A DNA stretch of 64,000 nt, from NCBI GenBank assembly GCA_004299485.1, contig SCQP01000020.1, forward strand, positions 62,001 to 126,000, given 5' to 3'. This document shows, piece after piece, positions 1-64,000 of this stretch. A program made the translations under genes and the position numbers. The notes under the pieces were generated by a model. That model saw nothing but the letters and a program-made list of their open reading frames with translations, did no database searches and was not told where the DNA came from. Numbering within the stretch: position 1 is the stretch's first letter; each line of letters begins with the position of its first letter. The DNA comes from Acidobacteriota bacterium. GTDB lineage: Bacteria > Acidobacteriota > Terriglobia > Terriglobales > SCQP01.

Positions 1-1
1 G

Positions 2-55
2 GCAGGTCTTCTGGGGACGACGGTCGAAGCGGGCCCAATCGACAGCCCGCAATAA
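2..55 (+). CDS. possible 3' end of an upstream gene (partial)
   Basis: An open frame enters from the left edge and stops at TAA (53-55), ending in ...VEAGPIDSPQ. It would be convergent with the acetyl-CoA synthetase gene, 15 bp away. Too little is visible to name it, and the frame is short enough to be chance. Confidence 0.2.
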   Translation, partial: AGLLGTTVEAGPIDSPQ

Positions 56-70
56 AAAATGTTGAGGCGC

Positions 71-2035
71 TTAGCTGCTTCGGTCCTTGAGGATTTCGTC
101 CTCGTCTTTGCCGGAAGCGCTTAGTTTTAGCAGCACGGAATAATCTTCAATCGTCGTCGTGTCGCCTTCAATCTTGTGCGTGGTCACCAACTCGCGCAGC
201 AGCCGTCGCATAATCTTGCCGCTGCGGGTCTTGGGCAGTCCCTCGACCAGCCGCACCTCTTCCGGCCGCGCAAAGGCCCCAATCTCGGTCGCCACCCACG
301 CGCGCAGCTCCTCCGCCAGCTTGGTATCGGCTTGGCTGCTGCCCTTGATCGTGGCAAATACGACCAGCGCCTGGCCTTTGATCTCATCCGGCCGGCCGAC
401 CGCCGCGGCCTCAGCCACCGCCGGATGCTGCACCATCACCGATTCCACTTCCATGGTGCTCATGCGATGCCCGCTGACGTTAATGACGTCATCAACGCGC
501 CCCAGCACCCAGAAATAGCCGTCGGCATCGCGCCGTGCCGCATCGCCGGTGAAGTACAGGCCGGGGTAGCGCGACCAGTATGCCTCCTGGTAGCGTTCCG
601 GGTCGCGGTATAGGCCGCGCAGCATCGAAGGCCACGGCTTGCGGATGATCAGATACCCTTGCTGATTTTCGGCAACGCGCTCGCCTCGCAGATTGACCAC
701 GTCGGCGTCGATGCCCGGCAGCGGCAGCGTCGCCGATCCGGGCTTGGTGGCGACCGCCCCCGGAACCGGCGAAATCAGAATGCCGCCGGTTTCCGTCTGC
801 CACCAGGTGTCCACAATCGGACAGCGGCCGTGGCCGATTACGCGGTGATACCACTCCCACGCGGCCGGCTGGATCGGCTCGCCCACCGAGCCGAGCAGCC
901 GCAGACTTGACAGGTCGTGCTTTGCCGGCAAAGCATCCCCGGCGCGAATAAAGCTGCGGATCGCCGTCGGCGAGGTATAGAAAAGATTGACGCGGTACTT
1001 GGCGATGATCTCCCAAAAGCGGTCCGGCGCCGGGTAATCCGGTGCGCCCTCATACATCAGCGTCGTCGCGCCGGCGGCGAGCGGCCCATAAATGATGTAG
1101 CTGTGGCCCGTCACCCAGCCGATATCGGCCGTACACCAGTAGGTGTCCTCCTCGTGCAGGTCGAAAACCCACTCCATCGTGGCCTGCGCCTCAACCAGAT
1201 AGCCCGCGGTCGAATGCACCACCCCTTTGGGTTTGCCAGTGGTGCCGCTGGTATAAAGCACATACAGCGGATGCTCGCTATCCACTGGCACAGCCTCACA
1301 CTGTGCCGGCGCTTTGGCGATGAGTTCGCTCCATTCCAGGTCGCGCGCCGGATTCATGGTGATGGGGCTGCCGGTGTGCCGGAACACAATCGAGTGCTTC
1401 ACGCCGGGGCAATGCTCCAGCGCCGCATCCACATTCTTCTTGAGCGGTACTTCGCGCCCGCGCCGCCGCCCGCCGTCGGCGGTGATGACAAGCTGCGCTT
1501 CCAGGTCATCCATGCGCGTCCGCAGCGCCTCGCTTGAAAACCCGGCAAACACCACGGAATGAATGATGCCCAGGCGCGCGCAGCCCAGCATGGCCACCGC
1601 CGCTTCGGGAATCATGGGCAGATAAATGATGGCCCGGTCGCCTTTCTTGTATCCCAGATCTGCCAGCGCGCGCGCGAATTGGCACACCCGCCGGTGCAGC
1701 TCGTTATAGGTGAGGATCTGCTGCTCGCCGTTTTCGCCCTCCCAGATCAGCGCAGCCTTGTTGCGCCGCGGTCCGGTCAAATGCCGGTCGAGGCAGTTGA
1801 AGCTGGCATTGGTTTCACCGCCCACAAACCATTGCGCAAACGGTGCCTTCCACTGCAGCACTTTGGTGAAGGGCGTAAACCAATGCAGGCTTGCTCGTGC
1901 GCGGGCACTCCAGAATGCTTCCGGATCGGCCAGCGCCGCGTGCCGTAGTTCATCATAGGCGGCGCTGGTTTTTACATGCGCATTGACAGAAAACCCCTGC
2001 GGGGGCGGATACAGGGTCGAGGCGGCTCCAGCCAT
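71..2035 (-). CDS. acs: acetyl-CoA synthetase (AMP-forming)
   Basis: Converts acetate, ATP and CoA to acetyl-CoA, AMP and PPi in the cytoplasm, the high-affinity route for acetate assimilation. The 654-residue product is the usual length for Acs. It shows the ANL-superfamily phosphate loop YTSGTTGKPKG, the WWQTETGG substrate segment, the GRVDDVINVSGHR hinge and the C-terminal TRSGKIMRR motif; its Lys (about residue 607) is the known site of inhibitory acetylation in this family. A longer frame begins at 2113, but that overlaps the upstream yceI-like gene. I chose the ATG at 2035 because it yields the normal Acs N-terminus and because a TATGAT box lies 6 bases upstream with no Shine-Dalgarno. 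The yceI-like gene is upstream on the same strand, with 40 bp between its stop and this start, but acs appears to have its own promoter. Confidence 0.95.
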   Translation of the reverse strand: MAGAASTLYPPPQGFSVNAHVKTSAAYDELRHAALADPEAFWSARARASLHWFTPFTKVLQWKAPFAQWFVGGETNASFNCLDRHLTGPRRNKAALIWEGENGEQQILTYNELHRRVCQFARALADLGYKKGDRAIIYLPMIPEAAVAMLGCARLGIIHSVVFAGFSSEALRTRMDDLEAQLVITADGGRRRGREVPLKKNVDAALEHCPGVKHSIVFRHTGSPITMNPARDLEWSELIAKAPAQCEAVPVDSEHPLYVLYTSGTTGKPKGVVHSTAGYLVEAQATMEWVFDLHEEDTYWCTADIGWVTGHSYIIYGPLAAGATTLMYEGAPDYPAPDRFWEIIAKYRVNLFYTSPTAIRSFIRAGDALPAKHDLSSLRLLGSVGEPIQPAAWEWYHRVIGHGRCPIVDTWWQTETGGILISPVPGAVATKPGSATLPLPGIDADVVNLRGERVAENQQGYLIIRKPWPSMLRGLYRDPERYQEAYWSRYPGLYFTGDAARRDADGYFWVLGRVDDVINVSGHRMSTMEVESVMVQHPAVAEAAAVGRPDEIKGQALVVFATIKGSSQADTKLAEELRAWVATEIGAFARPEEVRLVEGLPKTRSGKIMRRLLRELVTTHKIEGDTTTIEDYSVLLKLSASGKDEDEILKDRSS

Positions 2036-2041
2036 GCCGCC

Positions 2042-2047
2042 ATCATA
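2042..2047 (-). promoter_or_regulatory. -10-like box for a leaderless acs transcript
   Basis: TATGAT on the minus strand, separated from the acs ATG by 6 bases (2036-2041). No Shine-Dalgarno lies between box and start. The spacing predicts transcription starting at or next to the A of the start codon. It lies just downstream of the yceI-like stop codon. Confidence 0.5.
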
Positions 2048-2075
2048 CCGCGCCGCGCGGGGACCGCGCCGGTCT

Positions 2076-2702
2076 TCAACTTCGCTGCCAATACGTGTCC
2101 CAGCGCAACTCAAATTGGTTCTTGACTTTAATAGCGCCCAGCGCCCGGTGAATGGGCTGAATTCCGTAATCGGTCAGCAGCAATTGCGCCGAACCCCAGA
2201 CGTGAACCACTCCATTCTCGACCGCTACGTGTGTTGGCCAGGCGACCGTGCGCGTCACCCCATGGATGCTGAACGTGCCATGCAGCAAGACGCCCGGGGC
2301 GGCTGCCGTCAGCTCCAGTCCATTGAGCCGCCAGACGATTTCGGGAAACTGTTCGGCGTCGAGTTGATCCGGACCCTCCATGGTCACCCAGATTTCGTGC
2401 CGCTGTTGAGTCGAGCGGTTGGGGTCCACCACCTGCAGTTCTGCCGTGGGCGCTGTCACTATGCCGTGCCAGCTTCCGGCCTCACCCGTGGCCGAGCCCC
2501 GCATCACGCCGGTGTGGACTACGTGGTTGTCAGCAAAGGCGCCCAGCCATCCTGCCTTGCGCAGCAGAATTCCCAGTTGCGAGCGCGAGGCGAGCAGTTG
2601 ATAGCTGCCCGCGGGAATGCTCACCGCCTGCGCCCCGGCGGGGACCGATCCCAGTCCGACCGCCAGAGCCAGCAAAAATACCGAATGCCGGAGGCCTTGC
2701 AT
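2076..2702 (-). CDS. YceI-like secreted lipid-binding protein
   Basis: The 208-residue product starts with a clear Sec signal peptide (positive start, leucine-rich core, cleavage after about residue 25, ...VPAGAQA). The mature part has the YceI/lipocalin-like pattern: an N-terminal PAGSYQLLASRSQLGILLRKAG strand, HTGVMRG, and a late GTFSIHGVTR strand, as expected for a beta-barrel that binds polyisoprenoid-type lipids in the periplasm. Length fits the family (about 190-210). It lies upstream of acs on the same strand; a functional link to acetate is not evident. The ATG at 2702 has only a weak purine stretch in front. The family call is moderate to good; the ligand is unknown. Confidence 0.75.
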   Translation of the reverse strand: MQGLRHSVFLLALAVGLGSVPAGAQAVSIPAGSYQLLASRSQLGILLRKAGWLGAFADNHVVHTGVMRGSATGEAGSWHGIVTAPTAELQVVDPNRSTQQRHEIWVTMEGPDQLDAEQFPEIVWRLNGLELTAAAPGVLLHGTFSIHGVTRTVAWPTHVAVENGVVHVWGSAQLLLTDYGIQPIHRALGAIKVKNQFELRWDTYWQRS

Positions 2703-2723
2703 TCCGCTTGAGACGCGGCACCT

Positions 2724-5171
<2,448 letters not shown>

Positions 5172-5256
5172 GTAGAACCTGCCACTACGCGATCCGCGCC
5201 ATGCGCTAGACCTCGCCCCAGCGCGGGCTGCACAGTTGCCATGAGACACTGAAAAA

Positions 5257-5655
5257 ATGACGAGGCTTGTGGGCAGATTGCGCCTTCTACTTTTCCTGGC
5301 GGCAGTGGTCGCCACGACGGCGTGTGCGCATCGGACCGTCACGCCGGCGCCACCGGTGCCAGCTCCGGCGGCCGCCGCGGCCAATGCCGCCAATCCGCCC
5401 GATCCCGATGCCGTGAAAATGCCCGAGGCTCCCGGTAAAGCCGATGTCGTCCAGGTCTGCGGTGGCTGCCACACCCTCGCCCGAGTGGTCCGCCTGCGCC
5501 AGACGCGCAAGCAGTGGCAGGCGACGATTACGGAAATGAAAGGCAACGGCATGTTCGCCTCGCCCGCCGAACTTGCCCGCATCCTCGACTATCTCAGTCA
5601 GAACTATGGTCCGGCCCCTTCGGCCGGAGGTGGCGTCAGCCGCCAACCAGAGTAG
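5257..5655 (+). CDS. small haem c lipoprotein (cytochrome c-like)
   Basis: The 132-residue product begins with a lipoprotein-type signal (basic start, leucine-rich core, VVATTAC with the lipobox Cys at about residue 23), then a proline/alanine-rich linker, then one haem-c motif CGGCH (about residues 68-72) in a region reading VVQVCGGCHTLARVV. The end, ITEMKGNGMFASPAELARIL, matches the helical tail of small cytochrome c domains found with quinoproteins and dehydrogenases. It would sit on the periplasmic side of the inner membrane or in the outer membrane and carry electrons. It is 85 bp after the methyltransferase and 23 bp before the ATP-grasp fusion gene, so it may be co-transcribed with them. 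The partner enzyme is not evident. Confidence 0.75.
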   Translation: MTRLVGRLRLLLFLAAVVATTACAHRTVTPAPPVPAPAAAAANAANPPDPDAVKMPEAPGKADVVQVCGGCHTLARVVRLRQTRKQWQATITEMKGNGMFASPAELARILDYLSQNYGPAPSAGGGVSRQPE

Positions 5656-5678
5656 CTGAACCGGCATCTAGCTTTCCC

Positions 5679-7589
5679 ATGCCGGTGAGCGACCCTGGCC
5701 GTCCGCCCGCGCTGATCCTTTGCGCTCAAATTGCAGCTCTTGCCCTGACCCGCCGTCTTGGCCGCGCCGGCCTTGCGGTGGGCCTCTGGGATGTGGCGCC
5801 GGCCACAGGCCCTGATGCACCCGTGGCCATGCACTCCCGCTTTGCCCGTTGGCGGTTTACAGGCTCTGGCGGCGAGGACGCGGGTTGGGCCGATCAGTTG
5901 ATTCAGGTGGCGCAGACGATGGGGAATCGGCCGGTTTTGGTCCCGACCAGCGATGACTCTCTGCTGCTGATTTCGCGCCAGCGCGAGCGGCTGATGCCGC
6001 ACTTTCGCTTCCTGCTCCCGGACGCCGCGACACTGGAGATGCTACTCGACAAGCGCTGTCTGCATGAGGCCGCAGCGCGCTCTGGCGTGCCGGTGCCGCG
6101 CAGCATCCCGCTACGCTCGCGAGCCGACCTGGATTCCGCGGCGACAGAATTGGGCTTTCCGTGTCTGCTGAAATCGGCTTACGGCAAGGTCGGCCAGTCC
6201 GCCGTAAGCCGTCTGGCGGGTAAGGTGAGGGTGGCGAATCGCGAGCAGCTCCTGCGTGCATTTGCAGCGCTATCTGCCTGCGATGACCGGCTTATGTTGC
6301 AAGAGTTCTTGGCGGGCGGGGCCGACCGCGTGGCCCTCTATAACGCCTACTTTGATGCCCGCAGTGAGCCCATTGCGGTGTTTACGGGTCGCAAGCTGCG
6401 CCAATATCCGGAAGCCTTTGGCACCGCCTGTGCCAGTGAGGCCTGTGCCATGCCGGGGCTGGCTGAGCCACTGACGGCTTGGCTGCAGCAGCTCCGCTAC
6501 ATCGGTCCCATCGACATCGGTTTGAAATGGTCGGAGCGGGAAAAAGTCTACAAGTTGCTCGACGTGAACCCGCGCCTGGGGCAGAACTATCGGACTTTCG
6601 TGGGGGATGACCCCCAGCACGTCGATCTGGGTTGGCTCACCTATAACGAAGCGGCGGGTTTGCCACTGCCCCAAGTGCGCCCCCTGCGGGCTCTGCCACG
6701 GCGTTGGCGTATTGAAGACGATGACTTCCGCACCTGCCGCCACCTCTATCGGTGCGGCGCCTGGAGCGCCGCTGCCTGGCTGCTCGATGCCCTGCAATTT
6801 CAGTCCTTCCGGCATGAGTCGGCCTACTGGTCCTGGCCGGATCCGGCGCCGCTACTGCATCACGTCTCGAGGCAGTGGCGCCAGCACCGTCGCCACGCCC
6901 AGCACCGGCGGCACTCCGTGCGCGAGGAGTTCAATCACTGGGCCGAGCGCGGCGATGCTGTCCGCATGGAACACGAGCATCGTGCCTATGCCGAGCGCGT
7001 GCTCGAGCGCATGCAACTGCGGCCCGGTGACCGCGTGCTCGATTTAGGTTGTGGCTCAGGCTGGGCGGCCCAACTCGCCGCCGGGCGCCTGGGAGCGTAC
7101 GGTCTGGCCGTCGGCCTCGATATCAGTGATGCCATGCTGCGCACCGCCAACCATCACGGCCCGGCTCGTTTGCTGTGCGCCTCTGCGGCGCGCATGCCCT
7201 TTCCCGACGCATGTTTCACCCATGTCCTGAGCGTCGAGAGCTTCTATTACCTGCCCGATTCCCGGGCTGCTCTAAGTGAAGTCCGCCGCATCCTGGCGCC
7301 CGGTGGCTGGTTGTACCTGCTGATGTTTCTTTACCGGGGCAATCCCCACGCGCGCCACTGGCAAAAACAGATTGCGGTGCCAGTACAATTGCGCAGTGCG
7401 CAGCAATGGCAGGAACTGCTGATGCGCTCCGGTTGGGCCGAAGTTCGCGTCGAGCAGTTTGGTCCCTCATGCAGCGCGGTGGACCCCGGCGGCCACGCCT
7501 GGGCTTGTTTGGCTGTCGCGCGTCATCCGCAACCGGCCGCCGCGGTGGACAACCAGAGTAGTTGGACGGCGCATCCAGCACTGCCATGA
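5679..7589 (+). CDS. ATP-grasp ligase fused to a SAM-dependent methyltransferase
   Basis: A 636-residue two-domain enzyme. The N-terminal part (about 1-390) is an ATP-grasp carboxylate-amine ligase: a pre-ATP-grasp Rossmann-like region ([20 protein letters not shown]), the lid lysine region [15 protein letters not shown] (about 160-175) and the metal-binding segment [13 protein letters not shown] (about 293-305). The C-terminal part (about 415-630) is a class I methyltransferase with [15 protein letters not shown] (about 452-466), paralogous to the stand-alone methyltransferase at 4512-5171. ATP-grasp ligases join a carboxylate to an amine or thiol through an acyl phosphate, so the fusion could ligate and methylate one substrate. 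A frame open from 5514 is ignored because the ATG at 5679 follows the cytochrome stop and begins a normal domain. Neighbours: the haem c lipoprotein upstream and an SbnB-like dehydrogenase 64 bp downstream. I know no characterised enzyme with this order; the substrate is unknown. Confidence 0.85.
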
Positions 7590-7653
7590 TCGTGAGATCC
7601 TGCTCCGCGCACATTGGCTCATGCCTCTGCCGCCGAAAGGATCTGGAGGGTTT

Positions 7654-8727
7654 ATGAGTGCTCCTGGTTCGATGGTCGGGCCTGCACCTGCACCGGTCGC
7701 GGAGGCCCGCGCCGAGTGGCTCTACCTGGATCAGGAAGCCATGTGCGCAGCCGGAGTGTTGGACATGCGGCAGGCGATGAGCGCGGTGGCTGCCGTCATG
7801 GTGGAATGGGAGAAAGGACGGGTGCGCCAGCCTCACAAGCTGGTGCTCCGCGCGGCCGACAGCAGCGCATGTGAGAGGCAGTGGCGCATCAACGGTTTGT
7901 GTGCCGCGCTGGGCGACCCCGTACGCTGGTTGGGAATGAAGTGGATGGCCAGTTTTCCGCCCAACCGCCGTCACGGTTTACCACGCGCCAGCGGCCTCAT
8001 GATCCTGAATTCACCCGAATCCGGTTTGCCGCTGGCGGTCATGGACGCCACTCTGCTCAGTGCCATGCGCACCGGCGCCGTGACCGGCCTGGGGGTGCAA
8101 TATTTGGCCCCGCCCGAGGTGCGCCGCGCCGCTATCATCGGTGCCGGCGTCCAGGCGCGCACGCAGGCGCTGGGCCTGGCGACCGCCTGCCCGATGCTGG
8201 AGGACATTGCGATCGTGGCACGCCGGCCCGAGGCCGCCTCGGCTTGCGTGGCCGATTGCCGGCGCATCTGGCCGATTCCGGTGCGCGTAGGCGGCCGCGC
8301 CGATCTCGCCGTTGCCGACATCCTCGTGACCGCTACCACCGCCGATACGCCCGTCCTCTTCGCCGAGGACGTCCGGCCGGGTGCTCTGACCGTGCAAATC
8401 GCCGGCCATGAGTGCAGCTACGAGTTGATCGCCGCCTGCGACAAGATTGTCTGCGACGACTGGGACACGGTGAAGCATCGCGGTCTGTCCACTCCGGCAC
8501 GCATGCACGCCGCCGGCCTGCTTTCCGATGACCGCATCCATGCCAGCCTGGCGCAACTGCTCACGGGTACACGGCCCGGGCGCGAGCGCGCCGGCGAGCG
8601 CATTCACTTTTGCCATATCGGCATGGGTCTCGACGATGTGGCTCTCGCCGCTGCGGTCTACCAGAATGCGCTGCGGCGCGGCCTGGGACAAGCCCTGGAG
8701 CTCTGGCGGGCGCCGCTGTGGGCATAG
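7654..8727 (+). CDS. ornithine cyclodeaminase/mu-crystallin family dehydrogenase, SbnB-like
   Basis: The 357-residue product belongs to the NAD(P)-dependent ornithine cyclodeaminase/mu-crystallin superfamily. Landmarks: WLGMKWMASFPPNRRHGLPRA... shortened here to KWMASFPPN, ILNSPESGLPLAVMD, AMRTGAVTGLGV, the dinucleotide loop AAIIGAGVQARTQ (about 158-170) and HIGMGLDDVALA near the C-terminus. The KW..SFP.N..RGLPRAS-type segment is closer to SbnB (N-(2-amino-2-carboxyethyl)-L-glutamate dehydrogenase, making L-2,3-diaminopropionate for siderophores) than to true ornithine cyclodeaminase. No SbnA-like synthase is in the window. The ATG at 7654 is preceded by GGAGG at good spacing; longer upstream reading overlaps the fusion gene. 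The context of an ATP-grasp ligase and two methyltransferases suggests a role in making an unusual amino acid or opine building block. Exact reaction uncertain. Confidence 0.8.
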   Translation: MSAPGSMVGPAPAPVAEARAEWLYLDQEAMCAAGVLDMRQAMSAVAAVMVEWEKGRVRQPHKLVLRAADSSACERQWRINGLCAALGDPVRWLGMKWMASFPPNRRHGLPRASGLMILNSPESGLPLAVMDATLLSAMRTGAVTGLGVQYLAPPEVRRAAIIGAGVQARTQALGLATACPMLEDIAIVARRPEAASACVADCRRIWPIPVRVGGRADLAVADILVTATTADTPVLFAEDVRPGALTVQIAGHECSYELIAACDKIVCDDWDTVKHRGLSTPARMHAAGLLSDDRIHASLAQLLTGTRPGRERAGERIHFCHIGMGLDDVALAAAVYQNALRRGLGQALELWRAPLWA

Positions 8728-9031
8728 CGAGAGCTCCGGCCGCGGGTTACGCTGCCATCTCTGATTTCGCGCCTGCCCCCCGTCCGGGCCGCTACCGCCG
8801 CATTGGCAATTTTCTGGTGCCGCACAGTCCTGCGGGTGAGGCCTGGTACTGGCGGCATCTGCTCCGCCTGCAGCGGCTGTCGCGGCGCAGAGTGCTCGCC
8901 CGCTGCCGCCGTGGCGCGACATTTGGTTGCCGCTGGTGATGGCACATTACGCCTGTTGCGGCCAGCAGGCCGCCGCTTGGAGCGCCGCGTGCAACGCCTG
9001 GGCCGACTGCGAAAGCCGCCGGGCCTTCTGA
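8718..9031 (+). pseudogene. possible frameshifted small gene after the SbnB-like gene
   Basis: A GTG at 8718 inside the end of the preceding gene opens a 73-residue frame (...RRIGNFLVPHSPAGEAWYW...) ending with TGA at 8937-8939. An overlapping frame (TGATG junction at 8937-8941) continues with MAHYACCGQQAAAWSAAC and stops at 9031. Read a little earlier, this second frame gives LPPWRDIWLPLVMAHY, more protein-like than the end of the first. So either one gene of about 100 residues has a frameshift near 8895-8910, or two tiny coupled genes exist, the second a cysteine-rich 30-residue peptide. No homology is recognised. The rest of this gap, up to the tRNA, shows nothing else. Confidence 0.3.
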
Positions 9032-9069
9032 TCGCGCGCACCAGCATGCTACAGTGGAGTCTGTCGCGT

Positions 9070-9145
9070 GGCGCCATCGTCTAGCGGTTAGGACGTCGCC
9101 CTCTCAAGGCGAAGACCGTGGGTTCGAATCCCACTGGCGCTACCA
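9070..9145 (+). tRNA. tRNA-Glu (anticodon CTC)
   Basis: A 76-nt cloverleaf with acceptor GGCGCCA paired with TGGCGCT (one terminal G-T pair), D-arm CGTCTAGCGGTTAGGACG, anticodon stem TCGCC/GGCGA around loop CTCTCAA (anticodon CTC), the T-arm GTGGGTTCGAATCCCAC, discriminator A and an encoded CCA (9143-9145). It is followed after 21 bp by the terminal repeat of an IS remnant. Confidence 0.95.
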
Positions 9146-9166
9146 ACTCCCTCAGTTGAACCAGTT

Positions 9167-9422
9167 GGCTCTACGCCAACAACGGGGAAGGTGGGACCCC
9201 GGAGCGGTTCAATCACATAGTACCTTGACGCGCATCCGGTAGTTTTCGAAGTTGCGGAAGCCGTACGCCTGACGGCTGACAAGTTCCATTTAGTTGTGAA
9301 AGCCGCGGCTGCCGGCCGCAGGTGCGGCAGTGCAGCTTCCATGCCTGCACCTCCAGCCAGCAGTGTCGCAGCCCCCAGTCCTCGTGCCGCACCACCCGCC
9401 GGAAACGCCCGCGGCTGCGCAC
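9167..9422 (-). mobile_element. ISL3-like insertion sequence remnant
   Basis: The end nearest the tRNA, GGCTCTACGCCAACAACGGG (from 9167), looks like an ISL3-family terminal inverted repeat (these begin GGCTCTT/A...). Reading leftwards toward it on the minus strand, one frame ends AYGFRNFENYRMRVKVLCD and TGA at 9209-9211, the expected C-terminus of an ISL3 transposase. A neighbouring frame (9213-9422) reads DWGLRHCWLEVQAWKLHC and RTCGR, the zinc-finger-like N-terminal region of the same family. The core with the DDE residues is missing between them, so this is an internally deleted, frameshifted relic. The second terminal repeat was not found. It probably inserted beside tRNA-Glu. Confidence 0.6.
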
Positions 9423-9849
9423 CGCCGTCGCCCCGCGGCGTCCGCACGCTCGCCCGTTATATTCGCCGTGCTCTACCCGAGCAAGCGCGACGCGCTCACC
9501 GCGAAATTCACCCGCCAGCCTCAGGGCTCGCCGTCCGCTTGCGCTCGTTTTCGTCCGGCGCCGCGGCGCGCAGTAGTTGCTCGTAGATCCGATTGCGCTC
9601 CAGGGGTGTGCGCGGCTTTCTTTTCGTTCGCAATAGCCGTAATAGTGATCTCATACGCTCAATCCGTAGTTCTGCGTTCGCGGATTCTGCCCCACCGCCA
9701 CTCTTTTTCGTCGGCAGATTCAGCCTGCAAGTTTAGGGTGTTCGCAGGAACAGTCAGGGCGCAAGGTGCGGATGAGAATGGGTTCAAGTGCGCTTATGAA
9801 GCCAAGTTCTGCCTCCAATCCTGGCCCCAATCTTTCTGGGAACCGCCCC
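9423..9849. other. intergenic decay zone, no supported gene
   Basis: No frame here looks like a normal gene. The best candidate is a 48-codon minus-strand frame (9508-9654) reading ...TPLERNRIYEQLLRAAAP..., with no convincing promoter or ribosome-binding site. The stretch lies between the IS remnant and a broken haem-binding gene and is less GC-rich in part (9600-9760). It may be the interior or the flank of the degraded insertion. Confidence 0.4.
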
Positions 9850-10294
9850 CTAGTGTCTCGTGCGGGATACCGCTTGCGGGCCGAAAGAGGCTGCCGCGCC
9901 CACAATCAACTCCTGTTTTTCCACCATGCTCAGCCTTGCTGGCGGATGCATTGGCAGGTAGAACCACAACGGCATATTACCGCACGCGACTTCACGGGCT
10001 ACATCCTTGGCGTGAAGTTGGGACTGATTCCATTGACTGAAACTCAGATTGCGCCGGCCATCCATAATGTCGCGCTCCAGCAGACAGGAAAGCGTCGCGT
10101 GAAAGCCGGATTTGGGGTTTTCAATTTCGACGCTGGCGCCGGGTATCACCTCACCGGACGCCAGAGCGACGGAGACCCGGATCTTCAGCGCCGTGAATGG
10201 CCTGGTGAAACGTGATAGCCAGCACCAGCAGCACGCAAACACACGCCAAACTGCTGAATGCGCGGCGGCTGAGCTGCGGACACACCTTGGCCAT
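9850..10294 (-). pseudogene. degraded haem-binding domain protein
   Basis: On the minus strand an ATG at 10294 starts a signal-peptide-like frame (MAKVCPQLSRRAFSSLACV, then CVLLVLAITF) that soon stops. Shifting frame near 10205-10225 gives ERDIMDGRRNLSFSQWNQ, VACGNMPLWFYLPMHPPARLS and EKQELI, ending TAG at 9850. This matches the second half of the small haem-binding domain found in acidobacterial secreted proteins (pattern: DV..GR..LNFSEW ... G.MP...Y...HP.A.LS..E). The first half, which should hold CxxCH and a WPWYS-type segment, is not recognisable. Frameshift plus lost haem motif argue for a dead gene. Confidence 0.5.
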
Positions 10295-10320
10295 TGGAAT
10301 GGTGAGACGCGGTTATCTCT

Positions 10321-10347
10321 TTGACGGTTACATAAACGCGCTAGGCT
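10321..10347 (+). promoter_or_regulatory. promoter of the GMC oxidoreductase gene
   Basis: TTGACG (10321-10326) and TAGGCT (10342-10347) with a 15-bp spacer, the second box 6 bases before the ATG at 10354. There is no Shine-Dalgarno, so a leaderless mRNA is predicted. The spacer is a little short for a housekeeping sigma-factor promoter. Confidence 0.45.
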
Positions 10348-10353
10348 GAGCGC

Positions 10354-11913
10354 ATGGACCATTTTGATGTGATCGTAATCGGCAGCGGGGCGGGCGGCGG
10401 TGCGCTGACCTATCGGCTGGCTGCGAGCGGCAAGCGCATTTTGCTGCTGGAACGCGGCGGGTTTTTAAAGCGCGAAAAGGAGAACTGGGACGCCAAGGCC
10501 GTCTTCGTCGATGCTCGCTATCGCGCTTCGGAAGAGTGGCTCGACAAAGATGGCAATGTGTTTCACCCCGGCATTCAGTACTACGTTGGCGGCAACACCA
10601 AAGTTTACGGCGCCGCGCTGTTCCGCTTCCGGCCGCAGGACTTCGGCGAAGTGCGGCATCACGACGGGATTTCACCGGCCTGGCCGCTCGACTACGAGGA
10701 CTTTGAGCCGTATTACACCCGCGCCGAGCAGTTGTTCCATGTCCATGGGCAGCACGGCATTGACCCCATCGAAGGACGCGCGAGCGCGCCCTATCCGCAT
10801 CCGCCGGTCAAGCATGAGCCGCGCATTCAGAAACTATGCGATGACCTCACCCGCGCGGGTCTGCATCCGTTCCCGCTGCCGCTCGGCATTCTGCTCGATC
10901 AGGACGCCAGCGGCCAGCCAGTCTACAACAGTGCCTGCGTGCGCTGTCCCGCCTTCGACGGTTTTCCTTGCCTGGTCCGCGGCAAGGCCGATGCGGAAGT
11001 TTTATGCGTGGCGCCGGCGCTGGAGCACCCGAACGTAACGCTGCTGACGGGTGCGTATGTCGAGCGGCTGGAAACCAGCGCGGATGGGCACAGGGTCAGC
11101 AAGGTTGTGGTGCAGCGGGAAGGTGCGGTGGAGGAGTATTCGGCCGATATTGTGGTCGTTGCCTGTGGCGCGATCAACTCTGCCGCGCTGCTGTTGCGCT
11201 CGGCGAGCGACAAACATCCGCAAGGACTCGCCAACGGCTCCGGCGTGGTCGGCCGGCATTATATGCGGCACAACTGCGCTGCCTACATGGCGCTGTCGCA
11301 TGAGCCCAATCCGACCATTTTTCAAAAGACGCTTGGGATCAACGATTTTTATTTCCAGGCTGACGATTGGGACTATCCGCTGGGGCAAATTCAGATGCTG
11401 GGCAAGTCGGATGGTGAAATGCTGCGCGGCGAGGCGCCTTCGTGGGCCTTAGTGAAACCCGAGTTCACGCTCGACTATATGGCTGAGCACTCGATCGATT
11501 TCTGGCTGCAATCGGAAGATCTGCCGCGGCCGGAAAACTGCGTAACGCTGGAACGCAACGGCCAAATCCGCCTGACGGTACATGAAAACAATCTAGAAGC
11601 CCACAAGCGGCTGCGCGGCAAGCTGCACGAAAGTCTGCACAAGCTCGGTCTGCACGATCACCTCATGCCGCGCCGGCTCTATCTGGACAAGGAGATCCCT
11701 ATCGGGGGCACGGCGCATCAGGCGGGCACGGTACGCTTCGGCCGCGACCCCAAGACCTCGGCGCTCGATCTCAACTGCAAAGCGCATCAGCTGGATAATC
11801 TCTACGTCGTGGACGCCAGCTTCTTTGTCTCGATCGCCGCGGTGAATCCAGCTCTGACCATCGTCGCCAATGCTCTACGAGTGGGCGATCACCTGCTGGA
11901 GCGTCTGCAATAG
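10354..11913 (+). CDS. GMC-family FAD oxidoreductase
   Basis: The 519-residue flavoprotein begins DVIVIGSGAGGGALTYRLA, the FAD-binding dinucleotide fold of glucose-methanol-choline oxidoreductases, followed by LLLERGG, the GGNTKVYGAALFR segment, VVVACGAINSAALLLRSA and the C-terminal GTVRFG, YVVDASFFVS and NPALTIVANALR blocks with a His/Asn-type active-site end. It oxidises an alcohol or sugar; the substrate cannot be read from the sequence. There is no signal peptide, so it is probably cytoplasmic. A sugar transporter of the GRP/RhaT type follows at once, suggesting a sugar or polyol catabolic pair. The end of this gene (GAGCGTCT..TAGGGC) is part of the 228-bp unit duplicated downstream. The predicted leaderless promoter supports the ATG at 10354. 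Confidence 0.85.
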   Translation: MDHFDVIVIGSGAGGGALTYRLAASGKRILLLERGGFLKREKENWDAKAVFVDARYRASEEWLDKDGNVFHPGIQYYVGGNTKVYGAALFRFRPQDFGEVRHHDGISPAWPLDYEDFEPYYTRAEQLFHVHGQHGIDPIEGRASAPYPHPPVKHEPRIQKLCDDLTRAGLHPFPLPLGILLDQDASGQPVYNSACVRCPAFDGFPCLVRGKADAEVLCVAPALEHPNVTLLTGAYVERLETSADGHRVSKVVVQREGAVEEYSADIVVVACGAINSAALLLRSASDKHPQGLANGSGVVGRHYMRHNCAAYMALSHEPNPTIFQKTLGINDFYFQADDWDYPLGQIQMLGKSDGEMLRGEAPSWALVKPEFTLDYMAEHSIDFWLQSEDLPRPENCVTLERNGQIRLTVHENNLEAHKRLRGKLHESLHKLGLHDHLMPRRLYLDKEIPIGGTAHQAGTVRFGRDPKTSALDLNCKAHQLDNLYVVDASFFVSIAAVNPALTIVANALRVGDHLLERLQ

Positions 11914-11916
11914 GGC

Positions 11917-12141
11917 ATGTGGCAACCCACGACTTACGTGGTGGCCCTCGGCCTCATGCTGCTCAGCATGGTGGCCTGGGGGAGTTGGGATAACACCCAG
12001 AAGCTGGCACGGCATCGCTCGAACGCGGGCACCCAGCGCGGCTGCGCCGCGCGGCCCGCTCTTTCCGTCCGATGGACCGCTGCGCCGGGGACCCAATGCC
12101 CCGGCTCCGCTCGGAGCAGCAATCCGGAGCGTCTACACTAG
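11917..12141 (+). pseudogene. truncated transporter copy 1
   Basis: A 74-residue frame whose first about 31 residues equal the start of the GRP/RhaT-type transporter (first membrane helix) and whose remainder (RHRSNAGTQRG...) is unrelated, low-complexity sequence ending in TAG. The ATG follows the GMC stop by 3 bases. A single helix plus an arginine-rich tail cannot transport, so I treat it as a duplication relic, though it may be translated. Confidence 0.6.
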
Positions 12142-12144
12142 GGC

Positions 12145-12369
12145 GTGTGGCAGCCGACCACTTACGCGGCCGCCCTGGGCCTCATGCTCGTCAGCATGGT
12201 GGCCTGGGGGAGTTGGGATAACACCCAGAAGCTGGCGTGGCATCGCTTGAACGCGGGCGCCCAGCGCGGCTGCGCCGCGCGGCCCGCTCTTTCCGTCCGT
12301 TGGACCGCTGCGCCGGGGACCCAATGCCCCGGCTGCGCTCGGAGGAGCAATCCGGAGCGTCTACACTAG
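12145..12369 (+). pseudogene. truncated transporter copy 2
   Basis: Same structure and length as copy 1, with a GTG start, a handful of substitutions and the same TAG stop 3 bases before the intact gene. Both copies stay open, with the downstream gene in the same frame beyond the stop, so translation through the stop or re-initiation could couple them. Confidence 0.6.
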
Positions 12370-12372
12370 GGC

Positions 12373-13347
12373 GTGTGGCAGCCGACCACTTACGTTGCCG
12401 CCCTGGGCCTCATGCTCGTCAGCATGGTGGCGTGGGGGAGTTGGGATAACACCCAGAAGCTGGCGCGCTGGCGCTTTGAGCTTTTTTACTGGGACTACAC
12501 CTGGGGCATTGTTGTGGCCGCGGTTGTCTTCGGCCTTGCCTTGGGGAACCTGTCCTCGCTGGCGCAAGCCAGCCCGCGGGCGCTGGCGTGGGCGTTCGTG
12601 GGCGGCATCATCTGGAACCTGGGGAACCTGCTGCTGGTGGCCGCCATTTCCATCGCTGGGATGGCGCTGGCGTTTCCGGTCAGCTCCGGCTTGGGCTTGG
12701 TGATTGGCGGCGTCCTGAACTACCTGATCCGGCCGGCTGGTAGTCCGCTATGGCTTTTCGGCGGCATCGCGCTGGTTTGCGGCGCCATGGCCAGCGTGGC
12801 GCTCGCCTACCGCGGCCTGGAACATCTGCGCGGGCACGACCATGGAACCGGCAGCAAGGGAATGACGCTCAGCCTCGCGTGCGGCGTGGTGCTCGGTTTG
12901 TACTATCCATTTGCCGCAAAAGCCATGCAGGGGCCGGGGGCGCTGGGGCCGTATGCGGTCCTGTTCGTCTTCGTCCTGGGGGCGCTGGCCTCAAATTTCT
13001 TCTTCAACGGCTGGTTCATGCGGCGGCCCATCCACGGTGCGCCGGTCACCTGGGCGGACTACGCCCGTGGCGCGTGGCCGGCCCATGTTTGGGGCGTCAT
13101 TGGCGGGGTGGTCTGGGGGATCGGGACCATGGCCAGCTATATCGCCGCCTCGACGTCGTTTGTAGGTCCGGCGACTGCGTATGCCATGGGAGGCGGCAAC
13201 GCCCTGATTTCGGCGCTCTGGGGCGTGTTGATCTGGAAGGAGTTCCGGGGCGGCGACCGGCACGTCGGCCGCCTGCTTGCATTGATGTTCGTCCTCTTTA
13301 TACTTGGCTTAATGGCCATTGCCGTGGCACCCTTAAAGGGCATGTAG
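12373..13347 (+). CDS. GRP/RhaT-type sugar permease
   Basis: The 324-residue integral membrane protein has about ten hydrophobic helices arranged in two halves, beginning with ALGLMLVSMVAWGSWDNTQKL and including GLVIGGVLNYL and AYAMGGGNALISALWGVLIW, as in the glucose/ribose porter and L-rhamnose-H+ symporter branch of the drug/metabolite transporter superfamily. It would import a sugar across the inner membrane. The start is GTG at 12373 by comparison with the two upstream truncated copies; no good Shine-Dalgarno is visible, and it probably relies on translation from the preceding frames or the GMC gene. The GMC oxidoreductase upstream may act on the imported substrate. Confidence 0.8.
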   Translation: MWQPTTYVAALGLMLVSMVAWGSWDNTQKLARWRFELFYWDYTWGIVVAAVVFGLALGNLSSLAQASPRALAWAFVGGIIWNLGNLLLVAAISIAGMALAFPVSSGLGLVIGGVLNYLIRPAGSPLWLFGGIALVCGAMASVALAYRGLEHLRGHDHGTGSKGMTLSLACGVVLGLYYPFAAKAMQGPGALGPYAVLFVFVLGALASNFFFNGWFMRRPIHGAPVTWADYARGAWPAHVWGVIGGVVWGIGTMASYIAASTSFVGPATAYAMGGGNALISALWGVLIWKEFRGGDRHVGRLLALMFVLFILGLMAIAVAPLKGM

Positions 13348-13350
13348 TGC

Positions 13351-13356
13351 TAGGAT
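13351..13356 (+). promoter_or_regulatory. -10-like box for a leaderless DGQHR gene transcript
   Basis: TAGGAT, 6 bases before the ATG at 13363, directly after the transporter stop. There is no Shine-Dalgarno. The box suggests transcription separate from the transporter gene. Confidence 0.45.
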
Positions 13357-13362
13357 TAGCCC

Positions 13363-14514
13363 ATGTTTGCCACTCGAATTGAGCAAAAAGGAAGCGCCTT
13401 TTACTTCATCGCCTACCGCGCCGAAGACCTGCTGGCGCGGGTGCGTTTCAGCAGCCGCTTTTATGGCGAGCAAGGCGAAACGCTGGCTGCCGACGCCACA
13501 CCCGACGACACCGATGAGGTTGCGCGCTTCATCGCCGGGGTCGAGAAGAAGGACGAGTCGTTTCAACGTGAAATGAAGCGCACCAAGGTCAAGCAGATCA
13601 TCAACTTCTACGAGACCGCGGAGAGTCAGCCGCCGATTCCCGGCACGATTCTGCTGTTCACGAAAGAGAACCTGCGTTTCACGCCGCTCGGCCGGGGTAT
13701 CGAAAGCGCGGGCGAGCTGACCGAGCCGCACGAGAAGTTTCTGATCATTGATGGCCAGCATCGCCTGGCGGCGCTGCACTTCTACTGCAAACGCCATCCC
13801 CATGAGGCGGTCGGCCTGCGCGTGCCCTGCGTGATTTTCGATGGCCGCAGCGAGGATTTCGCGGTTGAAATGTTCGTGACCATCAACTCGACAGCGACGC
13901 GCATCAATAAGAGCCACATGGTGGATTTGTACGAGCGCGTCTCGTGGACCACGCACGAGCAGCGCTTTGCCGCGCACGTCGCCGAGCGGCTGTATTCGCA
14001 GCCCGACAGCCCGTTGCGCTATCGCATCAACCGGCTCGGCGGACGCAGCAAGCAGGTGAAATGGATTTTGCAGGCGGAGCTGTTTAACGAGCTGCACCGG
14101 TGGACGCGCGACGACGAATGGGATGTGACGGCGCGCAACGCCGCCGACCGCGCCTACGACCTGGTACGCGACTACCTGCAGGCGGCGCGCGCGGCCTGGG
14201 GCGATGCCTGGGGCAATGAGCGTTATGAGGTGACCAAGCCGGTCACGCTCAAGGCCATGCTGCGCGTCTGCAATGACCTGGCGATTGACGATCGCGTCGA
14301 GGGTCTAGGCGCGGGCGACCGTCTCGCCCGTTGGACGGCACGGCTGCGGCCCTGGAGTGATCTGGTCCGCGACTTCCGCAGCGAGGGCTTTTACGAGCGC
14401 TTTCCGGCGAAAGGCCAGCTCGAGCGCGTCAGCCGCGTGGAGCGCAAGCTCGCCGACACCATTGGGCTGGAATCGGCCTCTCGCCCTGCCAAGAAAGCGA
14501 CCGTTGGCCGTTAG
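13363..14514 (+). CDS. DGQHR-domain protein (DndB-related), orphan
   Basis: The 383-residue protein contains FLIIDGQHRLAALHFY (the DGQHR motif at about residues 130-134), then VPCVIFDG and FVTINSTATRINKSHMVDLY, the conserved core of the DGQHR family. In DNA phosphorothioation loci the related DndB protein regulates the dnd genes; other family members occur in restriction-like or unknown contexts. No dndA/C/D/E genes, restriction enzyme or methylase is nearby, so this is a solitary member. A small gene of this kind beside a transporter and a receptor kinase gives no functional clue. Its stop codon overlaps that of the convergent kinase gene (14511-14514). A DNA-linked role is inference from the family. 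Confidence 0.8.
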   Translation: MFATRIEQKGSAFYFIAYRAEDLLARVRFSSRFYGEQGETLAADATPDDTDEVARFIAGVEKKDESFQREMKRTKVKQIINFYETAESQPPIPGTILLFTKENLRFTPLGRGIESAGELTEPHEKFLIIDGQHRLAALHFYCKRHPHEAVGLRVPCVIFDGRSEDFAVEMFVTINSTATRINKSHMVDLYERVSWTTHEQRFAAHVAERLYSQPDSPLRYRINRLGGRSKQVKWILQAELFNELHRWTRDDEWDVTARNAADRAYDLVRDYLQAARAAWGDAWGNERYEVTKPVTLKAMLRVCNDLAIDDRVEGLGAGDRLARWTARLRPWSDLVRDFRSEGFYERFPAKGQLERVSRVERKLADTIGLESASRPAKKATVGR

Positions 14515-17081
14515 TGCAGGGTGCGCGGCCAGTCGCTGAGCACGCACAGGGATTGGTGATCGTCGGGATATGTGACGGCGAGGAAGCCCTGGCCGTCGGG
14601 CGCCGCGGCAATCGCTTCTGGAAAATTCGTTGCCACCACTTGGGGAGTACCCGGCACTGGGGCATCTCCGTTCACGGTTACGGGTATGGCCAGCAGTTGC
14701 CCAGTCTCATCGATCACGTCCAGCTCGCGCCCGCCCTTGACCCAGAAGAACCGTGAGGCGCCAGCGGTGGTGACTTGCCACACCGACCCCGAGCCTCCTC
14801 GAAACGGTACCAAGTAGACGTTTTCCGGTTGCCCCGGTGGACCCGCGAGATAACCTACCCAGCGGCTATCGGGCGACAGTTCCAGTTCGGCGATATTCAT
14901 TCCCGGTGTCGCGGCGATGGGACGCAGCGCACCGCCGGCGACGTTCAGCCCCGCCATCGAGTTGAGGCCGCGCTCGTTCACCAGCATGCACAATAGCTCT
15001 TTGCCATCGGCTGACCACCCTGCAGGTTCGAAAAATGTAGTTCCCGATGGCCCCGCGCCGATGCGCTGACGTGCTCCGCCGGTCGCGGCGATCCGCCATG
15101 CCGTGGCCCGATCCGAATAGGCGATCCAGCGTCCATCAGGCGACCAAACCGGAGAGGAGTGAATCAGTGGTCCTCCAAACGTCAGTCGTGTCGGCGTACC
15201 GCCCGTGCTGCTTTGCGTCCAGATATCCTGAATGCCGTTGTCGACGGCGAGCGCGAAGTGCGCACCATCGGGAGCTACCGAAGCCTGCACGGCTTCGCCG
15301 CTGTAGCCCGGCAGCAATGGCCCCAACACACCGCTGCGGTTGGTCCACGCCAAACGCTGCGGGCCCGCCGATCCGGAGGCGTACACCAATAGACCCGTGC
15401 GTGAAACCGAATAGCCCGGTCTCCAGCTCTCGACATCATCGTAAATCCCGGTCACGACCGGCCGCGGCGAGCCGCTGAGGGTTCCGCTCGCCTGGTCGAG
15501 CCGCGCGGCAAGCAGCGTTCCCCGATCTGAATACAGCAGAGCCCCGTCGGCATAAATGCCCGGGGTCTGTGAGGCGATCAGGGGCCGGTTCATGCTGCCG
15601 TCAAGCGAAGCCTCGTAAATCATGTCGCGCGTCGGGTCCGCATGGCTGACGGTCATGTACAGAAAATGCTTGCCGTCGGGTAAAAAGTAAGGAAAGCGGT
15701 GGGAATCAATATTGGCGGTACCCTTGAGCACCGGTTGTGGCGTGCCGCCGGAAGCACGAATCCGCATCAGACCACCGCTCGAATCCGGAGCATAGAGGAT
15801 AGTGCCATCCGCCGCCCAGGTCCCACCGCGAAATGTGCCTACGGGCGCCAGCTCGCGCGGCGCTCCGCCCGCTAGGTCGAGCACCATGAGTGCACCGGTG
15901 TCGACCACACCGACTTCGGTGGCGCTTTGCACAAACCCGATCTCGCGGCTGTCGGGCGACCAGAAGGGCAGGTCTGCGCCGACGGTGCCGGGCAACTCGC
16001 GCGCCACGGGACTATCGAGCGACCGCAACCAAAGGGAGGTGTGATTGCCGCTGCTGGCGAGAAACACGACTCGGCGCCCGTCCGGCGAAATTACAGGCGG
16101 ACCTGGATGTACGCCCTGAAATGCAAAATGCGTGCCGGGCGGTGGCGCGATCTCGGCGCTGATTTGTGCTGCCGGCGCAGCCGGACGCAGATGCCATGCA
16201 ACTGCTGCTGCCGCGATCACTGCGGCGGTGGTGATGGCCGGCCACAACCAGCGCCGCCTGGCCGCAACAGCCGCCGGCGCGGCGGCTTCGCCCGCCGCTG
16301 CCAGCATCAACCCCGCATCGTGGGCCGATTGCACCCGCACGTCCGGATTCCTCGCCAGGCACGCCTGCACCAGCCGGTGCAACGCCGGCGGCTGAATGGT
16401 GTGTGTCCCCTTGTAGGCGGCTTCGGCGGTCGTCATCTCGTAGAGTACGCAGCCAAAGGCATAGATATCGCTGCGCGCGTCGGCCTCACGCCCTTCCAGT
16501 TGCTCGGGCGCCATGTAAGGAACGGTGCCCATTACAACGCCGGCTTGCGTCATAGCCGAAAGCGTGGGCGCATCCGATGCGATTGCCGTCTGCGCGAACC
16601 CCGAGGTCACATTGGCTTTCGCCAGGCCGAAGTCGAGCAGCTTGGCGCCACCACGCGTGAGCATGACGTTGGCCGGTTTGAGGTCGCGATGGATAATCCC
16701 GGCGCGGTGCGCCCGCTCCAGCGCTGAGGCGATCTGCCCGCCAATGGCGATTACTTCGGTCAGCGGTAGTGCTCCGCGCCGCAGCCGCACCGCAAGCGTT
16801 TCACCCTCCAGGTACTCCATCACCAGAAATGCCATCGCGCCTTCCTGCCCCAGATCGTGCAGCACGCAGATGTTCGGATGCTGCAGCGCGGCAATCGCGC
16901 GCGCTTCTCGCTCGAAGCGTCCGCGCAGCTCGGGCGTGGCATCGAGTTTGGCAGACAAGACCTTAAGCGCGACCGTGCGGTCCAGGCGCGTGTCACGGGC
17001 ACGATACACCTCGCCCATGCCACCTGCGCCCAGCGCCGACTCTACCTCGTAAGGCCCCAGCCGCGTGCCCCGCTCGATCAT
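14511..17081 (-). CDS. transmembrane Ser/Thr protein kinase with C-terminal propeller repeats
   Basis: An 856-residue receptor-like kinase. The N-terminal PASTA-less Hanks-type domain has GAGGMGEVYRARD (glycine loop), VALKVL (Lys40), IIHRDLKPANVML (Asp133), DFGLAKA (Asp150) and MAPEQLEG. One membrane helix follows (WLWPAITTAAVIAAAAVAW, about 280-300). The outer part (about 310-856) has repeated PD40/TolB-like blades such as ISPDGRRVVFLAS, WSPDSREIGFV, FLPDGKHFLYM and WSPDGRWIAYSD, forming a beta-propeller likely on the periplasmic side. Such sensors are expanded in acidobacteria; the ligand is unknown. A paralogue of the same design lies at 22425-25097. The stop overlaps the stop of the convergent DGQHR gene. 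Confidence 0.9.
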   Translation of the reverse strand: MIERGTRLGPYEVESALGAGGMGEVYRARDTRLDRTVALKVLSAKLDATPELRGRFEREARAIAALQHPNICVLHDLGQEGAMAFLVMEYLEGETLAVRLRRGALPLTEVIAIGGQIASALERAHRAGIIHRDLKPANVMLTRGGAKLLDFGLAKANVTSGFAQTAIASDAPTLSAMTQAGVVMGTVPYMAPEQLEGREADARSDIYAFGCVLYEMTTAEAAYKGTHTIQPPALHRLVQACLARNPDVRVQSAHDAGLMLAAAGEAAAPAAVAARRRWLWPAITTAAVIAAAAVAWHLRPAAPAAQISAEIAPPPGTHFAFQGVHPGPPVISPDGRRVVFLASSGNHTSLWLRSLDSPVARELPGTVGADLPFWSPDSREIGFVQSATEVGVVDTGALMVLDLAGGAPRELAPVGTFRGGTWAADGTILYAPDSSGGLMRIRASGGTPQPVLKGTANIDSHRFPYFLPDGKHFLYMTVSHADPTRDMIYEASLDGSMNRPLIASQTPGIYADGALLYSDRGTLLAARLDQASGTLSGSPRPVVTGIYDDVESWRPGYSVSRTGLLVYASGSAGPQRLAWTNRSGVLGPLLPGYSGEAVQASVAPDGAHFALAVDNGIQDIWTQSSTGGTPTRLTFGGPLIHSSPVWSPDGRWIAYSDRATAWRIAATGGARQRIGAGPSGTTFFEPAGWSADGKELLCMLVNERGLNSMAGLNVAGGALRPIAATPGMNIAELELSPDSRWVGYLAGPPGQPENVYLVPFRGGSGSVWQVTTAGASRFFWVKGGRELDVIDETGQLLAIPVTVNGDAPVPGTPQVVATNFPEAIAAAPDGQGFLAVTYPDDHQSLCVLSDWPRTLH

Positions 17082-17120
17082 GCGGCAAGTATATACGTAC
17101 TATAGAAACAGGAGGCGGTC

Positions 17121-17981
17121 ATGAAGGTTCTGGTTACCGGCGCCACTGGGCAGATCGGGCGGGCACTGATTACGGAGTTGACCCAGCGCGGCATTCTGGT
17201 GCGGGCCTTCAGCCGCAAGCCGCCGGCGGCACATTCCTTGCCGGAAGGCTCCGAGTGGATGCAGGGGGATTTGCTCGATCCGGCCGCGCTCGAACGGGCG
17301 CTACAGGGCGTTCATAAGCTTTTTCTGTTGAATGCGGTGGTTCCCGACGAATTAACCCAGGCACTGATTGCCTACAATCTGGCGTGGCGGCTGGGCGTGG
17401 CGCAGATCGTCTATCTGTCGGTGTTCAAAGTCGATCAGTTCCGTGATGTGCCCCATTTCGCTTCCAAGCTGGCCGTCGAAGCGGCTCTGCGCGAGTTTGG
17501 AATGCCCTTCACCATCCTGCGGCCCGGCTACTTTTATCAGAATGACGCCCGGCTGAAAGATGCGCTGACCGGTGCCGGTATTTACCCGTCCCCTATCGGC
17601 CTCGGCGGCATGGCCGCGGTGGACGTTCGCGATATCGCGGAGGCAGCGGCAAGGATCATCACTGGAACCAGCCATGCCGGCAAGACCTACAGTCTGGTAG
17701 CCGACCAACTCACCGGTCCGGGCGTAGCCGAAATCTGGAGTCGCGTGCTGGGCAAGCCAGTGCAGTACGCCGGGCACGATTTCGACGTCTGGGAAAAGCA
17801 ACTGGCTGCGTTCGTTCCGGCGTGGTCGGCGTTTGACCTGCGGGTGATGTTTCAAGGCTACGCCGAACGTGGATTTACAGCTACCCCGACCGAGACAGCC
17901 GCATTTGCATCCCTGCTCGGTCGCGCCCCCCGCCGCTACGAAGCTTTTGCGCAAGAGACTGCGGTCGAATGGAAAGCCTGA
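17121..17981 (+). CDS. NmrA-like NAD(P)-binding protein
   Basis: The 286-residue product has the atypical SDR start KVLVTGATGQIGRALITEL (NAD(P)-binding GxxGxxG), FSRKPP for the cofactor phosphate, LDPAALERAL and YLSVFK, as in NmrA-like and quinone-oxidoreductase-like (QorB) members. These proteins sense the redox state of pyridine nucleotides or reduce small quinones. There is no signal peptide. AGGAGG is well placed (7 bases) before the ATG and a TACTAT box lies further upstream, so this gene has a normal leader, unlike many neighbours. It is divergent from the kinase gene and convergent with the P5C dehydrogenase gene. Substrate unknown. Confidence 0.8.
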   Translation: MKVLVTGATGQIGRALITELTQRGILVRAFSRKPPAAHSLPEGSEWMQGDLLDPAALERALQGVHKLFLLNAVVPDELTQALIAYNLAWRLGVAQIVYLSVFKVDQFRDVPHFASKLAVEAALREFGMPFTILRPGYFYQNDARLKDALTGAGIYPSPIGLGGMAAVDVRDIAEAAARIITGTSHAGKTYSLVADQLTGPGVAEIWSRVLGKPVQYAGHDFDVWEKQLAAFVPAWSAFDLRVMFQGYAERGFTATPTETAAFASLLGRAPRRYEAFAQETAVEWKA

Positions 17982-18031
17982 ATGCCGTGGTCCAGACATT
18001 CTGCGGGTTAAAGCGGCGCAGCGCCCAACTA

Positions 18032-19624
18032 CTATAGTTTGTGGGCGATGGATTTCGCCTGCGTGAACAGCAGCAGGTAATCGGGGCCGCCGGCCTTGCT
18101 GTCGGTGCCGGACATGTTGAAGCCGCCGAAGGGGTGCGCGCCCACCATGGCGCCGGTGCACTTGCGGTTGAAATAGAGATTGCCGACGTGGAACTCGGCG
18201 GCGGCCTTCTCCAGCTTTTTCGGGTCTTTGGTGAAGACGGCGCCGGTCAAGCCGTACTCGGTATTGTTGGCGATGGCCAGGCCGTCGTCGAAGCTCTTGC
18301 ACTTGATGACCGCGAGTACGGGCGCAAAGATCTCTTCCTGCGCCAGGCGCGCGTCGGGCGCAATGTCGGCGAAAACGGTCGGCTCGATGAAATAGCCGGG
18401 ACCATCGGTGCGCTTGCCGCCGGCGACCAGGCGGCCTTCTTTTTTCCCGATCTCGATATAGTTGAGCGTGCTTTTGAGCGAGCGTTCGTTGATCACCGGG
18501 CCCATATAGTTGGCGGCGTCGCCGGCGTCGCCGACTTTCATCTTTTTGGTGCGCTCGGCTAGCTTGTTGACGAACTGGTCGTAGATTTTTTCGTGCACAA
18601 TGGCGCGCGAGCAGGCAGAGCACTTCTGGCCCTGATAGCCGAACGCTGAGACGGCTACGGCTTCGACCGCGGCATTCACGTCGCTGTCATCGTCGACAAG
18701 AATCGAGTCTTTGCCACCCATCTCGAGAACTGTGCGCTTAATCCATTTTTGGCCGGGCTTGGTATTGGCGGCTTTGCGGTTGATCTCCAGGCCGACAGCT
18801 TTTGACCCGGTGAAAGAAATGAAGCGCACACGTGGATCGGTCACCAGGGCGTCGCCCACCGTGCCGCCACCACCGGTTAGGAAGTTGACCACACCGCCAG
18901 GCAGGCCGGCTTCGGCCAGCGCTTCGACCAGCTTGGCGGCAATCGTCGGCGAATCGCTTGACGGTTTCAGCACCACGGTGTTGCCGGCAACAATGGCCGC
19001 GGCGGTCATGCCGCAGGTGATGGCCATGGGGAAGTTCCAGGGCGGAATCACCGCGCCTACGCCCAGCGGAATGTATACCAGCTCGTCTTTTTCGCCGGGC
19101 AACTGATGAATTGATTGCGGCCCGAACAGCTTTAATGCCTGGCGGCCGTAGTACTCGAGGAAGTCGATGGATTCGCCCAGGTCGGCATCGGCTTCGGGGA
19201 AGGTTTTGCCCGTCTCCAGCGTCAGCCAGGCGGAGTAGTAGGGCTTGCGGCGGCGCATGATTTCGGCCGCCTTGAGCAGAATCTCGACGCGCTTCTCCGG
19301 TTTCGTCAGCCGCCAACACTCGAACGTCAGCGCGGCATTGGCGACCGCCTCGTGCGCGGCTTCGACCGTATTTTCCTGATGGACGCCCACGACTTCGCTG
19401 CTGCGCGAAGGGTTGTAGGAGTTGAACTTTTTGGCGCTCTTCACCCGCTTGTCACCGATGCGGTTGTCGTATTCGCGTCCCAGCTCGGCGCGCGCCTCGG
19501 CCAAGCCTTTTTCGTAGGCCTGGCGCACCTCCGGCTTGCTGAAGTCCGCGAACGGATCGTTGTGGAAGGGCGGAAGATGAGCGAGATCAATGGTGAGCGG
19601 AGCAGCAGTGTCAGCGGTAGCCAT
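18032..19624 (-). CDS. pruA: L-glutamate gamma-semialdehyde (1-pyrroline-5-carboxylate) dehydrogenase
   Basis: NAD-dependent oxidation of glutamate semialdehyde to glutamate, the second step of proline breakdown. The 530-residue length fits the monofunctional (RocA/PruA1) class. Landmarks: PLGVGAVIPPWNFPMAI, GNTVVLKPSSDSP, FTGSKAVGLEI, LEMGGKDSILVD (catalytic Glu) and FGYQGQKCSACSRAIV (catalytic Cys in QKCSA), then EEIFAPVLAVIK and the C-terminal GGFNMSGTDSKAGG. No proline dehydrogenase gene is in the window. The ATG at 19624 lies 6 bases after a perfect TATAAT, predicting a leaderless mRNA. A PIN/AbrB toxin-antitoxin pair lies upstream on the same strand. Confidence 0.93.
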   Translation of the reverse strand: MATADTAAPLTIDLAHLPPFHNDPFADFSKPEVRQAYEKGLAEARAELGREYDNRIGDKRVKSAKKFNSYNPSRSSEVVGVHQENTVEAAHEAVANAALTFECWRLTKPEKRVEILLKAAEIMRRRKPYYSAWLTLETGKTFPEADADLGESIDFLEYYGRQALKLFGPQSIHQLPGEKDELVYIPLGVGAVIPPWNFPMAITCGMTAAAIVAGNTVVLKPSSDSPTIAAKLVEALAEAGLPGGVVNFLTGGGGTVGDALVTDPRVRFISFTGSKAVGLEINRKAANTKPGQKWIKRTVLEMGGKDSILVDDDSDVNAAVEAVAVSAFGYQGQKCSACSRAIVHEKIYDQFVNKLAERTKKMKVGDAGDAANYMGPVINERSLKSTLNYIEIGKKEGRLVAGGKRTDGPGYFIEPTVFADIAPDARLAQEEIFAPVLAVIKCKSFDDGLAIANNTEYGLTGAVFTKDPKKLEKAAAEFHVGNLYFNRKCTGAMVGAHPFGGFNMSGTDSKAGGPDYLLLFTQAKSIAHKL

Positions 19625-19630
19625 GTCTCT

Positions 19631-19636
19631 ATTATA
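19631..19636 (-). promoter_or_regulatory. TATAAT box for a leaderless pruA transcript
   Basis: A consensus TATAAT ends 6 bases before the pruA ATG. The weak purine run AGAGA sits where transcription should start, so it cannot serve as a leader ribosome-binding site if the box is used. Confidence 0.55.
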
Positions 19637-19650
19637 AAAGCGGCTGCTCC

Positions 19651-20067
19651 TTACGGAATCAGCACCAGCTCGGGAAAGTAGGCGCGATAGCGCTCCTGGT
19701 CGAGTGTCGCCAGGCGATCGGCGCGCAGTTGCGCGTGCGCCCCGATCACGAAATCCGCAAGCAGGCGCTTAGATTCGCCTCCGCCTGAGCTCCGGCGCTG
19801 CCGGCAATATGCCGAGTACGCTCGCCCCGCCGTCTCCCACGTCGCCGCGCCCGTTTCCGGTTCCATTGCGATTCCCGCTTCCTGGAGGAACGTGGAAAGC
19901 AGATCTCTGCCGGCGCGCGGATGAGCCAGCAGTTCCGCGTAGACAATGCCAGAGATCATCACGGCTCCTTCGGCTGCACAGCGCACGAGGAGCGATTGCA
20001 TGTCGCGAAAGCGCTCATTGCCCGACCAGTACAGCGATAGCACATTGGTGTCTACAGCCGTTCGCAT
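19651..20067 (-). CDS. PIN-domain toxin (VapC-type)
   Basis: The 138-residue product starts TAVDTNVLSLYWSG (first PIN acidic residue Asp5) and has YAELLAH (acidic Glu), a SKRLLADFVIGAHAQLRA block with Asp, and LATLDQERYRAYF near the end, the four-acid PIN nuclease layout of VapC ribonucleases. It lies 2 bp after the AbrB-type antitoxin gene and is surely co-transcribed with it. VapC toxins cut tRNA or rRNA when freed from their antitoxin; the target here is not known. The module sits upstream of pruA. Confidence 0.85.
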   Translation of the reverse strand: MRTAVDTNVLSLYWSGNERFRDMQSLLVRCAAEGAVMISGIVYAELLAHPRAGRDLLSTFLQEAGIAMEPETGAATWETAGRAYSAYCRQRRSSGGGESKRLLADFVIGAHAQLRADRLATLDQERYRAYFPELVLIP

Positions 20068-20069
20068 CT

Positions 20070-20312
20070 TCAGTCCTCGTCACGCATTTCGCGAATCCAA
20101 GCATTGATTTCCTCCTCGCCGCCTGGGAAGTCGCCCAGAATGCCGGCGTACTTCGCCCAGACGCCCTCTTTGTTTTCCCGTGCTGGACGCACTACGATCT
20201 CGCCATGCCGGCGGGCGAACTCGACCTTGTCCCCGGCCTTTACACCCAGCCATTTGCGCACTTCGATCGGGATTGTCACCTGGCCCTTGCTGCTGATTTT
20301 GGCCTTCGGCAT
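20070..20312 (-). CDS. AbrB/MazE-fold antitoxin
   Basis: The 80-residue protein has the SpoVT/AbrB swapped-hairpin DNA-binding domain: AKISSKGQVTIPIEVRKWLGV followed by GDKVEF and EIVVRP, here shortened to the core KGQVTIPIEVR. The C-terminal half (KYAGILGDFPGGEEEIN) should wrap the PIN toxin. AAGGAG lies 8 bases before the ATG. It likely represses its own operon through the GTAAA/TTTAC repeat overlapping the upstream -10 box. Confidence 0.88.
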   Translation of the reverse strand: MPKAKISSKGQVTIPIEVRKWLGVKAGDKVEFARRHGEIVVRPARENKEGVWAKYAGILGDFPGGEEEINAWIREMRDED

Positions 20313-20322
20313 CGCCTACTCC

Positions 20323-20352
20323 TTACCTTGAAGTAAAGAATAGCATCTTTAC
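20323..20352 (-). promoter_or_regulatory. promoter/operator of the AbrB-PIN operon
   Basis: Plus-strand halves GTAAA (20333-20337) and TTTAC (20348-20352) form an inverted repeat around a TATTCT -10 candidate read on the minus strand (20342-20337); a further TTACC lies at 20323-20327. This is a likely binding site for the antitoxin dimer. The same GTAAA/TTTAC halves recur in front of the RHH antitoxin gene at 44554. Confidence 0.4.
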
Positions 20353-20357
20353 CTGGG

Positions 20358-21662
20358 TCAGGCTGCTGCGCGCAGGTGGGCGGGCGGGCTGGCGAGGGTG
20401 CGGGCGAGATTGTAGGCGAAGAGCGTGAAGGCGGTGATTTCGAGGCCGGCGGAAAACGGCAGCCAGCTCCAAGCGATGGGCCACCAGCCGGGATAGGCCA
20501 GCAGTTCGCCGCTGACGCGCAGCAGGCAGCCGATTTCCAGCGACGCCAACGAAATGAACATGAGTGCGGGGCTGTGGAGCAGCTTCATGCCCGCGAAGGC
20601 AGGAAGGACGCGCTGGCCAATGGTAAGAACCATGGTAGCGATGAAGCCGACCGTGAACGCGTGCCGTCCAGCGCCGGTCAGACCGGTGTTGGCGGGCGAG
20701 AAGGCGGACCAGAGGCCGAGAGCGGCGGATACGACCAGCCATCCGTAAGCGAAACGCAAAAACCAGGGAAATGTGGGATGGATATTTTGCGTCTTTGCCT
20801 TGGCAATTGCCGGGCGGAAGATATGTAATCCGGTGACCGCAATCGCGGCTGCCGCTGCCCACAGGAATGCGCCCGGTAGCCACCAGCCGGCGAGCATGGC
20901 GATGGCGCCTGCAGCCAGAATCGGCGCCAGAGCGCGCGGAACCCAATCTCTGGACGGGCGCAGGCCGGCAAAGACAGGCAGCCAGCGGGTCGAAAAACCA
21001 AAGACGAAGGGCGCCAAAAACGCCCAGGTCATCAGCTCGACCATGCGGCGATCCCACCAGGGTGGGAATGCGGCCGAGGCGCCCCATCCGGCCTGATGGA
21101 TCGCGCCGGCGAGGTTCACAACGAGCGTCAGGCCAAAGCCAAGTGCGCCAGTGAGCACCAGCATGACCCAGCCGGGCAATGGCTCGCGCGGCTGGCCAGG
21201 TACGCGCTTGTGGGCTTTGCGGACAGTGGTCTGAAAAATGCCGTAGGCGAAAAGTTCGAGCGCGGCCGACGCGGGCAACAGAAGGCGCCAGTGCCAGTCG
21301 TAGACGCCGGTGAACCAGCGCATGCCGATGGCGCCAGTCCAGACCGCCCAGCAGGTCCAGGCCCAGGCAAAGTTCACACGCGTGCGGTGGCGGCGGGTGA
21401 GCGAATGCAGTCCGATGCCAAGAATGAAGCTGCCCACCCAGCCGTAGACTTCAGCATGGCCGTGAGCTTGCAGCCAGGTGGCGGTGACGGCAAAGGGAGC
21501 GTGCTGCTGGCTGATTGCAAACAGGTTCCAGAGACCGAGAAAGCTGCCCGGGCCAAGGAGATAAACCAGCCCGGAGCTAATGAACGCGGTCAGCAGCCGC
21601 GCCATGCGCTGCTCGTAGCGGCGCAGTTGCTCGGCTGTGGAATCAAGGTTTGCTGTTGCCAT
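20358..21662 (-). CDS. nnrS: NnrS-family haem/copper membrane protein
   Basis: The 434-residue polytopic membrane protein has about twelve hydrophobic segments with conserved histidines and the NnrS-type signatures WLQAHGHAEVYGWVG, RWLPVFAG and GRHAFTVGFIATMVL followed by RVLPAFAG. NnrS proteins are induced by nitric oxide and protect cells against nitrosative stress. I take the ATG at 21662 because it gives a normal soluble N-terminus (MATANLDST); a frame open further upstream overlaps ric. The gene overlaps the end of ric by 20 bp on the same strand, so the pair forms an operon with one Crp/Fnr-type control site upstream. Confidence 0.85.
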   Translation of the reverse strand: MATANLDSTAEQLRRYEQRMARLLTAFISSGLVYLLGPGSFLGLWNLFAISQQHAPFAVTATWLQAHGHAEVYGWVGSFILGIGLHSLTRRHRTRVNFAWAWTCWAVWTGAIGMRWFTGVYDWHWRLLLPASAALELFAYGIFQTTVRKAHKRVPGQPREPLPGWVMLVLTGALGFGLTLVVNLAGAIHQAGWGASAAFPPWWDRRMVELMTWAFLAPFVFGFSTRWLPVFAGLRPSRDWVPRALAPILAAGAIAMLAGWWLPGAFLWAAAAAIAVTGLHIFRPAIAKAKTQNIHPTFPWFLRFAYGWLVVSAALGLWSAFSPANTGLTGAGRHAFTVGFIATMVLTIGQRVLPAFAGMKLLHSPALMFISLASLEIGCLLRVSGELLAYPGWWPIAWSWLPFSAGLEITAFTLFAYNLARTLASPPAHLRAAA

Positions 21663-22356
21663 CGTCAAGCGCGAGGGCGCGCGGGAACAAAATATTGTTC
21701 TCCAAGTGTACGTGTTGACGCATATCGGATTCAAACTCGTCCAGCGCCCGGTACAAGGCGGCGTAAGTGGAGCAGCCATCCGCAGGAACAGCGAACTTGC
21801 CTCCGCTGAAGTTGCGGATTTCGACCAGGGCGCGGCCGGTATCGTCGTGCTCGGTCATCATCATGCGCACGGGCGCGGCCAGGCTGGCATTGCCATTGCC
21901 GCCTTCGGCGCGTGCGATGGCGGGAAACAGGATCAACTCCTCTTTGGCCATGTGCTGCGCCATCTCACTGACCATGGCGGCGAAGGTGCGTTGAATCTGG
22001 CTCAGCTCGGGATGATGGGCGCCATGCGCCGCCACGCACTTCACCAGCCAGCTCTCGATGCGCGGGGTTTCGGAGCGCACGTATTGATGATGCCGCTCGA
22101 CGATGTGCGACATCAGGCTCTGCATCGGCTCCCGCCGCCAGTGCCGGTCCGGCGCTTCGGCGCTATTCTTCTGGGTCTGGTCGGCGATCGCCTGTAGCAC
22201 AACCTTAAGTTCAATGCCCTTGTCCCTGCAGACCTCGCTGAGGCTCTTCTTGCCGCCACAACAGAAGTCAATGCCCATCTGTTCGAATACGCGCGCTGCT
22301 CCGGGTGTTTCAACAGCCAGGTCTCCCACGGATTGGGAAGCCGCTACGGTTGCCAT
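21643..22356 (-). CDS. ric: iron-sulfur cluster repair di-iron protein (Ric/ScdA/YtfE)
   Basis: Repairs Fe-S clusters and proteins damaged by nitric oxide or oxidants. The 237-residue product has the N-terminal ScdA domain (TPGAARVFEQMGIDFCCGGK, with the CCGG motif) and the hemerythrin-like di-iron domain with His/Glu ligands in VERHHQYVR, AHGAHHPELS, HMAKEE, TEHDDTG and HVHLENNILFP. Length and order match YtfE/Ric. The ATG at 22356 has GGAGGG 9 bases upstream; a longer frame from 22449 would run over the operator. It is the first gene of the ric-nnrS pair. Confidence 0.92.
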   Translation of the reverse strand: MATVAASQSVGDLAVETPGAARVFEQMGIDFCCGGKKSLSEVCRDKGIELKVVLQAIADQTQKNSAEAPDRHWRREPMQSLMSHIVERHHQYVRSETPRIESWLVKCVAAHGAHHPELSQIQRTFAAMVSEMAQHMAKEELILFPAIARAEGGNGNASLAAPVRMMMTEHDDTGRALVEIRNFSGGKFAVPADGCSTYAALYRALDEFESDMRQHVHLENNILFPRALALDDGNSKP

Positions 22357-22377
22357 GGCAATTAGCCCTCCGCGACA

Positions 22378-22420
22378 AGAATGGCGCTTGCGTGCGGGTC
22401 GCAATATGACTTCGGTCACA
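22378..22420 (-). promoter_or_regulatory. Crp/Fnr-type operator and promoter of ric-nnrS
   Basis: On the minus strand TGTGAC-CGAA-GTCATA (22420-22405) is a near-perfect palindrome of the DNR/FNR/CRP class. A weak -10 box CATTCT lies at 22383-22378, giving a predicted start near 22371. The palindrome centre is then about 41.5 bp upstream, the classic position for class II activation by Crp/Fnr proteins. A Crp/Fnr-family regulator is encoded at 25319-26005. Confidence 0.55.
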
Positions 22421-22424
22421 AGTG

Positions 22425-25097
22425 CTAGTGCGCCAGCGCGCGCGGCCAATTGGTCACCACCGTTATACCGGTGACCGCGCCGGCGCTGTTGGCGGGTTCG
22501 CCGAGCAGGAACGCTTTGCCGTCTGGAAAGGGTGAGTACAACGCCTGGTAGCCGCCGTAGTAGGCTGAGACCTGGCGGGCGGGCATAGCAAACAGCACTT
22601 GCGGCGCGGAAAAGGCGAAAGCGCCGCTGTGCGCGGGCAGGACGTGGACTTGCATGAGTTGCTGGCCCGATTGGTAGTACAGATCTTTGCCGTCGTGCGA
22701 CCAGATGGGACTGTTGCCGTTTGTGGGCGAAATCTGCCAGCGGCTGCTGTTGGGAGGGTTGGGCATTACGAACACGTCCGCTGCTTCCGGGCGCGCGATC
22801 TCGGTGGAGTAGGCGATCCAGTGCCCGTCAGGTGAAAACTGCCCATAACCGGCGCCGGGCTGGAGCATCTGATCGGGAACGGATGGCCGCCCGGTGGGTG
22901 ACAACGTTCGCAAGTGAAGATCGTAGTGCGACCCGTTCAGAGTGGAAAACAGCAGCAACTTTCCGTTGGGCGACAGGCTATGGGGCGCAGCGTAAAGGGA
23001 CTGCGTCAGTTGTTCGGCGGCGCCAACGCCATCGGTGCGCTTGCGGTACACATCGATCACACCGCCCGGCGCCAAACCGTAATAGAGCCACTGACCATCA
23101 GGCGACCACGCCTGATTTTGGTACTGCCCCGGTGCGAAGGTGAGACGGCGCGGAGCGCCGGTGGCAGCGCTCATCAGCCAGATGGCGTCGGCTTTCGCGT
23201 CGGAATCCACGCGGCTGGCTGAAATCGTCTTGCCATCGGGCGAGAGTGACCAGCCCAGATAGCGTGCGGGCGCGCCGATGGTGCGCATGACTTTTCCGCT
23301 CCGGTCCACGACCACAAGTTGCGTGAGTGGCTGACCGGATTGATCCCAAGCCAGCAGTCCGTTACCCGCGGTGAGCGCCAATGCGCCGGTGGCGCCTGCC
23401 AGTCCCATCGGCATCAGCGGGACAGCCAGCGAGCGTGGTGTGCCGGTTGTCTTGCCGCTGCGCCAGTCGAAGGGTTGTGCCGTCAGGCTGCCATCGAGAG
23501 AATACAGCAGGGATCCGTCGGCGTAGATCACCTGGGATTCTAATTTCGGCACACCGGCAACTACGTGTGGCGTGCTATCGGCCAATGACGCCTCGAGCAG
23601 CGTGCCGTCGTCCTCGTGCGCGTTAAAGCGCAGAAAGATGAAGTGCTTGCCGTCGGGCAAAAACTGTGGCCAGCGGTCCGTGCCGCCTACGGCAGTGCCC
23701 GTACTGGCAGTCGCAGACGTGCCGCCCTGCACCGACATCTTCAGCAGTGATCCCGTGGGTGCGGGCTGATAAACGATCATGTCGCCCGCCCCCCAGGTGG
23801 CGCCGCGAGCAACTTGTACCGGGCTCGACTCCAGCGACTGGACAGCGCCGCTGGCCACATCCATCACCGCCAGACCGGTGCTGGTGAAAAAGCCGAGGCG
23901 CGCGCCATCGCGCGACCAGAACGGCCACTCAGAGCCGATTGTGCCTGGCAGCGGGCGGGCATCGAGCGCACCCATGTGCCGCAACCAGAGTTGATCGACG
24001 CCAGTGCGGTCACCGGCGACGTAAGCCATTTTGGTTCCGTCGGGCGAGAGTGCTAAGCCGCCGCCAGGCAGGTCGCCACCGGTGGGTGCAGGAATGCTGA
24101 AGCGAACCAGGGCTGGAATGGTAGGCGCGGGCGGACGGGCGAAAAAGTAGACCAGCAGGCCGCCAATGACCAGGCCCGCAACGCCTACCGCCGGCGCCCA
24201 CCACCCATGACGGCGGCGGGGCGCGGGCAGCGCGGCCGCCTGCATCGAGGTGGAACCGCCGAGCGCGGCGAGTGCGAATTCGAGATCGCGTGCGGACTGA
24301 AAGCGCGCGGTAGGGTCTTTTTCCAGGCAATGATCGAGCACACGCTGCAAGGCGGGATCGATGACGGCAGCGGCCGCTGGCTCTTCTTTCAGCACCGCCG
24401 ACATGGTTTCGACGGCCGTAGCCTTCTGAAAGGCGCGCCGGCCGGCGACCATTTCGTACAGAATCGCGCCCAGCGCAAACAGATCCGAGCGGGCGTCGGC
24501 GGCTTCGCCGCGCACTTGTTCAGGCGCCATGTAGCCGGCCGTGCCGAGCACCGAGCCGGCGCTGGTTACCTCGCCCGCCGCGACCGTCACGGCATCGTCA
24601 CTGACCGGGGCAGTCACTTTCGCCAGGCCGAAATCGAGAATCTTTGCCTGACCGCCGCGGGTTAGGAAAATGTTTTCCGGCTTGAGGTCGCGATGGACGA
24701 TGCCCCTGGCGTGTGCCGCGGCGAGGCCGCGCGCGACCTGGGCGGCGATTTCGATGGCCTTGCGTGCCGGCAGCGCGGAGGGAGGCGTGAGCCGTTCGCG
24801 CAGCGTTTCGCCCTCGAGCAACTCGGTGACCAGATAGGGCGTGCCCTCGTGAACGCTGAAGTCGTACACGCTCAGAATGTTGGGGTGGTTCAGTTGCCCG
24901 GCCGCGCGCGCCTCGGTCTCGAACCGGCGCAGCCGTTCGGCATCGCGCGCCCACGCTGCGGGCAGGATCTTGATGGCCACTTCGCGGCCGAGGCGCGGAT
25001 CGCGGGCACGGTAGACCTCACCCATGCCGCCGGCGCCGAGCGCGGCGATGATTTCATAGGGGCCAAAGCGGGTTCCCGGGGAGAGCACAAGGGGCAT
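22425..25097 (-). CDS. transmembrane Ser/Thr protein kinase with C-terminal propeller repeats
   Basis: An 890-residue paralogue of the kinase at 14511-17081. Kinase motifs: GAGGMGEVYRARD, VAIKIL (Lys43), GIVHRDLKPENIFL (Asp137), ILDFGLAKV (Asp155), GYMAPEQVRG. A membrane helix (WAPAVGVAGLVIGGLLVYFF) follows at about 300-325. The outer part shows PD40-type blades: LSPDGTKMAYVAG, WSRDGARLGFF, FLPDGKHFIFLRF, LSPDGKTISASR, WSPDGQWLYYG and FSPDGHWIAYS. It should signal an extracytoplasmic cue to cytoplasmic targets by phosphorylation. The ATG at 25097 is the last that keeps the complete glycine-loop region. It ends 5 bp from the ric operator. Confidence 0.9.
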   Translation of the reverse strand: MPLVLSPGTRFGPYEIIAALGAGGMGEVYRARDPRLGREVAIKILPAAWARDAERLRRFETEARAAGQLNHPNILSVYDFSVHEGTPYLVTELLEGETLRERLTPPSALPARKAIEIAAQVARGLAAAHARGIVHRDLKPENIFLTRGGQAKILDFGLAKVTAPVSDDAVTVAAGEVTSAGSVLGTAGYMAPEQVRGEAADARSDLFALGAILYEMVAGRRAFQKATAVETMSAVLKEEPAAAAVIDPALQRVLDHCLEKDPTARFQSARDLEFALAALGGSTSMQAAALPAPRRRHGWWAPAVGVAGLVIGGLLVYFFARPPAPTIPALVRFSIPAPTGGDLPGGGLALSPDGTKMAYVAGDRTGVDQLWLRHMGALDARPLPGTIGSEWPFWSRDGARLGFFTSTGLAVMDVASGAVQSLESSPVQVARGATWGAGDMIVYQPAPTGSLLKMSVQGGTSATASTGTAVGGTDRWPQFLPDGKHFIFLRFNAHEDDGTLLEASLADSTPHVVAGVPKLESQVIYADGSLLYSLDGSLTAQPFDWRSGKTTGTPRSLAVPLMPMGLAGATGALALTAGNGLLAWDQSGQPLTQLVVVDRSGKVMRTIGAPARYLGWSLSPDGKTISASRVDSDAKADAIWLMSAATGAPRRLTFAPGQYQNQAWSPDGQWLYYGLAPGGVIDVYRKRTDGVGAAEQLTQSLYAAPHSLSPNGKLLLFSTLNGSHYDLHLRTLSPTGRPSVPDQMLQPGAGYGQFSPDGHWIAYSTEIARPEAADVFVMPNPPNSSRWQISPTNGNSPIWSHDGKDLYYQSGQQLMQVHVLPAHSGAFAFSAPQVLFAMPARQVSAYYGGYQALYSPFPDGKAFLLGEPANSAGAVTGITVVTNWPRALAH

Positions 25098-25129
25098 TAT
25101 AAGCGGTAAAATGGCGGACGGGCGTGGAG

Positions 25130-25317
25130 ATGGAGCGCGCGATTGCGTTCGTGCTGCAGCAGCAGGCAAGGTTTGAGACCCAGCTCGCGCTGCTTACCGA
25201 AACGCAAGCGGAGTCGGAGCGCCGCTCGCGGCGCTGGATGAACGTCTCGATGCCTTCATTGTCGTGGTCGAGCGCTACATTAGGCGCAACGGCAACGGCG
25301 GCAAGCCCAAATCCTGA
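25130..25317 (+). pseudogene. frameshifted small coiled-coil protein
   Basis: From ATG 25130 (GGAG just upstream) one reads ERAIAFVLQQQARFETQLAL and LTETQAESERR, then the sense is lost. The next frame gives LAALDERLDAFIVVVERYIR and stops TGA at 25315-25317. Joined, this matches a class of small acidobacterial coiled-coil proteins that begin ME.AI.FLL..QA.FE and end DERL.ALI.VVERY. The 188-bp span is one base short of a whole number of codons, so a single-base deletion near 25225-25240 explains it. It is convergent with the Crp/Fnr gene, whose stop begins 2 bp away. Family assignment is from memory of the pattern and is tentative. Confidence 0.5.
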
Positions 25318-25318
25318 C

Positions 25319-26005
25319 TTACAGTTCGTTTTCGGCTTCGTGACGCAGGGCCGCCGGATCAAGCAGTTCGATTTCGCGCGGCTTCAGGTGCACCATACCC
25401 TCGGCCTGAAAGCGGCTGAGATTGCGCGAGACCACTTCGCGCACCGTGCCCAGCGCCAGCGCCAGTTCCTGATGCGTTGCGGTAATGTGCTGGGTGCTGT
25501 CGGCCTGGTCGAGGAGCATGCGAGCCAGGCGCTGGCGCACGCCGCCGAAGGTCACGGCCTCGAGCAGCGACACCAGAATGCGCAGTTTGCGGCCAAAAAC
25601 GGCGAGCGCGGCACAGGCGATCTGGGGATGCTCGCTGCAGAGCTTCAGGAAATCCTTGCGCTCCAGAAAAAGCGCCTCGACTTCGGTATCGGCGCGCACC
25701 GAGGCCGGATAGGGCCCGCCATCGACCAGCGGCACTTCGGCGACGGTCACCGGCGCGTGGTCACGGTGCAGCATCAGCTCGCGGCCGGAGGCGGAAATTT
25801 TGAATACCCGCACGGCGCCGCGAGTAAGCACGAAGACACCGGCGCAGCGGTCACCCTCGTGAAACAAGATTTCACCCGGAGCGTAGTGGTGCAGCACGGA
25901 GCGGTGCGCCAGCGTCAGCAATTGCTCCTCTTCGAGATCAGCAAACAGGGGCACCTGGCGCAGCAGCGGCACCCGCGCGGCGACCGGACTGGCGGAAACG
26001 GACAT
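25319..26005 (-). CDS. Crp/Fnr-family transcription regulator
   Basis: The 228-residue regulator has an N-terminal cyclic-nucleotide-binding-type beta-roll (PGEILFHEGDRCAGVFVLTRG, in part YAPGEILFHEGD) and a C-terminal winged helix with ITATHQELALALGTVREVVS and RNLSRFQAEG as recognition helix region. There are no FNR-type N-terminal cysteines, so it is not an Fe-S FNR; the general form is like DNR/NnrR or CprK-type regulators. The ric-nnrS operator 3.6 kb away is its most likely nearby target (inference). A TACAAT box ends 5 bases before the ATG. Confidence 0.88.
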   Translation of the reverse strand: MSVSASPVAARVPLLRQVPLFADLEEEQLLTLAHRSVLHHYAPGEILFHEGDRCAGVFVLTRGAVRVFKISASGRELMLHRDHAPVTVAEVPLVDGGPYPASVRADTEVEALFLERKDFLKLCSEHPQIACAALAVFGRKLRILVSLLEAVTFGGVRQRLARMLLDQADSTQHITATHQELALALGTVREVVSRNLSRFQAEGMVHLKPREIELLDPAALRHEAENEL

Positions 26006-26010
26006 TCCTT

Positions 26011-26016
26011 ATTGTA
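26011..26016 (-). promoter_or_regulatory. -10-like box close to the Crp/Fnr start codon
   Basis: TACAAT on the minus strand, 5 bases (AAGGA) before the ATG at 26005. AAGGA could serve as a Shine-Dalgarno but touches the start codon, so a leaderless or nearly leaderless mRNA is more likely. Confidence 0.4.
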
Positions 26017-26029
26017 GAGTGGCTTGCCA

Positions 26030-27814
26030 TCAGTCAGCGACGGAGGCGAAATCGGGTTGCGACCAGCGGGCGAAAAAGCCGCCGCTTGCGGCCAGCTCCT
26101 GGGGCGTGCCCGCCTCCAGCAGGCGGCCGTGGCCGACGACAAAAATGCGGTCACAGGGCGCCAGCGTAGCCAGGCGATGAGAAATGATCAGCGCCGTGCG
26201 TCCGGCCAGGGCGGTGCGGAGGGCGTAGTTGAGGGCGGCTTCGCTTTCGGCGTCGAGGTGCGCGCTGGCTTCATCCAGAATCAGGATGCGGGGCTCGCGC
26301 AGCAGGGCGCGGGCAATGGCCAGGCGCTGGCGCTCACCGCCGGAAAGGCGGGTGCCGCGCTCACCCAGATGGGTATCGAGGCCATCGGGTAACTGCCGCA
26401 CGTAGGCTGCGGCCTGGGCAGCTTCGAGCGCACGCCACAACCGCGGCGTGGTGGCCTGTTCGCGGTCGCAGGCGCCGAAGGTCAGATTTTCGGCAATCGT
26501 GCCCTCCAGCAACAAGGGATCCTGCAAAACCACCGCCATCTGGCGCCGCAGCGCGGATGGGGCGATGGTGCGCAGGTCGCGGCCATCGAGCCGGATGGCG
26601 CCGGCAGCAGGTTCATGGAAGCCCAGGAGCAGGTCGACGAGCGTGGTCTTGCCGCCGCCGCTGGGTCCCACGATGGCGATGTGCTCGCCGGCGGCAATGC
26701 GGAAACTCAATGCGTCGATGGTTCTACATGCCTCGGCGCTTTCGTAGCCAAAGCTCACCTGGTCGAATTCGATCTCTCCGCGCAACCGGGGCAAAGATGC
26801 GACAGATGCCGGTAGCGCGGGCGGCTGGGCATCGAGGAAGTCCAGAACCGCGCCCGCAGCGACCCATTGCCGGGCGATGGTGCTGTAGGTGCCGGCCAGG
26901 CCGGCCAGCGGTCCATAGAGCAAGGCGGCGTAGCTGGTGGCCGCAATCCAGGTTCCGGTGGTGATCGATCCGTCCAGCACCAGCCAGAAACCGTAGGCCG
27001 CTACGCTCATGCGGCCGGCGAGGGCGAGGGCATTTTTCAGTTGGCCGAAGGCTTCATCGATCCAGACCAGATGCCACAGGCCCGCGAAAATAGCGCGGGC
27101 ACGCTCCCGATAGGCCTGAATTTCGCTGTCCTCGCCGCCCAGCGACTTCACCGTCTTGATGCCGCTCAGCACCTCGGTGACGCGGCCATAGAGGCGGCTC
27201 CAGCCGGTCTGGACCTGCTCTTCGTGAGCCACCAGGCGACGTGCGCCCGCAACCGTAGTCCAGACGAAAAGGGGCATGGGAGCCAGGCCGACCAAGGCCA
27301 GGCGGGGCGAAAGCCGCCACAGCAGCGCCATCATCAGCAGGAGCGTGATGACGTTGGGGACGAGGGTTTGCAGCAGATTCTGGGTGAGCTCGCCCAAGGC
27401 GGCGACGCCGCGATCGACCCGGGTCAGCACATAGCCGGAGCTGCTGTGTTGATGGAAGCGGAGCGGGCGGCGGTAAAGCCCATCCAGCACCCGCGAGGAG
27501 AGATCAAAGCTGGAATCAAAGCGAACGCGATTGACGACCGCGTTCTGCGCCGTCTGCAGTAGCCGTTGGACAAGCAGCACCAGCGCCAGCAGCGCCATGA
27601 CTTTCAGCCCCGGCCGCCAGACGCGCCGGCCGGCGTGGGCGGCGGCGGCGACCAGTAGGTCGGTCAGAACCTTGAGGAATAGAGGCTCGATGGCGCCCAG
27701 GGCAGCGACGACGCTGCCGAGCAGCAGAGCGGCACCGATCCAGCCTCGGTAAGCCCGAATCAGCTTGATCAGCGCCGCTTTGCGCGGGCGCAACGGAGGA
27801 GAACAGACAGCCAC
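26030..27814 (-). CDS. ABC transporter, fused permease and ATPase (exporter type)
   Basis: The 594-residue half-transporter has six predicted helices (about 1-320) and a nucleotide-binding domain with Walker A GPSGGGKTTLVDLL, Q-loop VLQDPLLLEG, signature LSGGERQRLAIARAL, Walker B ILILDEASAHLD and the H-loop ISHRLATL. It would work as a homodimer in the inner membrane. The type (MsbA/MDR-like) suggests lipid, peptide or drug export; the substrate is not readable. The GTG at 27814 is the furthest plausible start, giving MAVCSPPL; the true start may be slightly later, as no ribosome-binding site is clear. It lies 24 bp upstream of the Crp/Fnr gene on the same strand. Confidence 0.88.
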   Translation of the reverse strand: MAVCSPPLRPRKAALIKLIRAYRGWIGAALLLGSVVAALGAIEPLFLKVLTDLLVAAAAHAGRRVWRPGLKVMALLALVLLVQRLLQTAQNAVVNRVRFDSSFDLSSRVLDGLYRRPLRFHQHSSSGYVLTRVDRGVAALGELTQNLLQTLVPNVITLLLMMALLWRLSPRLALVGLAPMPLFVWTTVAGARRLVAHEEQVQTGWSRLYGRVTEVLSGIKTVKSLGGEDSEIQAYRERARAIFAGLWHLVWIDEAFGQLKNALALAGRMSVAAYGFWLVLDGSITTGTWIAATSYAALLYGPLAGLAGTYSTIARQWVAAGAVLDFLDAQPPALPASVASLPRLRGEIEFDQVSFGYESAEACRTIDALSFRIAAGEHIAIVGPSGGGKTTLVDLLLGFHEPAAGAIRLDGRDLRTIAPSALRRQMAVVLQDPLLLEGTIAENLTFGACDREQATTPRLWRALEAAQAAAYVRQLPDGLDTHLGERGTRLSGGERQRLAIARALLREPRILILDEASAHLDAESEAALNYALRTALAGRTALIISHRLATLAPCDRIFVVGHGRLLEAGTPQELAASGGFFARWSQPDFASVAD

Positions 27815-27950
27815 AGGGACTACACAAACCGGAGCGGACGAATGCTGTCAGTGTGCGGCCCAGTGGCGGGCCGCTGCCATCAGGCATTTCCCTTGCTTTG
27901 CATGTGGAAAATGGATACTCTGACGGCTCAATCGCCTGGAAGAGGACCCT

Positions 27951-30134
27951 ATGCCTTCGTCGCGTCCCCGCTCGACCGCGCTCATCGCCAGCGCTGTCAT
28001 CATCGTCATCGCCGCAGCCCTGTACTATTTGCGCGCGGCACCCTCGCCCAAGCTGTTCGGCTTTTCGGCGACCAGCAGCGCCGCCGAAGCCCAATGGGAA
28101 AGTCAGTTCCGGGCGCTGCCGCAGCCGGGCCAGATTCGGGCGAACATGAAATACCTCAGCGCCGAACCCCACAACGTGGGTACAGAGCGCGAGCATGTGC
28201 TGGCGCAATGGGTGCAGAAGCAGCTTCAAAACGACGGCCTGCAGGCACATATTGAGCAGTTCGAGGTACTCTACCCGACGCCCCTGCAGCGGCGGGTGAC
28301 GTTGGTGTCGCCGGGGCACTATGATGCCGTGCTCAAGGAGCCGGCGGTTGCCGTCGACCCGACCTCGAGTCAGTCCGGCCAACTGCCGACAGAAAACATC
28401 TACAGTCCTGACGGCGACGTGACGGCGCCGCTGGTGTATGTGAACTATGGGGTGCCGGAAGATTACGACACGCTGGCCAAACTCGGTATCAGCGTCAAAG
28501 GCAAGATCGTGATTGCCCGCTACGGCCATAGCTGGCGCGGCATCAAGCCGTGGCTGGCGTACACGCATGGCGCGGTGGGCTGCCTGATTTACTCTGACCC
28601 ACGCGATGATGGCTATTTTCAGGGCGATGTCTATCCCAAGGGCGCGTGGCGGCCGGAGCAGGGCGTACAGCGCGGCAGCGTGCTGCGCATGCCGGTTTAC
28701 CCCGGTGATCCGGAAACGCCGGGCTGGGGTGCGGTGCCGGGCGCCAAGCGGCTGCCGCTGAGCGCAGTGAAGACGCTGCAGAAAGTTCCGGTGCAGCCCA
28801 TTTCCTACGGCGACGCGCTGCCGCTGCTGCGGGCACTGGGTGGACCGGTGGCGCCGGAAGCCTGGCGCGGGGCGCTGCCGATTACCTACCACATTGGGCC
28901 GGGGCCGGCGACGGTGCATTTGCTGGTGAAATTTCACTGGGGCCTGGCGTCGATCTACGACGTCATCGGCATGATTCCGGGCAGCGAGTTTCCGAACCAG
29001 TGGATCATTCGCGGCAACCACCTGGACGGCTGGGTGAATGGCGCGGCGGATCCGTTATCGGGCCAGTCATCGCTGCTGGAAGAGGCGCGCGCCTACGGCG
29101 TGTTGCTCAAGAAAGGCTGGCGGCCCAAGCGGACGATCGTGTATTGCGCCTGGGATGGGGAAGAACCGGGGTTGCTCGGCTCAACCGAATGGGCGGAAAC
29201 GCATGCCGCGGAGCTGGAGCAAAAAGCAGTCGTCTACATCAACACCGACGACAGCGCCAAGGGCTATCTTGACATGGGCGGCAGCGGCTCCTTGCAGCAC
29301 TTCTTCAATCTGGTCGCGCAGGACATCACCGATCCGGAAACGCACCAGTCGCTGTGGCTCAAGGACAAAGACCACCTGCTGAAAAATGCCCATACCGCGG
29401 AGCAGAAAAACGCCATCCTGGACGGCGGCGACCTGCGCATTTCCGCGCTGGGTTCGGGTTCGGATTTCACACCCTTCTTGCAGCATCTGGGCATCGCGGC
29501 CGGCAGCCTCGGCTTCGGCGGCGAAGGTGGCGGGGGCGTGTACCACTCGATTTATGATGACTTCTACTGGTTCACGCACTTCGGCGACACCACCTTCACC
29601 TACGAGCGCGCTTTGGCGCAAACGGTGGGCACGGCGGTGATGCGACTGGCCAACGCCAACGTGCTGCCGCTGCAGTTCAGCGGCTTTGCCGACAATGTGC
29701 GGCTCTATCAGCAGCAGATCGAGGCAGAGTACAGGAAACAGGCGGGCGCGCCGGTGTTCGATTTCAAGCCGCTGGAGACAGCGGTGACGAATCTGCGCTC
29801 GGCGGCGAAATCCTATGACGATGCTATGGCATCGGATGGCGGAAATGGCAACCTCTACAAAGAACCGGCAGCCGACCTGGCCTCGCTCAACGACCTGCTC
29901 TACAGCAGCGAGCGCAAGCTGATGGACGAGGCGGGTTTGCCCGGCCGTCCCTGGTACAAGCACCAGATCTACGCACCCGGCCTATACACCGGCTACGGGG
30001 TGAAAACTCTGCCCGGCCTGCGGGAAGCCATTGAGGCGAAAAATTACGCCCAAGCGGCGGCGGAAGAAAAGATCATTGTGCAGACGCTGGCGAACTTCAC
30101 GGCGCAGATCAAAACCGCGCAAGAGAAGCTCTAA
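27951..30134 (+). CDS. secreted M28-family metallopeptidase with PA domain
   Basis: The 727-residue product resembles glutamate carboxypeptidase II-like enzymes. An N-terminal hydrophobic segment (ALIASAVIIVIAAALYYL) acts as signal or anchor. A PA domain (about 150-260: YVNYGVPEDYDTLAKLG, GKIVIARYG) precedes the M28 zinc domain with NHLDGWVNGAADP (first ligand His and bridging Asp), WDGEEPGLLGS (Glu-Glu pair), YINTDDSA and a final His in YHSIYDDFYWFTHFGD. A C-terminal dimerisation-like helical domain ends the protein. It should cleave C-terminal or acidic residues from peptides outside the cytoplasm. GGAAGAGGA before the ATG is a good ribosome-binding site. The gene is convergent with the membrane-protein/mtaB pair, with a long stem-loop between them. 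Confidence 0.9.
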   Translation: MPSSRPRSTALIASAVIIVIAAALYYLRAAPSPKLFGFSATSSAAEAQWESQFRALPQPGQIRANMKYLSAEPHNVGTEREHVLAQWVQKQLQNDGLQAHIEQFEVLYPTPLQRRVTLVSPGHYDAVLKEPAVAVDPTSSQSGQLPTENIYSPDGDVTAPLVYVNYGVPEDYDTLAKLGISVKGKIVIARYGHSWRGIKPWLAYTHGAVGCLIYSDPRDDGYFQGDVYPKGAWRPEQGVQRGSVLRMPVYPGDPETPGWGAVPGAKRLPLSAVKTLQKVPVQPISYGDALPLLRALGGPVAPEAWRGALPITYHIGPGPATVHLLVKFHWGLASIYDVIGMIPGSEFPNQWIIRGNHLDGWVNGAADPLSGQSSLLEEARAYGVLLKKGWRPKRTIVYCAWDGEEPGLLGSTEWAETHAAELEQKAVVYINTDDSAKGYLDMGGSGSLQHFFNLVAQDITDPETHQSLWLKDKDHLLKNAHTAEQKNAILDGGDLRISALGSGSDFTPFLQHLGIAAGSLGFGGEGGGGVYHSIYDDFYWFTHFGDTTFTYERALAQTVGTAVMRLANANVLPLQFSGFADNVRLYQQQIEAEYRKQAGAPVFDFKPLETAVTNLRSAAKSYDDAMASDGGNGNLYKEPAADLASLNDLLYSSERKLMDEAGLPGRPWYKHQIYAPGLYTGYGVKTLPGLREAIEAKNYAQAAAEEKIIVQTLANFTAQIKTAQEKL

Positions 30135-30136
30135 AG

Positions 30137-30214
30137 GTCTTTCGGTCTGTCGGTCGTTCAGTCTGTCGGTCAACACCGCGGCTGATCGACCGATAGACCG
30201 ATAGACCGACAGAC
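30137..30214. terminator. repeated-stem hairpin between convergent genes
   Basis: Units of GGTCTGTC are repeated and then inverted. GGTC..CGGTCG (30137-30157) can pair over about 21 bp with 30188-30208 with one mismatch and one wobble, and GTCTGTCGGTC (30161-30171) is the exact complement of 30204-30214. It fills the gap between two stop codons and probably ends transcription from both sides. Confidence 0.6.
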
Positions 30215-30831
30215 TAAAACAGGGCGTGGCCGGTTTTGGGGTAGCGGTAGTTGGCCCAGGCGCTCACTGCCCCGAATGCGATATACGCGATGGCGACGAC
30301 GCGTTCCCAGCCGTGATGGCCGCTGCGGTGGAAGAGGTAGCTGAGCGCGATGGCGGAGGAGGCGGCGGAGATCTCGGTGGCGACGAAGGCGGGGCGGTTG
30401 TCGACCAGCTTGTTGGTCAGCAACCATTCATCTTTGTTGCGGTCGCGGAAGTAGCGGGTGCTGGTGAAATCGAGCGTCTGCACCGCGGCGACGCCCAGGA
30501 ACAGCGGCGTGTTCCACTTGTCCCAGAAGAAATGATGCGGCTCGGGCACTTGCGGCCCGGCGAAGCGCGCGGTCAGGCCCGCGGCCAGCACGCCGCCGAT
30601 GGCGCCGTAGGTGAGGCCGGCACGAAATTCGTGGGCGCGACGGTCGGCGGCGGGCACGGCAGAAAAATCGAGCGCCTGCGTGCCCACGAAGGCGCCGGCG
30701 ATGGCGCCCAAGGCTCCGGCGAGCAAGGCCTTTTTGCTCGAGGTTTGGGTGAGCTTCTGGGGCTTGGGCAGAGGGAGCGTTTGTGCGCCTAGGCCGAGCG
30801 TGCAGAGAAGTAAAAGAGCGACAGTCTTCAT
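30214..30831 (-). CDS. membrane protein of unknown function, signal peptide
   Basis: The 205-residue product begins with a short signal peptide (MKTVALLLLCTLGLGAQ) and has several hydrophobic segments (ALLAGALGAIAGAFVG, YGAIGGVLAAGL, PLFLGVAAVQTLDF, IALSYLF, VVAIAYIAFGAVSAW). Charged stretches such as YFRDRNKDEW lie between them. I recognise no family. Its start overlaps the mtaB stop by 4 bp (ATGA), so it is translated together with mtaB, yet no functional link to tRNA modification is evident. Confidence 0.7.
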   Translation of the reverse strand: MKTVALLLLCTLGLGAQTLPLPKPQKLTQTSSKKALLAGALGAIAGAFVGTQALDFSAVPAADRRAHEFRAGLTYGAIGGVLAAGLTARFAGPQVPEPHHFFWDKWNTPLFLGVAAVQTLDFTSTRYFRDRNKDEWLLTNKLVDNRPAFVATEISAASSAIALSYLFHRSGHHGWERVVAIAYIAFGAVSAWANYRYPKTGHALF

Positions 30832-32090
30832 TGGGCTTGCAGCATTTCGCCGTCGTGGGCACGAATTTGGACTTCTACCAGTGTGCCCGGCGGAGCCGGC
30901 TGAGGCAAGGCGATGCGAGCGTAATTATCGCTCAGGGCTTCGCTGCCGCTGAGCGCGACGGCGGAAAGTGTTTGGCCGACCAGGGCGTCCAGGAACGCCG
31001 CTCGCTTGCTTGCGCCGAGACGCCGCAACACGGCGGCGCGCGCGGCGGTGCGCTCAGGCGAGACCGCGCGCCAGGCGCCTGCAACCAAGCGCTGCGCGGC
31101 TTCGGTCCCTGGGCGGGGTGAAAACGGGAATACGTGCAGATAGGCCAGCGGGAGCGAGGCGACAAACGACAGGCTTTCCTCAAATTCGGCGTCGGTTTCG
31201 CCCGGGAACCCGGCCATAACGTCCGCGCCGATCGCCACACCCGGCACTTGTGCCGCGAGAACTGTAACGCACGCGGCGTAATCGCAGGCGCGGTAGCGGC
31301 GGTGCATGCGCCGGAGCACGGTGTCGCTGCCGCTCTGCAGCGGCAGGTGCGCATGGCGCGCGAGCCGGTCGCCGCTGGCCGCCATGAGCGCGGTCAGTTC
31401 CGGGATCCAGTCCATCGGCTCGACGGAGCTGAGCCGGAGGCGCGGCAGCCGGGTTTGCTGGAGGATCGCACACACTAGGTCATCTAAATGGAGGCCACCT
31501 CCCAGATCACGCCCCCATTGCCCCAGGTTGATGCCCGAGCAGACGATTTCGGCATGGCCGGCGGCGGCGAGAGCATCGACTTCGGCCAGCACTTCACCCA
31601 AAGGGCGCGAACGGTCGCCGCCGCGGACCTGGGGAATGATGCAGAAGCTGCACGCCCGGCCGCAACCGTCCTGCACTTTGACAATGGGCCGGCTGCGCGC
31701 GCTGCCGCGTGGCTCGATCCGCGCCAGGCTGGCGAGCTTTTGCGATTGCGGCGCGACGCCGACGAGTTGCTGCGGCAGCCGCCACTTCTCCGCGTGACCG
31801 GTGACGAGGGTTACGCCTGCGAGAGCGGCAAGTTCCGCCGGAGCGCGTTCGGCGTAACAGCCGGTGACGGCAATGCGCGCCTGGGGCCGCAGGCGATGCA
31901 GGCGCCGGATGGCGCGGCGCGCCTCAGCATCGGCTTGGGCGGTGACGGTGCAGGTGTTGAAAACTACCCAATCGGCATCCGCTTCAGCAGTAGGTTGCAG
32001 GCCCGCACGGACACAGGCCGCCGTGAGCGCCTCGCCGTCGGCCTGATTGGCGCGGCAGCCGAAATTGTAGATCCAAAAACTGGCCGGCAC
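30828..32090 (-). CDS. mtaB: tRNA threonylcarbamoyladenosine methylthiotransferase
   Basis: Radical-SAM enzyme that turns t6A37 of tRNA into ms2t6A37. The 420-residue product has the N-terminal UPF0004 domain with cluster cysteines C12 (YNFGCRANQAD), C47 (FNTCTVT) and C78 (VTGCYAE), the radical-SAM CxxxCxxC in DGCGRACSFCIIPQVRGG (C143, C147, C150), and a C-terminal TRAM domain. The NFGCRANQAD start and ms2t6A-type layout favour MtaB over MiaB or RimO. An open frame runs about 300 codons further upstream, but it is antisense to argC. I chose GTG 32090, which gives the usual MtaB N-terminus and has TAGAAT 7 bases upstream. It is divergent from argC. Confidence 0.9.
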   Translation of the reverse strand: MPASFWIYNFGCRANQADGEALTAACVRAGLQPTAEADADWVVFNTCTVTAQADAEARRAIRRLHRLRPQARIAVTGCYAERAPAELAALAGVTLVTGHAEKWRLPQQLVGVAPQSQKLASLARIEPRGSARSRPIVKVQDGCGRACSFCIIPQVRGGDRSRPLGEVLAEVDALAAAGHAEIVCSGINLGQWGRDLGGGLHLDDLVCAILQQTRLPRLRLSSVEPMDWIPELTALMAASGDRLARHAHLPLQSGSDTVLRRMHRRYRACDYAACVTVLAAQVPGVAIGADVMAGFPGETDAEFEESLSFVASLPLAYLHVFPFSPRPGTEAAQRLVAGAWRAVSPERTAARAAVLRRLGASKRAAFLDALVGQTLSAVALSGSEALSDNYARIALPQPAPPGTLVEVQIRAHDGEMLQAQ

Positions 32091-32097
32091 TCGTATT

Positions 32098-32103
32098 ATT
32101 CTA
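32098..32103 (-). promoter_or_regulatory. -10-like box for a leaderless mtaB transcript
   Basis: TAGAAT on the minus strand, 7 bases before the GTG start at 32090. No Shine-Dalgarno is present. This supports GTG 32090 over any longer reading. Confidence 0.4.
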
Positions 32104-32111
32104 CGGAACGC

Positions 32112-32164
32112 TTGACAGCGTGGGGCTTTTGTATAATTATTCTTATGATGAATAATTATTCTAT
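32112..32164 (+). promoter_or_regulatory. argC promoter with two ARG-box-like operators
   Basis: TTGACA (32112-32117) and TATAAT (32132-32137) precede the ATG at 32145 by 7 bases, predicting a leaderless argC mRNA; the 14-bp spacer is short. Two AT-rich palindromes stand out in GC-rich DNA: TGTATAATTATTCT (32130-32143), covering the -10 box, and TGAATAATTATTCT (32149-32162), inside the first codons. The second matches the ARG box core TGAAT-WWWW-ATTCA except the last base. Their spacing is 19 bp. An ArgR/AhrC-type repressor would block RNA polymerase here. Confidence 0.6.
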
Positions 32165-33044
32165 CGCGCGGGTGGGCATCGCCGGCGCCACCGGCTACGC
32201 GGGACGGGAGCTGCTGCGGCTGCTGTCGCGGCATCCGCATGCGGGGGTGGCGGCGGCGCTCGATTCCACGGCCGGAGTGGAGGCGATGGCGGCGGTTACG
32301 CCCGATCTGGTATTTCTGGCTACGCCGGCCGAAGTCTCGCGCGCGTGGGTGACGGCGCTGCGGCTGTTTACGAATCCGCCGCGGATTGTGGATCTGAGCC
32401 CGGCGTTCCGCTTTGAATCGGAGGCGGCCTACGGCTGGCCGGAACGGAACGCGGCGGCCATCCGCAAGGCCATGCTGGTGGCCAACCCAGGCTGTTATGC
32501 CACCGCGACCAATCTGGTTCTGGGGCCGCTGCTGGCGGCAGGGGCCATCGAACCCACCGACATTATTTGCGATGCCAAATCGGGCGCGAGTGGCGCCGGC
32601 CGCGCGCTGCGGCAGGATTTGCAGTTCTGCGAGCTCGATGGAAATTGCAAGCCTTACAACATCTATAGTCACCGGCATGCTCCGGAGATTGCGCGCCATG
32701 CCGGCCTGGACGGGGAGACGTTTGCCTTCACGCCGCATTTGCTGCCGGTACCGCGCGGCATTCTCGCCACACACTATGTCCGCTGCCGGACGACTGACCT
32801 GGGCGCGGTATACGCAGAAGCGTACGCTGGTAAGCCCTTCATCCGCGTGCGCGGGGGCGACATTCCGGAGCTGCACGATGTGCTGTTCACCAACTATTGC
32901 GACATTGGCTGGAAGCTGCGCGCCGACGGCAAGCAGGCGGTGATTGTCGGTTGCCTGGACAATCTGGTGAAGGGCGCGGCCGGGCAGGCCATCCAAAACG
33001 CCAACCTCATGATGGGATGGCCGGAGGGAGCTGGGCTTGTATGA
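32145..33044 (+). CDS. argC: N-acetyl-gamma-glutamyl-phosphate reductase
   Basis: NADPH-dependent reduction of N-acetylglutamyl phosphate to the semialdehyde, third step of arginine synthesis. The 299-residue product has ARVGIAGATGYAGRELLRLL (dinucleotide fold), the catalytic Cys117 in NPGCYATATNL, SGASGAGR and HRHAPEI, with the late FTPHLLPVPRGI motif. ATG 32145 (followed directly by ATG 32148) is preferred over an upstream open frame because a promoter ends 7 bases before it; that upstream frame is antisense to mtaB. The second ARG-box-like palindrome encodes the residues NNYS of the N-terminus. The stop overlaps argB by 4 bp. Confidence 0.93.
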   Translation: MMNNYSIARVGIAGATGYAGRELLRLLSRHPHAGVAAALDSTAGVEAMAAVTPDLVFLATPAEVSRAWVTALRLFTNPPRIVDLSPAFRFESEAAYGWPERNAAAIRKAMLVANPGCYATATNLVLGPLLAAGAIEPTDIICDAKSGASGAGRALRQDLQFCELDGNCKPYNIYSHRHAPEIARHAGLDGETFAFTPHLLPVPRGILATHYVRCRTTDLGAVYAEAYAGKPFIRVRGGDIPELHDVLFTNYCDIGWKLRADGKQAVIVGCLDNLVKGAAGQAIQNANLMMGWPEGAGLV

Positions 33045-33769
33045 CGACGGTCATTAAGGTGGGCGGCAGCATTTTGGAGCCAGAACCCAAGCCGCAGTTA
33101 ATTGCTGCGCTGGCACGGCAGGCGGAGATCGGGCCGCTCGTCGTGGTTCATGGCGGGGGGAAGACATTAACGGCGTTGCTGGCGCGGCTGGGCATCGCCA
33201 GCGAATTTCGCGATGGCCTGCGTGTCACCGGCGCCGAGGCATTGCGGGCTGCGATAATGGCGTTCGCCGGAAGCGTCAATACGGCGCTGGTGGCGGCGCT
33301 GAATGCAGCAGGCGTCCGTGCGGTGGGTTTGACGGGCTGCGATGCCGGCTGCGTGCGCGCGGTAGCACAGGCCGGGTTGGGCGCAGTCGGCGGGTCAGCG
33401 AGGGCCGATCCCCGTCTGCTGCGGTCGCTGCTGGCGTCAGGGTTCACGCCGGTGCTGGCCTCGCTGGCGCTGGATGCGGCCGGTGCGGGGATTCTGAATG
33501 TCAACGCGGATCAGTTTGCGGCGGCCATTGCCACCGCGCTGGGAGCGGAGCGATTGCTGTTCCTCACGGATGTAAATGGCGTGCTCGATACGCGCGGCCA
33601 AACGGTTCCGCAGGCAACTCTGGCGGAGCTGCGCGCGCTGGCGATGTCAGGGGCGCTGCGCGGCGGGATGCTGCCCAAGACGGCGGCCTGCGTGACGGCG
33701 CTCGAAGCGGGTGTACGCGAGGTTTCGATTCTCGGGCCGGGCGGCGCGGGAACGCAGTTGTCGCTATGA
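33041..33769 (+). CDS. argB: acetylglutamate kinase
   Basis: Phosphorylates N-acetylglutamate, second step of arginine synthesis. The 242-residue product has the amino-acid-kinase landmarks TVIKVGGSIL (phosphate-binding Lys), VVVHGGGKTLTALLARLG, GLRVTGAEALRAA, NVNADQFAAAIATALGAERLLFLTDVNGV (in part NADQFAAAIA) and GGMLPKTAACVTAL. It is slightly shorter than typical ArgB and lacks the N-terminal helix linked to arginine feedback in hexameric forms, so regulation may rest on the operator upstream of argC. ATG 33041 overlaps the argC stop (ATGA); its own stop overlaps argJ the same way. Confidence 0.92.
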   Translation: MTTVIKVGGSILEPEPKPQLIAALARQAEIGPLVVVHGGGKTLTALLARLGIASEFRDGLRVTGAEALRAAIMAFAGSVNTALVAALNAAGVRAVGLTGCDAGCVRAVAQAGLGAVGGSARADPRLLRSLLASGFTPVLASLALDAAGAGILNVNADQFAAAIATALGAERLLFLTDVNGVLDTRGQTVPQATLAELRALAMSGALRGGMLPKTAACVTALEAGVREVSILGPGGAGTQLSL

Positions 33770-34968
33770 CTCCGCCGGTTTCGATTCCTGAACCTGCACC
33801 GGTCGCCTGGCCGCGCGGCTTCCGATTTGCCGCCGGCCACTGCGGCATCAAGCGCAAAGCAGCGGATCTCATGCTGGTGACGATGGATCCGGCGGCGAGC
33901 GCGGCGGCGGTGTTCACCACCAATCGCGTGCAGGCGGCGCCCGTGCGGCTTTCGCGGGCGCACCTTGCGGCTGCGCGCGGCCGGGTGCGCGGCTTCATCG
34001 TCAACAGTGGCAACGCCAATTGCGCCACCGGCGCCCACGGACAGCGCGCGGCGATGGCCATGGCGCGCGTCACGGCACGACTGCTGCATTGCCCGGTTGA
34101 GCAGGTTTTGGTGGGTTCGACCGGTGTGATTGGCCAGCCGCTGCCGGTCGAAAAAATCATAGAGGCGCTGCCGCACTGGCTCGAAAGAGACGACACGGCA
34201 CTGGCTGCGGCGCATGCCATCCGCACCACCGACACCTGCGCCAAAATCGCCGGAGCGAGCTTCCGCGACGGTGACCGCAGCTACCGCGTGGCAGGCATGG
34301 CGAAGGGATCGGGCATGATCCATCCACGCATGGCCACCATGTTTGGGTTTTTGTTCACGGACGCGCCGCTCGCGCCCGCGGCCTGCGACCGGGCGCTGCG
34401 GCAGGCGGTCGAGACCTCATTTCACCGCATTAGCGTGGACGGTGACACCTCGACCAATGACACTGCGACGCTGTTTGCGTCGGGAACGGGCGGGCCGTTG
34501 TCGGCGGCCGGCCGTGCGCGCTTCCAGGCCGCGCTGAACAAGACGGCGCAGGAGCTGGCGCGCCAGATTGTGCTCGATGGCGAAGGCGCGCGGCATTTCG
34601 TAACGCTGGAAGTGGAAGGTGCGCGCTCGTTTGCCGATGCCGACCGCGTAGCCCGGGCGCTGGCGCACTCGCCACTGGTCAAAACCGCCCTTGCGGGCGC
34701 GGACGCCAACTGGGGGCGGGTGCTTTCGACTGCGGGCTGGTGCGGCGCGAAGTTCGATCCGGAACGCGCCTCGATCTGGTTCAGCGGCTTGCCGGTCTAC
34801 GCGCGCGGGCGGGCGCTGCCCTTCGATGAGGCCGAGGCCAAGCACCGCCTGGAGCGGCGTGAGGTGACGGTGCGCATCCACCTTGGCGCCGGCCGCGCCC
34901 AGGCCTGGATGTGGACCTGCGACCTGACCGAGGGCTACATCCGCATCAACGCAGCCTACAGGACGTAA
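33766..34968 (+). CDS. argJ: glutamate N-acetyltransferase/amino-acid acetyltransferase
   Basis: Transfers the acetyl group from N-acetylornithine to glutamate, recycling it in the arginine pathway; some members also use acetyl-CoA. The 400-residue precursor has the self-cleavage site in KGSGMIHPRMATMFGF, where Thr191 becomes the N-terminal nucleophile of the beta chain, plus NSGNANCATG, GSTGVIGQPLP and VDGDTSTNDT, and ends EGYIRINAAYRT. All landmarks are intact. It is the third gene of argC-argB-argJ, overlapping argB by 4 bp. With ArgJ present, a separate acetylornithinase is not needed; argD, argF, argG and argH are not in the window. Confidence 0.93.
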   Translation: MTPPVSIPEPAPVAWPRGFRFAAGHCGIKRKAADLMLVTMDPAASAAAVFTTNRVQAAPVRLSRAHLAAARGRVRGFIVNSGNANCATGAHGQRAAMAMARVTARLLHCPVEQVLVGSTGVIGQPLPVEKIIEALPHWLERDDTALAAAHAIRTTDTCAKIAGASFRDGDRSYRVAGMAKGSGMIHPRMATMFGFLFTDAPLAPAACDRALRQAVETSFHRISVDGDTSTNDTATLFASGTGGPLSAAGRARFQAALNKTAQELARQIVLDGEGARHFVTLEVEGARSFADADRVARALAHSPLVKTALAGADANWGRVLSTAGWCGAKFDPERASIWFSGLPVYARGRALPFDEAEAKHRLERREVTVRIHLGAGRAQAWMWTCDLTEGYIRINAAYRT

Positions 34969-35040
34969 CCCGCGCCCCGCATGGCCTCGGCGGGCGCTGC
35001 GTCTTTACGAGCCTGCAACTGAAATACTGAAAAACTGATA

Positions 35041-35046
35041 TACCAT
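35041..35046 (+). promoter_or_regulatory. -10-like box for a leaderless MerR-type gene transcript
   Basis: TACCAT ends 7 bases before the GTG start at 35054. No Shine-Dalgarno is seen. The region just upstream (35020-35045) is AT-rich relative to its surroundings. Confidence 0.35.
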
Positions 35047-35053
35047 TGGTCCA

Positions 35054-35422
35054 GTGTCCCGGCAGCCGGTCATCCCTGACAAGCTGTACTTCAAGATTGG
35101 CGAAGTGGCGCGCCTCGCGAGCGTCGAGCCCTACGTGCTGCGCTTCTGGGAGAGCGAGTTTCCGGCGCTTAAGCCGGGCAAGAGCAACAAAGGCCAGCGT
35201 CTCTATCGGCGCCGAGAAGTCGAGCTGGCCCTGCAGATCAAGATGCTGCTGCACGAGCAGGGATTTACCATCGCCGGCGCGCGGCAAAAACTGAAGAGCG
35301 AACAGGGTAAGCGCGCCCAGACGTCGCTGCCGCTGCACGGCAGCCGCGATCGGGAGCTGCTGCAGAAAGTACGCGCGGAAGTTGCCGCCATTACCGCCCT
35401 TCTCGACCGCCGGGGAAATTGA
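35054..35422 (+). CDS. MerR-family transcription regulator
   Basis: The 122-residue product has the MerR winged helix-turn-helix: [20 protein letters not shown] and WESEFP, then the wing with [23 protein letters not shown] and TIAGARQKL. The form with '[13 protein letters not shown]' is that of the small ribosome-associated or orphan MerR proteins found widely in acidobacteria and deltaproteobacteria, often next to tRNA genes and pheT-ihfA-type loci. No effector cysteines are seen. The GTG start follows a predicted -10 box. A tRNA-Pro gene lies 600 bp downstream. Confidence 0.85.
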
Positions 35423-35458
35423 ATCGTTGCTCGCGGTCCGTGAATCTCACACAGTGAG

Positions 35459-35941
35459 ATGACAGACGTAACGGCCCGCACGGCCTGGGCCTTTCAATTC
35501 AATACCGGCCTCCTCCAGAAAACGGTTGATGGGGTTGCGCCGGAGCGTTGGCCGCGGAAACCTGGAAACAAATCGAACTCCATCCTCTGGATCGCCGGCC
35601 ACCTGGTCTGGGAGCGCAGCCAAATCCTGAAGCTGCTCGGCCAAGAGCGGCACGAGGCGTGGTTGAGCCTGTTCGCCACCGGCGCCAAGCCGAGCGACGG
35701 CCAAGCCTACCCGGCGGCGAGCGAAATCCTGCGCGCCTGGACGGAGGTGTCGAAGCAGTTGGCGTCGGCGATGGACGCTGCCCCGCCGGAGGTGTTGTCG
35801 CGGCCAGCGCCAGAGGGGCTGCCCAGCGCCGATGGCAAGCTCGGCGGCGTGCTGCAGTTTTTCACCATCCACGAGGGCTACCACCTCGGCCAGCTTGGCT
35901 ACTTGCGTAAATGGCTGGGCTACTCGCAGGTGCTCGGCTGA
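35459..35941 (+). CDS. DinB-like four-helix metalloprotein
   Basis: The 160-residue product fits the DinB/YfiT superfamily: an N-terminal helix, a metal-site His in ILWIAGHLVWERSQIL (about residue 48), and the HEGYHLGQLGYLRKWLG segment with two further His ligands near the end. DinB-type proteins are thiol transferases or stress proteins of mostly unknown substrate. A CTCAC-ACA-GTGAG palindrome (35446-35458) immediately precedes the ATG and might be an operator; there is no clear Shine-Dalgarno or -10 box at the leaderless distance. Confidence 0.8.
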   Translation: MTDVTARTAWAFQFNTGLLQKTVDGVAPERWPRKPGNKSNSILWIAGHLVWERSQILKLLGQERHEAWLSLFATGAKPSDGQAYPAASEILRAWTEVSKQLASAMDAAPPEVLSRPAPEGLPSADGKLGGVLQFFTIHEGYHLGQLGYLRKWLGYSQVLG

Positions 35942-36006
35942 GTGCCCGGACTGCGCGTGCTAGACTAGCTCTACCCCGTAGTTTTCCCTGCCACCTTCAC
36001 CGGATT

Positions 36007-36083
36007 CGGGACGTAGCGCAGCCCGGTAGCGCACTTGCTTGGGGTGCAAGGGGTCGCGAGTTCAAATCTCGCCGTCCCGACCA
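36007..36083 (+). tRNA. tRNA-Pro (anticodon GGG)
   Basis: A 77-nt cloverleaf with perfect acceptor CGGGACG/CGTCCCG, D-arm GCGCAGCCCGGTAGCGC, anticodon stem CTTGC/GCAAG around TTGGGGT (anticodon GGG), T-arm GCGAGTTCAAATCTCGC, discriminator A and encoded CCA (36081-36083). Confidence 0.95.
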
Positions 36084-36241
36084 GTTCCGGTGAAGATTCG
36101 CTCGGTACAATAGAAGGTGCTGTTTTTGGTGCCGATCGTGCTTGCGGCGGGTATCGCTGTAGTTGTTTTCTTGCAGATCTCGCTCCGGCCGCCGAAGTAG
36201 CTTGCCGCAGTAACATCCATTTACCCTCGGGGACGGAATTC

Positions 36242-37606
36242 GTGCGCGTTTATTTGGCCGCGTTGATTGTGGCAACGATGGTGACGACGACGTGTGCGGC
36301 GACGCCGCCCGCGCAGCCGAAACCCGTCTCGGAGAAGCAGCACAAGCCAAAGAAGAAGCAGAGCCGGATTTGGTATGCGGCGCAGTGGAATCTGGTGACG
36401 CAGCACAATCCCGCGTTTGCGGCGGCATACTCCGGGCCGAACAGCTTCATGAACATTGCGGGGACGGCGACCTCGTCGGTTGAAACGCTGTTTCTCGGCA
36501 TCCGGCTCACGCCGCGGCTGGAGTTCTTGTACGACGAAGAGACGTCGGCGGGTTCGGGGCTGAGCGGCACGGTGGGTCTGGCCGGCTTTCCGAATCTCGA
36601 TGCTGTGCGGGCGGGAGGAGGGCCGGCGCTGACGGCGGCGCCCTATCCGGCGCGGGGCATGCTGCATTGGAATCTTGGCCTGGGCGGCGGGCAGATCGAG
36701 AACACGCCGAATTTTCTGGAGCTGGCGCAGCGCCTCGACCGGCGCCGGCTGGAGTTTTACCTGGGCAAGATGTCACTGGCTGATTTTTTCGACACCAACG
36801 ACTACGCCAATTCTGATCATCAGCAGTTCCTCAACTGGACCGCCGACAATAATGGCGCCTGGGACTACGCCGCCAATACGCGCGGCTATACCTATGCCGG
36901 CTACGGCGAATACGATGATGGGCCTTGGACCTTGCGCTTTGCCGAAGCGCTCATGTCGAAATTGCCGAATCAGGAGTTTCTGAGCCTCAACCTGCCGGTT
37001 TTCCGGGCGGAGAATGCCGAAGCCGACTGGAACTATGCCGCCAAATCGAACGGCACGATTCGCGTGTTGTTCTTTGACAGCCACGCAAAGATGGGCAGCT
37101 TCGTCAACGCCCTGGCGGCGTGGCGCGCGGGCCGGACGCTGCGTCCCGACGTGAACGCGGTGGCCATTCCAGCCTCGGAATATGGCCTCGCTGCGAACTG
37201 GCAGCAGGCGGTGGGTGCGGACCTGGGCGTGTTTGCCCGCGTGGGCTGGAACGATGGCGCGCAGGAGAGCTACAGCTATACGGCGGTGAATAATGCGCTG
37301 GAGACAGGCGTTCAAGTTGGGGGTCAATTGTGGGGGCGGAAAAAGGATCACGCCGGTATCGCCATCATGAGCAACGGCATTTCGCGAGTCCATCAACAGT
37401 ATCTGGCCGCGGGCGGTCTTGGCTTTCAGTTGGGTGATGGCGGACTCAGCTATGGGCGCGAGCAGATCGAAGAACTCTATTACAACCTACACGTATGGCG
37501 CTGGATTGCGGTGGCGCCGGACGTGCAGTTTTTCAACAACCCCGGCTACAACCGCGCGCGCGGGCCCTTGGTCGTGTACGGGCTTCGAGTACATGTAGAA
37601 AAGTAG
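36242..37606 (+). CDS. OprB-like carbohydrate porin
   Basis: The 454-residue product starts with a signal peptide (MRVYLAALIVATMVTTTCA) and a short basic linker (KQHKPKKKQS). The mature chain reads as an outer-membrane beta-barrel: alternating polar/aromatic strands such as FYLGKMSLADFFDTNDYAN, WDYAANTRGYTYAGYGEY and a C-terminal LVVYGLRVHV, with the GKMSL..FFD..D.AN.....FLNW signature of carbohydrate-selective OprB-type porins. It likely admits sugars or other small solutes. The GTG at 36242 follows GGGGACGG; an earlier in-frame ATG at 36035 overlaps the tRNA and is rejected. No partner gene is adjacent. Confidence 0.7.
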   Translation: MRVYLAALIVATMVTTTCAATPPAQPKPVSEKQHKPKKKQSRIWYAAQWNLVTQHNPAFAAAYSGPNSFMNIAGTATSSVETLFLGIRLTPRLEFLYDEETSAGSGLSGTVGLAGFPNLDAVRAGGGPALTAAPYPARGMLHWNLGLGGGQIENTPNFLELAQRLDRRRLEFYLGKMSLADFFDTNDYANSDHQQFLNWTADNNGAWDYAANTRGYTYAGYGEYDDGPWTLRFAEALMSKLPNQEFLSLNLPVFRAENAEADWNYAAKSNGTIRVLFFDSHAKMGSFVNALAAWRAGRTLRPDVNAVAIPASEYGLAANWQQAVGADLGVFARVGWNDGAQESYSYTAVNNALETGVQVGGQLWGRKKDHAGIAIMSNGISRVHQQYLAAGGLGFQLGDGGLSYGREQIEELYYNLHVWRWIAVAPDVQFFNNPGYNRARGPLVVYGLRVHVEK

Positions 37607-37674
37607 AACGCGCGGCGAGAGTATCTGCTCCTACTGATTGGGCGTACACTACGGGCAGTAAGCGGCGGTTGCGC

Positions 37675-38892
37675 ATGCGAAGGCATACCCGCAGATTAGC
37701 GAGGATTACGGGGATGGGCCTAAGTGTCGCTCTGGCGCTTGCTGCGAGCGGGTGTGCACATGCGCCGGCCGCAGCGGCCGCTGCGGCGCGGGACGTGGCG
37801 CAGATGCATTGGGGCACGCTGCAGCGCACGGTGCGGGTGACCGGAACCATTGTGCCCGAGCAGTCGGCCACGCTGCTGGTCCCGCAGCTCAATCAGAACT
37901 TCTCGCAATTGACCCTTTCGTATATCGCGCCGAGCGGCACGCGCGTCAAGAAGGGGCAAGTCGTGGCGGCGTTTGATCGCACCCTCCTCATGGACAGCGC
38001 CGCGGAGGCGCAGACGCAGTACCGCAGCCTGAGCTCGCAGGTCAAGCAGCAGAAGGCGCAGAACGCGGCGGATGCGGCACAGCGGTCGGTGGAGCTGACC
38101 AAGGCACTGGCGGATCAGCGGCAGGCGCGGCTCGAGCTGAGCAAGGGTGCGGTGCTCACCGGGCTGCAAGTGGCCACGGATCAAGTCGACCTGGCCGATG
38201 CGACTGCGCATGTAAAGAGCCTGCGTGAATCAGGGACGTGGCTCACGAAGCAGGCTGAAGCCAAGCTGCAGGCGCTGGCACTGCAGCGGGATGAGCAAAA
38301 GCAGGTATGGCAGCGGGCCGAGGCCGACAGCAATCGGATGCTGCTGCGCGCGCCCATGGAGGGCATGCTGGCACTGGCGCTGCCGCCGTTTTATGGCAAG
38401 CCGGTGCCAGGCATGCAGTTGTATAACGGCGTGCCGCTGGTGCGCATTTTCGATCCCAGTCAGATGCTGGTCGAGGCGCAAGTCAGTGACGTGGACCTGG
38501 CCTGGGTGCCTGCGCATGCCAAGGCGGAGGTGCGGATTGACGCCTATCCGGGGCTGGTGTTGCCGGCGCATCTGTTGCGGTTGAATCCGGTTGCGGTCGG
38601 GCTGTTGGGCACGCCCATCCACATGTTCAACGCCACGTTTGCGCTGGACAGGAGCGACCCGCGCGCGCTGCCGGATCTGAACGCCTCGCTGCAGGTGAAG
38701 TCGAACCCGCACGCAGGCTGGCTGGTGCCGCGCGAAGATGTGCAGTACGAGAATGGCGCGGCGTTTGTGTGGAGCGTGGTGAAGGGGCGGCGCGAGCAGC
38801 GGCCGGTGCAGGTGCTGGTGTTTGCCGGGCCGTGGATTCAAATTGACGCTCCCTGGTTGGGGGCAGCTCCGGTGAAAAGGAGCGATCCGTGA
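37675..38892 (+). CDS. efflux periplasmic adaptor lipoprotein (HlyD/MacA type) 1
   Basis: The 405-residue product has a lipoprotein signal (GLSVALALAASGC, lipobox Cys about residue 24), then the barrel-sandwich/lipoyl half (VTGTIVPEQSATLLVPQLNQ), a long coiled-coil hairpin (about 110-220, rich in Q, A, K), and a beta-barrel region with MLLRAPMEGML. Adaptors of this type bridge an inner-membrane transporter and an outer-membrane channel. First of four overlapping genes (adaptor, adaptor, adaptor, permease). A TACACT box at 37646-37651 marks a probable promoter with a 23-base leader. Confidence 0.8.
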   Translation: MRRHTRRLARITGMGLSVALALAASGCAHAPAAAAAAARDVAQMHWGTLQRTVRVTGTIVPEQSATLLVPQLNQNFSQLTLSYIAPSGTRVKKGQVVAAFDRTLLMDSAAEAQTQYRSLSSQVKQQKAQNAADAAQRSVELTKALADQRQARLELSKGAVLTGLQVATDQVDLADATAHVKSLRESGTWLTKQAEAKLQALALQRDEQKQVWQRAEADSNRMLLRAPMEGMLALALPPFYGKPVPGMQLYNGVPLVRIFDPSQMLVEAQVSDVDLAWVPAHAKAEVRIDAYPGLVLPAHLLRLNPVAVGLLGTPIHMFNATFALDRSDPRALPDLNASLQVKSNPHAGWLVPREDVQYENGAAFVWSVVKGRREQRPVQVLVFAGPWIQIDAPWLGAAPVKRSDP

Positions 38893-40172
38893 GCGCGAAG
38901 CGGCGCTGGATTAGCTGGATTGTAGCGGTGGCCGCCATCGTGGGCGGCGGGAGTTGGCTGGTGCGGCGCGCTGCGGCCGGGGATCAGAAGCTGCCCAGCG
39001 CCCAGGTGCAGATGGGCGATCTGGACGAGTACGTGAGCTGCCGCGGGACGCTTTCTGCGTGGCAGGCGGGGGTGCTGATCGCGCCCAACCGGGTGGAGAG
39101 CTTGCGGATCATTTACCTGGCGCCGGGCGGCAGCGAGGTCCAAAAAGGGGAGGTGGTGATCCGGCTGGATGTTTCCGGGCTGGAGCAGAAGGCCACCGAA
39201 CTGGCGCTGGCGCTGAAGACTGCGCAAGCCAAGCTAAGTCAGGCGGAAGCCGAAGCGGAGGTTACGCACCAGAAGGATGTGCTGACGCTGGTGGAAGATC
39301 AGGTCGCCGCGGGCACGGCACAGAACGATGCGCGGAAAGCGTCGGTGCAGAGCCGCATCGCCGGACAGGAAGCCGACGGCAAGTTGGCCACCGCCAAAGC
39401 GGAAGTCAGCGCGCAGCAGGCCAGCGGCAAACTGCACAGTACCGCGGCGGCGGCGCAGGTGCAATCGCTGCGCGAAGCGCGCGACAAGGCGGCGGCGCAA
39501 CTGCAGCGCGAGCAGGCCACGGTGGCGGAGGCGACGCTGCGGGCACCGATGGCGGGCGTGGTGACCTACAGCATGAATTACCGCAACTTCAACGATCCGC
39601 ATCCCTACCGCGTGGGCGATGTGGTCTCCGCCGGCGATGAGATCGCGCAGATTCCCAACCTGCAGACGCTTGAAGTGGACGCCGACCTGGAGCAGACCGA
39701 CCGCGGCAAGGTGCATATCGGTGACGCCATTACGGCGCAGGCGCCGGCGCTGCCGGAAGTGCAGCTCACGGGGGCGGTGGAGCGCATTGCGGGGCTGACG
39801 AGTCTCGATTTCAGCGGCAGCTTTCCGCCGCCGCGCATTTTCCGGCTCACAGCGTCGCTGACGCATCCGAATGCGCGGCTGCGACCGCAGATGAAGGTGA
39901 CTATGAAGGTGATTACCCGCGAGCTGCACCAAGTGGCGCTGGTGCCAGCGCGCGCGATTTTCACACGCGATGGGCATGCCATCGTCTACGTGCAGCAGGC
40001 CGGGCACTACCAGCCCAAGCGGGTGACACTGCTGGGGCGCAATCCTACGGAAGCGGCGATTCGCGGCCTCGGGGCGGGGGCGAGCGTGGCGCTGGTGCAG
40101 CCGGGCACCAAGGCTCCGCGCAAGACGGCGAATCCAGCCGGCGCGGCCGGGCTCGAGGGCACACAGCCATGA
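38889..40172 (+). CDS. efflux periplasmic adaptor (HlyD/MacA type) 2
   Basis: The 427-residue product has an N-terminal membrane anchor (WISWIVAVAAIVGGGSWLV), a lipoyl-like half (GTLSAWQAGVLIAPNRV), a coiled-coil hairpin (about 90-220) and a beta-barrel with TLRAPMAGVVTYSMNY and VVSAGDEIAQIPNLQ. The GTG start overlaps the previous stop (GTGA). It is related to but clearly different from the first and third adaptors, so the three probably form a mixed ring or serve different positions in one efflux complex. Confidence 0.8.
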   Translation: MSAKRRWISWIVAVAAIVGGGSWLVRRAAAGDQKLPSAQVQMGDLDEYVSCRGTLSAWQAGVLIAPNRVESLRIIYLAPGGSEVQKGEVVIRLDVSGLEQKATELALALKTAQAKLSQAEAEAEVTHQKDVLTLVEDQVAAGTAQNDARKASVQSRIAGQEADGKLATAKAEVSAQQASGKLHSTAAAAQVQSLREARDKAAAQLQREQATVAEATLRAPMAGVVTYSMNYRNFNDPHPYRVGDVVSAGDEIAQIPNLQTLEVDADLEQTDRGKVHIGDAITAQAPALPEVQLTGAVERIAGLTSLDFSGSFPPPRIFRLTASLTHPNARLRPQMKVTMKVITRELHQVALVPARAIFTRDGHAIVYVQQAGHYQPKRVTLLGRNPTEAAIRGLGAGASVALVQPGTKAPRKTANPAGAAGLEGTQP

Positions 40173-41506
40173 GCGAAGCCATGCCTCAGTTGACGGGTGC
40201 TCCGCAGCCGGCAGCGTCGCCCGGGAGCGTGGTCCAGCCGCGGCGGCCGATGCGCTGGGGCCTGGTGATCGTCATCGTCGTGATCGCTGGCTGCATTGCC
40301 GCAGCGGTCATTTACGGACGTCGACTGCTGCAGGGATCGGCTGCCGGTTCTGCCATCCCAACCTTTCAGGTTGAATTCGGAACGGTGCAAGTTACTGCCT
40401 ATGCCAAGGGAACGCTTCAGGGTGGGCAGGCGGACCGGCTGACGGCGCCCAGCATAGGCGGCGACCGGCCGCGCATCAGTTTTATGCTGCCGGCGGGTTC
40501 TGAAGTCAAACCGGGCGATGTGGTGGTGCGTTTTGATACCGGGCAAGAGGAGTTCAAGCTGGCGCAAGCGGAAAATGCCGCGGCACAGGCCGCCGCGAAT
40601 GTGGCCGCCGCCGAGGACCAAGCCAAGGCGCAAGACATTGAAAACGCCTACTCGTTACAGCACGCGCGCTCCGAAGTGCAGTTGGCGGCGATCGCGGTAA
40701 GGAAAAATCCGCTGCTGCCGAAGCTTGATGCCAACAACAATCTGCTGGTGCTGCGCTCGGCGCGGGCCGAGCTGGCGCAGTGGGAACAGGACGTCTCCAA
40801 GCAACGCGCCAGCGGCCAGGGACTGATCGCCATTCAGCAGGCAGCGGAAGATAAAGCCAAGGCGCAGGCAGCGGCGGCAGGCGGCTACATTGCGGCCATG
40901 ACGCTGCGGGCGACACGCGCGGGATACGTGGCGGTTGAGTCCAATCCACGGGGTTCGGGGGTCTTCTACCGGGGCATGGCAGTCAAGCCGTTTCAAGTGG
41001 GCGATCAGGTCTCGGCCGGCGCCGTGGTGGCGCAAATCCCCAATCTGGGCCAGTTACAGGTGCAGGCGAAGCTGAGCGAGGCGGGCAGCGCCTACGTGGC
41101 CCAAGGTCAGGCGGCGGAGGTGCAGATTGAAGGCGTGCCAGGGCGCGTGTTTTCGGCGCGCGTGGTGCGCGTCTCCGGAATTCAACAGAGCTTTTTCAGT
41201 AACAACCAGGGCGCGACCTGCGTGCTGGGGCTGGAGGGCAGCGACGCCACGCTCCGTCCAGGCATGGACGTGCAGGCGCGAATCGTGCTGAGCACCCTGC
41301 CGCACGTGCTGTGGGTGCCGGCGGAGGCGCTGTTTCAGCTAAACGGAAAGCCGGTGGTGTACGTGCAGCACAACGGGGCCTTTTCGCCGCAAGCGGTGAA
41401 GGTAATCCGGCAGGGATCGACGCGGGTTGCGATTTCAGGCATTCCGGCCGGAACGGTGGTGGCGCTCAGCAATCCGGCAGGCGCGGAGGCGGAGACGCAG
41501 CCATGA
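40169..41506 (+). CDS. efflux periplasmic adaptor (HlyD/MacA type) 3
   Basis: The 445-residue product has a cytoplasmic proline-rich start, one membrane helix (WGLVIVIVVIAGCIAAAVIYG), a lipoyl-like half (GTVQVTAYAKGTLQGGQAD), a coiled-coil region (about 130-225) and the barrel with TLRATRAGYVAVESNP and VSAGAVVAQIPNLGQLQVQA. It overlaps the preceding gene by 4 bp (ATGA) and the following permease gene likewise. Adaptors near FtsX/MacB-type permeases belong to MacAB-like systems exporting peptides, lipids or antibiotics. Confidence 0.8.
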   Translation: MSEAMPQLTGAPQPAASPGSVVQPRRPMRWGLVIVIVVIAGCIAAAVIYGRRLLQGSAAGSAIPTFQVEFGTVQVTAYAKGTLQGGQADRLTAPSIGGDRPRISFMLPAGSEVKPGDVVVRFDTGQEEFKLAQAENAAAQAAANVAAAEDQAKAQDIENAYSLQHARSEVQLAAIAVRKNPLLPKLDANNNLLVLRSARAELAQWEQDVSKQRASGQGLIAIQQAAEDKAKAQAAAAGGYIAAMTLRATRAGYVAVESNPRGSGVFYRGMAVKPFQVGDQVSAGAVVAQIPNLGQLQVQAKLSEAGSAYVAQGQAAEVQIEGVPGRVFSARVVRVSGIQQSFFSNNQGATCVLGLEGSDATLRPGMDVQARIVLSTLPHVLWVPAEALFQLNGKPVVYVQHNGAFSPQAVKVIRQGSTRVAISGIPAGTVVALSNPAGAEAETQP

Positions 41507-42789
41507 GCGTCCAAGAGCGCAGCTCCGGGCTGAGGCCCGCGCCAAGGGATAACTGGGAACGCTATACAGGAGACCTGCGCCTCGCCGGACAGAATCTCAT
41601 TCAGCAGAAGATCCGCACCGCGCTGACGGCGCTGGGCATGATCTTCGGCGTGGGCGCGGTGATTGGCATGCTCGCCATCGGCGCCGGCGCGCGCCAGCAG
41701 TCCATCGAAATGATCGCCCGCATGGGACTGAACAACCTGCTGGTCAACTCCATTCCTTCGACCAGCGAAGCGCAGTTGCAGCAGCGGCGGCAGTTGTCGC
41801 ACGGTCTGGACGACAGCGACATGCGCGTACTGCAGGCCGATGTGCCCGGCGTGCAATGGGTTTCGGCGCGGCGCGAGATGCGGCCGCATGATCTGCTGCC
41901 CGCGCCCAACGGTCCGCTACCGGATGTACTGGGCGTGGCGCCCCCGTACGTGCAGATTCATGGCCTGCGGTTGGCGCAGGGACGGTTCTTTGATGCCACC
42001 GACGAGCAGGCGGCCGCCGCCGACTGCGTGCTGGGCGCCGCGGCCAAGGTCGCCTTGTTCGGCTACGGCCGGGCGCTGGGCAAGTACCTGAAGTTCAACA
42101 ATGCCTGGTGGCGCGTGATTGGCGTGCTGCTGCCGCAGCCGCAGTTACCCGGCAGCGGCGGCAGCGATTTGAACGGCGCCATCTACACGCCGCTGTCGGC
42201 GTTTCAGTATCGGGTTTGGGACGCCGATTTCAGCTTCAAGGATCCGCTCGACGGCATTGACCTGGCGCTGCATCCGGGCACGAGCGTCACCGCCGCGGCC
42301 ACGGTGGCGCGCGCCATTCTGACTTCGACGCATCACGGCGTCTCGGACTTTCACGTGGTCGTGCCGGCGGCGTTGATGGCGGAGCAGCGGAGCCAGCAGC
42401 GCATTTTCACGCTGGTGATGGTCGCCATTGCGGCCATTTCGCTGCTGGTTGGTGGCATCGGGATCATGAATATCGTGCTGGCCACGGTGCTCGAACGCAC
42501 GCGCGAAATTGGCGTGCGGCGCGCCACTGGCGCCACGCGCGGCGACATTTTGCGGCAGTTTCTGATCGAATCGGTACTGATCTCGTTCAGCGGCGGCGCT
42601 ATCGGGGTACTGTTTGGCGTGGCTTTGTCACGGGCCATCTCGTGGGCAGCGGGCTGGCCCACCGTCGTCAGTGCGCTCTCGATTGTCGTCGCCTTCGGCG
42701 TTTCCGTTGTCGTGGGGATCGTTTTTGGTCTGTATCCGGCGCGCAAAGCCTCGCTCATCAGCCCCATCGACGCTCTGCGCTATGAATGA
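41503..42789 (+). CDS. FtsX/MacB-type ABC transporter permease (no ATPase domain)
   Basis: The 428-residue permease has helix 1 (TALTALGMIFGVGAVIGMLAI), a large periplasmic MacB-like domain (about 65-285) and three C-terminal helices with the FtsX-type cytoplasmic loop [24 protein letters not shown]. It ends in the common ...DALRYE. It lacks any nucleotide-binding domain, and none of the operon genes or immediate neighbours encodes one, so it must borrow an ATPase from elsewhere or act without. The ATG overlaps the adaptor stop (ATGA). Its 3' end overlaps the convergent lyase gene by 10 bp. Confidence 0.88.
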   Translation: MSVQERSSGLRPAPRDNWERYTGDLRLAGQNLIQQKIRTALTALGMIFGVGAVIGMLAIGAGARQQSIEMIARMGLNNLLVNSIPSTSEAQLQQRRQLSHGLDDSDMRVLQADVPGVQWVSARREMRPHDLLPAPNGPLPDVLGVAPPYVQIHGLRLAQGRFFDATDEQAAAADCVLGAAAKVALFGYGRALGKYLKFNNAWWRVIGVLLPQPQLPGSGGSDLNGAIYTPLSAFQYRVWDADFSFKDPLDGIDLALHPGTSVTAAATVARAILTSTHHGVSDFHVVVPAALMAEQRSQQRIFTLVMVAIAAISLLVGGIGIMNIVLATVLERTREIGVRRATGATRGDILRQFLIESVLISFSGGAIGVLFGVALSRAISWAAGWPTVVSALSIVVAFGVSVVVGIVFGLYPARKASLISPIDALRYE

Positions 42790-44138
42790 GCGGGTCGCAG
42801 CCGGGCGCTGAAGTGGCGCAGGAAGGGCGCCTCATACGTCAGTTCCAGGCCGCGAATCGATTGCCGGCGGCGCCAGACTTCGAGAATCACTTCGACCACG
42901 TAGTCGATATGCGACTGCGTGTAGACACGGCGCGGGATGGCCAGGCGCAGCAGGTCCATTTTGGCGGCCCGGTCGAACATGAGGGTGCCGATCTCGACTG
43001 AGCGGATGCCGCCCTCCAGATACAGCTCGGCCGCGAGCGCAACGCCGGGGAATTGCGCGGGCGGAACGTGCGGTAGGAATGCACGGGCGTCTACGTAAAT
43101 GGCGTGGCCGCCGGGCGGCTGGACGATGGGCACTCCGGCGGCGGCAATATGCTCGCCTAAATAGGCAGTGGAGGCGATGCGGTAGTTGAGGTAGTCCTCA
43201 TCAAGCGCCTCGTTCAAACCGACGGCGATGGCTTCGAGGTCGCGGCCGGCGAGGCCGCCGTAGGTCGGGAAGCCTTCGGTGAGGATGAGCAGATTCTTTT
43301 CCTGCTGGGCAACGGCGTCGTCGTTGGTGCATAAGAAGCCACCGATGTTGGCGATGCCATCTTTTTTGGCGGACATGGTGCAGCCGTCGGCGAGGCGGAA
43401 CATTTCCTGCGCGATGGCGCGCGGCGTCCAATCGGCGTAGCCGGGTTCGCGCAGCTTGATGAGGTAGGCGTTTTCGGCGAAGCGGCAGGCGTCGAGATAG
43501 AGCGGAATGTTGTAGCGCCGGCAGATGTCTTTCACGGCGCGGATGTTGGCGAGCGAGATGGGCTGGCCGCCGCCGGAGTTGTTGGTGGCCGTCAGCATGA
43601 CTAGCGGCACGCGGTCGCGGCCGGTCTGCGCGATGGTATGTTCGAGCCGGGGGGTATCCATGTTGCCCTTGAAGGGATGCCGCAGCGAGGGCGTCAGCGC
43701 CTCGGCGATGGGCAAGTCGAGCGCTTCGGCGCCGGCGGCTTCGCAGTTGGCGCGCGTGGTGTCGAAGTGGGTGTTGTTGGGGACGACATCGCCCTTTTTG
43801 CACAGCACGCTGAAGAGAATGCGCTCGGCGGCCCGGCCCTGATGCGTCGGAATCACGTGTTTGAAGCCGGTGATGGCCTGTACCGAGTCGCGGAAACGCT
43901 CGAAGCTTGGCGCGCCGGCGTAGCTCTCGTCACCGCGCATCATGGCGGCCCACTGCTCGGTGGACATGGCGTTGGTGCCGGAGTCGGTGAGCAGGTCAAT
44001 CAGGATGTCGCGCGAGGCGATGAGAAAGAGGTTGTAGCCGGCGGCTTCGAGCAGCTTCTGGCGTTCTTCACGCGTGGTGCGGCGGATCGGCTCGACCGAC
44101 TTGATGCGGAACGGTTCGATGATGGTGTGAGTCGGCAT
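42780..44138 (-). CDS. tryptophanase / tyrosine phenol-lyase family enzyme
   Basis: A PLP-dependent beta-eliminating lyase of 452 residues that splits an aromatic amino acid (tryptophan to indole, or tyrosine to phenol) into pyruvate and ammonia. Visible: FRIKSVEPIRRTTREER, DSGTNAMSTEQWAAMMRGDE, the PLP-stacking and phosphate region THQGRAAERILF, the Asp loop YLDACRFAENAYLIK and SAKKDGIANIGGFL (PLP Lys in the KK pair). I cannot decide between TnaA and TPL from residues alone. The ATG at 44138 has TACAAT 8 bases before it. No tryptophan permease or tnaC-like leader peptide is seen upstream, unlike enterobacterial tna. It is convergent with the FtsX-type permease. Confidence 0.85.
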   Translation of the reverse strand: MPTHTIIEPFRIKSVEPIRRTTREERQKLLEAAGYNLFLIASRDILIDLLTDSGTNAMSTEQWAAMMRGDESYAGAPSFERFRDSVQAITGFKHVIPTHQGRAAERILFSVLCKKGDVVPNNTHFDTTRANCEAAGAEALDLPIAEALTPSLRHPFKGNMDTPRLEHTIAQTGRDRVPLVMLTATNNSGGGQPISLANIRAVKDICRRYNIPLYLDACRFAENAYLIKLREPGYADWTPRAIAQEMFRLADGCTMSAKKDGIANIGGFLCTNDDAVAQQEKNLLILTEGFPTYGGLAGRDLEAIAVGLNEALDEDYLNYRIASTAYLGEHIAAAGVPIVQPPGGHAIYVDARAFLPHVPPAQFPGVALAAELYLEGGIRSVEIGTLMFDRAAKMDLLRLAIPRRVYTQSHIDYVVEVILEVWRRRQSIRGLELTYEAPFLRHFSARLRPAHS

Positions 44139-44146
44139 CGGTTTCG

Positions 44147-44152
44147 ATTGTA
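44147..44152 (-). promoter_or_regulatory. -10-like box for a leaderless lyase transcript
   Basis: TACAAT on the minus strand, 8 bases before the ATG at 44138. No Shine-Dalgarno lies between. The short distance leaves no room for a tnaC-type regulatory leader. Confidence 0.4.
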
Positions 44153-44533
44153 GCGCCGGGCGCACATCTATTGACTGGCGCAGCTTTCGGCGTGGCTGGG
44201 CCGCGCCACCCGCTTGACGCGCGGCCAGGCTGGAGTCCCCTGGAGCCCCAGCCCGGCTGCTCCCCTGCCTAGTTGTTTGCAGGGTCGGGCCGCCCCTGCA
44301 TGGGTCTGGTTTTGTTCTCGCCGGCTACGTCCTCGGCAGCTGGGAGCAGTGGTTGCGGGGAGACATCTGGTGCACGGCTGTGGAGTTATTCTCATGGCCG
44401 TAGCGCTGGCTGATCCGAGCTTCGCCGCAGGCGCTCACCCACTTTGAAATACCAGTTCCAGGATGATCGTGAGCCGGTGGTGCAAACGCGGGTGAACGGC
44501 TAGGCCGGATGAAGGCCGGGGCCTGAATACCTG
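44153..44533. other. intergenic region without a supported gene
   Basis: About 380 bp between the divergent lyase and RHH/PIN genes. It holds several GC-rich self-complementary stretches (for example CCCTGC...GCAGGG around 44260-44290) and no frame that looks coding. It contains no recognised IS end or tRNA. It may include the distal control regions of both flanking genes. Confidence 0.5.
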
Positions 44534-44547
44534 TTTTACGGTAAACT
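44534..44547 (+). promoter_or_regulatory. operator/-10 box of the RHH-PIN operon
   Basis: TTTAC-G-GTAAA (44535-44545) is an inverted repeat that overlaps TAAACT (44542-44547), a -10-like box 6 bases before the antitoxin ATG. An antitoxin dimer bound here would block the promoter. The halves equal those around the AbrB-PIN promoter near 20340. Confidence 0.45.
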
Positions 44548-44553
44548 GGGTAC

Positions 44554-44805
44554 ATGAAAACCACGGTGGATCTGCCGGACGATCTCATGATCGAGGTCAA
44601 GGTGGCAGCGGCGCGGCGACGGTGTACCCTGCGGCAATTTTTCGAGCAAGCATTACGCCGCGAAGCGCACATCGGCCCGCCGAAGCCGAAAAAGCCGCGC
44701 CCCTTCAAGTGGCACACTTATCCTGGAGGATTGGCACCCGGCTTCGACGTCGCGAATCGCGAAAGGATGTATGAATGGTTCGCCCGAGAGCTCGGAGAAA
44801 AGTGA
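44554..44805 (+). CDS. ribbon-helix-helix antitoxin (VapB-type)
   Basis: The 83-residue protein starts MKTTVDLPDDLMIEVKVAAA and RRRCTLRQFFEQAL, the RHH (Arc/MetJ) DNA-binding pattern, followed by a proline/lysine linker and a C-terminal part (GFDVANRERMYEWFARE) that should bind the PIN toxin. It overlaps the toxin gene by 4 bp. A leaderless mRNA and autoregulation through the TTTAC-G-GTAAA repeat are predicted. Confidence 0.85.
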   Translation: MKTTVDLPDDLMIEVKVAAARRRCTLRQFFEQALRREAHIGPPKPKKPRPFKWHTYPGGLAPGFDVANRERMYEWFARELGEK

Positions 44806-45227
44806 TCGCGATCGACACCAACCTGCTGGTGTACGCAGCCGGCCAGACCTCGCCGCAGCATGAAGCGGCACAGGCGGCGATCGAGCAGGCGCGTTCGCAT
44901 CCCGAAGGTTGGGGTGTACCCTTCCCGGTCATCGCCGAGTTTTGGAGCGTGATCACGGGACGCAGCGCGGGAGCGCGACCGGCCACACCGGCCGAGGCGG
45001 CGTGGATTTTGGCTGATCTGGGCGCCGCCGGAGCGCAACTCTGGTTTCCGACTCCAGGAACCGAATCGGCATTGCGCGATTTGGCCAGAAAACTGGATGT
45101 TCGCGGCGCCCGCATTTTTGACCTGCAGATCGCGCTCATTGCGCGCGAGAACGGGGCGCGCGAATTGTGGACGCACGATGCCGGCTTTATGCCGATTCCC
45201 GGGCTGCGGCTGCGCGACCCGCTCTAA
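44802..45227 (+). CDS. PIN-domain toxin (VapC-type)
   Basis: The 141-residue product begins with GTG (GTGA overlap with the antitoxin stop) and reads IAIDTNLLVYAAGQTSPQH (first PIN Asp), FPVIAEFWSVITG (Glu), RGARIFDLQIALIARENG (Asp) and LWTHDAGFMPIPGLRL (final Asp). All four acidic positions of the PIN nuclease fold are present. The preceding longer frame (from 44775) is rejected because the coupled GTG gives the conserved N-terminus. Confidence 0.87.
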   Translation: MIAIDTNLLVYAAGQTSPQHEAAQAAIEQARSHPEGWGVPFPVIAEFWSVITGRSAGARPATPAEAAWILADLGAAGAQLWFPTPGTESALRDLARKLDVRGARIFDLQIALIARENGARELWTHDAGFMPIPGLRLRDPL

Positions 45228-45231
45228 CGAG

Positions 45232-45341
45232 AGCCAAACCAGCGTTGGTGTCATCCGCTCCGGGCGGATGCGTGCGGCTTTTCCTGATGTCAAAGCTGCA
45301 AGCGGACTGTTCCGCCGGGCTACAGCGGGGCTGGTTTGGCT
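45232..45341. terminator. inverted repeats between convergent genes
   Basis: AGCCAAACCAGC (45232-45243) is the exact complement of GCTGGTTTGGCT (45330-45341), enclosing a smaller hairpin CATCCGC/GCGGATG near 45250-45270. It lies between the PIN toxin stop and the stop of a convergent small membrane protein gene. A role in ending transcription on both strands is likely, though T-runs are short. Confidence 0.45.
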
Positions 45342-45527
45342 TTACGCGCTTGGCTTCTTGAAACGCGCCGACGCGGCGCCCCAGGCGATGCCGAAGCAGA
45401 TGCCGACGATCACCAGGCCGAAGATCTGCTGCGTGCCGAAGGCACCGGTGCGGAAGCGCGGAATGAACTCCGCCAGGCCAATCACGCCGATGGCCAGCGG
45501 CAGCAGGATGGCCCACCAACTCTTCAT
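45342..45527 (-). CDS. small two-helix membrane protein
   Basis: The 61-residue product is nearly all membrane: WWAILLPLAIGVIGLAEFIP and IFGLVIVGICFGIAWGAA, with a basic end (RFKKPSA). Its ATG shares one base with the stop of the ClC channel gene (TGATG), so it is translationally coupled to it. It could be an accessory peptide of the channel; I know no such family. Confidence 0.65.
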   Translation of the reverse strand: MKSWWAILLPLAIGVIGLAEFIPRFRTGAFGTQQIFGLVIVGICFGIAWGAASARFKKPSA

Positions 45528-47287
45528 CAGGAACTCTGATTTCTATGGTACGCCGCCAGCGCGTCGGTGAGCGTGAGCACGCCCAGGAGCAGGCCGTTGG
45601 CGCGATGAATGACCGGCAGGAGCGGCTCGTCGCCGGCTTCGCGCAAGAAGGTCTCGAGCGGCTGGTCGGGATAGAGCACCGGCAGGCGCCACTCCGGCTG
45701 CAGGACTTCGAGCAGCGGCCGCTCCTCTTCGGCGCGGACCACCAGCGGCGCCAGCATGTCGAGCGTGACGCCGTACCAGGCGCTGCGGCCACCATCCACC
45801 AGCACGAATTTGCGCGGCGCGGTTTGCGCTTTCAGCCAAGCCTCACGCACGGGCCGGGCGGCGTCGACCACTGGTGGCGCCAGCCTGCCGCCGCCGTACG
45901 GCGAGCGCATGGCATCCTCGACGTGCAGCACTTCTTCCTCACGCCGTTCTTCCATCGAGGGCAGAGTGATGCCGTCCTGCTGGGTCAGCAGCTCGAAGAT
46001 GGGCGTGGGCTGCCAACGGCGGGAAATATAGTACGCGATGGCGTTGGAGATGATCAGAGGCAGCACAATATCGTAGCTGCCGGAGACCTCTACCACCAGA
46101 AACACTGAGGTCATGGGGGCGCGCAGGATGCCGGCAAAGGCCGTGCCCATGCCCACGAGAGCGTACACGCCCATCGGAGCGGTCAGACGCGGTAGCAGTA
46201 GGTGCTCGACCCCGCCGACCGCGCCCCCCATCATGGCGCCGATGAACAGGGTGGGGGCGAACATGCCGCCAGGCGTACCGCTGGAAAATGACAGCGCAGT
46301 GGCGCCAATTTTGAGCAGCGACAGGATCGCCAACGTCGGCCAGAGGTACGAGCCGCCCATGGCGCTATTGATGGCGCCGTAGCCCGCGCCCATGACCTGC
46401 GGATACCAGATGCCGATCACGCCAATGACCAGCCCGGCCAGTGCGGGGTGGAAGTACTTGGATCGCCGCGAGGCGCCCCGGAAGCGGGGCCGCAAGGACG
46501 CCACCAGCTTGACGAAGAGCAGCGAGGCAAAGCCACCGATGACGCCCAGCACCGCATAGGCAGCGAGTTCGGAGGGGTGCTTCAGTTCAAACGGCGGCGC
46601 CTGGAACAGGGGATGATCGCCGAAGAACGCGCGCGCCACCACGGTGCTCGAAACCGCGGCCAGCACCACGGCGCCGATGACGCCCGAGCTCCAGCGGCCG
46701 ATGACCTCCTCGATGGTGAACAGCATCGCGGCGATCGGGGCATTGAACGCCGCCGCCAGTCCGGCGGCAGCACCGAGCGGCGCCAGCAAGCGTTGCTTGG
46801 AGCGCGACAACCGCAGCCGCCGGCCGAGCAGTGAGGCTAGGCCCGCCCCGATCTGGATGGAAGGATCTTCCGGCCCTAGCGATTGCCCGGTTCCGATGGC
46901 GATGGCTGAGGTAATGAACTTGCCCACCACGGTCCGGAACGAGATGTAGCCGTCGTAGATGTACAGCGCCGCTTTGGTCTGGTTGACGCCGCTGCCGCGC
47001 GCCCCGGAGAAATAGCGGATTACCAGAAACGCAACTACCAGTCCGCCCGCAACCGGCACCGCAATCTCGCGCCACAGCGGCCTCTGCGCGACGGGCAGCA
47101 GCACGTGCGCGGTGATCGCATCGATCGAGAGGCGGAAGGCCACCACTGCCAGTCCGGTGATGATGCCGATGAAGATGGCGAGGCCGAAATAGAGCCGGTC
47201 GGAGCGCAGGAATTTCCCCAGCCACGGCCATCCGGCGTGGTGGTGGCTGCGGGCGGCGGCATTGGTTGCCGCCTGCGCTACCGGCAT
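45527..47287 (-). CDS. ClC-family chloride channel/antiporter with CBS pair
   Basis: The 586-residue protein has about 10-11 membrane helices (about 30-435) and two C-terminal CBS domains (about 455-586). Selectivity-filter landmarks: ARGSGVNQTKAAL (GSGIP region), SLGPEDPSIQIGAG (GREGP region, the gating Glu is kept), GTPGGMFAPTLFIGA (GxFxP) and a late ALVGMGTAFAGILRAP. It moves chloride (or a related anion) across the inner membrane, as channel or Cl-/H+ exchanger. CBS domains may sense adenine nucleotides. It is followed by the coupled two-helix protein. No fluoride riboswitch was recognised and it is not a Fluc/ClC-F type by the filter motif. Confidence 0.88.
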   Translation of the reverse strand: MPVAQAATNAAARSHHHAGWPWLGKFLRSDRLYFGLAIFIGIITGLAVVAFRLSIDAITAHVLLPVAQRPLWREIAVPVAGGLVVAFLVIRYFSGARGSGVNQTKAALYIYDGYISFRTVVGKFITSAIAIGTGQSLGPEDPSIQIGAGLASLLGRRLRLSRSKQRLLAPLGAAAGLAAAFNAPIAAMLFTIEEVIGRWSSGVIGAVVLAAVSSTVVARAFFGDHPLFQAPPFELKHPSELAAYAVLGVIGGFASLLFVKLVASLRPRFRGASRRSKYFHPALAGLVIGVIGIWYPQVMGAGYGAINSAMGGSYLWPTLAILSLLKIGATALSFSSGTPGGMFAPTLFIGAMMGGAVGGVEHLLLPRLTAPMGVYALVGMGTAFAGILRAPMTSVFLVVEVSGSYDIVLPLIISNAIAYYISRRWQPTPIFELLTQQDGITLPSMEERREEEVLHVEDAMRSPYGGGRLAPPVVDAARPVREAWLKAQTAPRKFVLVDGGRSAWYGVTLDMLAPLVVRAEEERPLLEVLQPEWRLPVLYPDQPLETFLREAGDEPLLPVIHRANGLLLGVLTLTDALAAYHRNQSS

Positions 47288-47314
47288 GGGTCTGCGATCT
47301 GCAATACCTGTTGA

Positions 47315-47750
47315 TTATGCCAAAAGCCGTGCCGCCAGCCCCAGTGCCAGGGCGGCTTCGTACTGGCGGCGATCGGCGGTGAGAAAGGGAGCGGCTCTGG
47401 CCAACCGTTCGCGACGAGCACGGCAGTGCCGAGATGAATGGCGTCCAGCGCTCGTACTCGCTGTTGCTCGGCAATCGATTCTGCCTGTGCCAACGCCGCA
47501 ACGTCCACATCCACCAGCAACCAACCGTTCTGGTCCTCGGTAACCCGGCGCCGGGCAGTTGACCACGCCTGTGCACTCAAGGTGCCGTCCTCTCGCCGCC
47601 GCCGCAGGGCGCCGGTTAGCTCGACGGTGAGGATGCGGGCGGAACGATGCTGAACTGCCTGGCCCAAATCAATGCTCTTGCTGATCCCGGCTCGTCAAAG
47701 TAGGCGCACAGCAGCGCACTGGTATCCCAAAAGGCCGGTGCGCTATACAC
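47315..47750 (-). pseudogene. PIN-domain toxin broken by two frameshifts
   Basis: Three frames are needed. The first starts at GTG 47750 and reads APAFWDTSALLCAYFDEPGS (first PIN Asp). The second (to about 47400) reads RILTVELTGALRRRRED and RALDAIHLGTAVLVAN (Asp in LDAIHLG). The third reads RAAPFLTADRRQYEAALALG (Asp in LTAD) and stops at 47315. Together they make a full PIN toxin of about 140 residues, but no single frame does. It overlaps the remnant antitoxin by 8 bp as intact modules do. This is a decayed toxin-antitoxin pair. Confidence 0.7.
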
Positions 47751-47914
47751 GATCTTCGCGAACTTCCATCAGAGTTTCAACGATGGACGGGCCGCCCCGC
47801 AGCTTGACCGCTTCCAGTGGCTGTGATCCATCGGACGGCGTGAACCTCTTTGACTAACGTGCCCTTCCGCCACCGCGAGAAATTCTGGTTGGCCTCCTTG
47901 AGCCCCATCTTCAT
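47743..47914 (-). pseudogene. Phd-type antitoxin with internal deletion
   Basis: From ATG 47914 one reads MKMGLKEANQNFSRWRKG, the Phd/YefM start, then sense is lost. In another frame the end reads SQPLEAVKLRGGPSIVETL and MEVREDRV, stopping at 47743-47745, the usual toxin-binding tail of these antitoxins. The centre of the Phd domain (about 25 residues) is missing. TATCCT lies 6 bases before the ATG (47921-47926), still in the leaderless arrangement. Confidence 0.65.
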
Positions 47915-47945
47915 GTAGCTAGGATACTGCTTGTTTCTGCGTCGA

Positions 47946-47977
47946 CAAAAAACGGGGCCGGATGGCTCCGGCCCCGT
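47946..47977 (-). terminator. intrinsic terminator of the S10 peptidase gene
   Basis: Read on the minus strand, ACGGGGCCGGA pairs perfectly over 11 bp with TCCGGCCCCGT around a 4-base loop and is followed by six T residues (47951-47946). It lies about 25 bp after the peptidase stop. A textbook rho-independent terminator. Confidence 0.9.
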
Positions 47978-48001
47978 CGGTATACGCGAGTGATGCTGTG
48001 T

Positions 48002-49555
48002 TTAGGGCCGGCCAGCGAGCGCTTTTTGGTAGAAGGTGCGCAGGTCGTTGCGCATTTTGATGCTGGCCTTGGTGTCGATGTAGATCATGTGGCCGCTCTG
48101 GTAATGGCCGGTCATGATGTCATTCGCCCGCGCTTGCGGTGAGACCTTCATGTGGGACAGCATCCATTCCACCGCGCCGTAGACGGTGGCGAAGTCGTAG
48201 TAACCCATGGCCACAAACAGCTTCAGGTCGGAATTGCGGTCGAAGGCGTCCTCCAGATTGGTGACGGTGTTGTACTCCCCCGACCAACGGCCGATGCCGC
48301 CGCCGAGCACGTAGTAGATGTCCGGATCCTTCCAGTTCAGATCGTGCCGCATGTAGTTCTCAAACGCGGTCAGGAAGGAGTTCTCGATGTTGGCGTCGCT
48401 GATGTCGAAGGGCGTGCGCTGCGCGCCGCCATCGGGCAGGTAGCCGGCGAAGCGGCTATCGAGACGGCCGGTCATCTCATGCTGGCCGCGCAGCAGTTCG
48501 GTCGAAAACTGGCCAAGATCGATGCGCAGATTGTTCTGGTCGAGAAAGCTCACTGGCAAGCCGATGAAGTCGTGCAGGTCGTTCAGTACCTTGGTGCGTT
48601 GCGCCGGGGTCATGTTGGCGCCATCGTAGAGCGCCTGCATGTATTCATGGCTGGCAAAGTTGATGGCGGCCTTCGACATCTGATCGGCGGTCAGCTTTTG
48701 CAGATTGGGCGACACCTTGTGGTGATACCACGCCGTCATTGCCTGGGTCGGCAGGGCATTGACGTAACGTAGCGGCCCGGCGTGCGATGCGGAGGAGATG
48801 ATGGTGGATTGCAGAATCACGCCCGTGACCGGGATGTCGTGGTCGGTGAGATAACCGGCCAGGCCAGCCGAGCGCGTGGTGCCGTAGCTTTCGCCGTAAA
48901 GGAACAGGGGCGAGTTCCAGCGGTCGTACACGTTATTGAAGGAGCGGATGAACTCGCCGAAGGCGGCGATGTCATTCTCAACGCCCCAGAAATCGGCGCC
49001 ATTTTCGGGCTTGGTGGGCCGGCTCCAGCCTGTACCCATGGCGTTGATGAAGCACAGGTCGGATTGGTCGAGCAGCGTATCGGGGTTGGGGACCACGGTG
49101 TAGGGCGGCTTGGAAAGTCCGTTTGGCTCCAGCTTGATCTTCACCGGCGCGTACGAGCCCAGATGCAGCCAGATCGAACCTGAGCCGGGGCCGCCATTGT
49201 AAAGATAGGTGATCGCCCGGTTCTGCAGATTCGACACGCCATCCTTGGCGTAGTAGGTGTAGTTGAGATAGCCCTCAACCACTTGCGTGGTGGCGTTCTT
49301 GATCGGAATGAAGCCCACCGTGGCGGTGTAGTTCAGCGTCTGGCCGTTGATCTGGATGGAATGGTGCGTGACGACCGGCGGCTCGCCCGCTCCCCAAATC
49401 ACCACGGGTCGGTTCACTTTGACGTTCGGTTCGTAGCGGAACCAGTCGTTGGGATGCGGGTTCGGCGTTGGGCGCCGGAACTGCGCCGCCGCGCCGGTGA
49501 TAAGGCCGAGCGCCAGTGCCGGCGCCAGCCAGTAAAACTGCCTCCATCTCGTCAT
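48002..49555 (-). CDS. secreted S10-family serine carboxypeptidase
   Basis: The 517-residue product has a signal peptide (FYWLAPALALGLITGAAAQ) and the S10 landmarks: YLYNGGPGSGSIWLHLGSY (oxyanion-hole region), SDLCFINAMGTGWSRP, the nucleophile Ser in FLYGESYGTTRSAGLAGYL and, near the end, the Asp (LFVAMGYYDFAT) and His (GHYQSGHMIYID) of the triad. It would remove C-terminal residues from peptides outside the cytoplasm. AGGAG precedes the ATG by 9 bases, a conventional start. A strong terminator follows. Bacterial S10 peptidases like this are common in acidobacteria and xanthomonads. Confidence 0.9.
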   Translation of the reverse strand: MTRWRQFYWLAPALALGLITGAAAQFRRPTPNPHPNDWFRYEPNVKVNRPVVIWGAGEPPVVTHHSIQINGQTLNYTATVGFIPIKNATTQVVEGYLNYTYYAKDGVSNLQNRAITYLYNGGPGSGSIWLHLGSYAPVKIKLEPNGLSKPPYTVVPNPDTLLDQSDLCFINAMGTGWSRPTKPENGADFWGVENDIAAFGEFIRSFNNVYDRWNSPLFLYGESYGTTRSAGLAGYLTDHDIPVTGVILQSTIISSASHAGPLRYVNALPTQAMTAWYHHKVSPNLQKLTADQMSKAAINFASHEYMQALYDGANMTPAQRTKVLNDLHDFIGLPVSFLDQNNLRIDLGQFSTELLRGQHEMTGRLDSRFAGYLPDGGAQRTPFDISDANIENSFLTAFENYMRHDLNWKDPDIYYVLGGGIGRWSGEYNTVTNLEDAFDRNSDLKLFVAMGYYDFATVYGAVEWMLSHMKVSPQARANDIMTGHYQSGHMIYIDTKASIKMRNDLRTFYQKALAGRP

Positions 49556-49657
49556 GATGCTTTTCTCCTGTAATGATTTCTATAGCCGAGAGCCCTGAAG
49601 GGGCATCGTACACTGCTTTCGGCCCGCGGCGGAAGCAAAAAGGCCATGTTCACCGGG

Positions 49658-52636
49658 TCATGGCTGTTGGCAGGTCACCCGCGGCACGGCGGCGCGATGG
49701 GGCGCAAGCGATGTCCATGCTTGCAACGAGTGCTGGAGCTCGTGGCAGAGCCGCTGATAATGGTCCTCCATAGTCGCGGTGGGTGCGTCGTCGCTGAGCT
49801 CGATGAGGGTAATGAGATTGCCCAATTGCGTGTTCAAGCGGCGGAAGCTGGCCGGGCCTGCGGGCGCGGCGGCGTGGCGGCGGAAGCGCTGTCGACCGCT
49901 GGCGCGGAGGGCGGTGAGCTGCTGCTGTTGCGCGGCGCTGAGGTTGGGGATCTCGGCCGTCTGGACCTGCTGCGCTGCCGCATAGCTGGCCTGCATCGCG
50001 GCGGTGAGGGCGAGGCCGAGATCGCGCTGTTGCGCCAAGCCTGCGGCGGACGTGGTGATGCGCGGGTCCATGGTCACGGTCAGCGGCTGCCGGTAGACGC
50101 GGCCGTCCACATCCAGCCGCAGCTCGTACCGGCCCGGCGTTACGAACGGCCCGCGCGGGTCGGTCGGAGTCTGATGGATGAGGGCAGCGATAGGCTGCGA
50201 GTGTTCGAACGCTGGGGGCGGCGCGTAGCGCAGATCCCAGGTGACGCGGTGCATGCCGGCCGCGGTGGGCAAGGGGTGGGATTGCGCCAGCCAGTAATTG
50301 GGGATTTCCAGTTGCGGCGGCTGCTGCGGCGCGGGCAGGGTGCTGGTCAGGGTGCGCACAAGCTGGCCGGTGTTGTCGTAAATGCTGAGAGTGATCTGGC
50401 GTGCGCGCGCAGCGAGGTAGTAGTTGAGAATTGCCCCTGCGGGCGGGTTCGTGCCGGTGGCCATTTCGGGTGGAAAGGGTGTGTCGTAGTTCACGTCGGG
50501 CTGCACGCGGATCGCCACCTCCGGCGCGAGGAGCCGGGTGGCATCGTTCGAGGGAGCGCGTGCCAGCGCGCGCAGGGGACTCAGGTCGTCCAGAATCCAG
50601 AGGGCGCGGCCGTAGGTTCCCGCGACGAGATCGTTGCTGTAGTCCACCAGATCGCGCACGGCGACGTTGGGTAGGTTGAGTAGCAGCGGCTGCCAGTGAT
50701 CGCCGTCGTTGAAGGAGACGAAGACGCCGTGTTCGGTGCCGGCGAACAATAGGCCCGGCTGCTTGGGGTCGGAGCGCACCACGTGTACAAAGTCGCCGCC
50801 GGGAATGCCAGAGGTGATCCGGGCCCAGTTTTTGCCGGTGTCGCGTGTGCGATAGATATAGGGCGCAAAGTCGTTTGCTCGATGGCGGTCGAAGACGGCA
50901 TAGGCCGTCGCAGGCGCTTGCAGTGAGGGCTCAATCATCGCAATCGCAGTGCGCTCCGGGATTGCTGCCGGGGTTACGTTGGTCCAGTCCTTGCCATCGC
51001 GCGTCGTCTCCACGCGCCCATCCGAGGTGCCCACCCACAGGACCGCTGCGTTCACCGGCGATGGTGCCAGTGCGGTAATCGCGGCACGGCCGCCACCGGT
51101 CAGGTCCGGGCTGATCCGCGCCCAATGCAAGCCGCGATCCTGCGTCTCCAGCACTGCCTGCGCGCCCAGATAGAAATCGCGCGGGTTCTCGGGCGACTCG
51201 GCCTGCGGACTGGTGGCGTAGCGCAGCAGCATACCGCCCAACTCGGCGGGCGGGCTGATATCGAGAATCTGCTTCGTCTTCCAGTCGTAGCGGTTCAAGG
51301 CTGCGCCGCCGCCGGTCGCGTAGACGTAATTGGGGTCGCTGAGGTCGGGATGAATATAGCCGAACTCATACGCGCCCACCGACGGGCGCCAGTCCATAAA
51401 TGTGGTTTCGCCAAAGGCGCCGCGGCTGCGCACCGCGGCCGAGCCGGAATCCTGCTGCGTGCCATAGATCCAGAAGGGAAAGCGGTGGTCGACGGCGATG
51501 TGGTAGAACTGGCCGTTGGGCAGGTTGTACCACCCCAGGCTCCATTGCTTGCCGCCGTTGAGCGAAAAGGTGACGCCCTGATCGACGCCGAGAATCATGC
51601 GTTGGCCGTTCGTTGGGTCGATCCACATCTCATGATAATCATCCCCGCCGGGCGCGCCCTTCCAGGCAATGAACGTGTGACCGCCATCCGTCGAGCGATA
51701 GGCGCAGGTCTGCATGACGTAAACCACGTTGGAATTGTCCGGTGCGACATAGACCCTGCTGAAGTAGCCGTTGCCGACGATGCGCGGGTCGTCGGTGGCG
51801 CGCGACCAATTTGCGCCGGCATCGTCGGAGCGATAGAGCCCCGCGGTCGTAATCGCGAAGACCCGCTCCCCCTGTGTATGCCCGGCGACAGCGAGGCCGA
51901 TCCGGCCACGCAACCCGGGCAGGCCATGGCCGCTGATTTCGCTCCAACGCTGGCCCGCATCGGTTGACTTGAAGATGCACGCATCGCCCTCCGGCGCGCC
52001 CGGCGCGTGGGGCTCGAAGGCCGCGAACATCTCCGGAAAATTCTGTGGATCGGCCACCAGGTCAATTGCTCCTGCGGTCGGCCCCTCATACAGGACCTTG
52101 CGCCAGGTGGCACCGCCGTCGGTCGAGCGGTAAATTCCGCGCTCAGCGTTCGGTGCAAAGGTGTGTCCCAGGGCCGCCACGAGCACCAGGTTCGGATCGC
52201 GCGGGGCAATTAAGATGGCGCTGATATGGTGGGTGTTGTCCAGTCCCAGGTGCTTCCAGGTTTTGCCGGCATCGGTGGACTTGTAAACGCCGTCGCCTTC
52301 GTTGACCGAGCCGCCCACATTGACCACGTCGCCCGTGCCGACATAAATAATGTTGGGGTTGGAGGGCGCAACCGCGATGGCGCCAATCGAACTCACCGGC
52401 TCGTGATCAAAAATTGGCGTCCAGACCGTGCCGCCGCTGGTGGTTTTGAAGACGCCGCCTTCGGGGTTGCCTTCATAGTAGGTTGAGGCATCGGCGGGTA
52501 CACCGGCTACGGCGGACACGCGCCCGGCGCGGAACGGCCCCACCAGCCGCCAGCGCATCGCCGCAAACTGATTCGGATTGACTTGCGCAAACGCCGTGCA
52601 GGCGAAACATGTGACTACCAGGGCTATCTTCCGCAT
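49658..52636 (-). CDS. secreted sortilin/BNR-repeat propeller protein
   Basis: The 992-residue product has a signal peptide (MRKIALVVTCFACTAFAQ) and a ten-bladed type propeller with many BNR/VPS10-like Asp-box motifs: STDAGKTWKHLGL, STDGGATWRKVLY, STDAGQRWSEIS, RSDDAGANWSRA, RSTDGGHTFIAW, TRDGKDWTNVT and RTRDTGKNWARI. The last quarter (about 700-990) is a beta-sandwich and helical region found in acidobacterial 'glycosyl hydrolase' annotations of this class. Sialidase-type Asp boxes are structural, so enzyme activity is not shown. It may bind or process glycans or peptides outside the cell. The ATG at 52636, not an earlier one, gives the signal peptide and has TATGCT 6 bases upstream. Confidence 0.85.
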   Translation of the reverse strand: MRKIALVVTCFACTAFAQVNPNQFAAMRWRLVGPFRAGRVSAVAGVPADASTYYEGNPEGGVFKTTSGGTVWTPIFDHEPVSSIGAIAVAPSNPNIIYVGTGDVVNVGGSVNEGDGVYKSTDAGKTWKHLGLDNTHHISAILIAPRDPNLVLVAALGHTFAPNAERGIYRSTDGGATWRKVLYEGPTAGAIDLVADPQNFPEMFAAFEPHAPGAPEGDACIFKSTDAGQRWSEISGHGLPGLRGRIGLAVAGHTQGERVFAITTAGLYRSDDAGANWSRATDDPRIVGNGYFSRVYVAPDNSNVVYVMQTCAYRSTDGGHTFIAWKGAPGGDDYHEMWIDPTNGQRMILGVDQGVTFSLNGGKQWSLGWYNLPNGQFYHIAVDHRFPFWIYGTQQDSGSAAVRSRGAFGETTFMDWRPSVGAYEFGYIHPDLSDPNYVYATGGGAALNRYDWKTKQILDISPPAELGGMLLRYATSPQAESPENPRDFYLGAQAVLETQDRGLHWARISPDLTGGGRAAITALAPSPVNAAVLWVGTSDGRVETTRDGKDWTNVTPAAIPERTAIAMIEPSLQAPATAYAVFDRHRANDFAPYIYRTRDTGKNWARITSGIPGGDFVHVVRSDPKQPGLLFAGTEHGVFVSFNDGDHWQPLLLNLPNVAVRDLVDYSNDLVAGTYGRALWILDDLSPLRALARAPSNDATRLLAPEVAIRVQPDVNYDTPFPPEMATGTNPPAGAILNYYLAARARQITLSIYDNTGQLVRTLTSTLPAPQQPPQLEIPNYWLAQSHPLPTAAGMHRVTWDLRYAPPPAFEHSQPIAALIHQTPTDPRGPFVTPGRYELRLDVDGRVYRQPLTVTMDPRITTSAAGLAQQRDLGLALTAAMQASYAAAQQVQTAEIPNLSAAQQQQLTALRASGRQRFRRHAAAPAGPASFRRLNTQLGNLITLIELSDDAPTATMEDHYQRLCHELQHSLQAWTSLAPHRAAVPRVTCQQP

Positions 52637-52642
52637 AGCCCG

Positions 52643-52648
52643 AGCATA
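52643..52648 (-). promoter_or_regulatory. -10-like box for a leaderless BNR-protein transcript
   Basis: TATGCT on the minus strand, 6 bases before the ATG at 52636. No Shine-Dalgarno is visible. The box sits in the 25-bp gap after the PIN toxin gene. Confidence 0.4.
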
Positions 52649-52661
52649 CAGGCCCCCTGGC

Positions 52662-53099
52662 TCAGGGGGCCAGCACTTCCGCAACGCCCTCGGCTCCCAG
52701 CGCCTCCAGCCGCCGGTCGAAGGTCAGCAGCCGCCCGCCCTTGCGCCGCGCCAGTTCCAGCAGATAGGCGTCGTTCACCCGGCGGTGTCCCATCACGCGC
52801 TCGAAAGCTCGATGACGACTGGCATCGCCCACGTCCGGCAGGTCAGACCAGTACCGATGGCGTGGATCGGCCGTCATGCTGCCCAGGACGCCCAAGGCCG
52901 TAGGGGCTGATTGCGGCAGGCCCACGACCGCAGCCACCATCGACAGCCGCACAAACGCCAGTTCTGTAATGGCACACGTAACCCAAATCTGACCGGTGAG
53001 TGCTGCCTCGGCGGCGAGGTGAAATTGATGGCTTGGCCACGCGAGCGCCAGCAGCACGTTCACGTCCAGCAGCAGCGGATCGCTAGTAGCCTTCATCAT
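52662..53099 (-). CDS. PIN-domain toxin (VapC-type)
   Basis: A 145-residue PIN protein: DPLLLDVNVLLALAWPSHQFH (first Asp, DVNVLLAL class), CAITELAFVRLS (Glu), RRVNDAYLLELARRKGG (Asp) and LLTFDRRLEAL (last Asp). The DVNVLLAL...TFD form belongs to the VapC/Mtb-like subgroup. Two ATGs stand in tandem (53099 and 53096); both overlap the end of the antitoxin gene, by 17 or 14 bp. Third intact PIN toxin of the window. Confidence 0.87.
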   Translation of the reverse strand: MMKATSDPLLLDVNVLLALAWPSHQFHLAAEAALTGQIWVTCAITELAFVRLSMVAAVVGLPQSAPTALGVLGSMTADPRHRYWSDLPDVGDASRHRAFERVMGHRRVNDAYLLELARRKGGRLLTFDRRLEALGAEGVAEVLAP

Positions 53100-53328
53100 C
53101 CAGATAGCGCTCGATCCGGCTCGCGGGGATGATTGGCGCGTCTGGAGGTACATCAAAGGTCGGCCACTTCCATTCCCCCGGCTTGCGCTTTTTCGGCGCC
53201 GCCGGCTGCTGCTTAATTCCGCGCCGCGCCAGCTCGGAGAGCACCTTGCCCAGCCTCTTGCCGGAGGCGCGCGACAGGTGCATGGCGGCTTCGTATACGT
53301 CCTGGTCCAGCGTTACCGTCGTCCTCAT
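53083..53328 (-). CDS. ribbon-helix-helix antitoxin (VapB-type)
   Basis: The 81-residue protein starts MRTTVTLDQDVYEAAMHLS and continues GKRLGKVLSELARRG, a ribbon-helix-helix DNA-binding domain, then a proline/lysine linker and a C-terminal toxin-binding arm (PASRIERYLDDEGY). I prefer ATG 53328 over an earlier start at 53385 because it begins the RHH strand exactly and a TATCAT box lies 6 bases upstream. It is divergent from an M28 peptidase gene, sharing its promoter region. Confidence 0.87.
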   Translation of the reverse strand: MRTTVTLDQDVYEAAMHLSRASGKRLGKVLSELARRGIKQQPAAPKKRKPGEWKWPTFDVPPDAPIIPASRIERYLDDEGY

Positions 53329-53334
53329 GATGTA

Positions 53335-53344
53335 ATGATACACT
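53335..53344. promoter_or_regulatory. overlapping divergent -10 boxes (antitoxin / M28 peptidase)
   Basis: Minus-strand TATCAT (53340-53335) lies 6 bases before the antitoxin ATG; plus-strand TACACT (53339-53344) lies 7 bases before ATG 53352 of the peptidase. The hexamers share 2 bp. The two start codons are only 23 bp apart, so both mRNAs should be leaderless and the two promoters cannot be occupied at once. Confidence 0.5.
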
Positions 53345-53351
53345 GATGCAC

Positions 53352-54371
53352 ATGTTTCGTGCCCTGAGCTCAATTTTCGCCGCACTGGTCATTTCGAGCT
53401 GTGTTTTCGCGCAAACTCCAGCCTCTTCGGCTGCGCAAAATCCCGGCGCCGCTTGCCGCACCTGCATCGAGGCACACGAGCAATTTCTGGCGAGTGATGC
53501 GCTCGAGGGGCGCGGCAGTGGCACGCGCAACGAGTTACTGGCGGCGACTTACATCGCGAGCGAGCTGCACGTCTACGGCATCGCGCCTGCCGGCGATCGG
53601 GGCGGGTACATCGAGATCGCGCCCGGCTATCCCAAAGACAAGCCCTGGCGGCAGGCCACTCCTGACCTTGGCACAACGGCGAATGTGGTTGGCGTTCTGC
53701 GTGGAACCGACCCGAAAGCCAAGGTACTGCTGCTCACCGCGCACCTGGATCACCTCGGCATCATTCCCAGCCGTCCTTATCAGGGTGATGATCTCTATAA
53801 CGGCGCCGATGACGATGCCAGCGGTTGCACGGCGGTGTTGGATCTGGCGCGCATGCTGGCGCTCGGTCCGCGGCCGCGCCGGACGGTGTACTTTGCCTTC
53901 TTCGGCAGCGAGGAAGATGGCGGCTTCGGCGCCCGCTATTTTGTAGCCCATCCGCCCGTACCACTCCAGCAGATGTTTGCCAATATCGAGTTCGAGATGA
54001 TTGGCTGGCCCGATTCCAAGGTTCCCGCGCATACGCTCTGGCTCACGGGTTGGGACCGGAGCAATCTCGGGCCGCACATGGCCGCCGAAGGCGCCCACCT
54101 CGTGAGCGACCCGCACCCAGCGCAGCGTTTCTTCTGCCGCTCCGACAACATCAATCTTGCCTACGCCGGTGTCGTGGCACAGACCGTATCCAGCTTTGGT
54201 ATGCAACCGATGTATCACCGGCCAGACGACGATGTCGCGCACCTGGACTTTGGTCTCATGACCGCCTCGATCACGTCGATGATCAAGCCAATTCGAAACC
54301 TGCTCAACTCCAGCTTCGTACCCACTTGGAACGCAGGCGGGCAGCCCCGGCGGGGGGAGCGATGTCATTAA
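53352..54371 (+). CDS. secreted M28-family metallopeptidase
   Basis: A 339-residue aminopeptidase-like enzyme with signal peptide (MFRALSSIFAALVISSCVFA) and zinc-site landmarks: LTAHLDHLG (His, with Asp two residues later), GADDDASGCTAVLDLAR (bridging Asp), FGSEEDGGFGARYF (Glu-Glu), a ligand Asp region in the FEMIGWPDS segment and HRPDDDVAHLD (final His). It should release N-terminal residues from peptides in the periplasm or outside. An ATG at 53346 is in frame, but ATG 53352 is better placed relative to the TACACT box and starts the signal peptide cleanly. The protein is much shorter than, and only distantly related to, the M28 enzyme at 27951. Confidence 0.85.
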   Translation: MFRALSSIFAALVISSCVFAQTPASSAAQNPGAACRTCIEAHEQFLASDALEGRGSGTRNELLAATYIASELHVYGIAPAGDRGGYIEIAPGYPKDKPWRQATPDLGTTANVVGVLRGTDPKAKVLLLTAHLDHLGIIPSRPYQGDDLYNGADDDASGCTAVLDLARMLALGPRPRRTVYFAFFGSEEDGGFGARYFVAHPPVPLQQMFANIEFEMIGWPDSKVPAHTLWLTGWDRSNLGPHMAAEGAHLVSDPHPAQRFFCRSDNINLAYAGVVAQTVSSFGMQPMYHRPDDDVAHLDFGLMTASITSMIKPIRNLLNSSFVPTWNAGGQPRRGERCH

Positions 54372-54529
54372 AGCGAAGTCGTCAGTTATTAGTTTTCAGT
54401 TGCCAGTTGGGCGCGCTGCTGGTTGGAGCTGCGGTGGCGCAAGTGCCGAGGTGGCCAATCGCGCTACGGGCAAGGCAGGCGATGCGCGGGGTGGTGGCAG
54501 AACGGAATTGCTGCGGCTGCAACGCCTGA
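54362..54529 (+). CDS. possible small secreted peptide
   Basis: A 55-codon frame overlaps the end of the M28 gene and starts SLKRSRQLLVFSCQLGALL followed by VGAAVAQ, which looks like a signal peptide with cleavage after AQ. The rest (VPRWPIALRARQ...) is featureless, ending CCGCNA. GGGGGAG stands just before the ATG. It may be the start of a decayed secreted protein gene. Nothing supports a function. Confidence 0.25.
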   Translation: MSLKRSRQLLVFSCQLGALLVGAAVAQVPRWPIALRARQAMRGVVAERNCCGCNA

Positions 54530-54670
54530 GGCGCGGGCCGCGGGCCGTGCCGCCTAAGGGCAAGCCGCCAAAACCCGCGCCCGCATCCCTCCCGCGGCTT
54601 TCGCCATCCCCTAGACCCGCAAACGTTTGGTTGCACTGAAAACTGAGAACTGAAAACTGAGAACTTTTTT
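54391..54670. repeat. short tandem and inverted repeats before the permease gene
   Basis: ACTGAAAACTGAGA occurs twice in tandem (54635-54648 and 54649-54662), followed by ACTTTTTT. AGTTTTCAGTT (54391-54401) is the exact complement of 54648-54658. The elements frame about 230 bp with no convincing gene. The T-run suggests a terminator for the upstream M28 unit, though the loop would be very long. Confidence 0.5.
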
Positions 54671-54709
54671 CACGGAACCCGCCAGGGCCTTTCGTGCGTA
54701 TGACCCCAT

Positions 54710-57220
54710 ATGCGCGAGTTGAAACTTGCTGTCCGCCGCCTGGCCCATGAGCGCGCCTTTGCCTTGGTGGCGATCATCACGCTGGCAGTCGGCATCGGCG
54801 CCAATACAGCCATCTTCTCGATTGTGGATGGCGCCCTGCTACGTCCCCTCAATTTTCCGCAGCCGCAACAGCTCGTCTTCCTGGCGCAGTCGATTCCGCA
54901 ATTCACGGGCAAGTACCCCTTCTTCCCGGTGAATGCCCGTGCCTACCATCAGTGGCAGCAGCACTCGCAACTGATCACCAACATTGGCCTCATGCAGCCT
55001 AACAGTTGGGTGCTGACGGCGTACGGATCGCGTCCGCGCCAGGTGTATGGCGCCGACATTTCGGCCACCATGTTTCCAACCCTCGGCGTGACGCCGGAGC
55101 TTGGCCGCAACTTTACCGACGCCGAGGATCAACCCGGCAAGACGCACGAGATCATCCTTTCCGACGCCTTTTGGCGCGGTGAATTCCACACCGACCCCGC
55201 CATCCTCGGCAAAACCGTCGATCTTGACGGCCACCCCAACGTCATTGTGGGCGTCATGCCGGCATCGCTGCATTTTCCTAACGCCACCCAACTCATGCCC
55301 TTGTTTGGCGGGTCGACGGACCACCCGGTGCAGGTCTTCCAGCCCGCGGGCATTAACTTCGCCAAGGCGCAGAATGTGGGCAACTTCAACGAGATCGTTT
55401 TTGCCCGTAAGCGGACGGGTGTGAGCGATGCGCGCCTGCGCGCAGAATTCAACGTGATTGAAGCCAACTTCCTGGCCGCCACGCATGCGCCCGCTCATCT
55501 GACTGTCAATACGGTAGTCATACCGCTGCGCGACCAGATTGTGGGTAGTAGTGGTTTTGGGCTCTGGCTGCTGCTGGCCGCCGTCGGCGCCATTCTGCTG
55601 ATCGTGTGCCTGAACCTGGCCAATCTATTGCTCGTCCGGGTTCACGCGCGCGGGCACGAGCTTGCCATCCGGGTTGCTCTGGGCGCGGGCAAAGCCCGGC
55701 TGGTGCGGGAAACGGTGGTCGAAGGCGTGGTGCTCGCCGGCATCGGCGGGTTGATCGGTATCGTGGCTGCCTGGGCAGCGTTGCGCTGGCTCGTCTCCGC
55801 TGCTCCGGCGGGCATTCCACGGCTCGACGAGATCGGCCTCAATCCTGTCGTCCTCCTCTTCGCCATCGTGCTGGCTTTGCTCTGCGGGGTGGTCTTCAGC
55901 ATCTGGCCTGCGCTGCGCTCCGCCAATGCCGATCCGCAGTCGGCCCTACGTTCCGGAGGCCGCAGCGCCAGCGATTCCGGTAAAGGCATGCGGACGCGTT
56001 CGTGGCTGGTAGGCGCGCAGGCGTTTCTGGCGGCACTGTTGCTCATCGTGGCGGGTCTGCTCGCCGCCAGCTATCTCGATTTGCTCGGCGTCAACAAAGG
56101 CTTTCAGGATCAGCACGTCGTTGAAACCGGCATTGTCTGGCCCGGCAATCATGCCCAGCGCGCGGCCTTCTATCACGGCGTGCTCGCCAAGCTCGCGGCG
56201 CTTCCGGGCGTCCAGACGGTCGGACTGATAGACAACCTGCCCACGCAGGGCACCAACGACACCGATCTGCTTTCGCGTCCAGACGACACCCGCCCGCTGG
56301 TCGACCGCCCCTTGGCCGTGTTTAGCTCCGTCAGCCCGGACTACTTTAAGGCGGTCGGCATTCCCATGTTGCGTGGCCGGACGTTTACCGATGCCGAAGT
56401 CGCCTCGGCACTGCAGGCGGCACTCGCGCCCGCCAACAACAGCAATCAGCCGGTCGATCTCACTAAGGGCTTCGGCCCAGGTCCCAGCATGGCAGCCGTC
56501 GTTTCTGCCACTACCGCTGCCGAGCAGTGGCCCGGCCAGGATCCCATCGGCAAGATCTTCCGCAACGCCGATCCGACCGGCCCTATTTTTCACGTGATTG
56601 GGGTGGTCGGCGACGTCCGCACCATGGGCCTCGAAGCCAAGCCCGGCATGCAAGTCTATTTGCCCTACACCTGGAATGAGCCCGGCGGCGTCGCCATCGC
56701 CCTCAAAACCGACGCGCCACTTGCGGCGCTGGCGCCACGCATCCGCGAGACGGTTTGGAGCGTGCAGCCCGACGCAGCCGTTACGAAGATTGAGACCCTG
56801 GCCAGCCTCGTGAGCTCCTCGGTCAGTCCGCGCCGCTTCCAGATGGCGCTGGTCATCGCCTTCGCGCTCTGTGCGCTCTTCCTCGCTGCCCTCGGCATTT
56901 ACGGCGTGATCGCGTACTCAATTGAGCGCCGCACCGGCGAAATCAGCATCCGCATGACCATGGGCGCGCGCGCCGGGCACCTGGTTCGCATGGTGATGCG
57001 CCAGGGCCTCACACCGGTGATCGCAGGATTGATTCTGGGCATCATTGCCGCACTGGCATCGGGCAAGCTCCTGGCCAGCCTGCTGTTTGGCGTCCACGCC
57101 ACTGATCCGGCAGTCATTCTGATTGTGGCCCCGGTGCTGCTGGGCGTGGGCGCGTTGGCTTGCGCCATCCCCGCCCGCCGCGCCACCCGCATCAATCCAG
57201 TCAATGTGCTGCGGAGCTAA
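54710..57220 (+). CDS. FtsX/MacB-like permease, acidobacterial duplicated type
   Basis: The 836-residue protein has two FtsX-type halves. The first begins with RELKLAVRRLAHERAFALVA and the conserved [20 protein letters not shown], a MacB-like periplasmic domain (about 60-260) and three helices with HELAIRVALGAGKARLVRE. The second repeats the plan, ending with IERRTGEISIRMTMGARAGHLVRMV and RATRINPVNVLRS. This 'duplicated orphan permease' class has no ATPase in cis and is a hallmark of acidobacteria. Role unknown; export or signalling is suggested. A close relative lies at 61180-63624. The end overlaps the convergent helicase gene by 20 bp. Confidence 0.88.
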   Translation: MRELKLAVRRLAHERAFALVAIITLAVGIGANTAIFSIVDGALLRPLNFPQPQQLVFLAQSIPQFTGKYPFFPVNARAYHQWQQHSQLITNIGLMQPNSWVLTAYGSRPRQVYGADISATMFPTLGVTPELGRNFTDAEDQPGKTHEIILSDAFWRGEFHTDPAILGKTVDLDGHPNVIVGVMPASLHFPNATQLMPLFGGSTDHPVQVFQPAGINFAKAQNVGNFNEIVFARKRTGVSDARLRAEFNVIEANFLAATHAPAHLTVNTVVIPLRDQIVGSSGFGLWLLLAAVGAILLIVCLNLANLLLVRVHARGHELAIRVALGAGKARLVRETVVEGVVLAGIGGLIGIVAAWAALRWLVSAAPAGIPRLDEIGLNPVVLLFAIVLALLCGVVFSIWPALRSANADPQSALRSGGRSASDSGKGMRTRSWLVGAQAFLAALLLIVAGLLAASYLDLLGVNKGFQDQHVVETGIVWPGNHAQRAAFYHGVLAKLAALPGVQTVGLIDNLPTQGTNDTDLLSRPDDTRPLVDRPLAVFSSVSPDYFKAVGIPMLRGRTFTDAEVASALQAALAPANNSNQPVDLTKGFGPGPSMAAVVSATTAAEQWPGQDPIGKIFRNADPTGPIFHVIGVVGDVRTMGLEAKPGMQVYLPYTWNEPGGVAIALKTDAPLAALAPRIRETVWSVQPDAAVTKIETLASLVSSSVSPRRFQMALVIAFALCALFLAALGIYGVIAYSIERRTGEISIRMTMGARAGHLVRMVMRQGLTPVIAGLILGIIAALASGKLLASLLFGVHATDPAVILIVAPVLLGVGALACAIPARRATRINPVNVLRS

Positions 57221-59144
57221 CCGCGCCAAAAAACTCGACGACGGCGTCACGTTGCGCGGTGCGCGGAAACGGAGGCAGGCTGGCGAGGAAGGTGCGGCCG
57301 TAGGGCTTGCTGGTGATGCGGCGATCGAGGACGGTGAGCACGCCGCGGTCGCGCGTCGAGCGGATGAGCCGCCCTAAACCCTGCTTCAGCGTCAGCACTG
57401 CCTCCGGAATCTGAAATTCCGTGAATGGGTTGCGGCCCTCGTTCCGCAACAGGGCAATGCGAGCGGCGATAACGGGGTCGCTGGGCGAGGCGAAGGGCAG
57501 CCGGTCGATGATCACCAGACTCAACTGCTCGCCGGGCACATCCACACCCTGCCAAAAGCTGCTCGTCGCTACCAGCACCGCGCCGGGCGTCGCACGGAAG
57601 CGCTCCAGCAAGAGATTCCGCGGCGCCGTGCCCTGGACCAGCAGCGGATATTCCATCCGGCCTGCCAGCAGCTTGGCGAAGGCCTCCATCTGCCGCAGGC
57701 TGGTACACAGTACAAACGCCCGGCCGCGCGAGGCCTCGATCAACTTGATGATTTCCTCACCCGCGGCCGCCGTGAACTCGGGTGCGTTTGGTTCGGGCAG
57801 GTGTTCGGGCAGATAGAGCAGCGCCTGGCGCTCGTAGGCGAACGGTGATGCGACGATGCACTCGTGCGCGTGCTCCAGACCGAGCCGCTGCCGCATGTAG
57901 TCGAAGTTCTCCTCAACCGTCAGCGTGGCTGAGGTGAGAATCACCGTGTCGGTCGCCTCAAACAAAAGCTCGCGGATGCGGTCGGCCACCTGAATCGGCG
58001 AAGCCTGCACGAACACGCCCCGGCCGCGCCGCTCGACCCAGTACACCACGCCTTCTTCTTCAGACTCCATCAGGTAGGCGAGCTTGCTGCGTGCCTCGGC
58101 CAGCCGCCGCAGGCTGACGTGAATCTCTTCTGGCTTGTCGTCGATTGCCTCCAGGCCGCTGGCGATGTAGTCAACGCCGTTCATGAAGCCGTCGTAGAGT
58201 TCCTCGTGATCGATCAGGAACTTCTCGCGCTCCGTCAGCGGCGTGCGGCCTTCTCCTTTGGCAAGCGCAAGAAAAAACTTCTGAGCCGCGATCCGCCAGT
58301 GCTCGATGCGTTGCTGCAGTTCGGGCGACGTGTGGCCGCTGCTGCGCAATGTGATGGCGACGTCGCGCGCCAGCTCTTCGATCTGATGGCTGCTGACCGC
58401 GATACCAAAGTACTGCGAAGCGGCGCTTTCCAGTTCGTGGGCCTCGTCGAAGACAACGGCTTCATAGGGCGGCAGAACGCCGGGCAGGTCCTGGCCCTTG
58501 AGCACGAGGTCGGCAAAGAATAAATGGTGATTCACGACCACCAGGTCGGCCTCGGATGCGCGCTGTCGCAGGCGCGTCAGAAAACAGTTTTCATATAGCG
58601 GACACTTCGAGCCGGTGCAGCTTTCCTTGCGGGCGCTCAGCCGGTTCCAGAGCGGTGAACTTTCCGGCAGGAAATCCAGCTCCGCCTGATCGCCGGTCGG
58701 GCTGGTCTCGGCCCATTGCCGGATGCGCCGGTACTGTTCCAGCTCCTCCAGCGCGAGCAGCGCGGGCTGGACTTCGAGTTCACGAATCTTATGCAGGCAG
58801 GCATAATTCTGCCGCCCCTTGACGGTCACGACGTTGAGCTCGCGCCCCAGAGCTGCCGCCAGCAGCGGCACATCCTTCTGAACGAGCTGCTCCTGCAGAT
58901 TTTTGGTGCCCGTCGAAAGCAACACTCTGCGCCCGCTGAGTAGCACCGGCAACAGATAGGCGAGCGTTTTACCGGTTCCGGTTCCGGCCTCGACCAGCAG
59001 ATGATGCCGCTCGCGCAGCGCCAGCGCGACCTCCTGCGCCATATCGAGCTGGCCCGGCCGCTGTTCATATGCCGGGTGAGCCCTCTGAAGCAAGCCCCCG
59101 CGCCCGAAAAATTCGTAGAGCGGCGACTGTGCGGTTGAGGTCAT
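57201..59144 (-). CDS. ATP-dependent DNA helicase, DinG/XPD-like
   Basis: The 647-residue superfamily-2 helicase has Walker A in EAGTGTGKTLAYLLPVLL, the DEAH box VFDEAHELES, an iron-sulfur-type cysteine set between motifs Ia and II (CLHKIRE, then CTGSKCPLYENC), TSATLTVEENFDYM (motif III), SFWQGVDVPGEQL (motif V) and the final motif QGLGRLIRSTRDRG. This is the DinG/YoaA form, unwinding D-loops, R-loops or stalled forks 5' to 3'. There is no exonuclease domain. TACACT lies 5 bases before the ATG. It is divergent from an ACP-like gene with overlapping -10 boxes. Confidence 0.9.
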   Translation of the reverse strand: MTSTAQSPLYEFFGRGGLLQRAHPAYEQRPGQLDMAQEVALALRERHHLLVEAGTGTGKTLAYLLPVLLSGRRVLLSTGTKNLQEQLVQKDVPLLAAALGRELNVVTVKGRQNYACLHKIRELEVQPALLALEELEQYRRIRQWAETSPTGDQAELDFLPESSPLWNRLSARKESCTGSKCPLYENCFLTRLRQRASEADLVVVNHHLFFADLVLKGQDLPGVLPPYEAVVFDEAHELESAASQYFGIAVSSHQIEELARDVAITLRSSGHTSPELQQRIEHWRIAAQKFFLALAKGEGRTPLTEREKFLIDHEELYDGFMNGVDYIASGLEAIDDKPEEIHVSLRRLAEARSKLAYLMESEEEGVVYWVERRGRGVFVQASPIQVADRIRELLFEATDTVILTSATLTVEENFDYMRQRLGLEHAHECIVASPFAYERQALLYLPEHLPEPNAPEFTAAAGEEIIKLIEASRGRAFVLCTSLRQMEAFAKLLAGRMEYPLLVQGTAPRNLLLERFRATPGAVLVATSSFWQGVDVPGEQLSLVIIDRLPFASPSDPVIAARIALLRNEGRNPFTEFQIPEAVLTLKQGLGRLIRSTRDRGVLTVLDRRITSKPYGRTFLASLPPFPRTAQRDAVVEFFGAVSSAAH

Positions 59145-59149
59145 AAGCC

Positions 59150-59159
59150 AGTGTAAAAT
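59150..59159. promoter_or_regulatory. overlapping divergent -10 boxes (helicase / ACP-like gene)
   Basis: Minus-strand TACACT (59155-59150) lies 5 bases before the helicase ATG; plus-strand TAAAAT (59154-59159) lies 8 bases before the ACP-like ATG. The hexamers share 2 bp, exactly as in the pair at 53335-53344. Only 23 bp separate the two start codons, leaving no room for leaders. Confidence 0.5.
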
Positions 59160-59167
59160 GAACGTTT

Positions 59168-59659
59168 ATGGCCAAGCCACCGTCATCGAAAGCCTCCAAG
59201 CACAACGGCAAGCCTGCCAAAACCGTACGGGCCGGCGAAAACGGCGCCAAAACACCCAAGAGTGCCAAGAACGGGAAGGATGGCGGTGCAAAACCAGCCC
59301 CAAAGTCCACGCCGGCGGTCAAAAACCAACCCGCTCCCCCCGCCAAGGTGGCCAAAGCTTCCAAGCCGGGAGAAAAGAGACCGCGCCAGCAGACCGAGCT
59401 CGAGGGCAAGCTGATACACATGATCGCCGAAGAGATGGCGATTGAAGAGGCGGAACTTACTCCCGACGCTTCTTTCCGTGAGGATCTCAATCTCGATGAA
59501 ATCGATATCGCCGAGTTGCTCATGCAGGCGGAAGCGCAATTTGGCGTGCATCCTTTTAATGAGTCCGACTGGGAAGCATGTGGGACCATCGGCGAGTTTC
59601 TCGTCCTGGTGAGCAAGCGCGTGGAAGCCAAGCGCAGCCGCAAGGGCGGGAGAGCCTGA
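59168..59659 (+). CDS. acyl-carrier-protein-like domain with Lys/Ala-rich tail, no Ppant serine
   Basis: The 163-residue protein has an N-terminal 80-residue low-complexity arm rich in Lys, Ala and Pro (KTPKSAKNGKDGGAKPAPKS type), similar in composition to histone H1 tails. The C-terminal domain (about 80-150) has the four-helix pattern of acyl carrier proteins: IAEEMAIEEAELTPDASF, DLNLDEIDIAELLMQAEAQF and TIGEFLVLVSKRV. In canonical ACPs the second helix begins G-x-D-S-L-D; here the serine position is Glu111 (LDEID), so it cannot carry phosphopantetheine. It heads a three-gene row with a membrane protein and an NHL protein, divergent from the helicase. A scaffold role, perhaps DNA-bound through the basic arm, is speculation. 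Confidence 0.8.
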   Translation: MAKPPSSKASKHNGKPAKTVRAGENGAKTPKSAKNGKDGGAKPAPKSTPAVKNQPAPPAKVAKASKPGEKRPRQQTELEGKLIHMIAEEMAIEEAELTPDASFREDLNLDEIDIAELLMQAEAQFGVHPFNESDWEACGTIGEFLVLVSKRVEAKRSRKGGRA

Positions 59660-60247
59660 TTGGCGCGCAAGAAGCGGGCTGGCCGCGTCGGTAACGGGCT
59701 GATCATTGTTATTGCCCTTGTGATCGTGGCCGCAGTCTTGTTTTTTGCTCTCCACGACGGTTCGTGGAACCACTTCCGCACTGACCTGTTCGGCTCGCAT
59801 CGCAGTACGGCCATCGTCCACCGTCCCTGTGGCGCGCCGCTGCCGAAACTGCTGGGAGGCGCGGTCGCGGCCTCGCGCGCAGCCAAGTTCGCTACGGTAG
59901 AACAGATCGAGCAGCTTACGCCTGGCGCCTCGGTCCCGGTCTACCGCGTGCAGGCCCGATTGCTCGGTGTGAACGAAGACGGCAATGAGATCCGGCTGGA
60001 GCTGGGGTCGCTGGTCAATCCCCGGGTTAGGCTCGATGCCTATGTTCCCGCCAGCGGCTGTGGCGCGACGCAGGAAGACACGGCTCTGTACGAGGAGCTG
60101 CGCGAAGTCATCGGCCTACGCTTCGGCCCGTTGCACACTGCGCTCGCGGCTCCCTCACAGCCCACCCGGGTCATCGCCATCGGCGCGGTGGTAGCTGGAC
60201 CTCATGGCCCTGAACTCCGGCCGCTGCTCGATCTCCACGTCCAATGA
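59660..60247 (+). CDS. single-span membrane protein of unknown function
   Basis: A 195-residue product starting at TTG immediately after the ACP-like stop; GGCGGGAGAG lies upstream. It has a basic start (ARKKRAGR), one membrane helix (LIIVIALVIVAAVLFFAL) and an outside domain of about 160 residues (TPGASVPVYRVQARLLGVNE, EIRLELGSLVNPRVRLDAYV) that looks like a small beta-fold. Two cysteines (CGAPLPK, SGCGATQ) might form a disulfide. I recognise no family. The next gene overlaps its stop by 4 bp. Confidence 0.65.
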   Translation: MARKKRAGRVGNGLIIVIALVIVAAVLFFALHDGSWNHFRTDLFGSHRSTAIVHRPCGAPLPKLLGGAVAASRAAKFATVEQIEQLTPGASVPVYRVQARLLGVNEDGNEIRLELGSLVNPRVRLDAYVPASGCGATQEDTALYEELREVIGLRFGPLHTALAAPSQPTRVIAIGAVVAGPHGPELRPLLDLHVQ

Positions 60248-61107
60248 CGCTACTGCTGCTCGCTTTGTTCGCGGCGTTCTCCGCACCATGTCATCTCTGT
60301 CTCGTCCAACCGGACAACATGGCGTTTGATGCCGCCGGCAACGTCTACCTGCTCGATACGAACCAGGCGTCCCAATCGCGCATCCTGAAACTTTCCCCCG
60401 ATGGAACCGTCCTCGCCGACTGGCGCGGCTTCAAATCAGCCGTCGGGATTGCGCTGGATCCGGAAGGGGACGTCTATGTCACCGATGGCGGGAGGGCACA
60501 AATCCTGGAGCTCTCTCGGCACGGGAAGTTGCTCCGGGCGTTCGGCCATCTTGCCGGAGGGTTCCAGGGGCCAGCTCACCTTGCTGTCGATCGCCACGGC
60601 GACGTCTATCTTTCGGTTGCAGAACGCAACCTGATCGAAAAGTTCTCCCCTGATGGCACGCTGATTGCCTCCTGGCATCGCCACAAGGGATCGGGTCGCG
60701 ATCAGTGGAATCAGCCGCAGACCATTTCTGTCACGCCCGACGGCAGCCTTACCCTCGATGACTGGGGAAACGACCGGGTCGAGACCCTGTCGCTTGCGGG
60801 CAAGACCTTGCTTATTTTTCGCGCCATAGGCAGGCCTGCAAGTAAACTGGGCAACTCGTCTGGAACCTGTGTCGGTCCCAATGGCGTTGTCTATGCCGCC
60901 GATTATGATCACGGCCTGGTGCAGGAGTTCGACGCGCACAGCCGGCGGCTGCGCACGATCGGCAACATCGGCGGCGGGAAACTGTTCCAGACCCTTCCCG
61001 GCCCGTACAGCCTCGCCGTGGACGGCCACAACGACCTCTACTCTGCTGACGGCCACACGGTCGTCAAATATTCGCCTGCGGGCCGCCTGCTGGCGCGCTG
61101 GAACTGA
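60244..61107 (+). CDS. secreted NHL-repeat propeller protein
   Basis: The 287-residue product has a short signal peptide (TLLLLALFAAFSAPCHLC) and about six NHL-type blades: PDNMAFDAAGNVYLLDTN, ALDPEGDVYVTDGG, LAVDRHGDVYLSVA, ISVTPDGSLTLDDWGNDRV, GPNGVVYAADYDHGLV and LAVDGHNDLYSADG. NHL propellers bind proteins, peptides or RNA, and some are lyases; the role here is not known. It overlaps the membrane protein gene by 4 bp (ATGA), so the ACP-like, membrane and NHL proteins form one operon. Confidence 0.82.
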   Translation: MTLLLLALFAAFSAPCHLCLVQPDNMAFDAAGNVYLLDTNQASQSRILKLSPDGTVLADWRGFKSAVGIALDPEGDVYVTDGGRAQILELSRHGKLLRAFGHLAGGFQGPAHLAVDRHGDVYLSVAERNLIEKFSPDGTLIASWHRHKGSGRDQWNQPQTISVTPDGSLTLDDWGNDRVETLSLAGKTLLIFRAIGRPASKLGNSSGTCVGPNGVVYAADYDHGLVQEFDAHSRRLRTIGNIGGGKLFQTLPGPYSLAVDGHNDLYSADGHTVVKYSPAGRLLARWN

Positions 61108-61179
61108 ACTCACGAACAGGAAAAGTTTTCGGTAACCGCCGCACTTTTGCCGGGTTCCTGCGTATTAGAGAACAGGACC

Positions 61180-63624
61180 ATGGGGAAAGACCTTCGCTTC
61201 GCCGTCCGCATGCTACGCCGCTCGCCCGGCTTCACGATTCTGGCGGTCGTCGTGCTGGCGCTGGGCATTGGCGCCAACACCGCTATCTTCAGCATGATCA
61301 ATGCGATCCTGCTGCAGCCGCTGCCCTATGCGCATCCGCAGCAGCTCGTCCAGATGTACGAAACCGAGCGCGCGCCGGGAAGCTACCCGTTATCCGGTCC
61401 CGATTTCCCCGATTGGCAGCGCCAGAGCAAGCTGTTCGCGGCGATGACGCTGTACAACTATCCGCACAACGTCAATCTCACCGGCAACGGCGCGCCGCAG
61501 CAGGTGGCTATGGTTCCAGCGGAGGCGAATTTCTTCCAGGTGCTTGGCGTGCAGGCCGCTCTCGGCCGCATGTTCCAGCCGGGAGATAGCGATAGCGTCG
61601 CGGTCCTCAGCTACGCCTTCTGGAAATCGCAGTTCGGCGGCGCGCGCAGCGTCCTCAACCGTGCGATCACGCTCGACGGTAAAAGCTACACCATCATCGG
61701 CGTGACTGCCGCGAAATTTCGGCTGTCGGGCTACTTCAACAGAGCCCAGCTTTGGAGGCCCCTGCCGCTCACTGCGCCGTATCTTGGCCAGCGCGGCAAC
61801 CACAGCTTCAGTGCTATCGGCCGCATGAAGCCCGGCGTCACGCTGGCGCAGGCGCAAGCCGAAATCTCGGCCATTGCGGCGCGCCTGGCGCAGCAATATC
61901 CAGACTCAAACGCCACTACGGGCGCCAAACTCGATCTTCTGCGCGACCGCATGGTGCGTGCGCCGCAGCGCGCGTCACTGCTGACGCTGCTCGGCGTCGT
62001 CGCCCTGGTGCTGCTGATTGCCTGCGCCAACCTGGCGAATATGCTGTTGGCTCGTGCTCTCGGACGGCAAAAGGAAATCTCGATCCGGTTGGCGCTGGGC
62101 GCGCGCCGGAGTCACATCCTGCGCCAGTTGCTCACCGAATCCGTATTGCTTTCGCTGCTCGGCGCCGCCTTCGGCGCCATGCTTGCCTGGCTCGGGATCC
62201 GTGCGGTGGTTGGCTTGAGCGCGTTCACGCTGCCCCAAGTCAACCCCATCGCGGTGAACGGCACAGTGCTGGCGTTCACGGTCGTGCTGGCCATGGTTTG
62301 CGGCATTCTGTTTGGCCTGGCGCCGGCGCTGCAGCTCTCGCATCCCCGCCTCAGCGACGAGCTCAGCGGCGCGGGCACGCTGGCCGGCGCAGGACGCCGC
62401 CGCCGCTGGCTCAGCGATGGGCTGATCATCGCCGAAGTGGCGCTCTCGATGCTGCTGGTCGTCGCCGCTGGAGTGTTCATGCAAAGTTTTTCCCGCTTGC
62501 GCAACAGCGCCCTCGGCGTCAACCCCAACCACCTGCTGATCGCTCAGCTCAGCCTGCCGGATGCGCGCTATAAAAGCCCCGCCGTCATTCAATTCCATCG
62601 CACCCTGCTCGCCCGCCTGCGTGCCCTGCCCGGCATCACGCAAGCGGCGACCTCGGGGTCCATTCCCCTCAACGGCGAAAGCAACGGCTACATCACTCTT
62701 CCGGGTGAGAGCACACAAAGCAAGACCCTGGTCGAGTGGGTCCGCGCCACGCCGAGCTATTTCGCCACCATGCAAATCCCGCTCCTGCGTGGCAGCACCT
62801 ACACGTCCGCCGATGTGCAAGCCTGGGATCACTTCATCACAGCCGCCTTTGGCCGCGGTGGGGCGCTGCAGTTGACCGCCGCTCAGATGGCCAGTTACCA
62901 CCTTCAGGTCGTCGTCAATCAGGCTATGGCCGATCATTTCTGGCCCGGCCGGAATCCGCTCGGCAAGCGATTCCAGGGGTGGGGAACCTGGCTGACGATC
63001 AAAGGCGTGGTGGGCACGGTTGCGGTCAATCAACTGGGAGAGGCTCCCTGGCCGGTGACCTACTTCCCCTTGGGAAACATGGATACCGGCTTCTACGTTG
63101 AACTCCGCTCCTCACTTCCTGCGGCCGCGGTGACTGCCGATTTGCGGCGCACGGTTGCCGGCATCGACGCCAGCTTGCCGCTCTACGGTATTCAGACTAT
63201 GGATCAGGTGGCCGGCGCCTCAGTCGCCGGTGAGGCTTTTCAAGAATGGCTCATGACCGGCTTTGCTGCGCTTGCTTTGCTGCTTGCCGTCGCCGGCATT
63301 TACGGGGTGATGTCGTATCTGGTGACGGCGCGCACGCGGGAGATCGGCGTGCGCGTCGCGCTCGGTGCTTCGCGCAGCTCGGTTCTGGGCATGGTCATCG
63401 GCCGCGGCCTGCGCCTCGGTATTATCGGCATAGTTTGCGGCCTCATCGCCGCGCTCGCGGCGGGCAAGCTCATTGCCAGTCAGCTCTATCAGACAAAACC
63501 GGCTAACCCCGTCGCGTTCATCCTGGCCGCTGGCGTGCTGCTCGCGGCCTGCGTCCTCGCCTGCTACGTTCCCGCACTGCGTGCTGCCCGCATCGCTCCC
63601 GCCGAAGCTTTGCGCCAGAACTAG
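61180..63624 (+). CDS. FtsX/MacB-like permease, acidobacterial duplicated type
   Basis: An 814-residue paralogue of the permease at 54710-57220. It begins [20 protein letters not shown] with [20 protein letters not shown], a MacB-like periplasmic domain, the first FtsX helix set ([20 protein letters not shown]), then the second half ending [21 protein letters not shown] and [13 protein letters not shown] use ATG 61180 because it starts the conserved N-terminus and is preceded by CAGGA; an earlier ATG at 61147 adds 11 unrelated residues. There is no ATPase in cis. The NHL operon ends 72 bp upstream. Confidence 0.88.
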
Positions 63625-63644
63625 CCTGGCCTCCAGAACAGCGG

Positions 63645-64000
63645 CTACGCCTCAAAGCCCAACGGCTCACCTTTTTTGATCGGGGAAATCGGGTGCCGCC
63701 AGTCCAGCAACACCAGCAACACCAGCCCGAAGATCGGCCACCAGAGGGCGTACAGACCCTGCGCAGCTTCCACATTGGCGCCACTGATCGCGCCGATCAA
63801 AAACAAACTCCAAAGTCCGAAATTGAGGAGTAGATGCTGCATGAGTTTGTTGCCCTGGGCCTGCTCCAGCCATCCACGCCGGTCGTTGCCGCCGCCGCCG
63901 CGCCGAGCCTGGAACCGGTCGGCAACCCAGAAACCATAGCCTGCGAGCGCTTCGCCAAACTTCGACAGACTTCCGGTGATGTAAGTGGAGTAGACGCGCT
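63645..64000 (-). CDS. membrane protein, 3' part only (runs off the window)
   Basis: The minus-strand frame is open from the right edge (first full codon at 63998) to the stop at 63645, at least 118 residues. The visible part reads STYITGSLSKFGEALAGYGF, a glycine-rich loop and QAQGNKLMQHLLLNFG, then two membrane helices (WSLFLIGAISGANV; LYALWWPIFGLVLLVLLDW) and the tail RHPISPIKKGEPLGFEA. The stop is 20 bp from that of the convergent permease. No family is recognised and the start lies outside. Confidence 0.6.
   Translation of the reverse strand, partial: RVYSTYITGSLSKFGEALAGYGFWVADRFQARRGGGGNDRRGWLEQAQGNKLMQHLLLNFGLWSLFLIGAISGANVEAAQGLYALWWPIFGLVLLVLLDWRHPISPIKKGEPLGFEA

Follow-up and report, generated by a model that had tools for sequence, protein, structure and literature searches.

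What is the function of a TANNNT hexamer which stands only a few bases before the start codon of a gene? This question is raised by the window, the whole stretch of 64,000 nucleotides of acidobacterial DNA analysed here, in which sixteen lead genes were originally predicted to carry such a box in place of a usable Shine-Dalgarno sequence. The hexamers are very probably sigma-70-type -10 elements located directly before the start codon, giving leaderless mRNAs. According to this model, the box would be the -10 (Pribnow) element of a housekeeping sigma-70-type promoter, and transcription would begin at the start codon itself or no more than about two bases away. The resulting leaderless mRNAs would be taken up by ribosomes via the 5′-terminal AUG or GUG, not via a Shine-Dalgarno sequence. 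Of the remaining genes of the genome, some carry a Shine-Dalgarno sequence and many carry neither signal.

All sixteen hexamers are found in the sequence at the predicted genes and spacings. On the reverse strand, TATGAT (2042–2047) lies 6 nt before the acs start at 2035 (Pfam ACAS_N/AMP-binding), TATAAT (19631–19636) 6 nt before the pruA-like aldehyde dehydrogenase start at 19624 (Aldedh), and TACAAT (26011–26016) 5 nt before the Crp/Fnr regulator at 26005 (cNMP_binding/HTH_Crp_2). The same strand carries TACAAT (44147–44152) 8 nt before the beta-eliminating lyase at 44138 (Beta_elim_lyase), TATGCT (52643–52648) 6 nt before the BNR/Sortilin-type protein at 52636 (with a Pfam match), and, as the weakest case, TATCCT (47921–47926) 6 nt before a 45-codon Phd-like fragment at 47914. 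An mtaB-like gene with a GTG start at 32090 (UPF0004/Radical_SAM), preceded at 7 nt by TAGAAT (32098–32103), is divergent from the forward-strand argC at 32145 (Semialdhyde_dh), preceded at 7 nt by TATAAT (32132–32137). Further forward-strand boxes are TAGGCT (10342–10347), 6 nt before the GMC oxidoreductase at 10354 (GMC), TAGGAT (13351–13356), 6 nt before the DndB-domain gene at 13363, previously labelled DGQHR, TACCAT (35041–35046), 7 nt before the GTG of the MerR regulator at 35054 (MerR_1), and TAAACT (44542–44547), 6 nt before a small RHH-like gene at 44554, upstream of a PIN-domain gene at 44802 (PIN). The other four boxes form two overlapping pairs described below. The Pfam search gave no match for the Phd-like fragment or for the RHH-like genes at 44554 and 53328.

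Three boxed genes had been missed. TATACT (17088–17093, reverse strand) lies 6 nt before a Ser/Thr kinase start at 17081 (Pkinase), and TACACT (12362–12367, forward strand) 5 nt before the GTG of a permease-like gene at 12373 (Ureide_permease), where a GGAG is also present at 15 nt. TATAAT (25096–25101, reverse strand) precedes by 7 nt the GTG at 25088 of a second Ser/Thr kinase (Pkinase); the gene callers favour an ATG at 25097, without a box, and the GTG start makes the N-terminus equal in length to that of the kinase at 17081. The description of the sixteen as lead genes held only in part, as five of them lie 15–40 bases behind a same-strand gene in the first gene calls (acs 40, DGQHR 15, pruA 26, Crp/Fnr 24 and BNR 25 bases), of which the gene before pruA is not called by the second caller.

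A list of this kind could arise by chance if start codons had been picked to suit the boxes. The window holds 65 combinations of TANNNT, a spacing of 5–8 bases and ATG or GTG, 32 of which open frames of at least 60 codons, and the Phd-like fragment is a weak choice of exactly such kind. However, when starts were chosen without regard to the box, 12 of 48 genes in the window were boxed (0–3 at shifted places), as were 179 of 1241 outside. The difference between window and surroundings (Fisher p = 0.06) means that the window is not clearly special. Outside it, in 1.6 Mb of the genome, 115 of 637 lead genes carry TANNNT at -11 to -14, whereas 200 dinucleotide shuffles yield 20.2 ± 4.3 and never more than 32, and the same four-position count started at -16, -21, -26, -31 and -41 gives 33, 27, 30, 15 and 20. 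Outside the window the box precedes 18% of the lead genes, and among all called genes the share is 14%; net of background, these values fall to about 14% and 11%. Among 3841 in-frame internal ATGs, taken as a control, only 27 are boxed. When any ATG or GTG within 30 codons was permitted as the start, 161 of 641 lead genes were boxed, compared to 48–66 at six shifted places. The peak and the shuffles refute chance for the genome as sampled, and such an origin of the whole window pattern is extremely improbable, although individual window genes could still be chance cases. The original expectation of TANNNT at about 0.5% of positions proved right, with A and T at 17.7% each in the 864 kb first sampled, and the claimed strong enrichment is borne out beyond the window.

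In a second explanation, the box has no promoter role and is a translation feature, reflecting A+T-rich, weakly structured DNA or mRNA near the starts of a G+C-rich genome. TANNNT does exceed the expectation from base composition further upstream (19 of 339 lead genes at -21 to -24). Yet ATNNNT, of the same composition, is found at the box place in only 24 of 641 lead genes of the first caller, compared to 112 of 641 for TANNNT, and the shuffles also disfavour such an effect. Two further same-composition controls, TNNNAT (61/641) and ANNNTA (53/641), were dropped, since the box overlaps with them in the forms TATNAT and TANNNTA. The peak is only three to four bases wide. In the 637 lead genes, the first T of TANNNT falls at -12 in 51, at -13 in 32, at -14 in 24 and at -15 in 15, and the counts from -16 to -39 are 2–18 per position. 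A genome-wide histogram had been proposed as a check of the original prediction, and with about half of the genome sampled it shows the peak at -12 to -14. The inner bases point in the same direction: position 4 prefers A (47%), position 5 is C or A in 84%, and a G at -2 upstream of the box occurs in 57%, compared to 38% for TANNNT elsewhere. This pattern fits a -10 element and not general A+T richness, which we consider an extremely unlikely cause. An extended -10 TGN is found in 35 of 167 boxed cases and 51 of 375 elsewhere (p = 0.04). In this larger set no enrichment of a -35 element was seen upstream of the boxes (24/167 compared to 58/375 elsewhere); the first, smaller set had shown a slight excess of -35 elements with at least 4 matches (23/106, and 14.5% of non-box genes). 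With its first T most often at -12, a -10 element would make the first base of the start codon the +1 position.

The start codons used here are predictions of two home-made gene callers and not curated annotation. In the output of the first caller, argC was swallowed by a spurious upstream extension and mtaB was missing; the second repaired both. The promoters could be real while transcription starts inside the predicted coding region, with the true start codons downstream. The helicase described below illustrates this concern, as the second caller starts it at 59042 and the original prediction at 59144; for its ACP-like neighbour both callers give 59420, as opposed to 59168. Displaced starts would nevertheless smear the peak, and the distance from box to predicted start is fixed. 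Orthologous starts can also have boxes at equal distance, and starts displaced as a rule appear highly unlikely.

Comparison with relatives shows that the box is partially conserved. Of 34 pairs in which the gene has a box of its own, 12 are boxed at the orthologous start as well, compared to 8 of 84 for genes without one (p = 0.002); the other 22 of the 34 lack it there. A control at -21 to -24 shows a weak effect too (2/7 compared to 4/111, p = 0.04). Orthologues within the genus can retain the box although the flanking sequence differs, and the helicase box is kept in all four of them. The only orthologue match of the DndB-domain gene (L129, genome G008) has TAAAAT at 6 nt, the same-genus match of the mtaB-like gene (L128) TAAATT at 6 nt, and the M28 peptidase match in G004 (L114) TATCAT at 6 nt. 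Three of eight pruA-like matches are boxed (TACTAT at 6, TATAAT at 7 and TATAAT at 6 nt), as is one of three BNR/Sortilin-type matches (L118, TACAAT at 7 nt). For acs, 6 of 14 acidobacterial loci have a box 6–8 nt before the start and 6 of 14 an SD-like sequence in its place, so that some acidobacterial lineages would use a -10 box where others have an SD-like sequence. An initial scan of genome contigs with the window gene at 20358–21662 found no relative.

Small samples from other genera of the family show a weak peak or none: 4 of 95 lead genes are boxed in G007 (0–4 at shifted places) and 8 of 129 in G005 (1–7). The motif TATAATN6ATG occurs 14 times in the genome itself, compared to once in a backward-read control. 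By sums made by hand, the family (14 genomes, this one included) gives 102 and 15, and 27 genomes from a second family in the order give 130 and 38. The looser TATAATN{1,22}ATG, in the counts of a phylum scan, gives 52 and 18 in the own genome; places among the matches listed in that scan came from G153, G193 and G168 only and were left unused.

The coexistence of two start classes, also part of the original prediction, is only partly upheld. Shine-Dalgarno cores peak at -9 to -12, so both signals coexist in the genome. A core is found in 2 of 115 boxed lead genes and in 130 of 522 unboxed ones, a comparison confounded by position. Ten other hexamer classes at the box place make this visible, as the core is rare (0–4%) with five of them (ATNNNT 0/22, TTNNNT 0/21, TCNNNT 0/25, TGNNNT 1/26, CANNNT 1/36) and commoner (12–29%) with the other five (AANNNT 5/26, GANNNT 9/31, TANNN[ACG] 6/50 and two broader classes, 33/243 and 10/67). 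Because five of the ten are about as poor in SD cores as the box, exclusivity was set aside as proof of two classes. Most lead genes (392/637) show neither signal. The 16S rRNA, sought for its anti-SD sequence, was not found in the assembly.

Two divergent pairs in the window have opposed boxes that overlap. At 53335–53344, TATCAT (reverse strand, 53335–53340) for the RHH-like gene at 53328 and TACACT (forward strand, 53339–53344) for the M28 peptidase at 53352 (Peptidase_M28) have a TA in common, within ATGATACACT. At 59150–59159, the same holds for TACACT (reverse strand, 59150–59155) of the helicase at 59144 (Helicase_C_2) and TAAAAT (forward strand, 59154–59159) of the ACP-like gene at 59168 (PP-binding), within AGTGTAAAAT. 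By geometry of the sequence alone, both pairs fit a bidirectional promoter with a symmetric -10 element, in which opposed -10 elements overlap and the predicted start sites lie 7–25 bp apart. Among 200 divergent pairs defined by gene calls, three are of the shared-TA type, including 53328/53352. In the genus, a search with two fixed spacings gave 15 sites, five of them with coding-like frames of at least 81 codons on both sides; the remaining ten may be chance. The pattern occurs 116 times in the other family (136 genomes), compared to 89 in the backward control (p = 0.07), and nine further genomes of the own family have it twice, compared to once, which permits no order-wide claim. A few back-to-back genes 23–24 bases apart would have one common symmetric -10 box, a point that may be new. 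Tentatively, the genus could contain a small class of divergent pairs in which one symmetric -10 element (ANNNTANNNT) yields leaderless mRNA both ways, with starts 23–24 bases apart and the promoter as the entire intergenic region. As a polymerase on one side would stand in the way of one on the other, the two genes of such a pair would be expressed in bursts that exclude each other, and without separate leader, operator or ribosome-binding site. If real, few regulatory regions that serve two genes would be smaller.

Taken together, the original reading of a -10 box, a start site on the start codon and a leaderless mRNA is supported as the best interpretation of these sequence patterns. The sequence shows where the box stands, its specificity, its enrichment and its partial conservation, while promoter activity, transcript 5′ end and mode of translation are inferred. 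For annotation, a -10-box model next to the Shine-Dalgarno model can improve gene-start calls in the lineage.

In the portion of Zheng et al. 2011 (PMC3160421) considered here, TA-led leaderless genes, in which the first T of TANNNT stands around 12 bp ahead of the start, are reported for 3 of 3 Acidobacteria genomes and make up 13.3% of genes on average (9.7–19.4). Their class has the signal about 10–12 bp before the start and more often than in dinucleotide shuffles; here the peak lies at -12 in the 637 lead genes, with 115 signals against 20.2 ± 4.3. The share of 14% of called genes (about 11% net) stands beside their average. As far as that portion goes, the box-led starts are of a kind already reported for Acidobacteria and are not new; another acidobacterium is concerned, with no difference in kind, and a well-sampled genome is added to a pattern published there from three. 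In the Deinococcus-Thermus phylum, the corresponding part of PMC12340547 reports TANNNT within a few bases upstream of the ORF beside an RBS-type class, shown by experiment to be a -10 region giving leaderless mRNA, for about 30% of ORFs on average. The likeness lies in TANNNT near the start next to an RBS-type class, whereas the present case is another phylum and a prediction from sequence. The same difference applies to Mycobacterium tuberculosis, of a further phylum, where PMC3898074 concerns an extensive leaderless transcriptome by its title, contains the term TANNNT and has transcript 5′ ends mapped by sequencing. Toxin-antitoxin transcripts are mostly leaderless according to the part of PMC8485053 consulted, as is predicted here for the two small RHH-like genes. 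Bidirectional promoters, in the excerpts of PMC10268837 and PMC12825309, likewise have two overlapping opposed -10 elements, with start-site distances of 18, 10 and 23 bp common in E. coli. Unlike in those excerpts, the predicted start sites in the shared-box pairs are the start codons of both divergent genes, so that the promoter would fill the whole intergenic space.

The TANNNT hexamer shortly upstream of the start codon (the box) is concentrated at one place throughout the host genome (assembly of 3.3 Mb, 22 contigs, 98.8% complete). The sample comprised stretches making up about half of this genome, and genes were called by two home-made callers, whose inputs were coding statistics and start-codon type; both the box and the Shine-Dalgarno (SD) sequence were left unused. 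In the second caller's gene set for the part outside the window, the box occurs at −11 to −14 in 115 of 637 lead genes (first-in-operon type) vs. 15–33 at five shifted places further upstream. The same is observed for the genes close behind a same-strand neighbor (39/455 vs. 7–14) and for all called genes (179/1241 vs. 29–59). The genome-wide position histogram has the peak expected from the original prediction, with the modal first T at −12 outside the window, so that +1 would fall on the first nucleotide of the start codon. Dinucleotide-preserving shuffles of each 40-base upstream piece gave 20.2 ± 4.3 of 637 and never more than 32 in 200 runs; of 3841 in-frame internal ATG codons, 27 are preceded by the box. 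With the first caller, TANNNT is found in 112 of 641 lead genes vs. 24 for ATNNNT at the same place; when any ATG or GTG up to 30 codons away from the called start is allowed, the box is present at 161 of the 641 vs. 48–66 at six shifted places.

In the 167 genes outside the window with boxes at −12 to −14, position 4 of the box is preferentially A and position 5 preferentially C or A, and G is favored two bases 5′ of the box; the most frequent forms are TAAACT, TACACT, and TACAAT. No enrichment of a −35 element was detected upstream of these boxes. The start codons behind them are 138 ATG, 25 GTG, and 4 TTG, vs. 802, 218, and 54 elsewhere.

Within the window, all 16 hexamers predicted 5–8 bases before start codons are present with the spacing claimed. 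Pfam supports 13 of the 16 genes, namely acs, GMC, a DndB domain protein (predicted as DGQHR), aldehyde dehydrogenase, Crp, MtaB-type radical SAM, argC-type, MerR, lyase, BNR/sortilin, M28, helicase, and PP-binding; the two RHH-like genes and the Phd-like fragment had no match in this search. The description as lead genes is overstated for five (acs, DGQHR, pruA, Crp/Fnr, and BNR), because a same-strand gene lies 15–40 bases ahead in the first gene calls. Three further boxed genes had been overlooked: kinase 17081 (−), permease 12373 (+), and kinase 25088 (−). The box precedes 12 of 48 window genes vs. 179 of 1241 outside, which is no clear excess for the window (p = 0.06).

The start region of permease 12373, together with its box, recurs in almost identical form about 228 bases further upstream (12120–12390). 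G+C-rich, hairpin-folding dispersed repeats of about 90 bases lie at 12020–12115, 12245–12345, 44170–44303, and 45232–45350, with 19, 17, 25, and 8 matches, respectively, in 1.66 Mb (self included); the first two are copies of each other, and their matches fall almost wholly outside called genes. Two small RHH-like and PIN-type gene pairs, resembling toxin-antitoxin modules, are located at 44554–45227 and 52662–53328, with a box 5′ of the first gene in both; the PIN domain search covered 44802–45227. The AbrB-like gene at 20312 is preceded by AAGGAG and not by a box. The RHH and AbrB names are those of the original prediction.

The host genome also shows a peak of SD cores, at −9 to −12. The 637 lead genes divide into 113 with just the box, 130 with just an SD core, 2 with both signals, and 392 with neither. 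The proposed coexistence of two start classes holds insofar as both signals occur, but two classes are too few for a genome in which 392 lead genes have neither. Leaderless starts, as predicted from the sequence, are one of at least three start groups. The scarcity of lead genes with both signals is confounded by position, as box and SD core would need the same bases: among ten other hexamer classes at the box place, five are accompanied by an SD core about as rarely as the box is, and five more often.

Orthologues were collected by tblastn, taking as start the candidate nearest to the aligned N-terminus. The box recurs at the orthologous start in 12 of 34 pairs for boxed genes vs. 8 of 84 for unboxed ones (p = 0.002) or, counted by gene, in 6 of 17 vs. 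7 of 71 (p = 0.016). The −31 to −34 control has no such effect (0/4 vs. 3/114), and the −21 to −24 control a weak one (2/7 vs. 4/111, p = 0.04). The counts were 16/30 vs. 2/30 in an earlier run that covered a smaller part of the genome and applied no paralogue filter. The helicase box is present in 4/4 same-genus orthologues (TAAACT, TAGACT, TAAACT, and TACACT), a series absent from the 34- and 84-pair table, which took the second caller's helicase start. For acs, the best named match is a metagenome-assembled Acidobacteria bacterium (70% identity); the others (61–66%), including Bryobacterales, Solibacter-like, and group 1/3 members, are Acidobacteria by title except one (Ignavibacteriales), and the host is taken to belong to the Acidobacteriota. 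Starts were inspected at 22 of 46 acs loci, 14 acidobacterial (L041–L047, L049–L051, L076, L078, L079, and L082) and 8 from other phyla. The acidobacterial loci have the box 6–8 bases before the start in 6/14, TANNNT solely at a spacing of 3 from that start in 2/14, and an SD-like core in 6/14; a box at 5–8 was found in 0/8 of the others. As the box stands in some acidobacterial lineages and SD-like sequence in others, the start mode would differ between lineages. Conservation of the box across orthologues is partial, and is observed together with its position and specificity.

Among relatives, TATAATN6ATG outnumbers the backward-read pattern 14 to 1 in the host genome. Summed by hand, the ratio is 102 to 15 in 14 members of the family, the host among them, and 130 to 38 in 27 genomes from a second family of this order. 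In small gene-called samples, lead genes have the box in 9 of 51 cases in the genus pieces (shifted places 0–4), 5/53 in genome G009 (0–3), and 7/66 in G029 (1–4); values near the control level were obtained for G017 (6/55; 3–5) and for two other genera of the family, G005 (8/129; 1–7) and G007 (4/95; 0–4). Given the small sample sizes, and genus pieces that had been retrieved for their match to the window, the comparison can do no more than suggest a higher frequency of the signal in the genus than in its neighbors.

In two divergent pairs, the boxes overlap and share their TA, with start codons 24 bases apart: RHH-like 53328/M28 53352 (53326–53354, ATGATACACT) and helicase 59144/ACP-like 59168 (59142–59170, AGTGTAAAAT). 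This geometry was noticed first and tested afterwards on data including the window: of the 200 divergent pairs contained in 1.66 Mb, 16 have boxes on both sides, in 17 start combinations, compared with 1–6 combinations for two control motifs or at two shifted places. The shared-TA form is seen in three of the 16 pairs, 53328/53352 being one of them; the helicase pair, missed by the caller, would be the fourth. Two fixed-spacing shared-box patterns occur at 9 and 6 sites in five genus genomes, with none for the backward control; coding-like frames flank 5 of the 15 sites on both sides, four of them in the host genome. In the other family of the order (136 genomes), the first pattern has 116 sites vs. 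89 for the control, thus no clear excess. The helicase orthologues keep the box but not its overlap with a second one, so the shared arrangement is not preserved in them. A distance of 23 bp is one of those commonly seen between the start sites of bidirectional promoters in E. coli (PMC12825309). Leaderless divergent or bidirectional promoters were the subject of no paper found, judged by title and abstract start. It is possible, though we hold it with low confidence, that divergent pairs driven by one shared, overlapping −10 box represent a novel case.

The box is most probably a −10 element placed so that transcription would begin at the start codon; the transcript would then have no leader, and leaderless initiation would be needed to read it. 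Promoter function, 5′ ends, and translation mode are ascribed to the boxed genes by analogy with published cases, such as the −10 motif shown to drive leaderless expression in Deinococcus-Thermus (PMC12340547). Mapped transcription start sites for Acidobacteriota were not found by title or abstract start in the part of the literature covered. Zheng et al. 2011 (PMC3160421) define the same TANNNT signal, with the first T around 12 bp upstream of the start, and report it in 3/3 Acidobacteria at an average of 13.3% of genes. The net share in the host genome, about 11% of genes (179/1241 less 29–59), fits this average. Since the signal was thus defined and reported in Acidobacteria, and its share here agrees, the leaderless-type box pattern of this genome is true and ordinary in kind.

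Follow-up and report, generated by a model that had tools for sequence, protein, structure and literature searches.

A yoaA helicase gene and a serine-less acyl-carrier-like gene of an acidobacterium are probably transcribed from overlapping leaderless promoters of a known bidirectional class

Bidirectional promoters in bacteria have been defined by divergent transcription starts lying 7-25 bp apart (PMC10268837), and their common classes have starts separated by 18, 10 or 23 bp (PMC12825309). In five E. coli bidirectional promoters with start spacings of 10-23 bp, both directions had too low a basal activity to compete with each other, and competition was seen only upon strong activation of one direction (PMC12825309). 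In addition, 13.3% of genes in Acidobacteria have been estimated to be leaderless, recognized by the same TANNNT signal that is discussed below (PMC3160421). The locus presented here belongs to a window of 64,000 nucleotides, i.e., the whole stretch of DNA that was analyzed, taken from an acidobacterial genome of 3.3 Mb (G000). It comprises the divergent genes of a DNA repair helicase, yoaA, and of an acyl-carrier-like protein, here called ACPL (Table 1). The relatives used for comparison are MAGs deposited as Acidobacteria, Acidobacteriales or Terriglobia.

Table 1. Coordinates of the features at the yoaA/ACPL locus, in window positions.
Feature	Position	Strand	Remarks
yoaA, DinG/XPD-type DNA repair helicase, 647 aa	57201..59144	-	NF053712; Pfam Helicase_C_2
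Intergenic gap holding both -10 boxes	59145..59167		23 bp; 37-39 bp in congeners
-10 box TACACT of yoaA	59150..59155	-	5 bp from ATG; read from sequence; TANNNT kept in family
-10 box TAAAAT of ACPL	59154..59159	+	8 bp from ATG; read from sequence; kept in genus
ACPL, serine-less acyl-carrier-like protein, basic N-terminal tail, 163 aa	59168..59659	+	Pfam PP-binding 28.4 bits
195-aa protein, N-terminal hydrophobic segment, next gene after ACPL	59660..60247	+	only in genus g1

The initial annotation had described a divergent pair separated by a 23-bp gap in which TACACT and TAAAAT have 2 bp in common, a description that proved exact to the base. Inspection of the sequence places the ATG of yoaA at 59144 on the minus strand and that of ACPL at 59168 on the plus strand, while the two -10 elements, read on opposite strands, overlap at 59154-59155 (TA). 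The first T of TANNNT is found at -11 for yoaA and at -14 for ACPL. Since in-frame stops occur upstream of both ATGs, at 7 codons for yoaA and at 2 codons for ACPL, and the stretches from stop to ATG carry no ATG, GTG or TTG, neither gene can start further out. Based on the usual 7-nt spacing, transcription is predicted to begin at 59143 (minus) and 59166 (plus). This corresponds to a separation of 23 bp, which by simple arithmetic entails boxes that overlap by 2 bp, as found at this site. The sequence of the site was also searched for a -35-like partner, and none was found for either box. Similarly, no activator site was found at the overlapping boxes, and the yoaA/ACPL region gave no Rfam match to an RNA element.

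Taken as a bare string, the arrangement is not special. The pattern CAT-N(3-9)-ANNNTANNNT-N(3-9)-ATG was found at 4 places in 421 kb, where 2.9 would be expected, and ANNNTANNNT alone was met less often than expected within the window. It is the position of the boxes ahead of gene starts, together with the conservation of their distance in relatives, that goes beyond chance, rather than the pattern itself. In 1.15 Mb of G000, 66 of 941 predicted gene starts have a TANNNT whose first T is at -12, compared with a background of 5.6 per position, and the excess summed over -15 to -11 amounts to ~112 genes, or ~12% of the starts sampled; these starts were predicted by a simple codon-usage caller, so that the peak is robust although individual predictions may be wrong. 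Among the leaderless promoters of this genome, the -10 box most often reads TACACT or TAAACT, and the profile of the 66 leaderless promoters revealed no clear -35 signal.

The distance of the boxes from the start codons is also maintained among the relatives. In all 13 family members in which the 5' end of yoaA was found, representing six genera, the first T of a TANNNT box lies at -11 to -15, and 10 of them have it exactly at -12. For ACPL, the position of the box is -14 in each of the five genomes from genus g1, which includes G000. The claim that both boxes stand at leaderless distance, 5 and 8 bp from the respective ATG, is thus upheld by conservation in relatives and by the genome-wide TANNNT peak. 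Given that relatives keep the two boxes, each at its own distance, both are very probably real promoters that are used. One might argue that a single box is used, or that the gap of 23 bp is a sequencing or assembly error, as the bare overlapping pattern occurs at chance frequency and a gap of this length is known from a single genome, which leaves some residual chance of such an error. However, each box is kept at its own distance in relatives, the contig extends over 152 kb and both reading frames are intact, and we consider this explanation very improbable.

The initial annotation had also suggested that conservation of the 23-bp gap be checked, and had named a lack of conservation as an outcome that would refute its reading. 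This outcome was obtained. Three of the four other g1 genomes have a gap of 39 bp and the fourth has one of 38 bp, a chimeric contig has 37 bp, and G009, a member of another genus, has 63 bp. In genus g3 an extra gene separates ACPL from yoaA, placing them ~1.5 kb apart, with each gene retaining its own leaderless box, while in genera g2, g4 and g5 the two genes are on different contigs. The distance from box to box is 12-13 bp in the four congeners and on the chimeric contig, with no overlap, and in G009 the boxes do not overlap either. The chimeric contig, DAIDHU010000522.1 (L187 3950-4507), is labelled Thiomonas and looks like an assembly chimera, in that unrelated genes are fused to an acidobacterial stretch, the gap with the ACPL gene, which makes up its last ~550 bases. 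Because the congeners and the chimeric contig have 37-39 bp and the outgroup G009 has a gap that is longer still, the 23-bp gap and the overlap appear to be a derived state private to G000. A net loss of ~15-16 bp explains this best, and we infer the direction of the change from these comparisons. Short repeats (CAG..TA) are present at the likely ends of the deletion, the exact ends being ambiguous. The promoters of yoaA and ACPL would then be separate modules that were pushed together in G000.

Our preferred explanation, which we hold with a probability of about 0.8, is that two independent leaderless promoters of the sigma-70 type had their boxes joined by a deletion of ~15-16 bp, giving rise to a promoter of the known 23-bp bidirectional class with no measurable interference. 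A TANNNT box a few bases ahead of each start codon would drive yoaA leftward and ACPL rightward, presumably with a sigma-70-type factor. The deletion would have brought the boxes together, the self-complementary TA now being common to both, and the resulting geometry, with predicted starts at 59143 and 59166, would be that of the 23-bp class. RNA polymerase would take one orientation at a time, and at ordinary promoter strength both genes would be transcribed without measurable interference, a property transferred here from the E. coli promoters. It should be mentioned that the 8 bp between the ACPL box and its ATG allow for a leader of 1-2 nt. Furthermore, GGAGGG is found between box and ATG in G004, so that strictly leaderless translation is not certain in that genome.

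RNA polymerase covers roughly -55 to +20 of a promoter. Two footprints would therefore clash at a gap of 39 bp too, and the overlap did not create polymerase exclusion. Two polymerases likely exclude each other at any one moment, and the overlap adds little to this. The earlier statement that only one orientation can be occupied at once is accordingly likely to be correct for any given instant, but, by analogy with E. coli, it is unlikely to matter at ordinary expression. The same annotation had gone further and regarded the helicase and the ACP-like operon as mutually exclusive outputs. Such a regulatory switch would draw on the 2 bp common to the -10 boxes, on the impossibility of simultaneous binding by two polymerases and on the competition documented when one direction is strongly activated (PMC12825309), but the overlap is missing from the four congeners and the chimeric contig, and other genera have the genes unlinked or 1.5 kb apart with the yoaA box retained. 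Moreover, basal competition was absent from the five E. coli promoters tested (PMC12825309), and the site offers neither an activator site nor a -35 box. Mutual exclusion as a function is thus not sustained, and we view a switch acting in G000 as quite unlikely; a conserved switch is rejected, since neither the gap nor the overlap is conserved.

In all five g1 genomes and in G009, yoaA and ACPL are divergent neighbors. It could be proposed that one promoter region keeps the two genes co-expressed as their proteins work together, which would fit this arrangement, the short gaps and the conserved boxes. However, the linkage is lost in g2, g4 and g5 and loosened in g3, and no shared operator was seen, so that co-regulation of this kind is improbable. 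As for the surrounding genes, the gene of the 195-aa protein directly follows ACPL in G002, G003 and G004, and its product matched neither a Pfam nor an NCBIfam family. The yoaA/ACPL pair is flanked by two large ABC-transporter-permease-like genes (54710-57220 and 61147-63624) that belong to one family; copies 34-58% identical exist in relatives, and relatives of these genes are also located beside the region in G001 and G003.

The configuration recurs in the same genome. Among the 137 divergent pairs in 1.15 Mb of G000, two, yoaA/ACPL included, combine a 23-bp gap with a 2-bp box overlap. The second pair (G000:C20:11044-11068; L103 11044-11068) carries CATTTGACCAGTGTACAATCCGGCCTATG / AGTGTACAAT between unrelated genes, and its plus gene was found to have no full-length relative in the family. 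A further pair has overlapping -10 boxes in a gap of 17 bp (G000:C7 77429-77447; L110 17429-17447), matching the 18-bp class. Judged by eye, the genes of this 17-bp pair are cobalamin adenosyltransferase-like and LarE-like. Three of 137 divergent pairs suggest a small class with overlapping boxes. A more general rule of quantized gaps, with enrichment near 17 and 22-23 bp among divergent pairs, was also considered, but the cases are too few for it to be claimed. In G007, none of the divergent pairs had a gap in the range of 0 to 60 bp.

With regard to the genes themselves, the DNA repair helicase proposed for one side was confirmed as YoaA, which scores 776.7 bits against the NCBIfam equivalog NF053712 (cut-off 680). 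Its translation carries four cysteines between helicase motifs, as in iron-sulfur helicases. The gene is present in 59 of the 60 genomes searched, and a plasmid search with yoaA returned no match.

The proposal of a basic ACP-like partner was supported as well, both by the Pfam match (Table 1) and by the pI of 10.8 of the tail in the window's protein. The ACPL domain is acidic (pI ~4.2), and the tail is a basic, lysine-rich stretch of Lys/Ala/Pro, which is N-terminal in g1 and g4 and C-terminal in g2, g3 and g5. An HMM match to solved ACP chains was obtained at 1e-14. In addition, the best PDB matches of the predicted model (residues 73-160) are ACPs, with Z of 9.4 to 7.5 over 68-84 residues, values that small helical bundles readily reach, so that the sequence match weighs most. 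In the model, which has a mean pLDDT of only 66, the N-terminal tail is predicted to be unstructured. Taken together, the sequence match and the model point to a four-helix ACP fold. In all 14 genomes of the family (L031-L044), the phosphopantetheine serine (DSL) is replaced by Glu, or by Asp in two of them, giving LDEID or LDDID; the window's protein reads LDEID where DSL is expected. By known chemistry ACPL cannot carry phosphopantetheine, and judging from its residues it therefore does not qualify as a functional ACP of the usual kind. Most of these 14 genomes also contain a normal AcpP with DSL. The best matches inspected in other families were ordinary AcpP with DSL, and a scan of 84,980 genomes with a strict pattern recovered ACPL only from family members and the one chimeric contig. 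No report on serine-less ACPs of this type was found among open-access papers.

The neighbors of ACPL, named from sequence reading, vary among genera. They include yoaA in g1 and g6, whereas in g4 the neighbors are pepA-, purE- and purK-like genes, here too named by reading and not by family search. In g2 (L068, L072), the ACPL gene, again with names from sequence reading, lies between prmC- and dprA-like genes, followed by topA. Based on the basic tail and the DNA-related neighbors, a DNA-linked role of ACPL is thinkable, no more. A more specific version, in which ACPL would be a DNA- or nucleoid-associated ACP paralogue with a histone-H1-like basic tail on an acidic domain and a partner of YoaA, located near DprA and topoisomerase I elsewhere, is improbable. 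If it were true, the shared leaderless promoter in G000 would co-produce two partners.

We regard the yoaA/ACPL site as a known kind of two-way promoter and not as a conserved switch. It nevertheless constitutes a natural experiment, as the same promoters overlap in G000 and are separated by 12-13 bp in sister species, which would allow a direct measurement of what overlap costs or gains. The site further suggests that, where leaderless genes abound in a genome, the distance between the two starts of a bidirectional promoter can determine how long the entire intergenic gap is. The serine-less ACP family, found in one acidobacterial family and nowhere else in the searches run, is the more unusual part and merits follow-up.

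When compared with described systems, the helicase falls in the same NCBIfam equivalog as YoaA of E. coli (e.g., PMC9826845), while its genomic setting in the acidobacterial genome differs. ACPL resembles the acyl carrier protein AcpP in sequence and in its predicted four-helix ACP fold, but it lacks the DSL serine, bears a basic Lys/Ala/Pro tail at either end and coexists with a normal AcpP. The promoters share motif and distance with the leaderless genes having TANNNT ~12 bp before the start, likewise in a high-GC genome (Zheng et al., 2011, PMC3160421), and the leaderless share of ~12% in the window's genome is comparable to the 13.3% given there for Acidobacteria; in contrast to those genes, yoaA/ACPL carries a pair of these signals, which overlap in a head-to-head arrangement. 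Finally, as in the bacterial bidirectional promoters of Warman, Grainger and colleagues (PMC12825309, PMC10268837), the yoaA/ACPL site lies between divergent genes and has overlapping -10 boxes on the two strands, and the start separation of 23 bp, predicted from the box positions, is that of one common class. Unlike those promoters, both yoaA/ACPL transcripts are predicted to be leaderless, no -35 boxes were seen, and the promoter would fill the entire gap.
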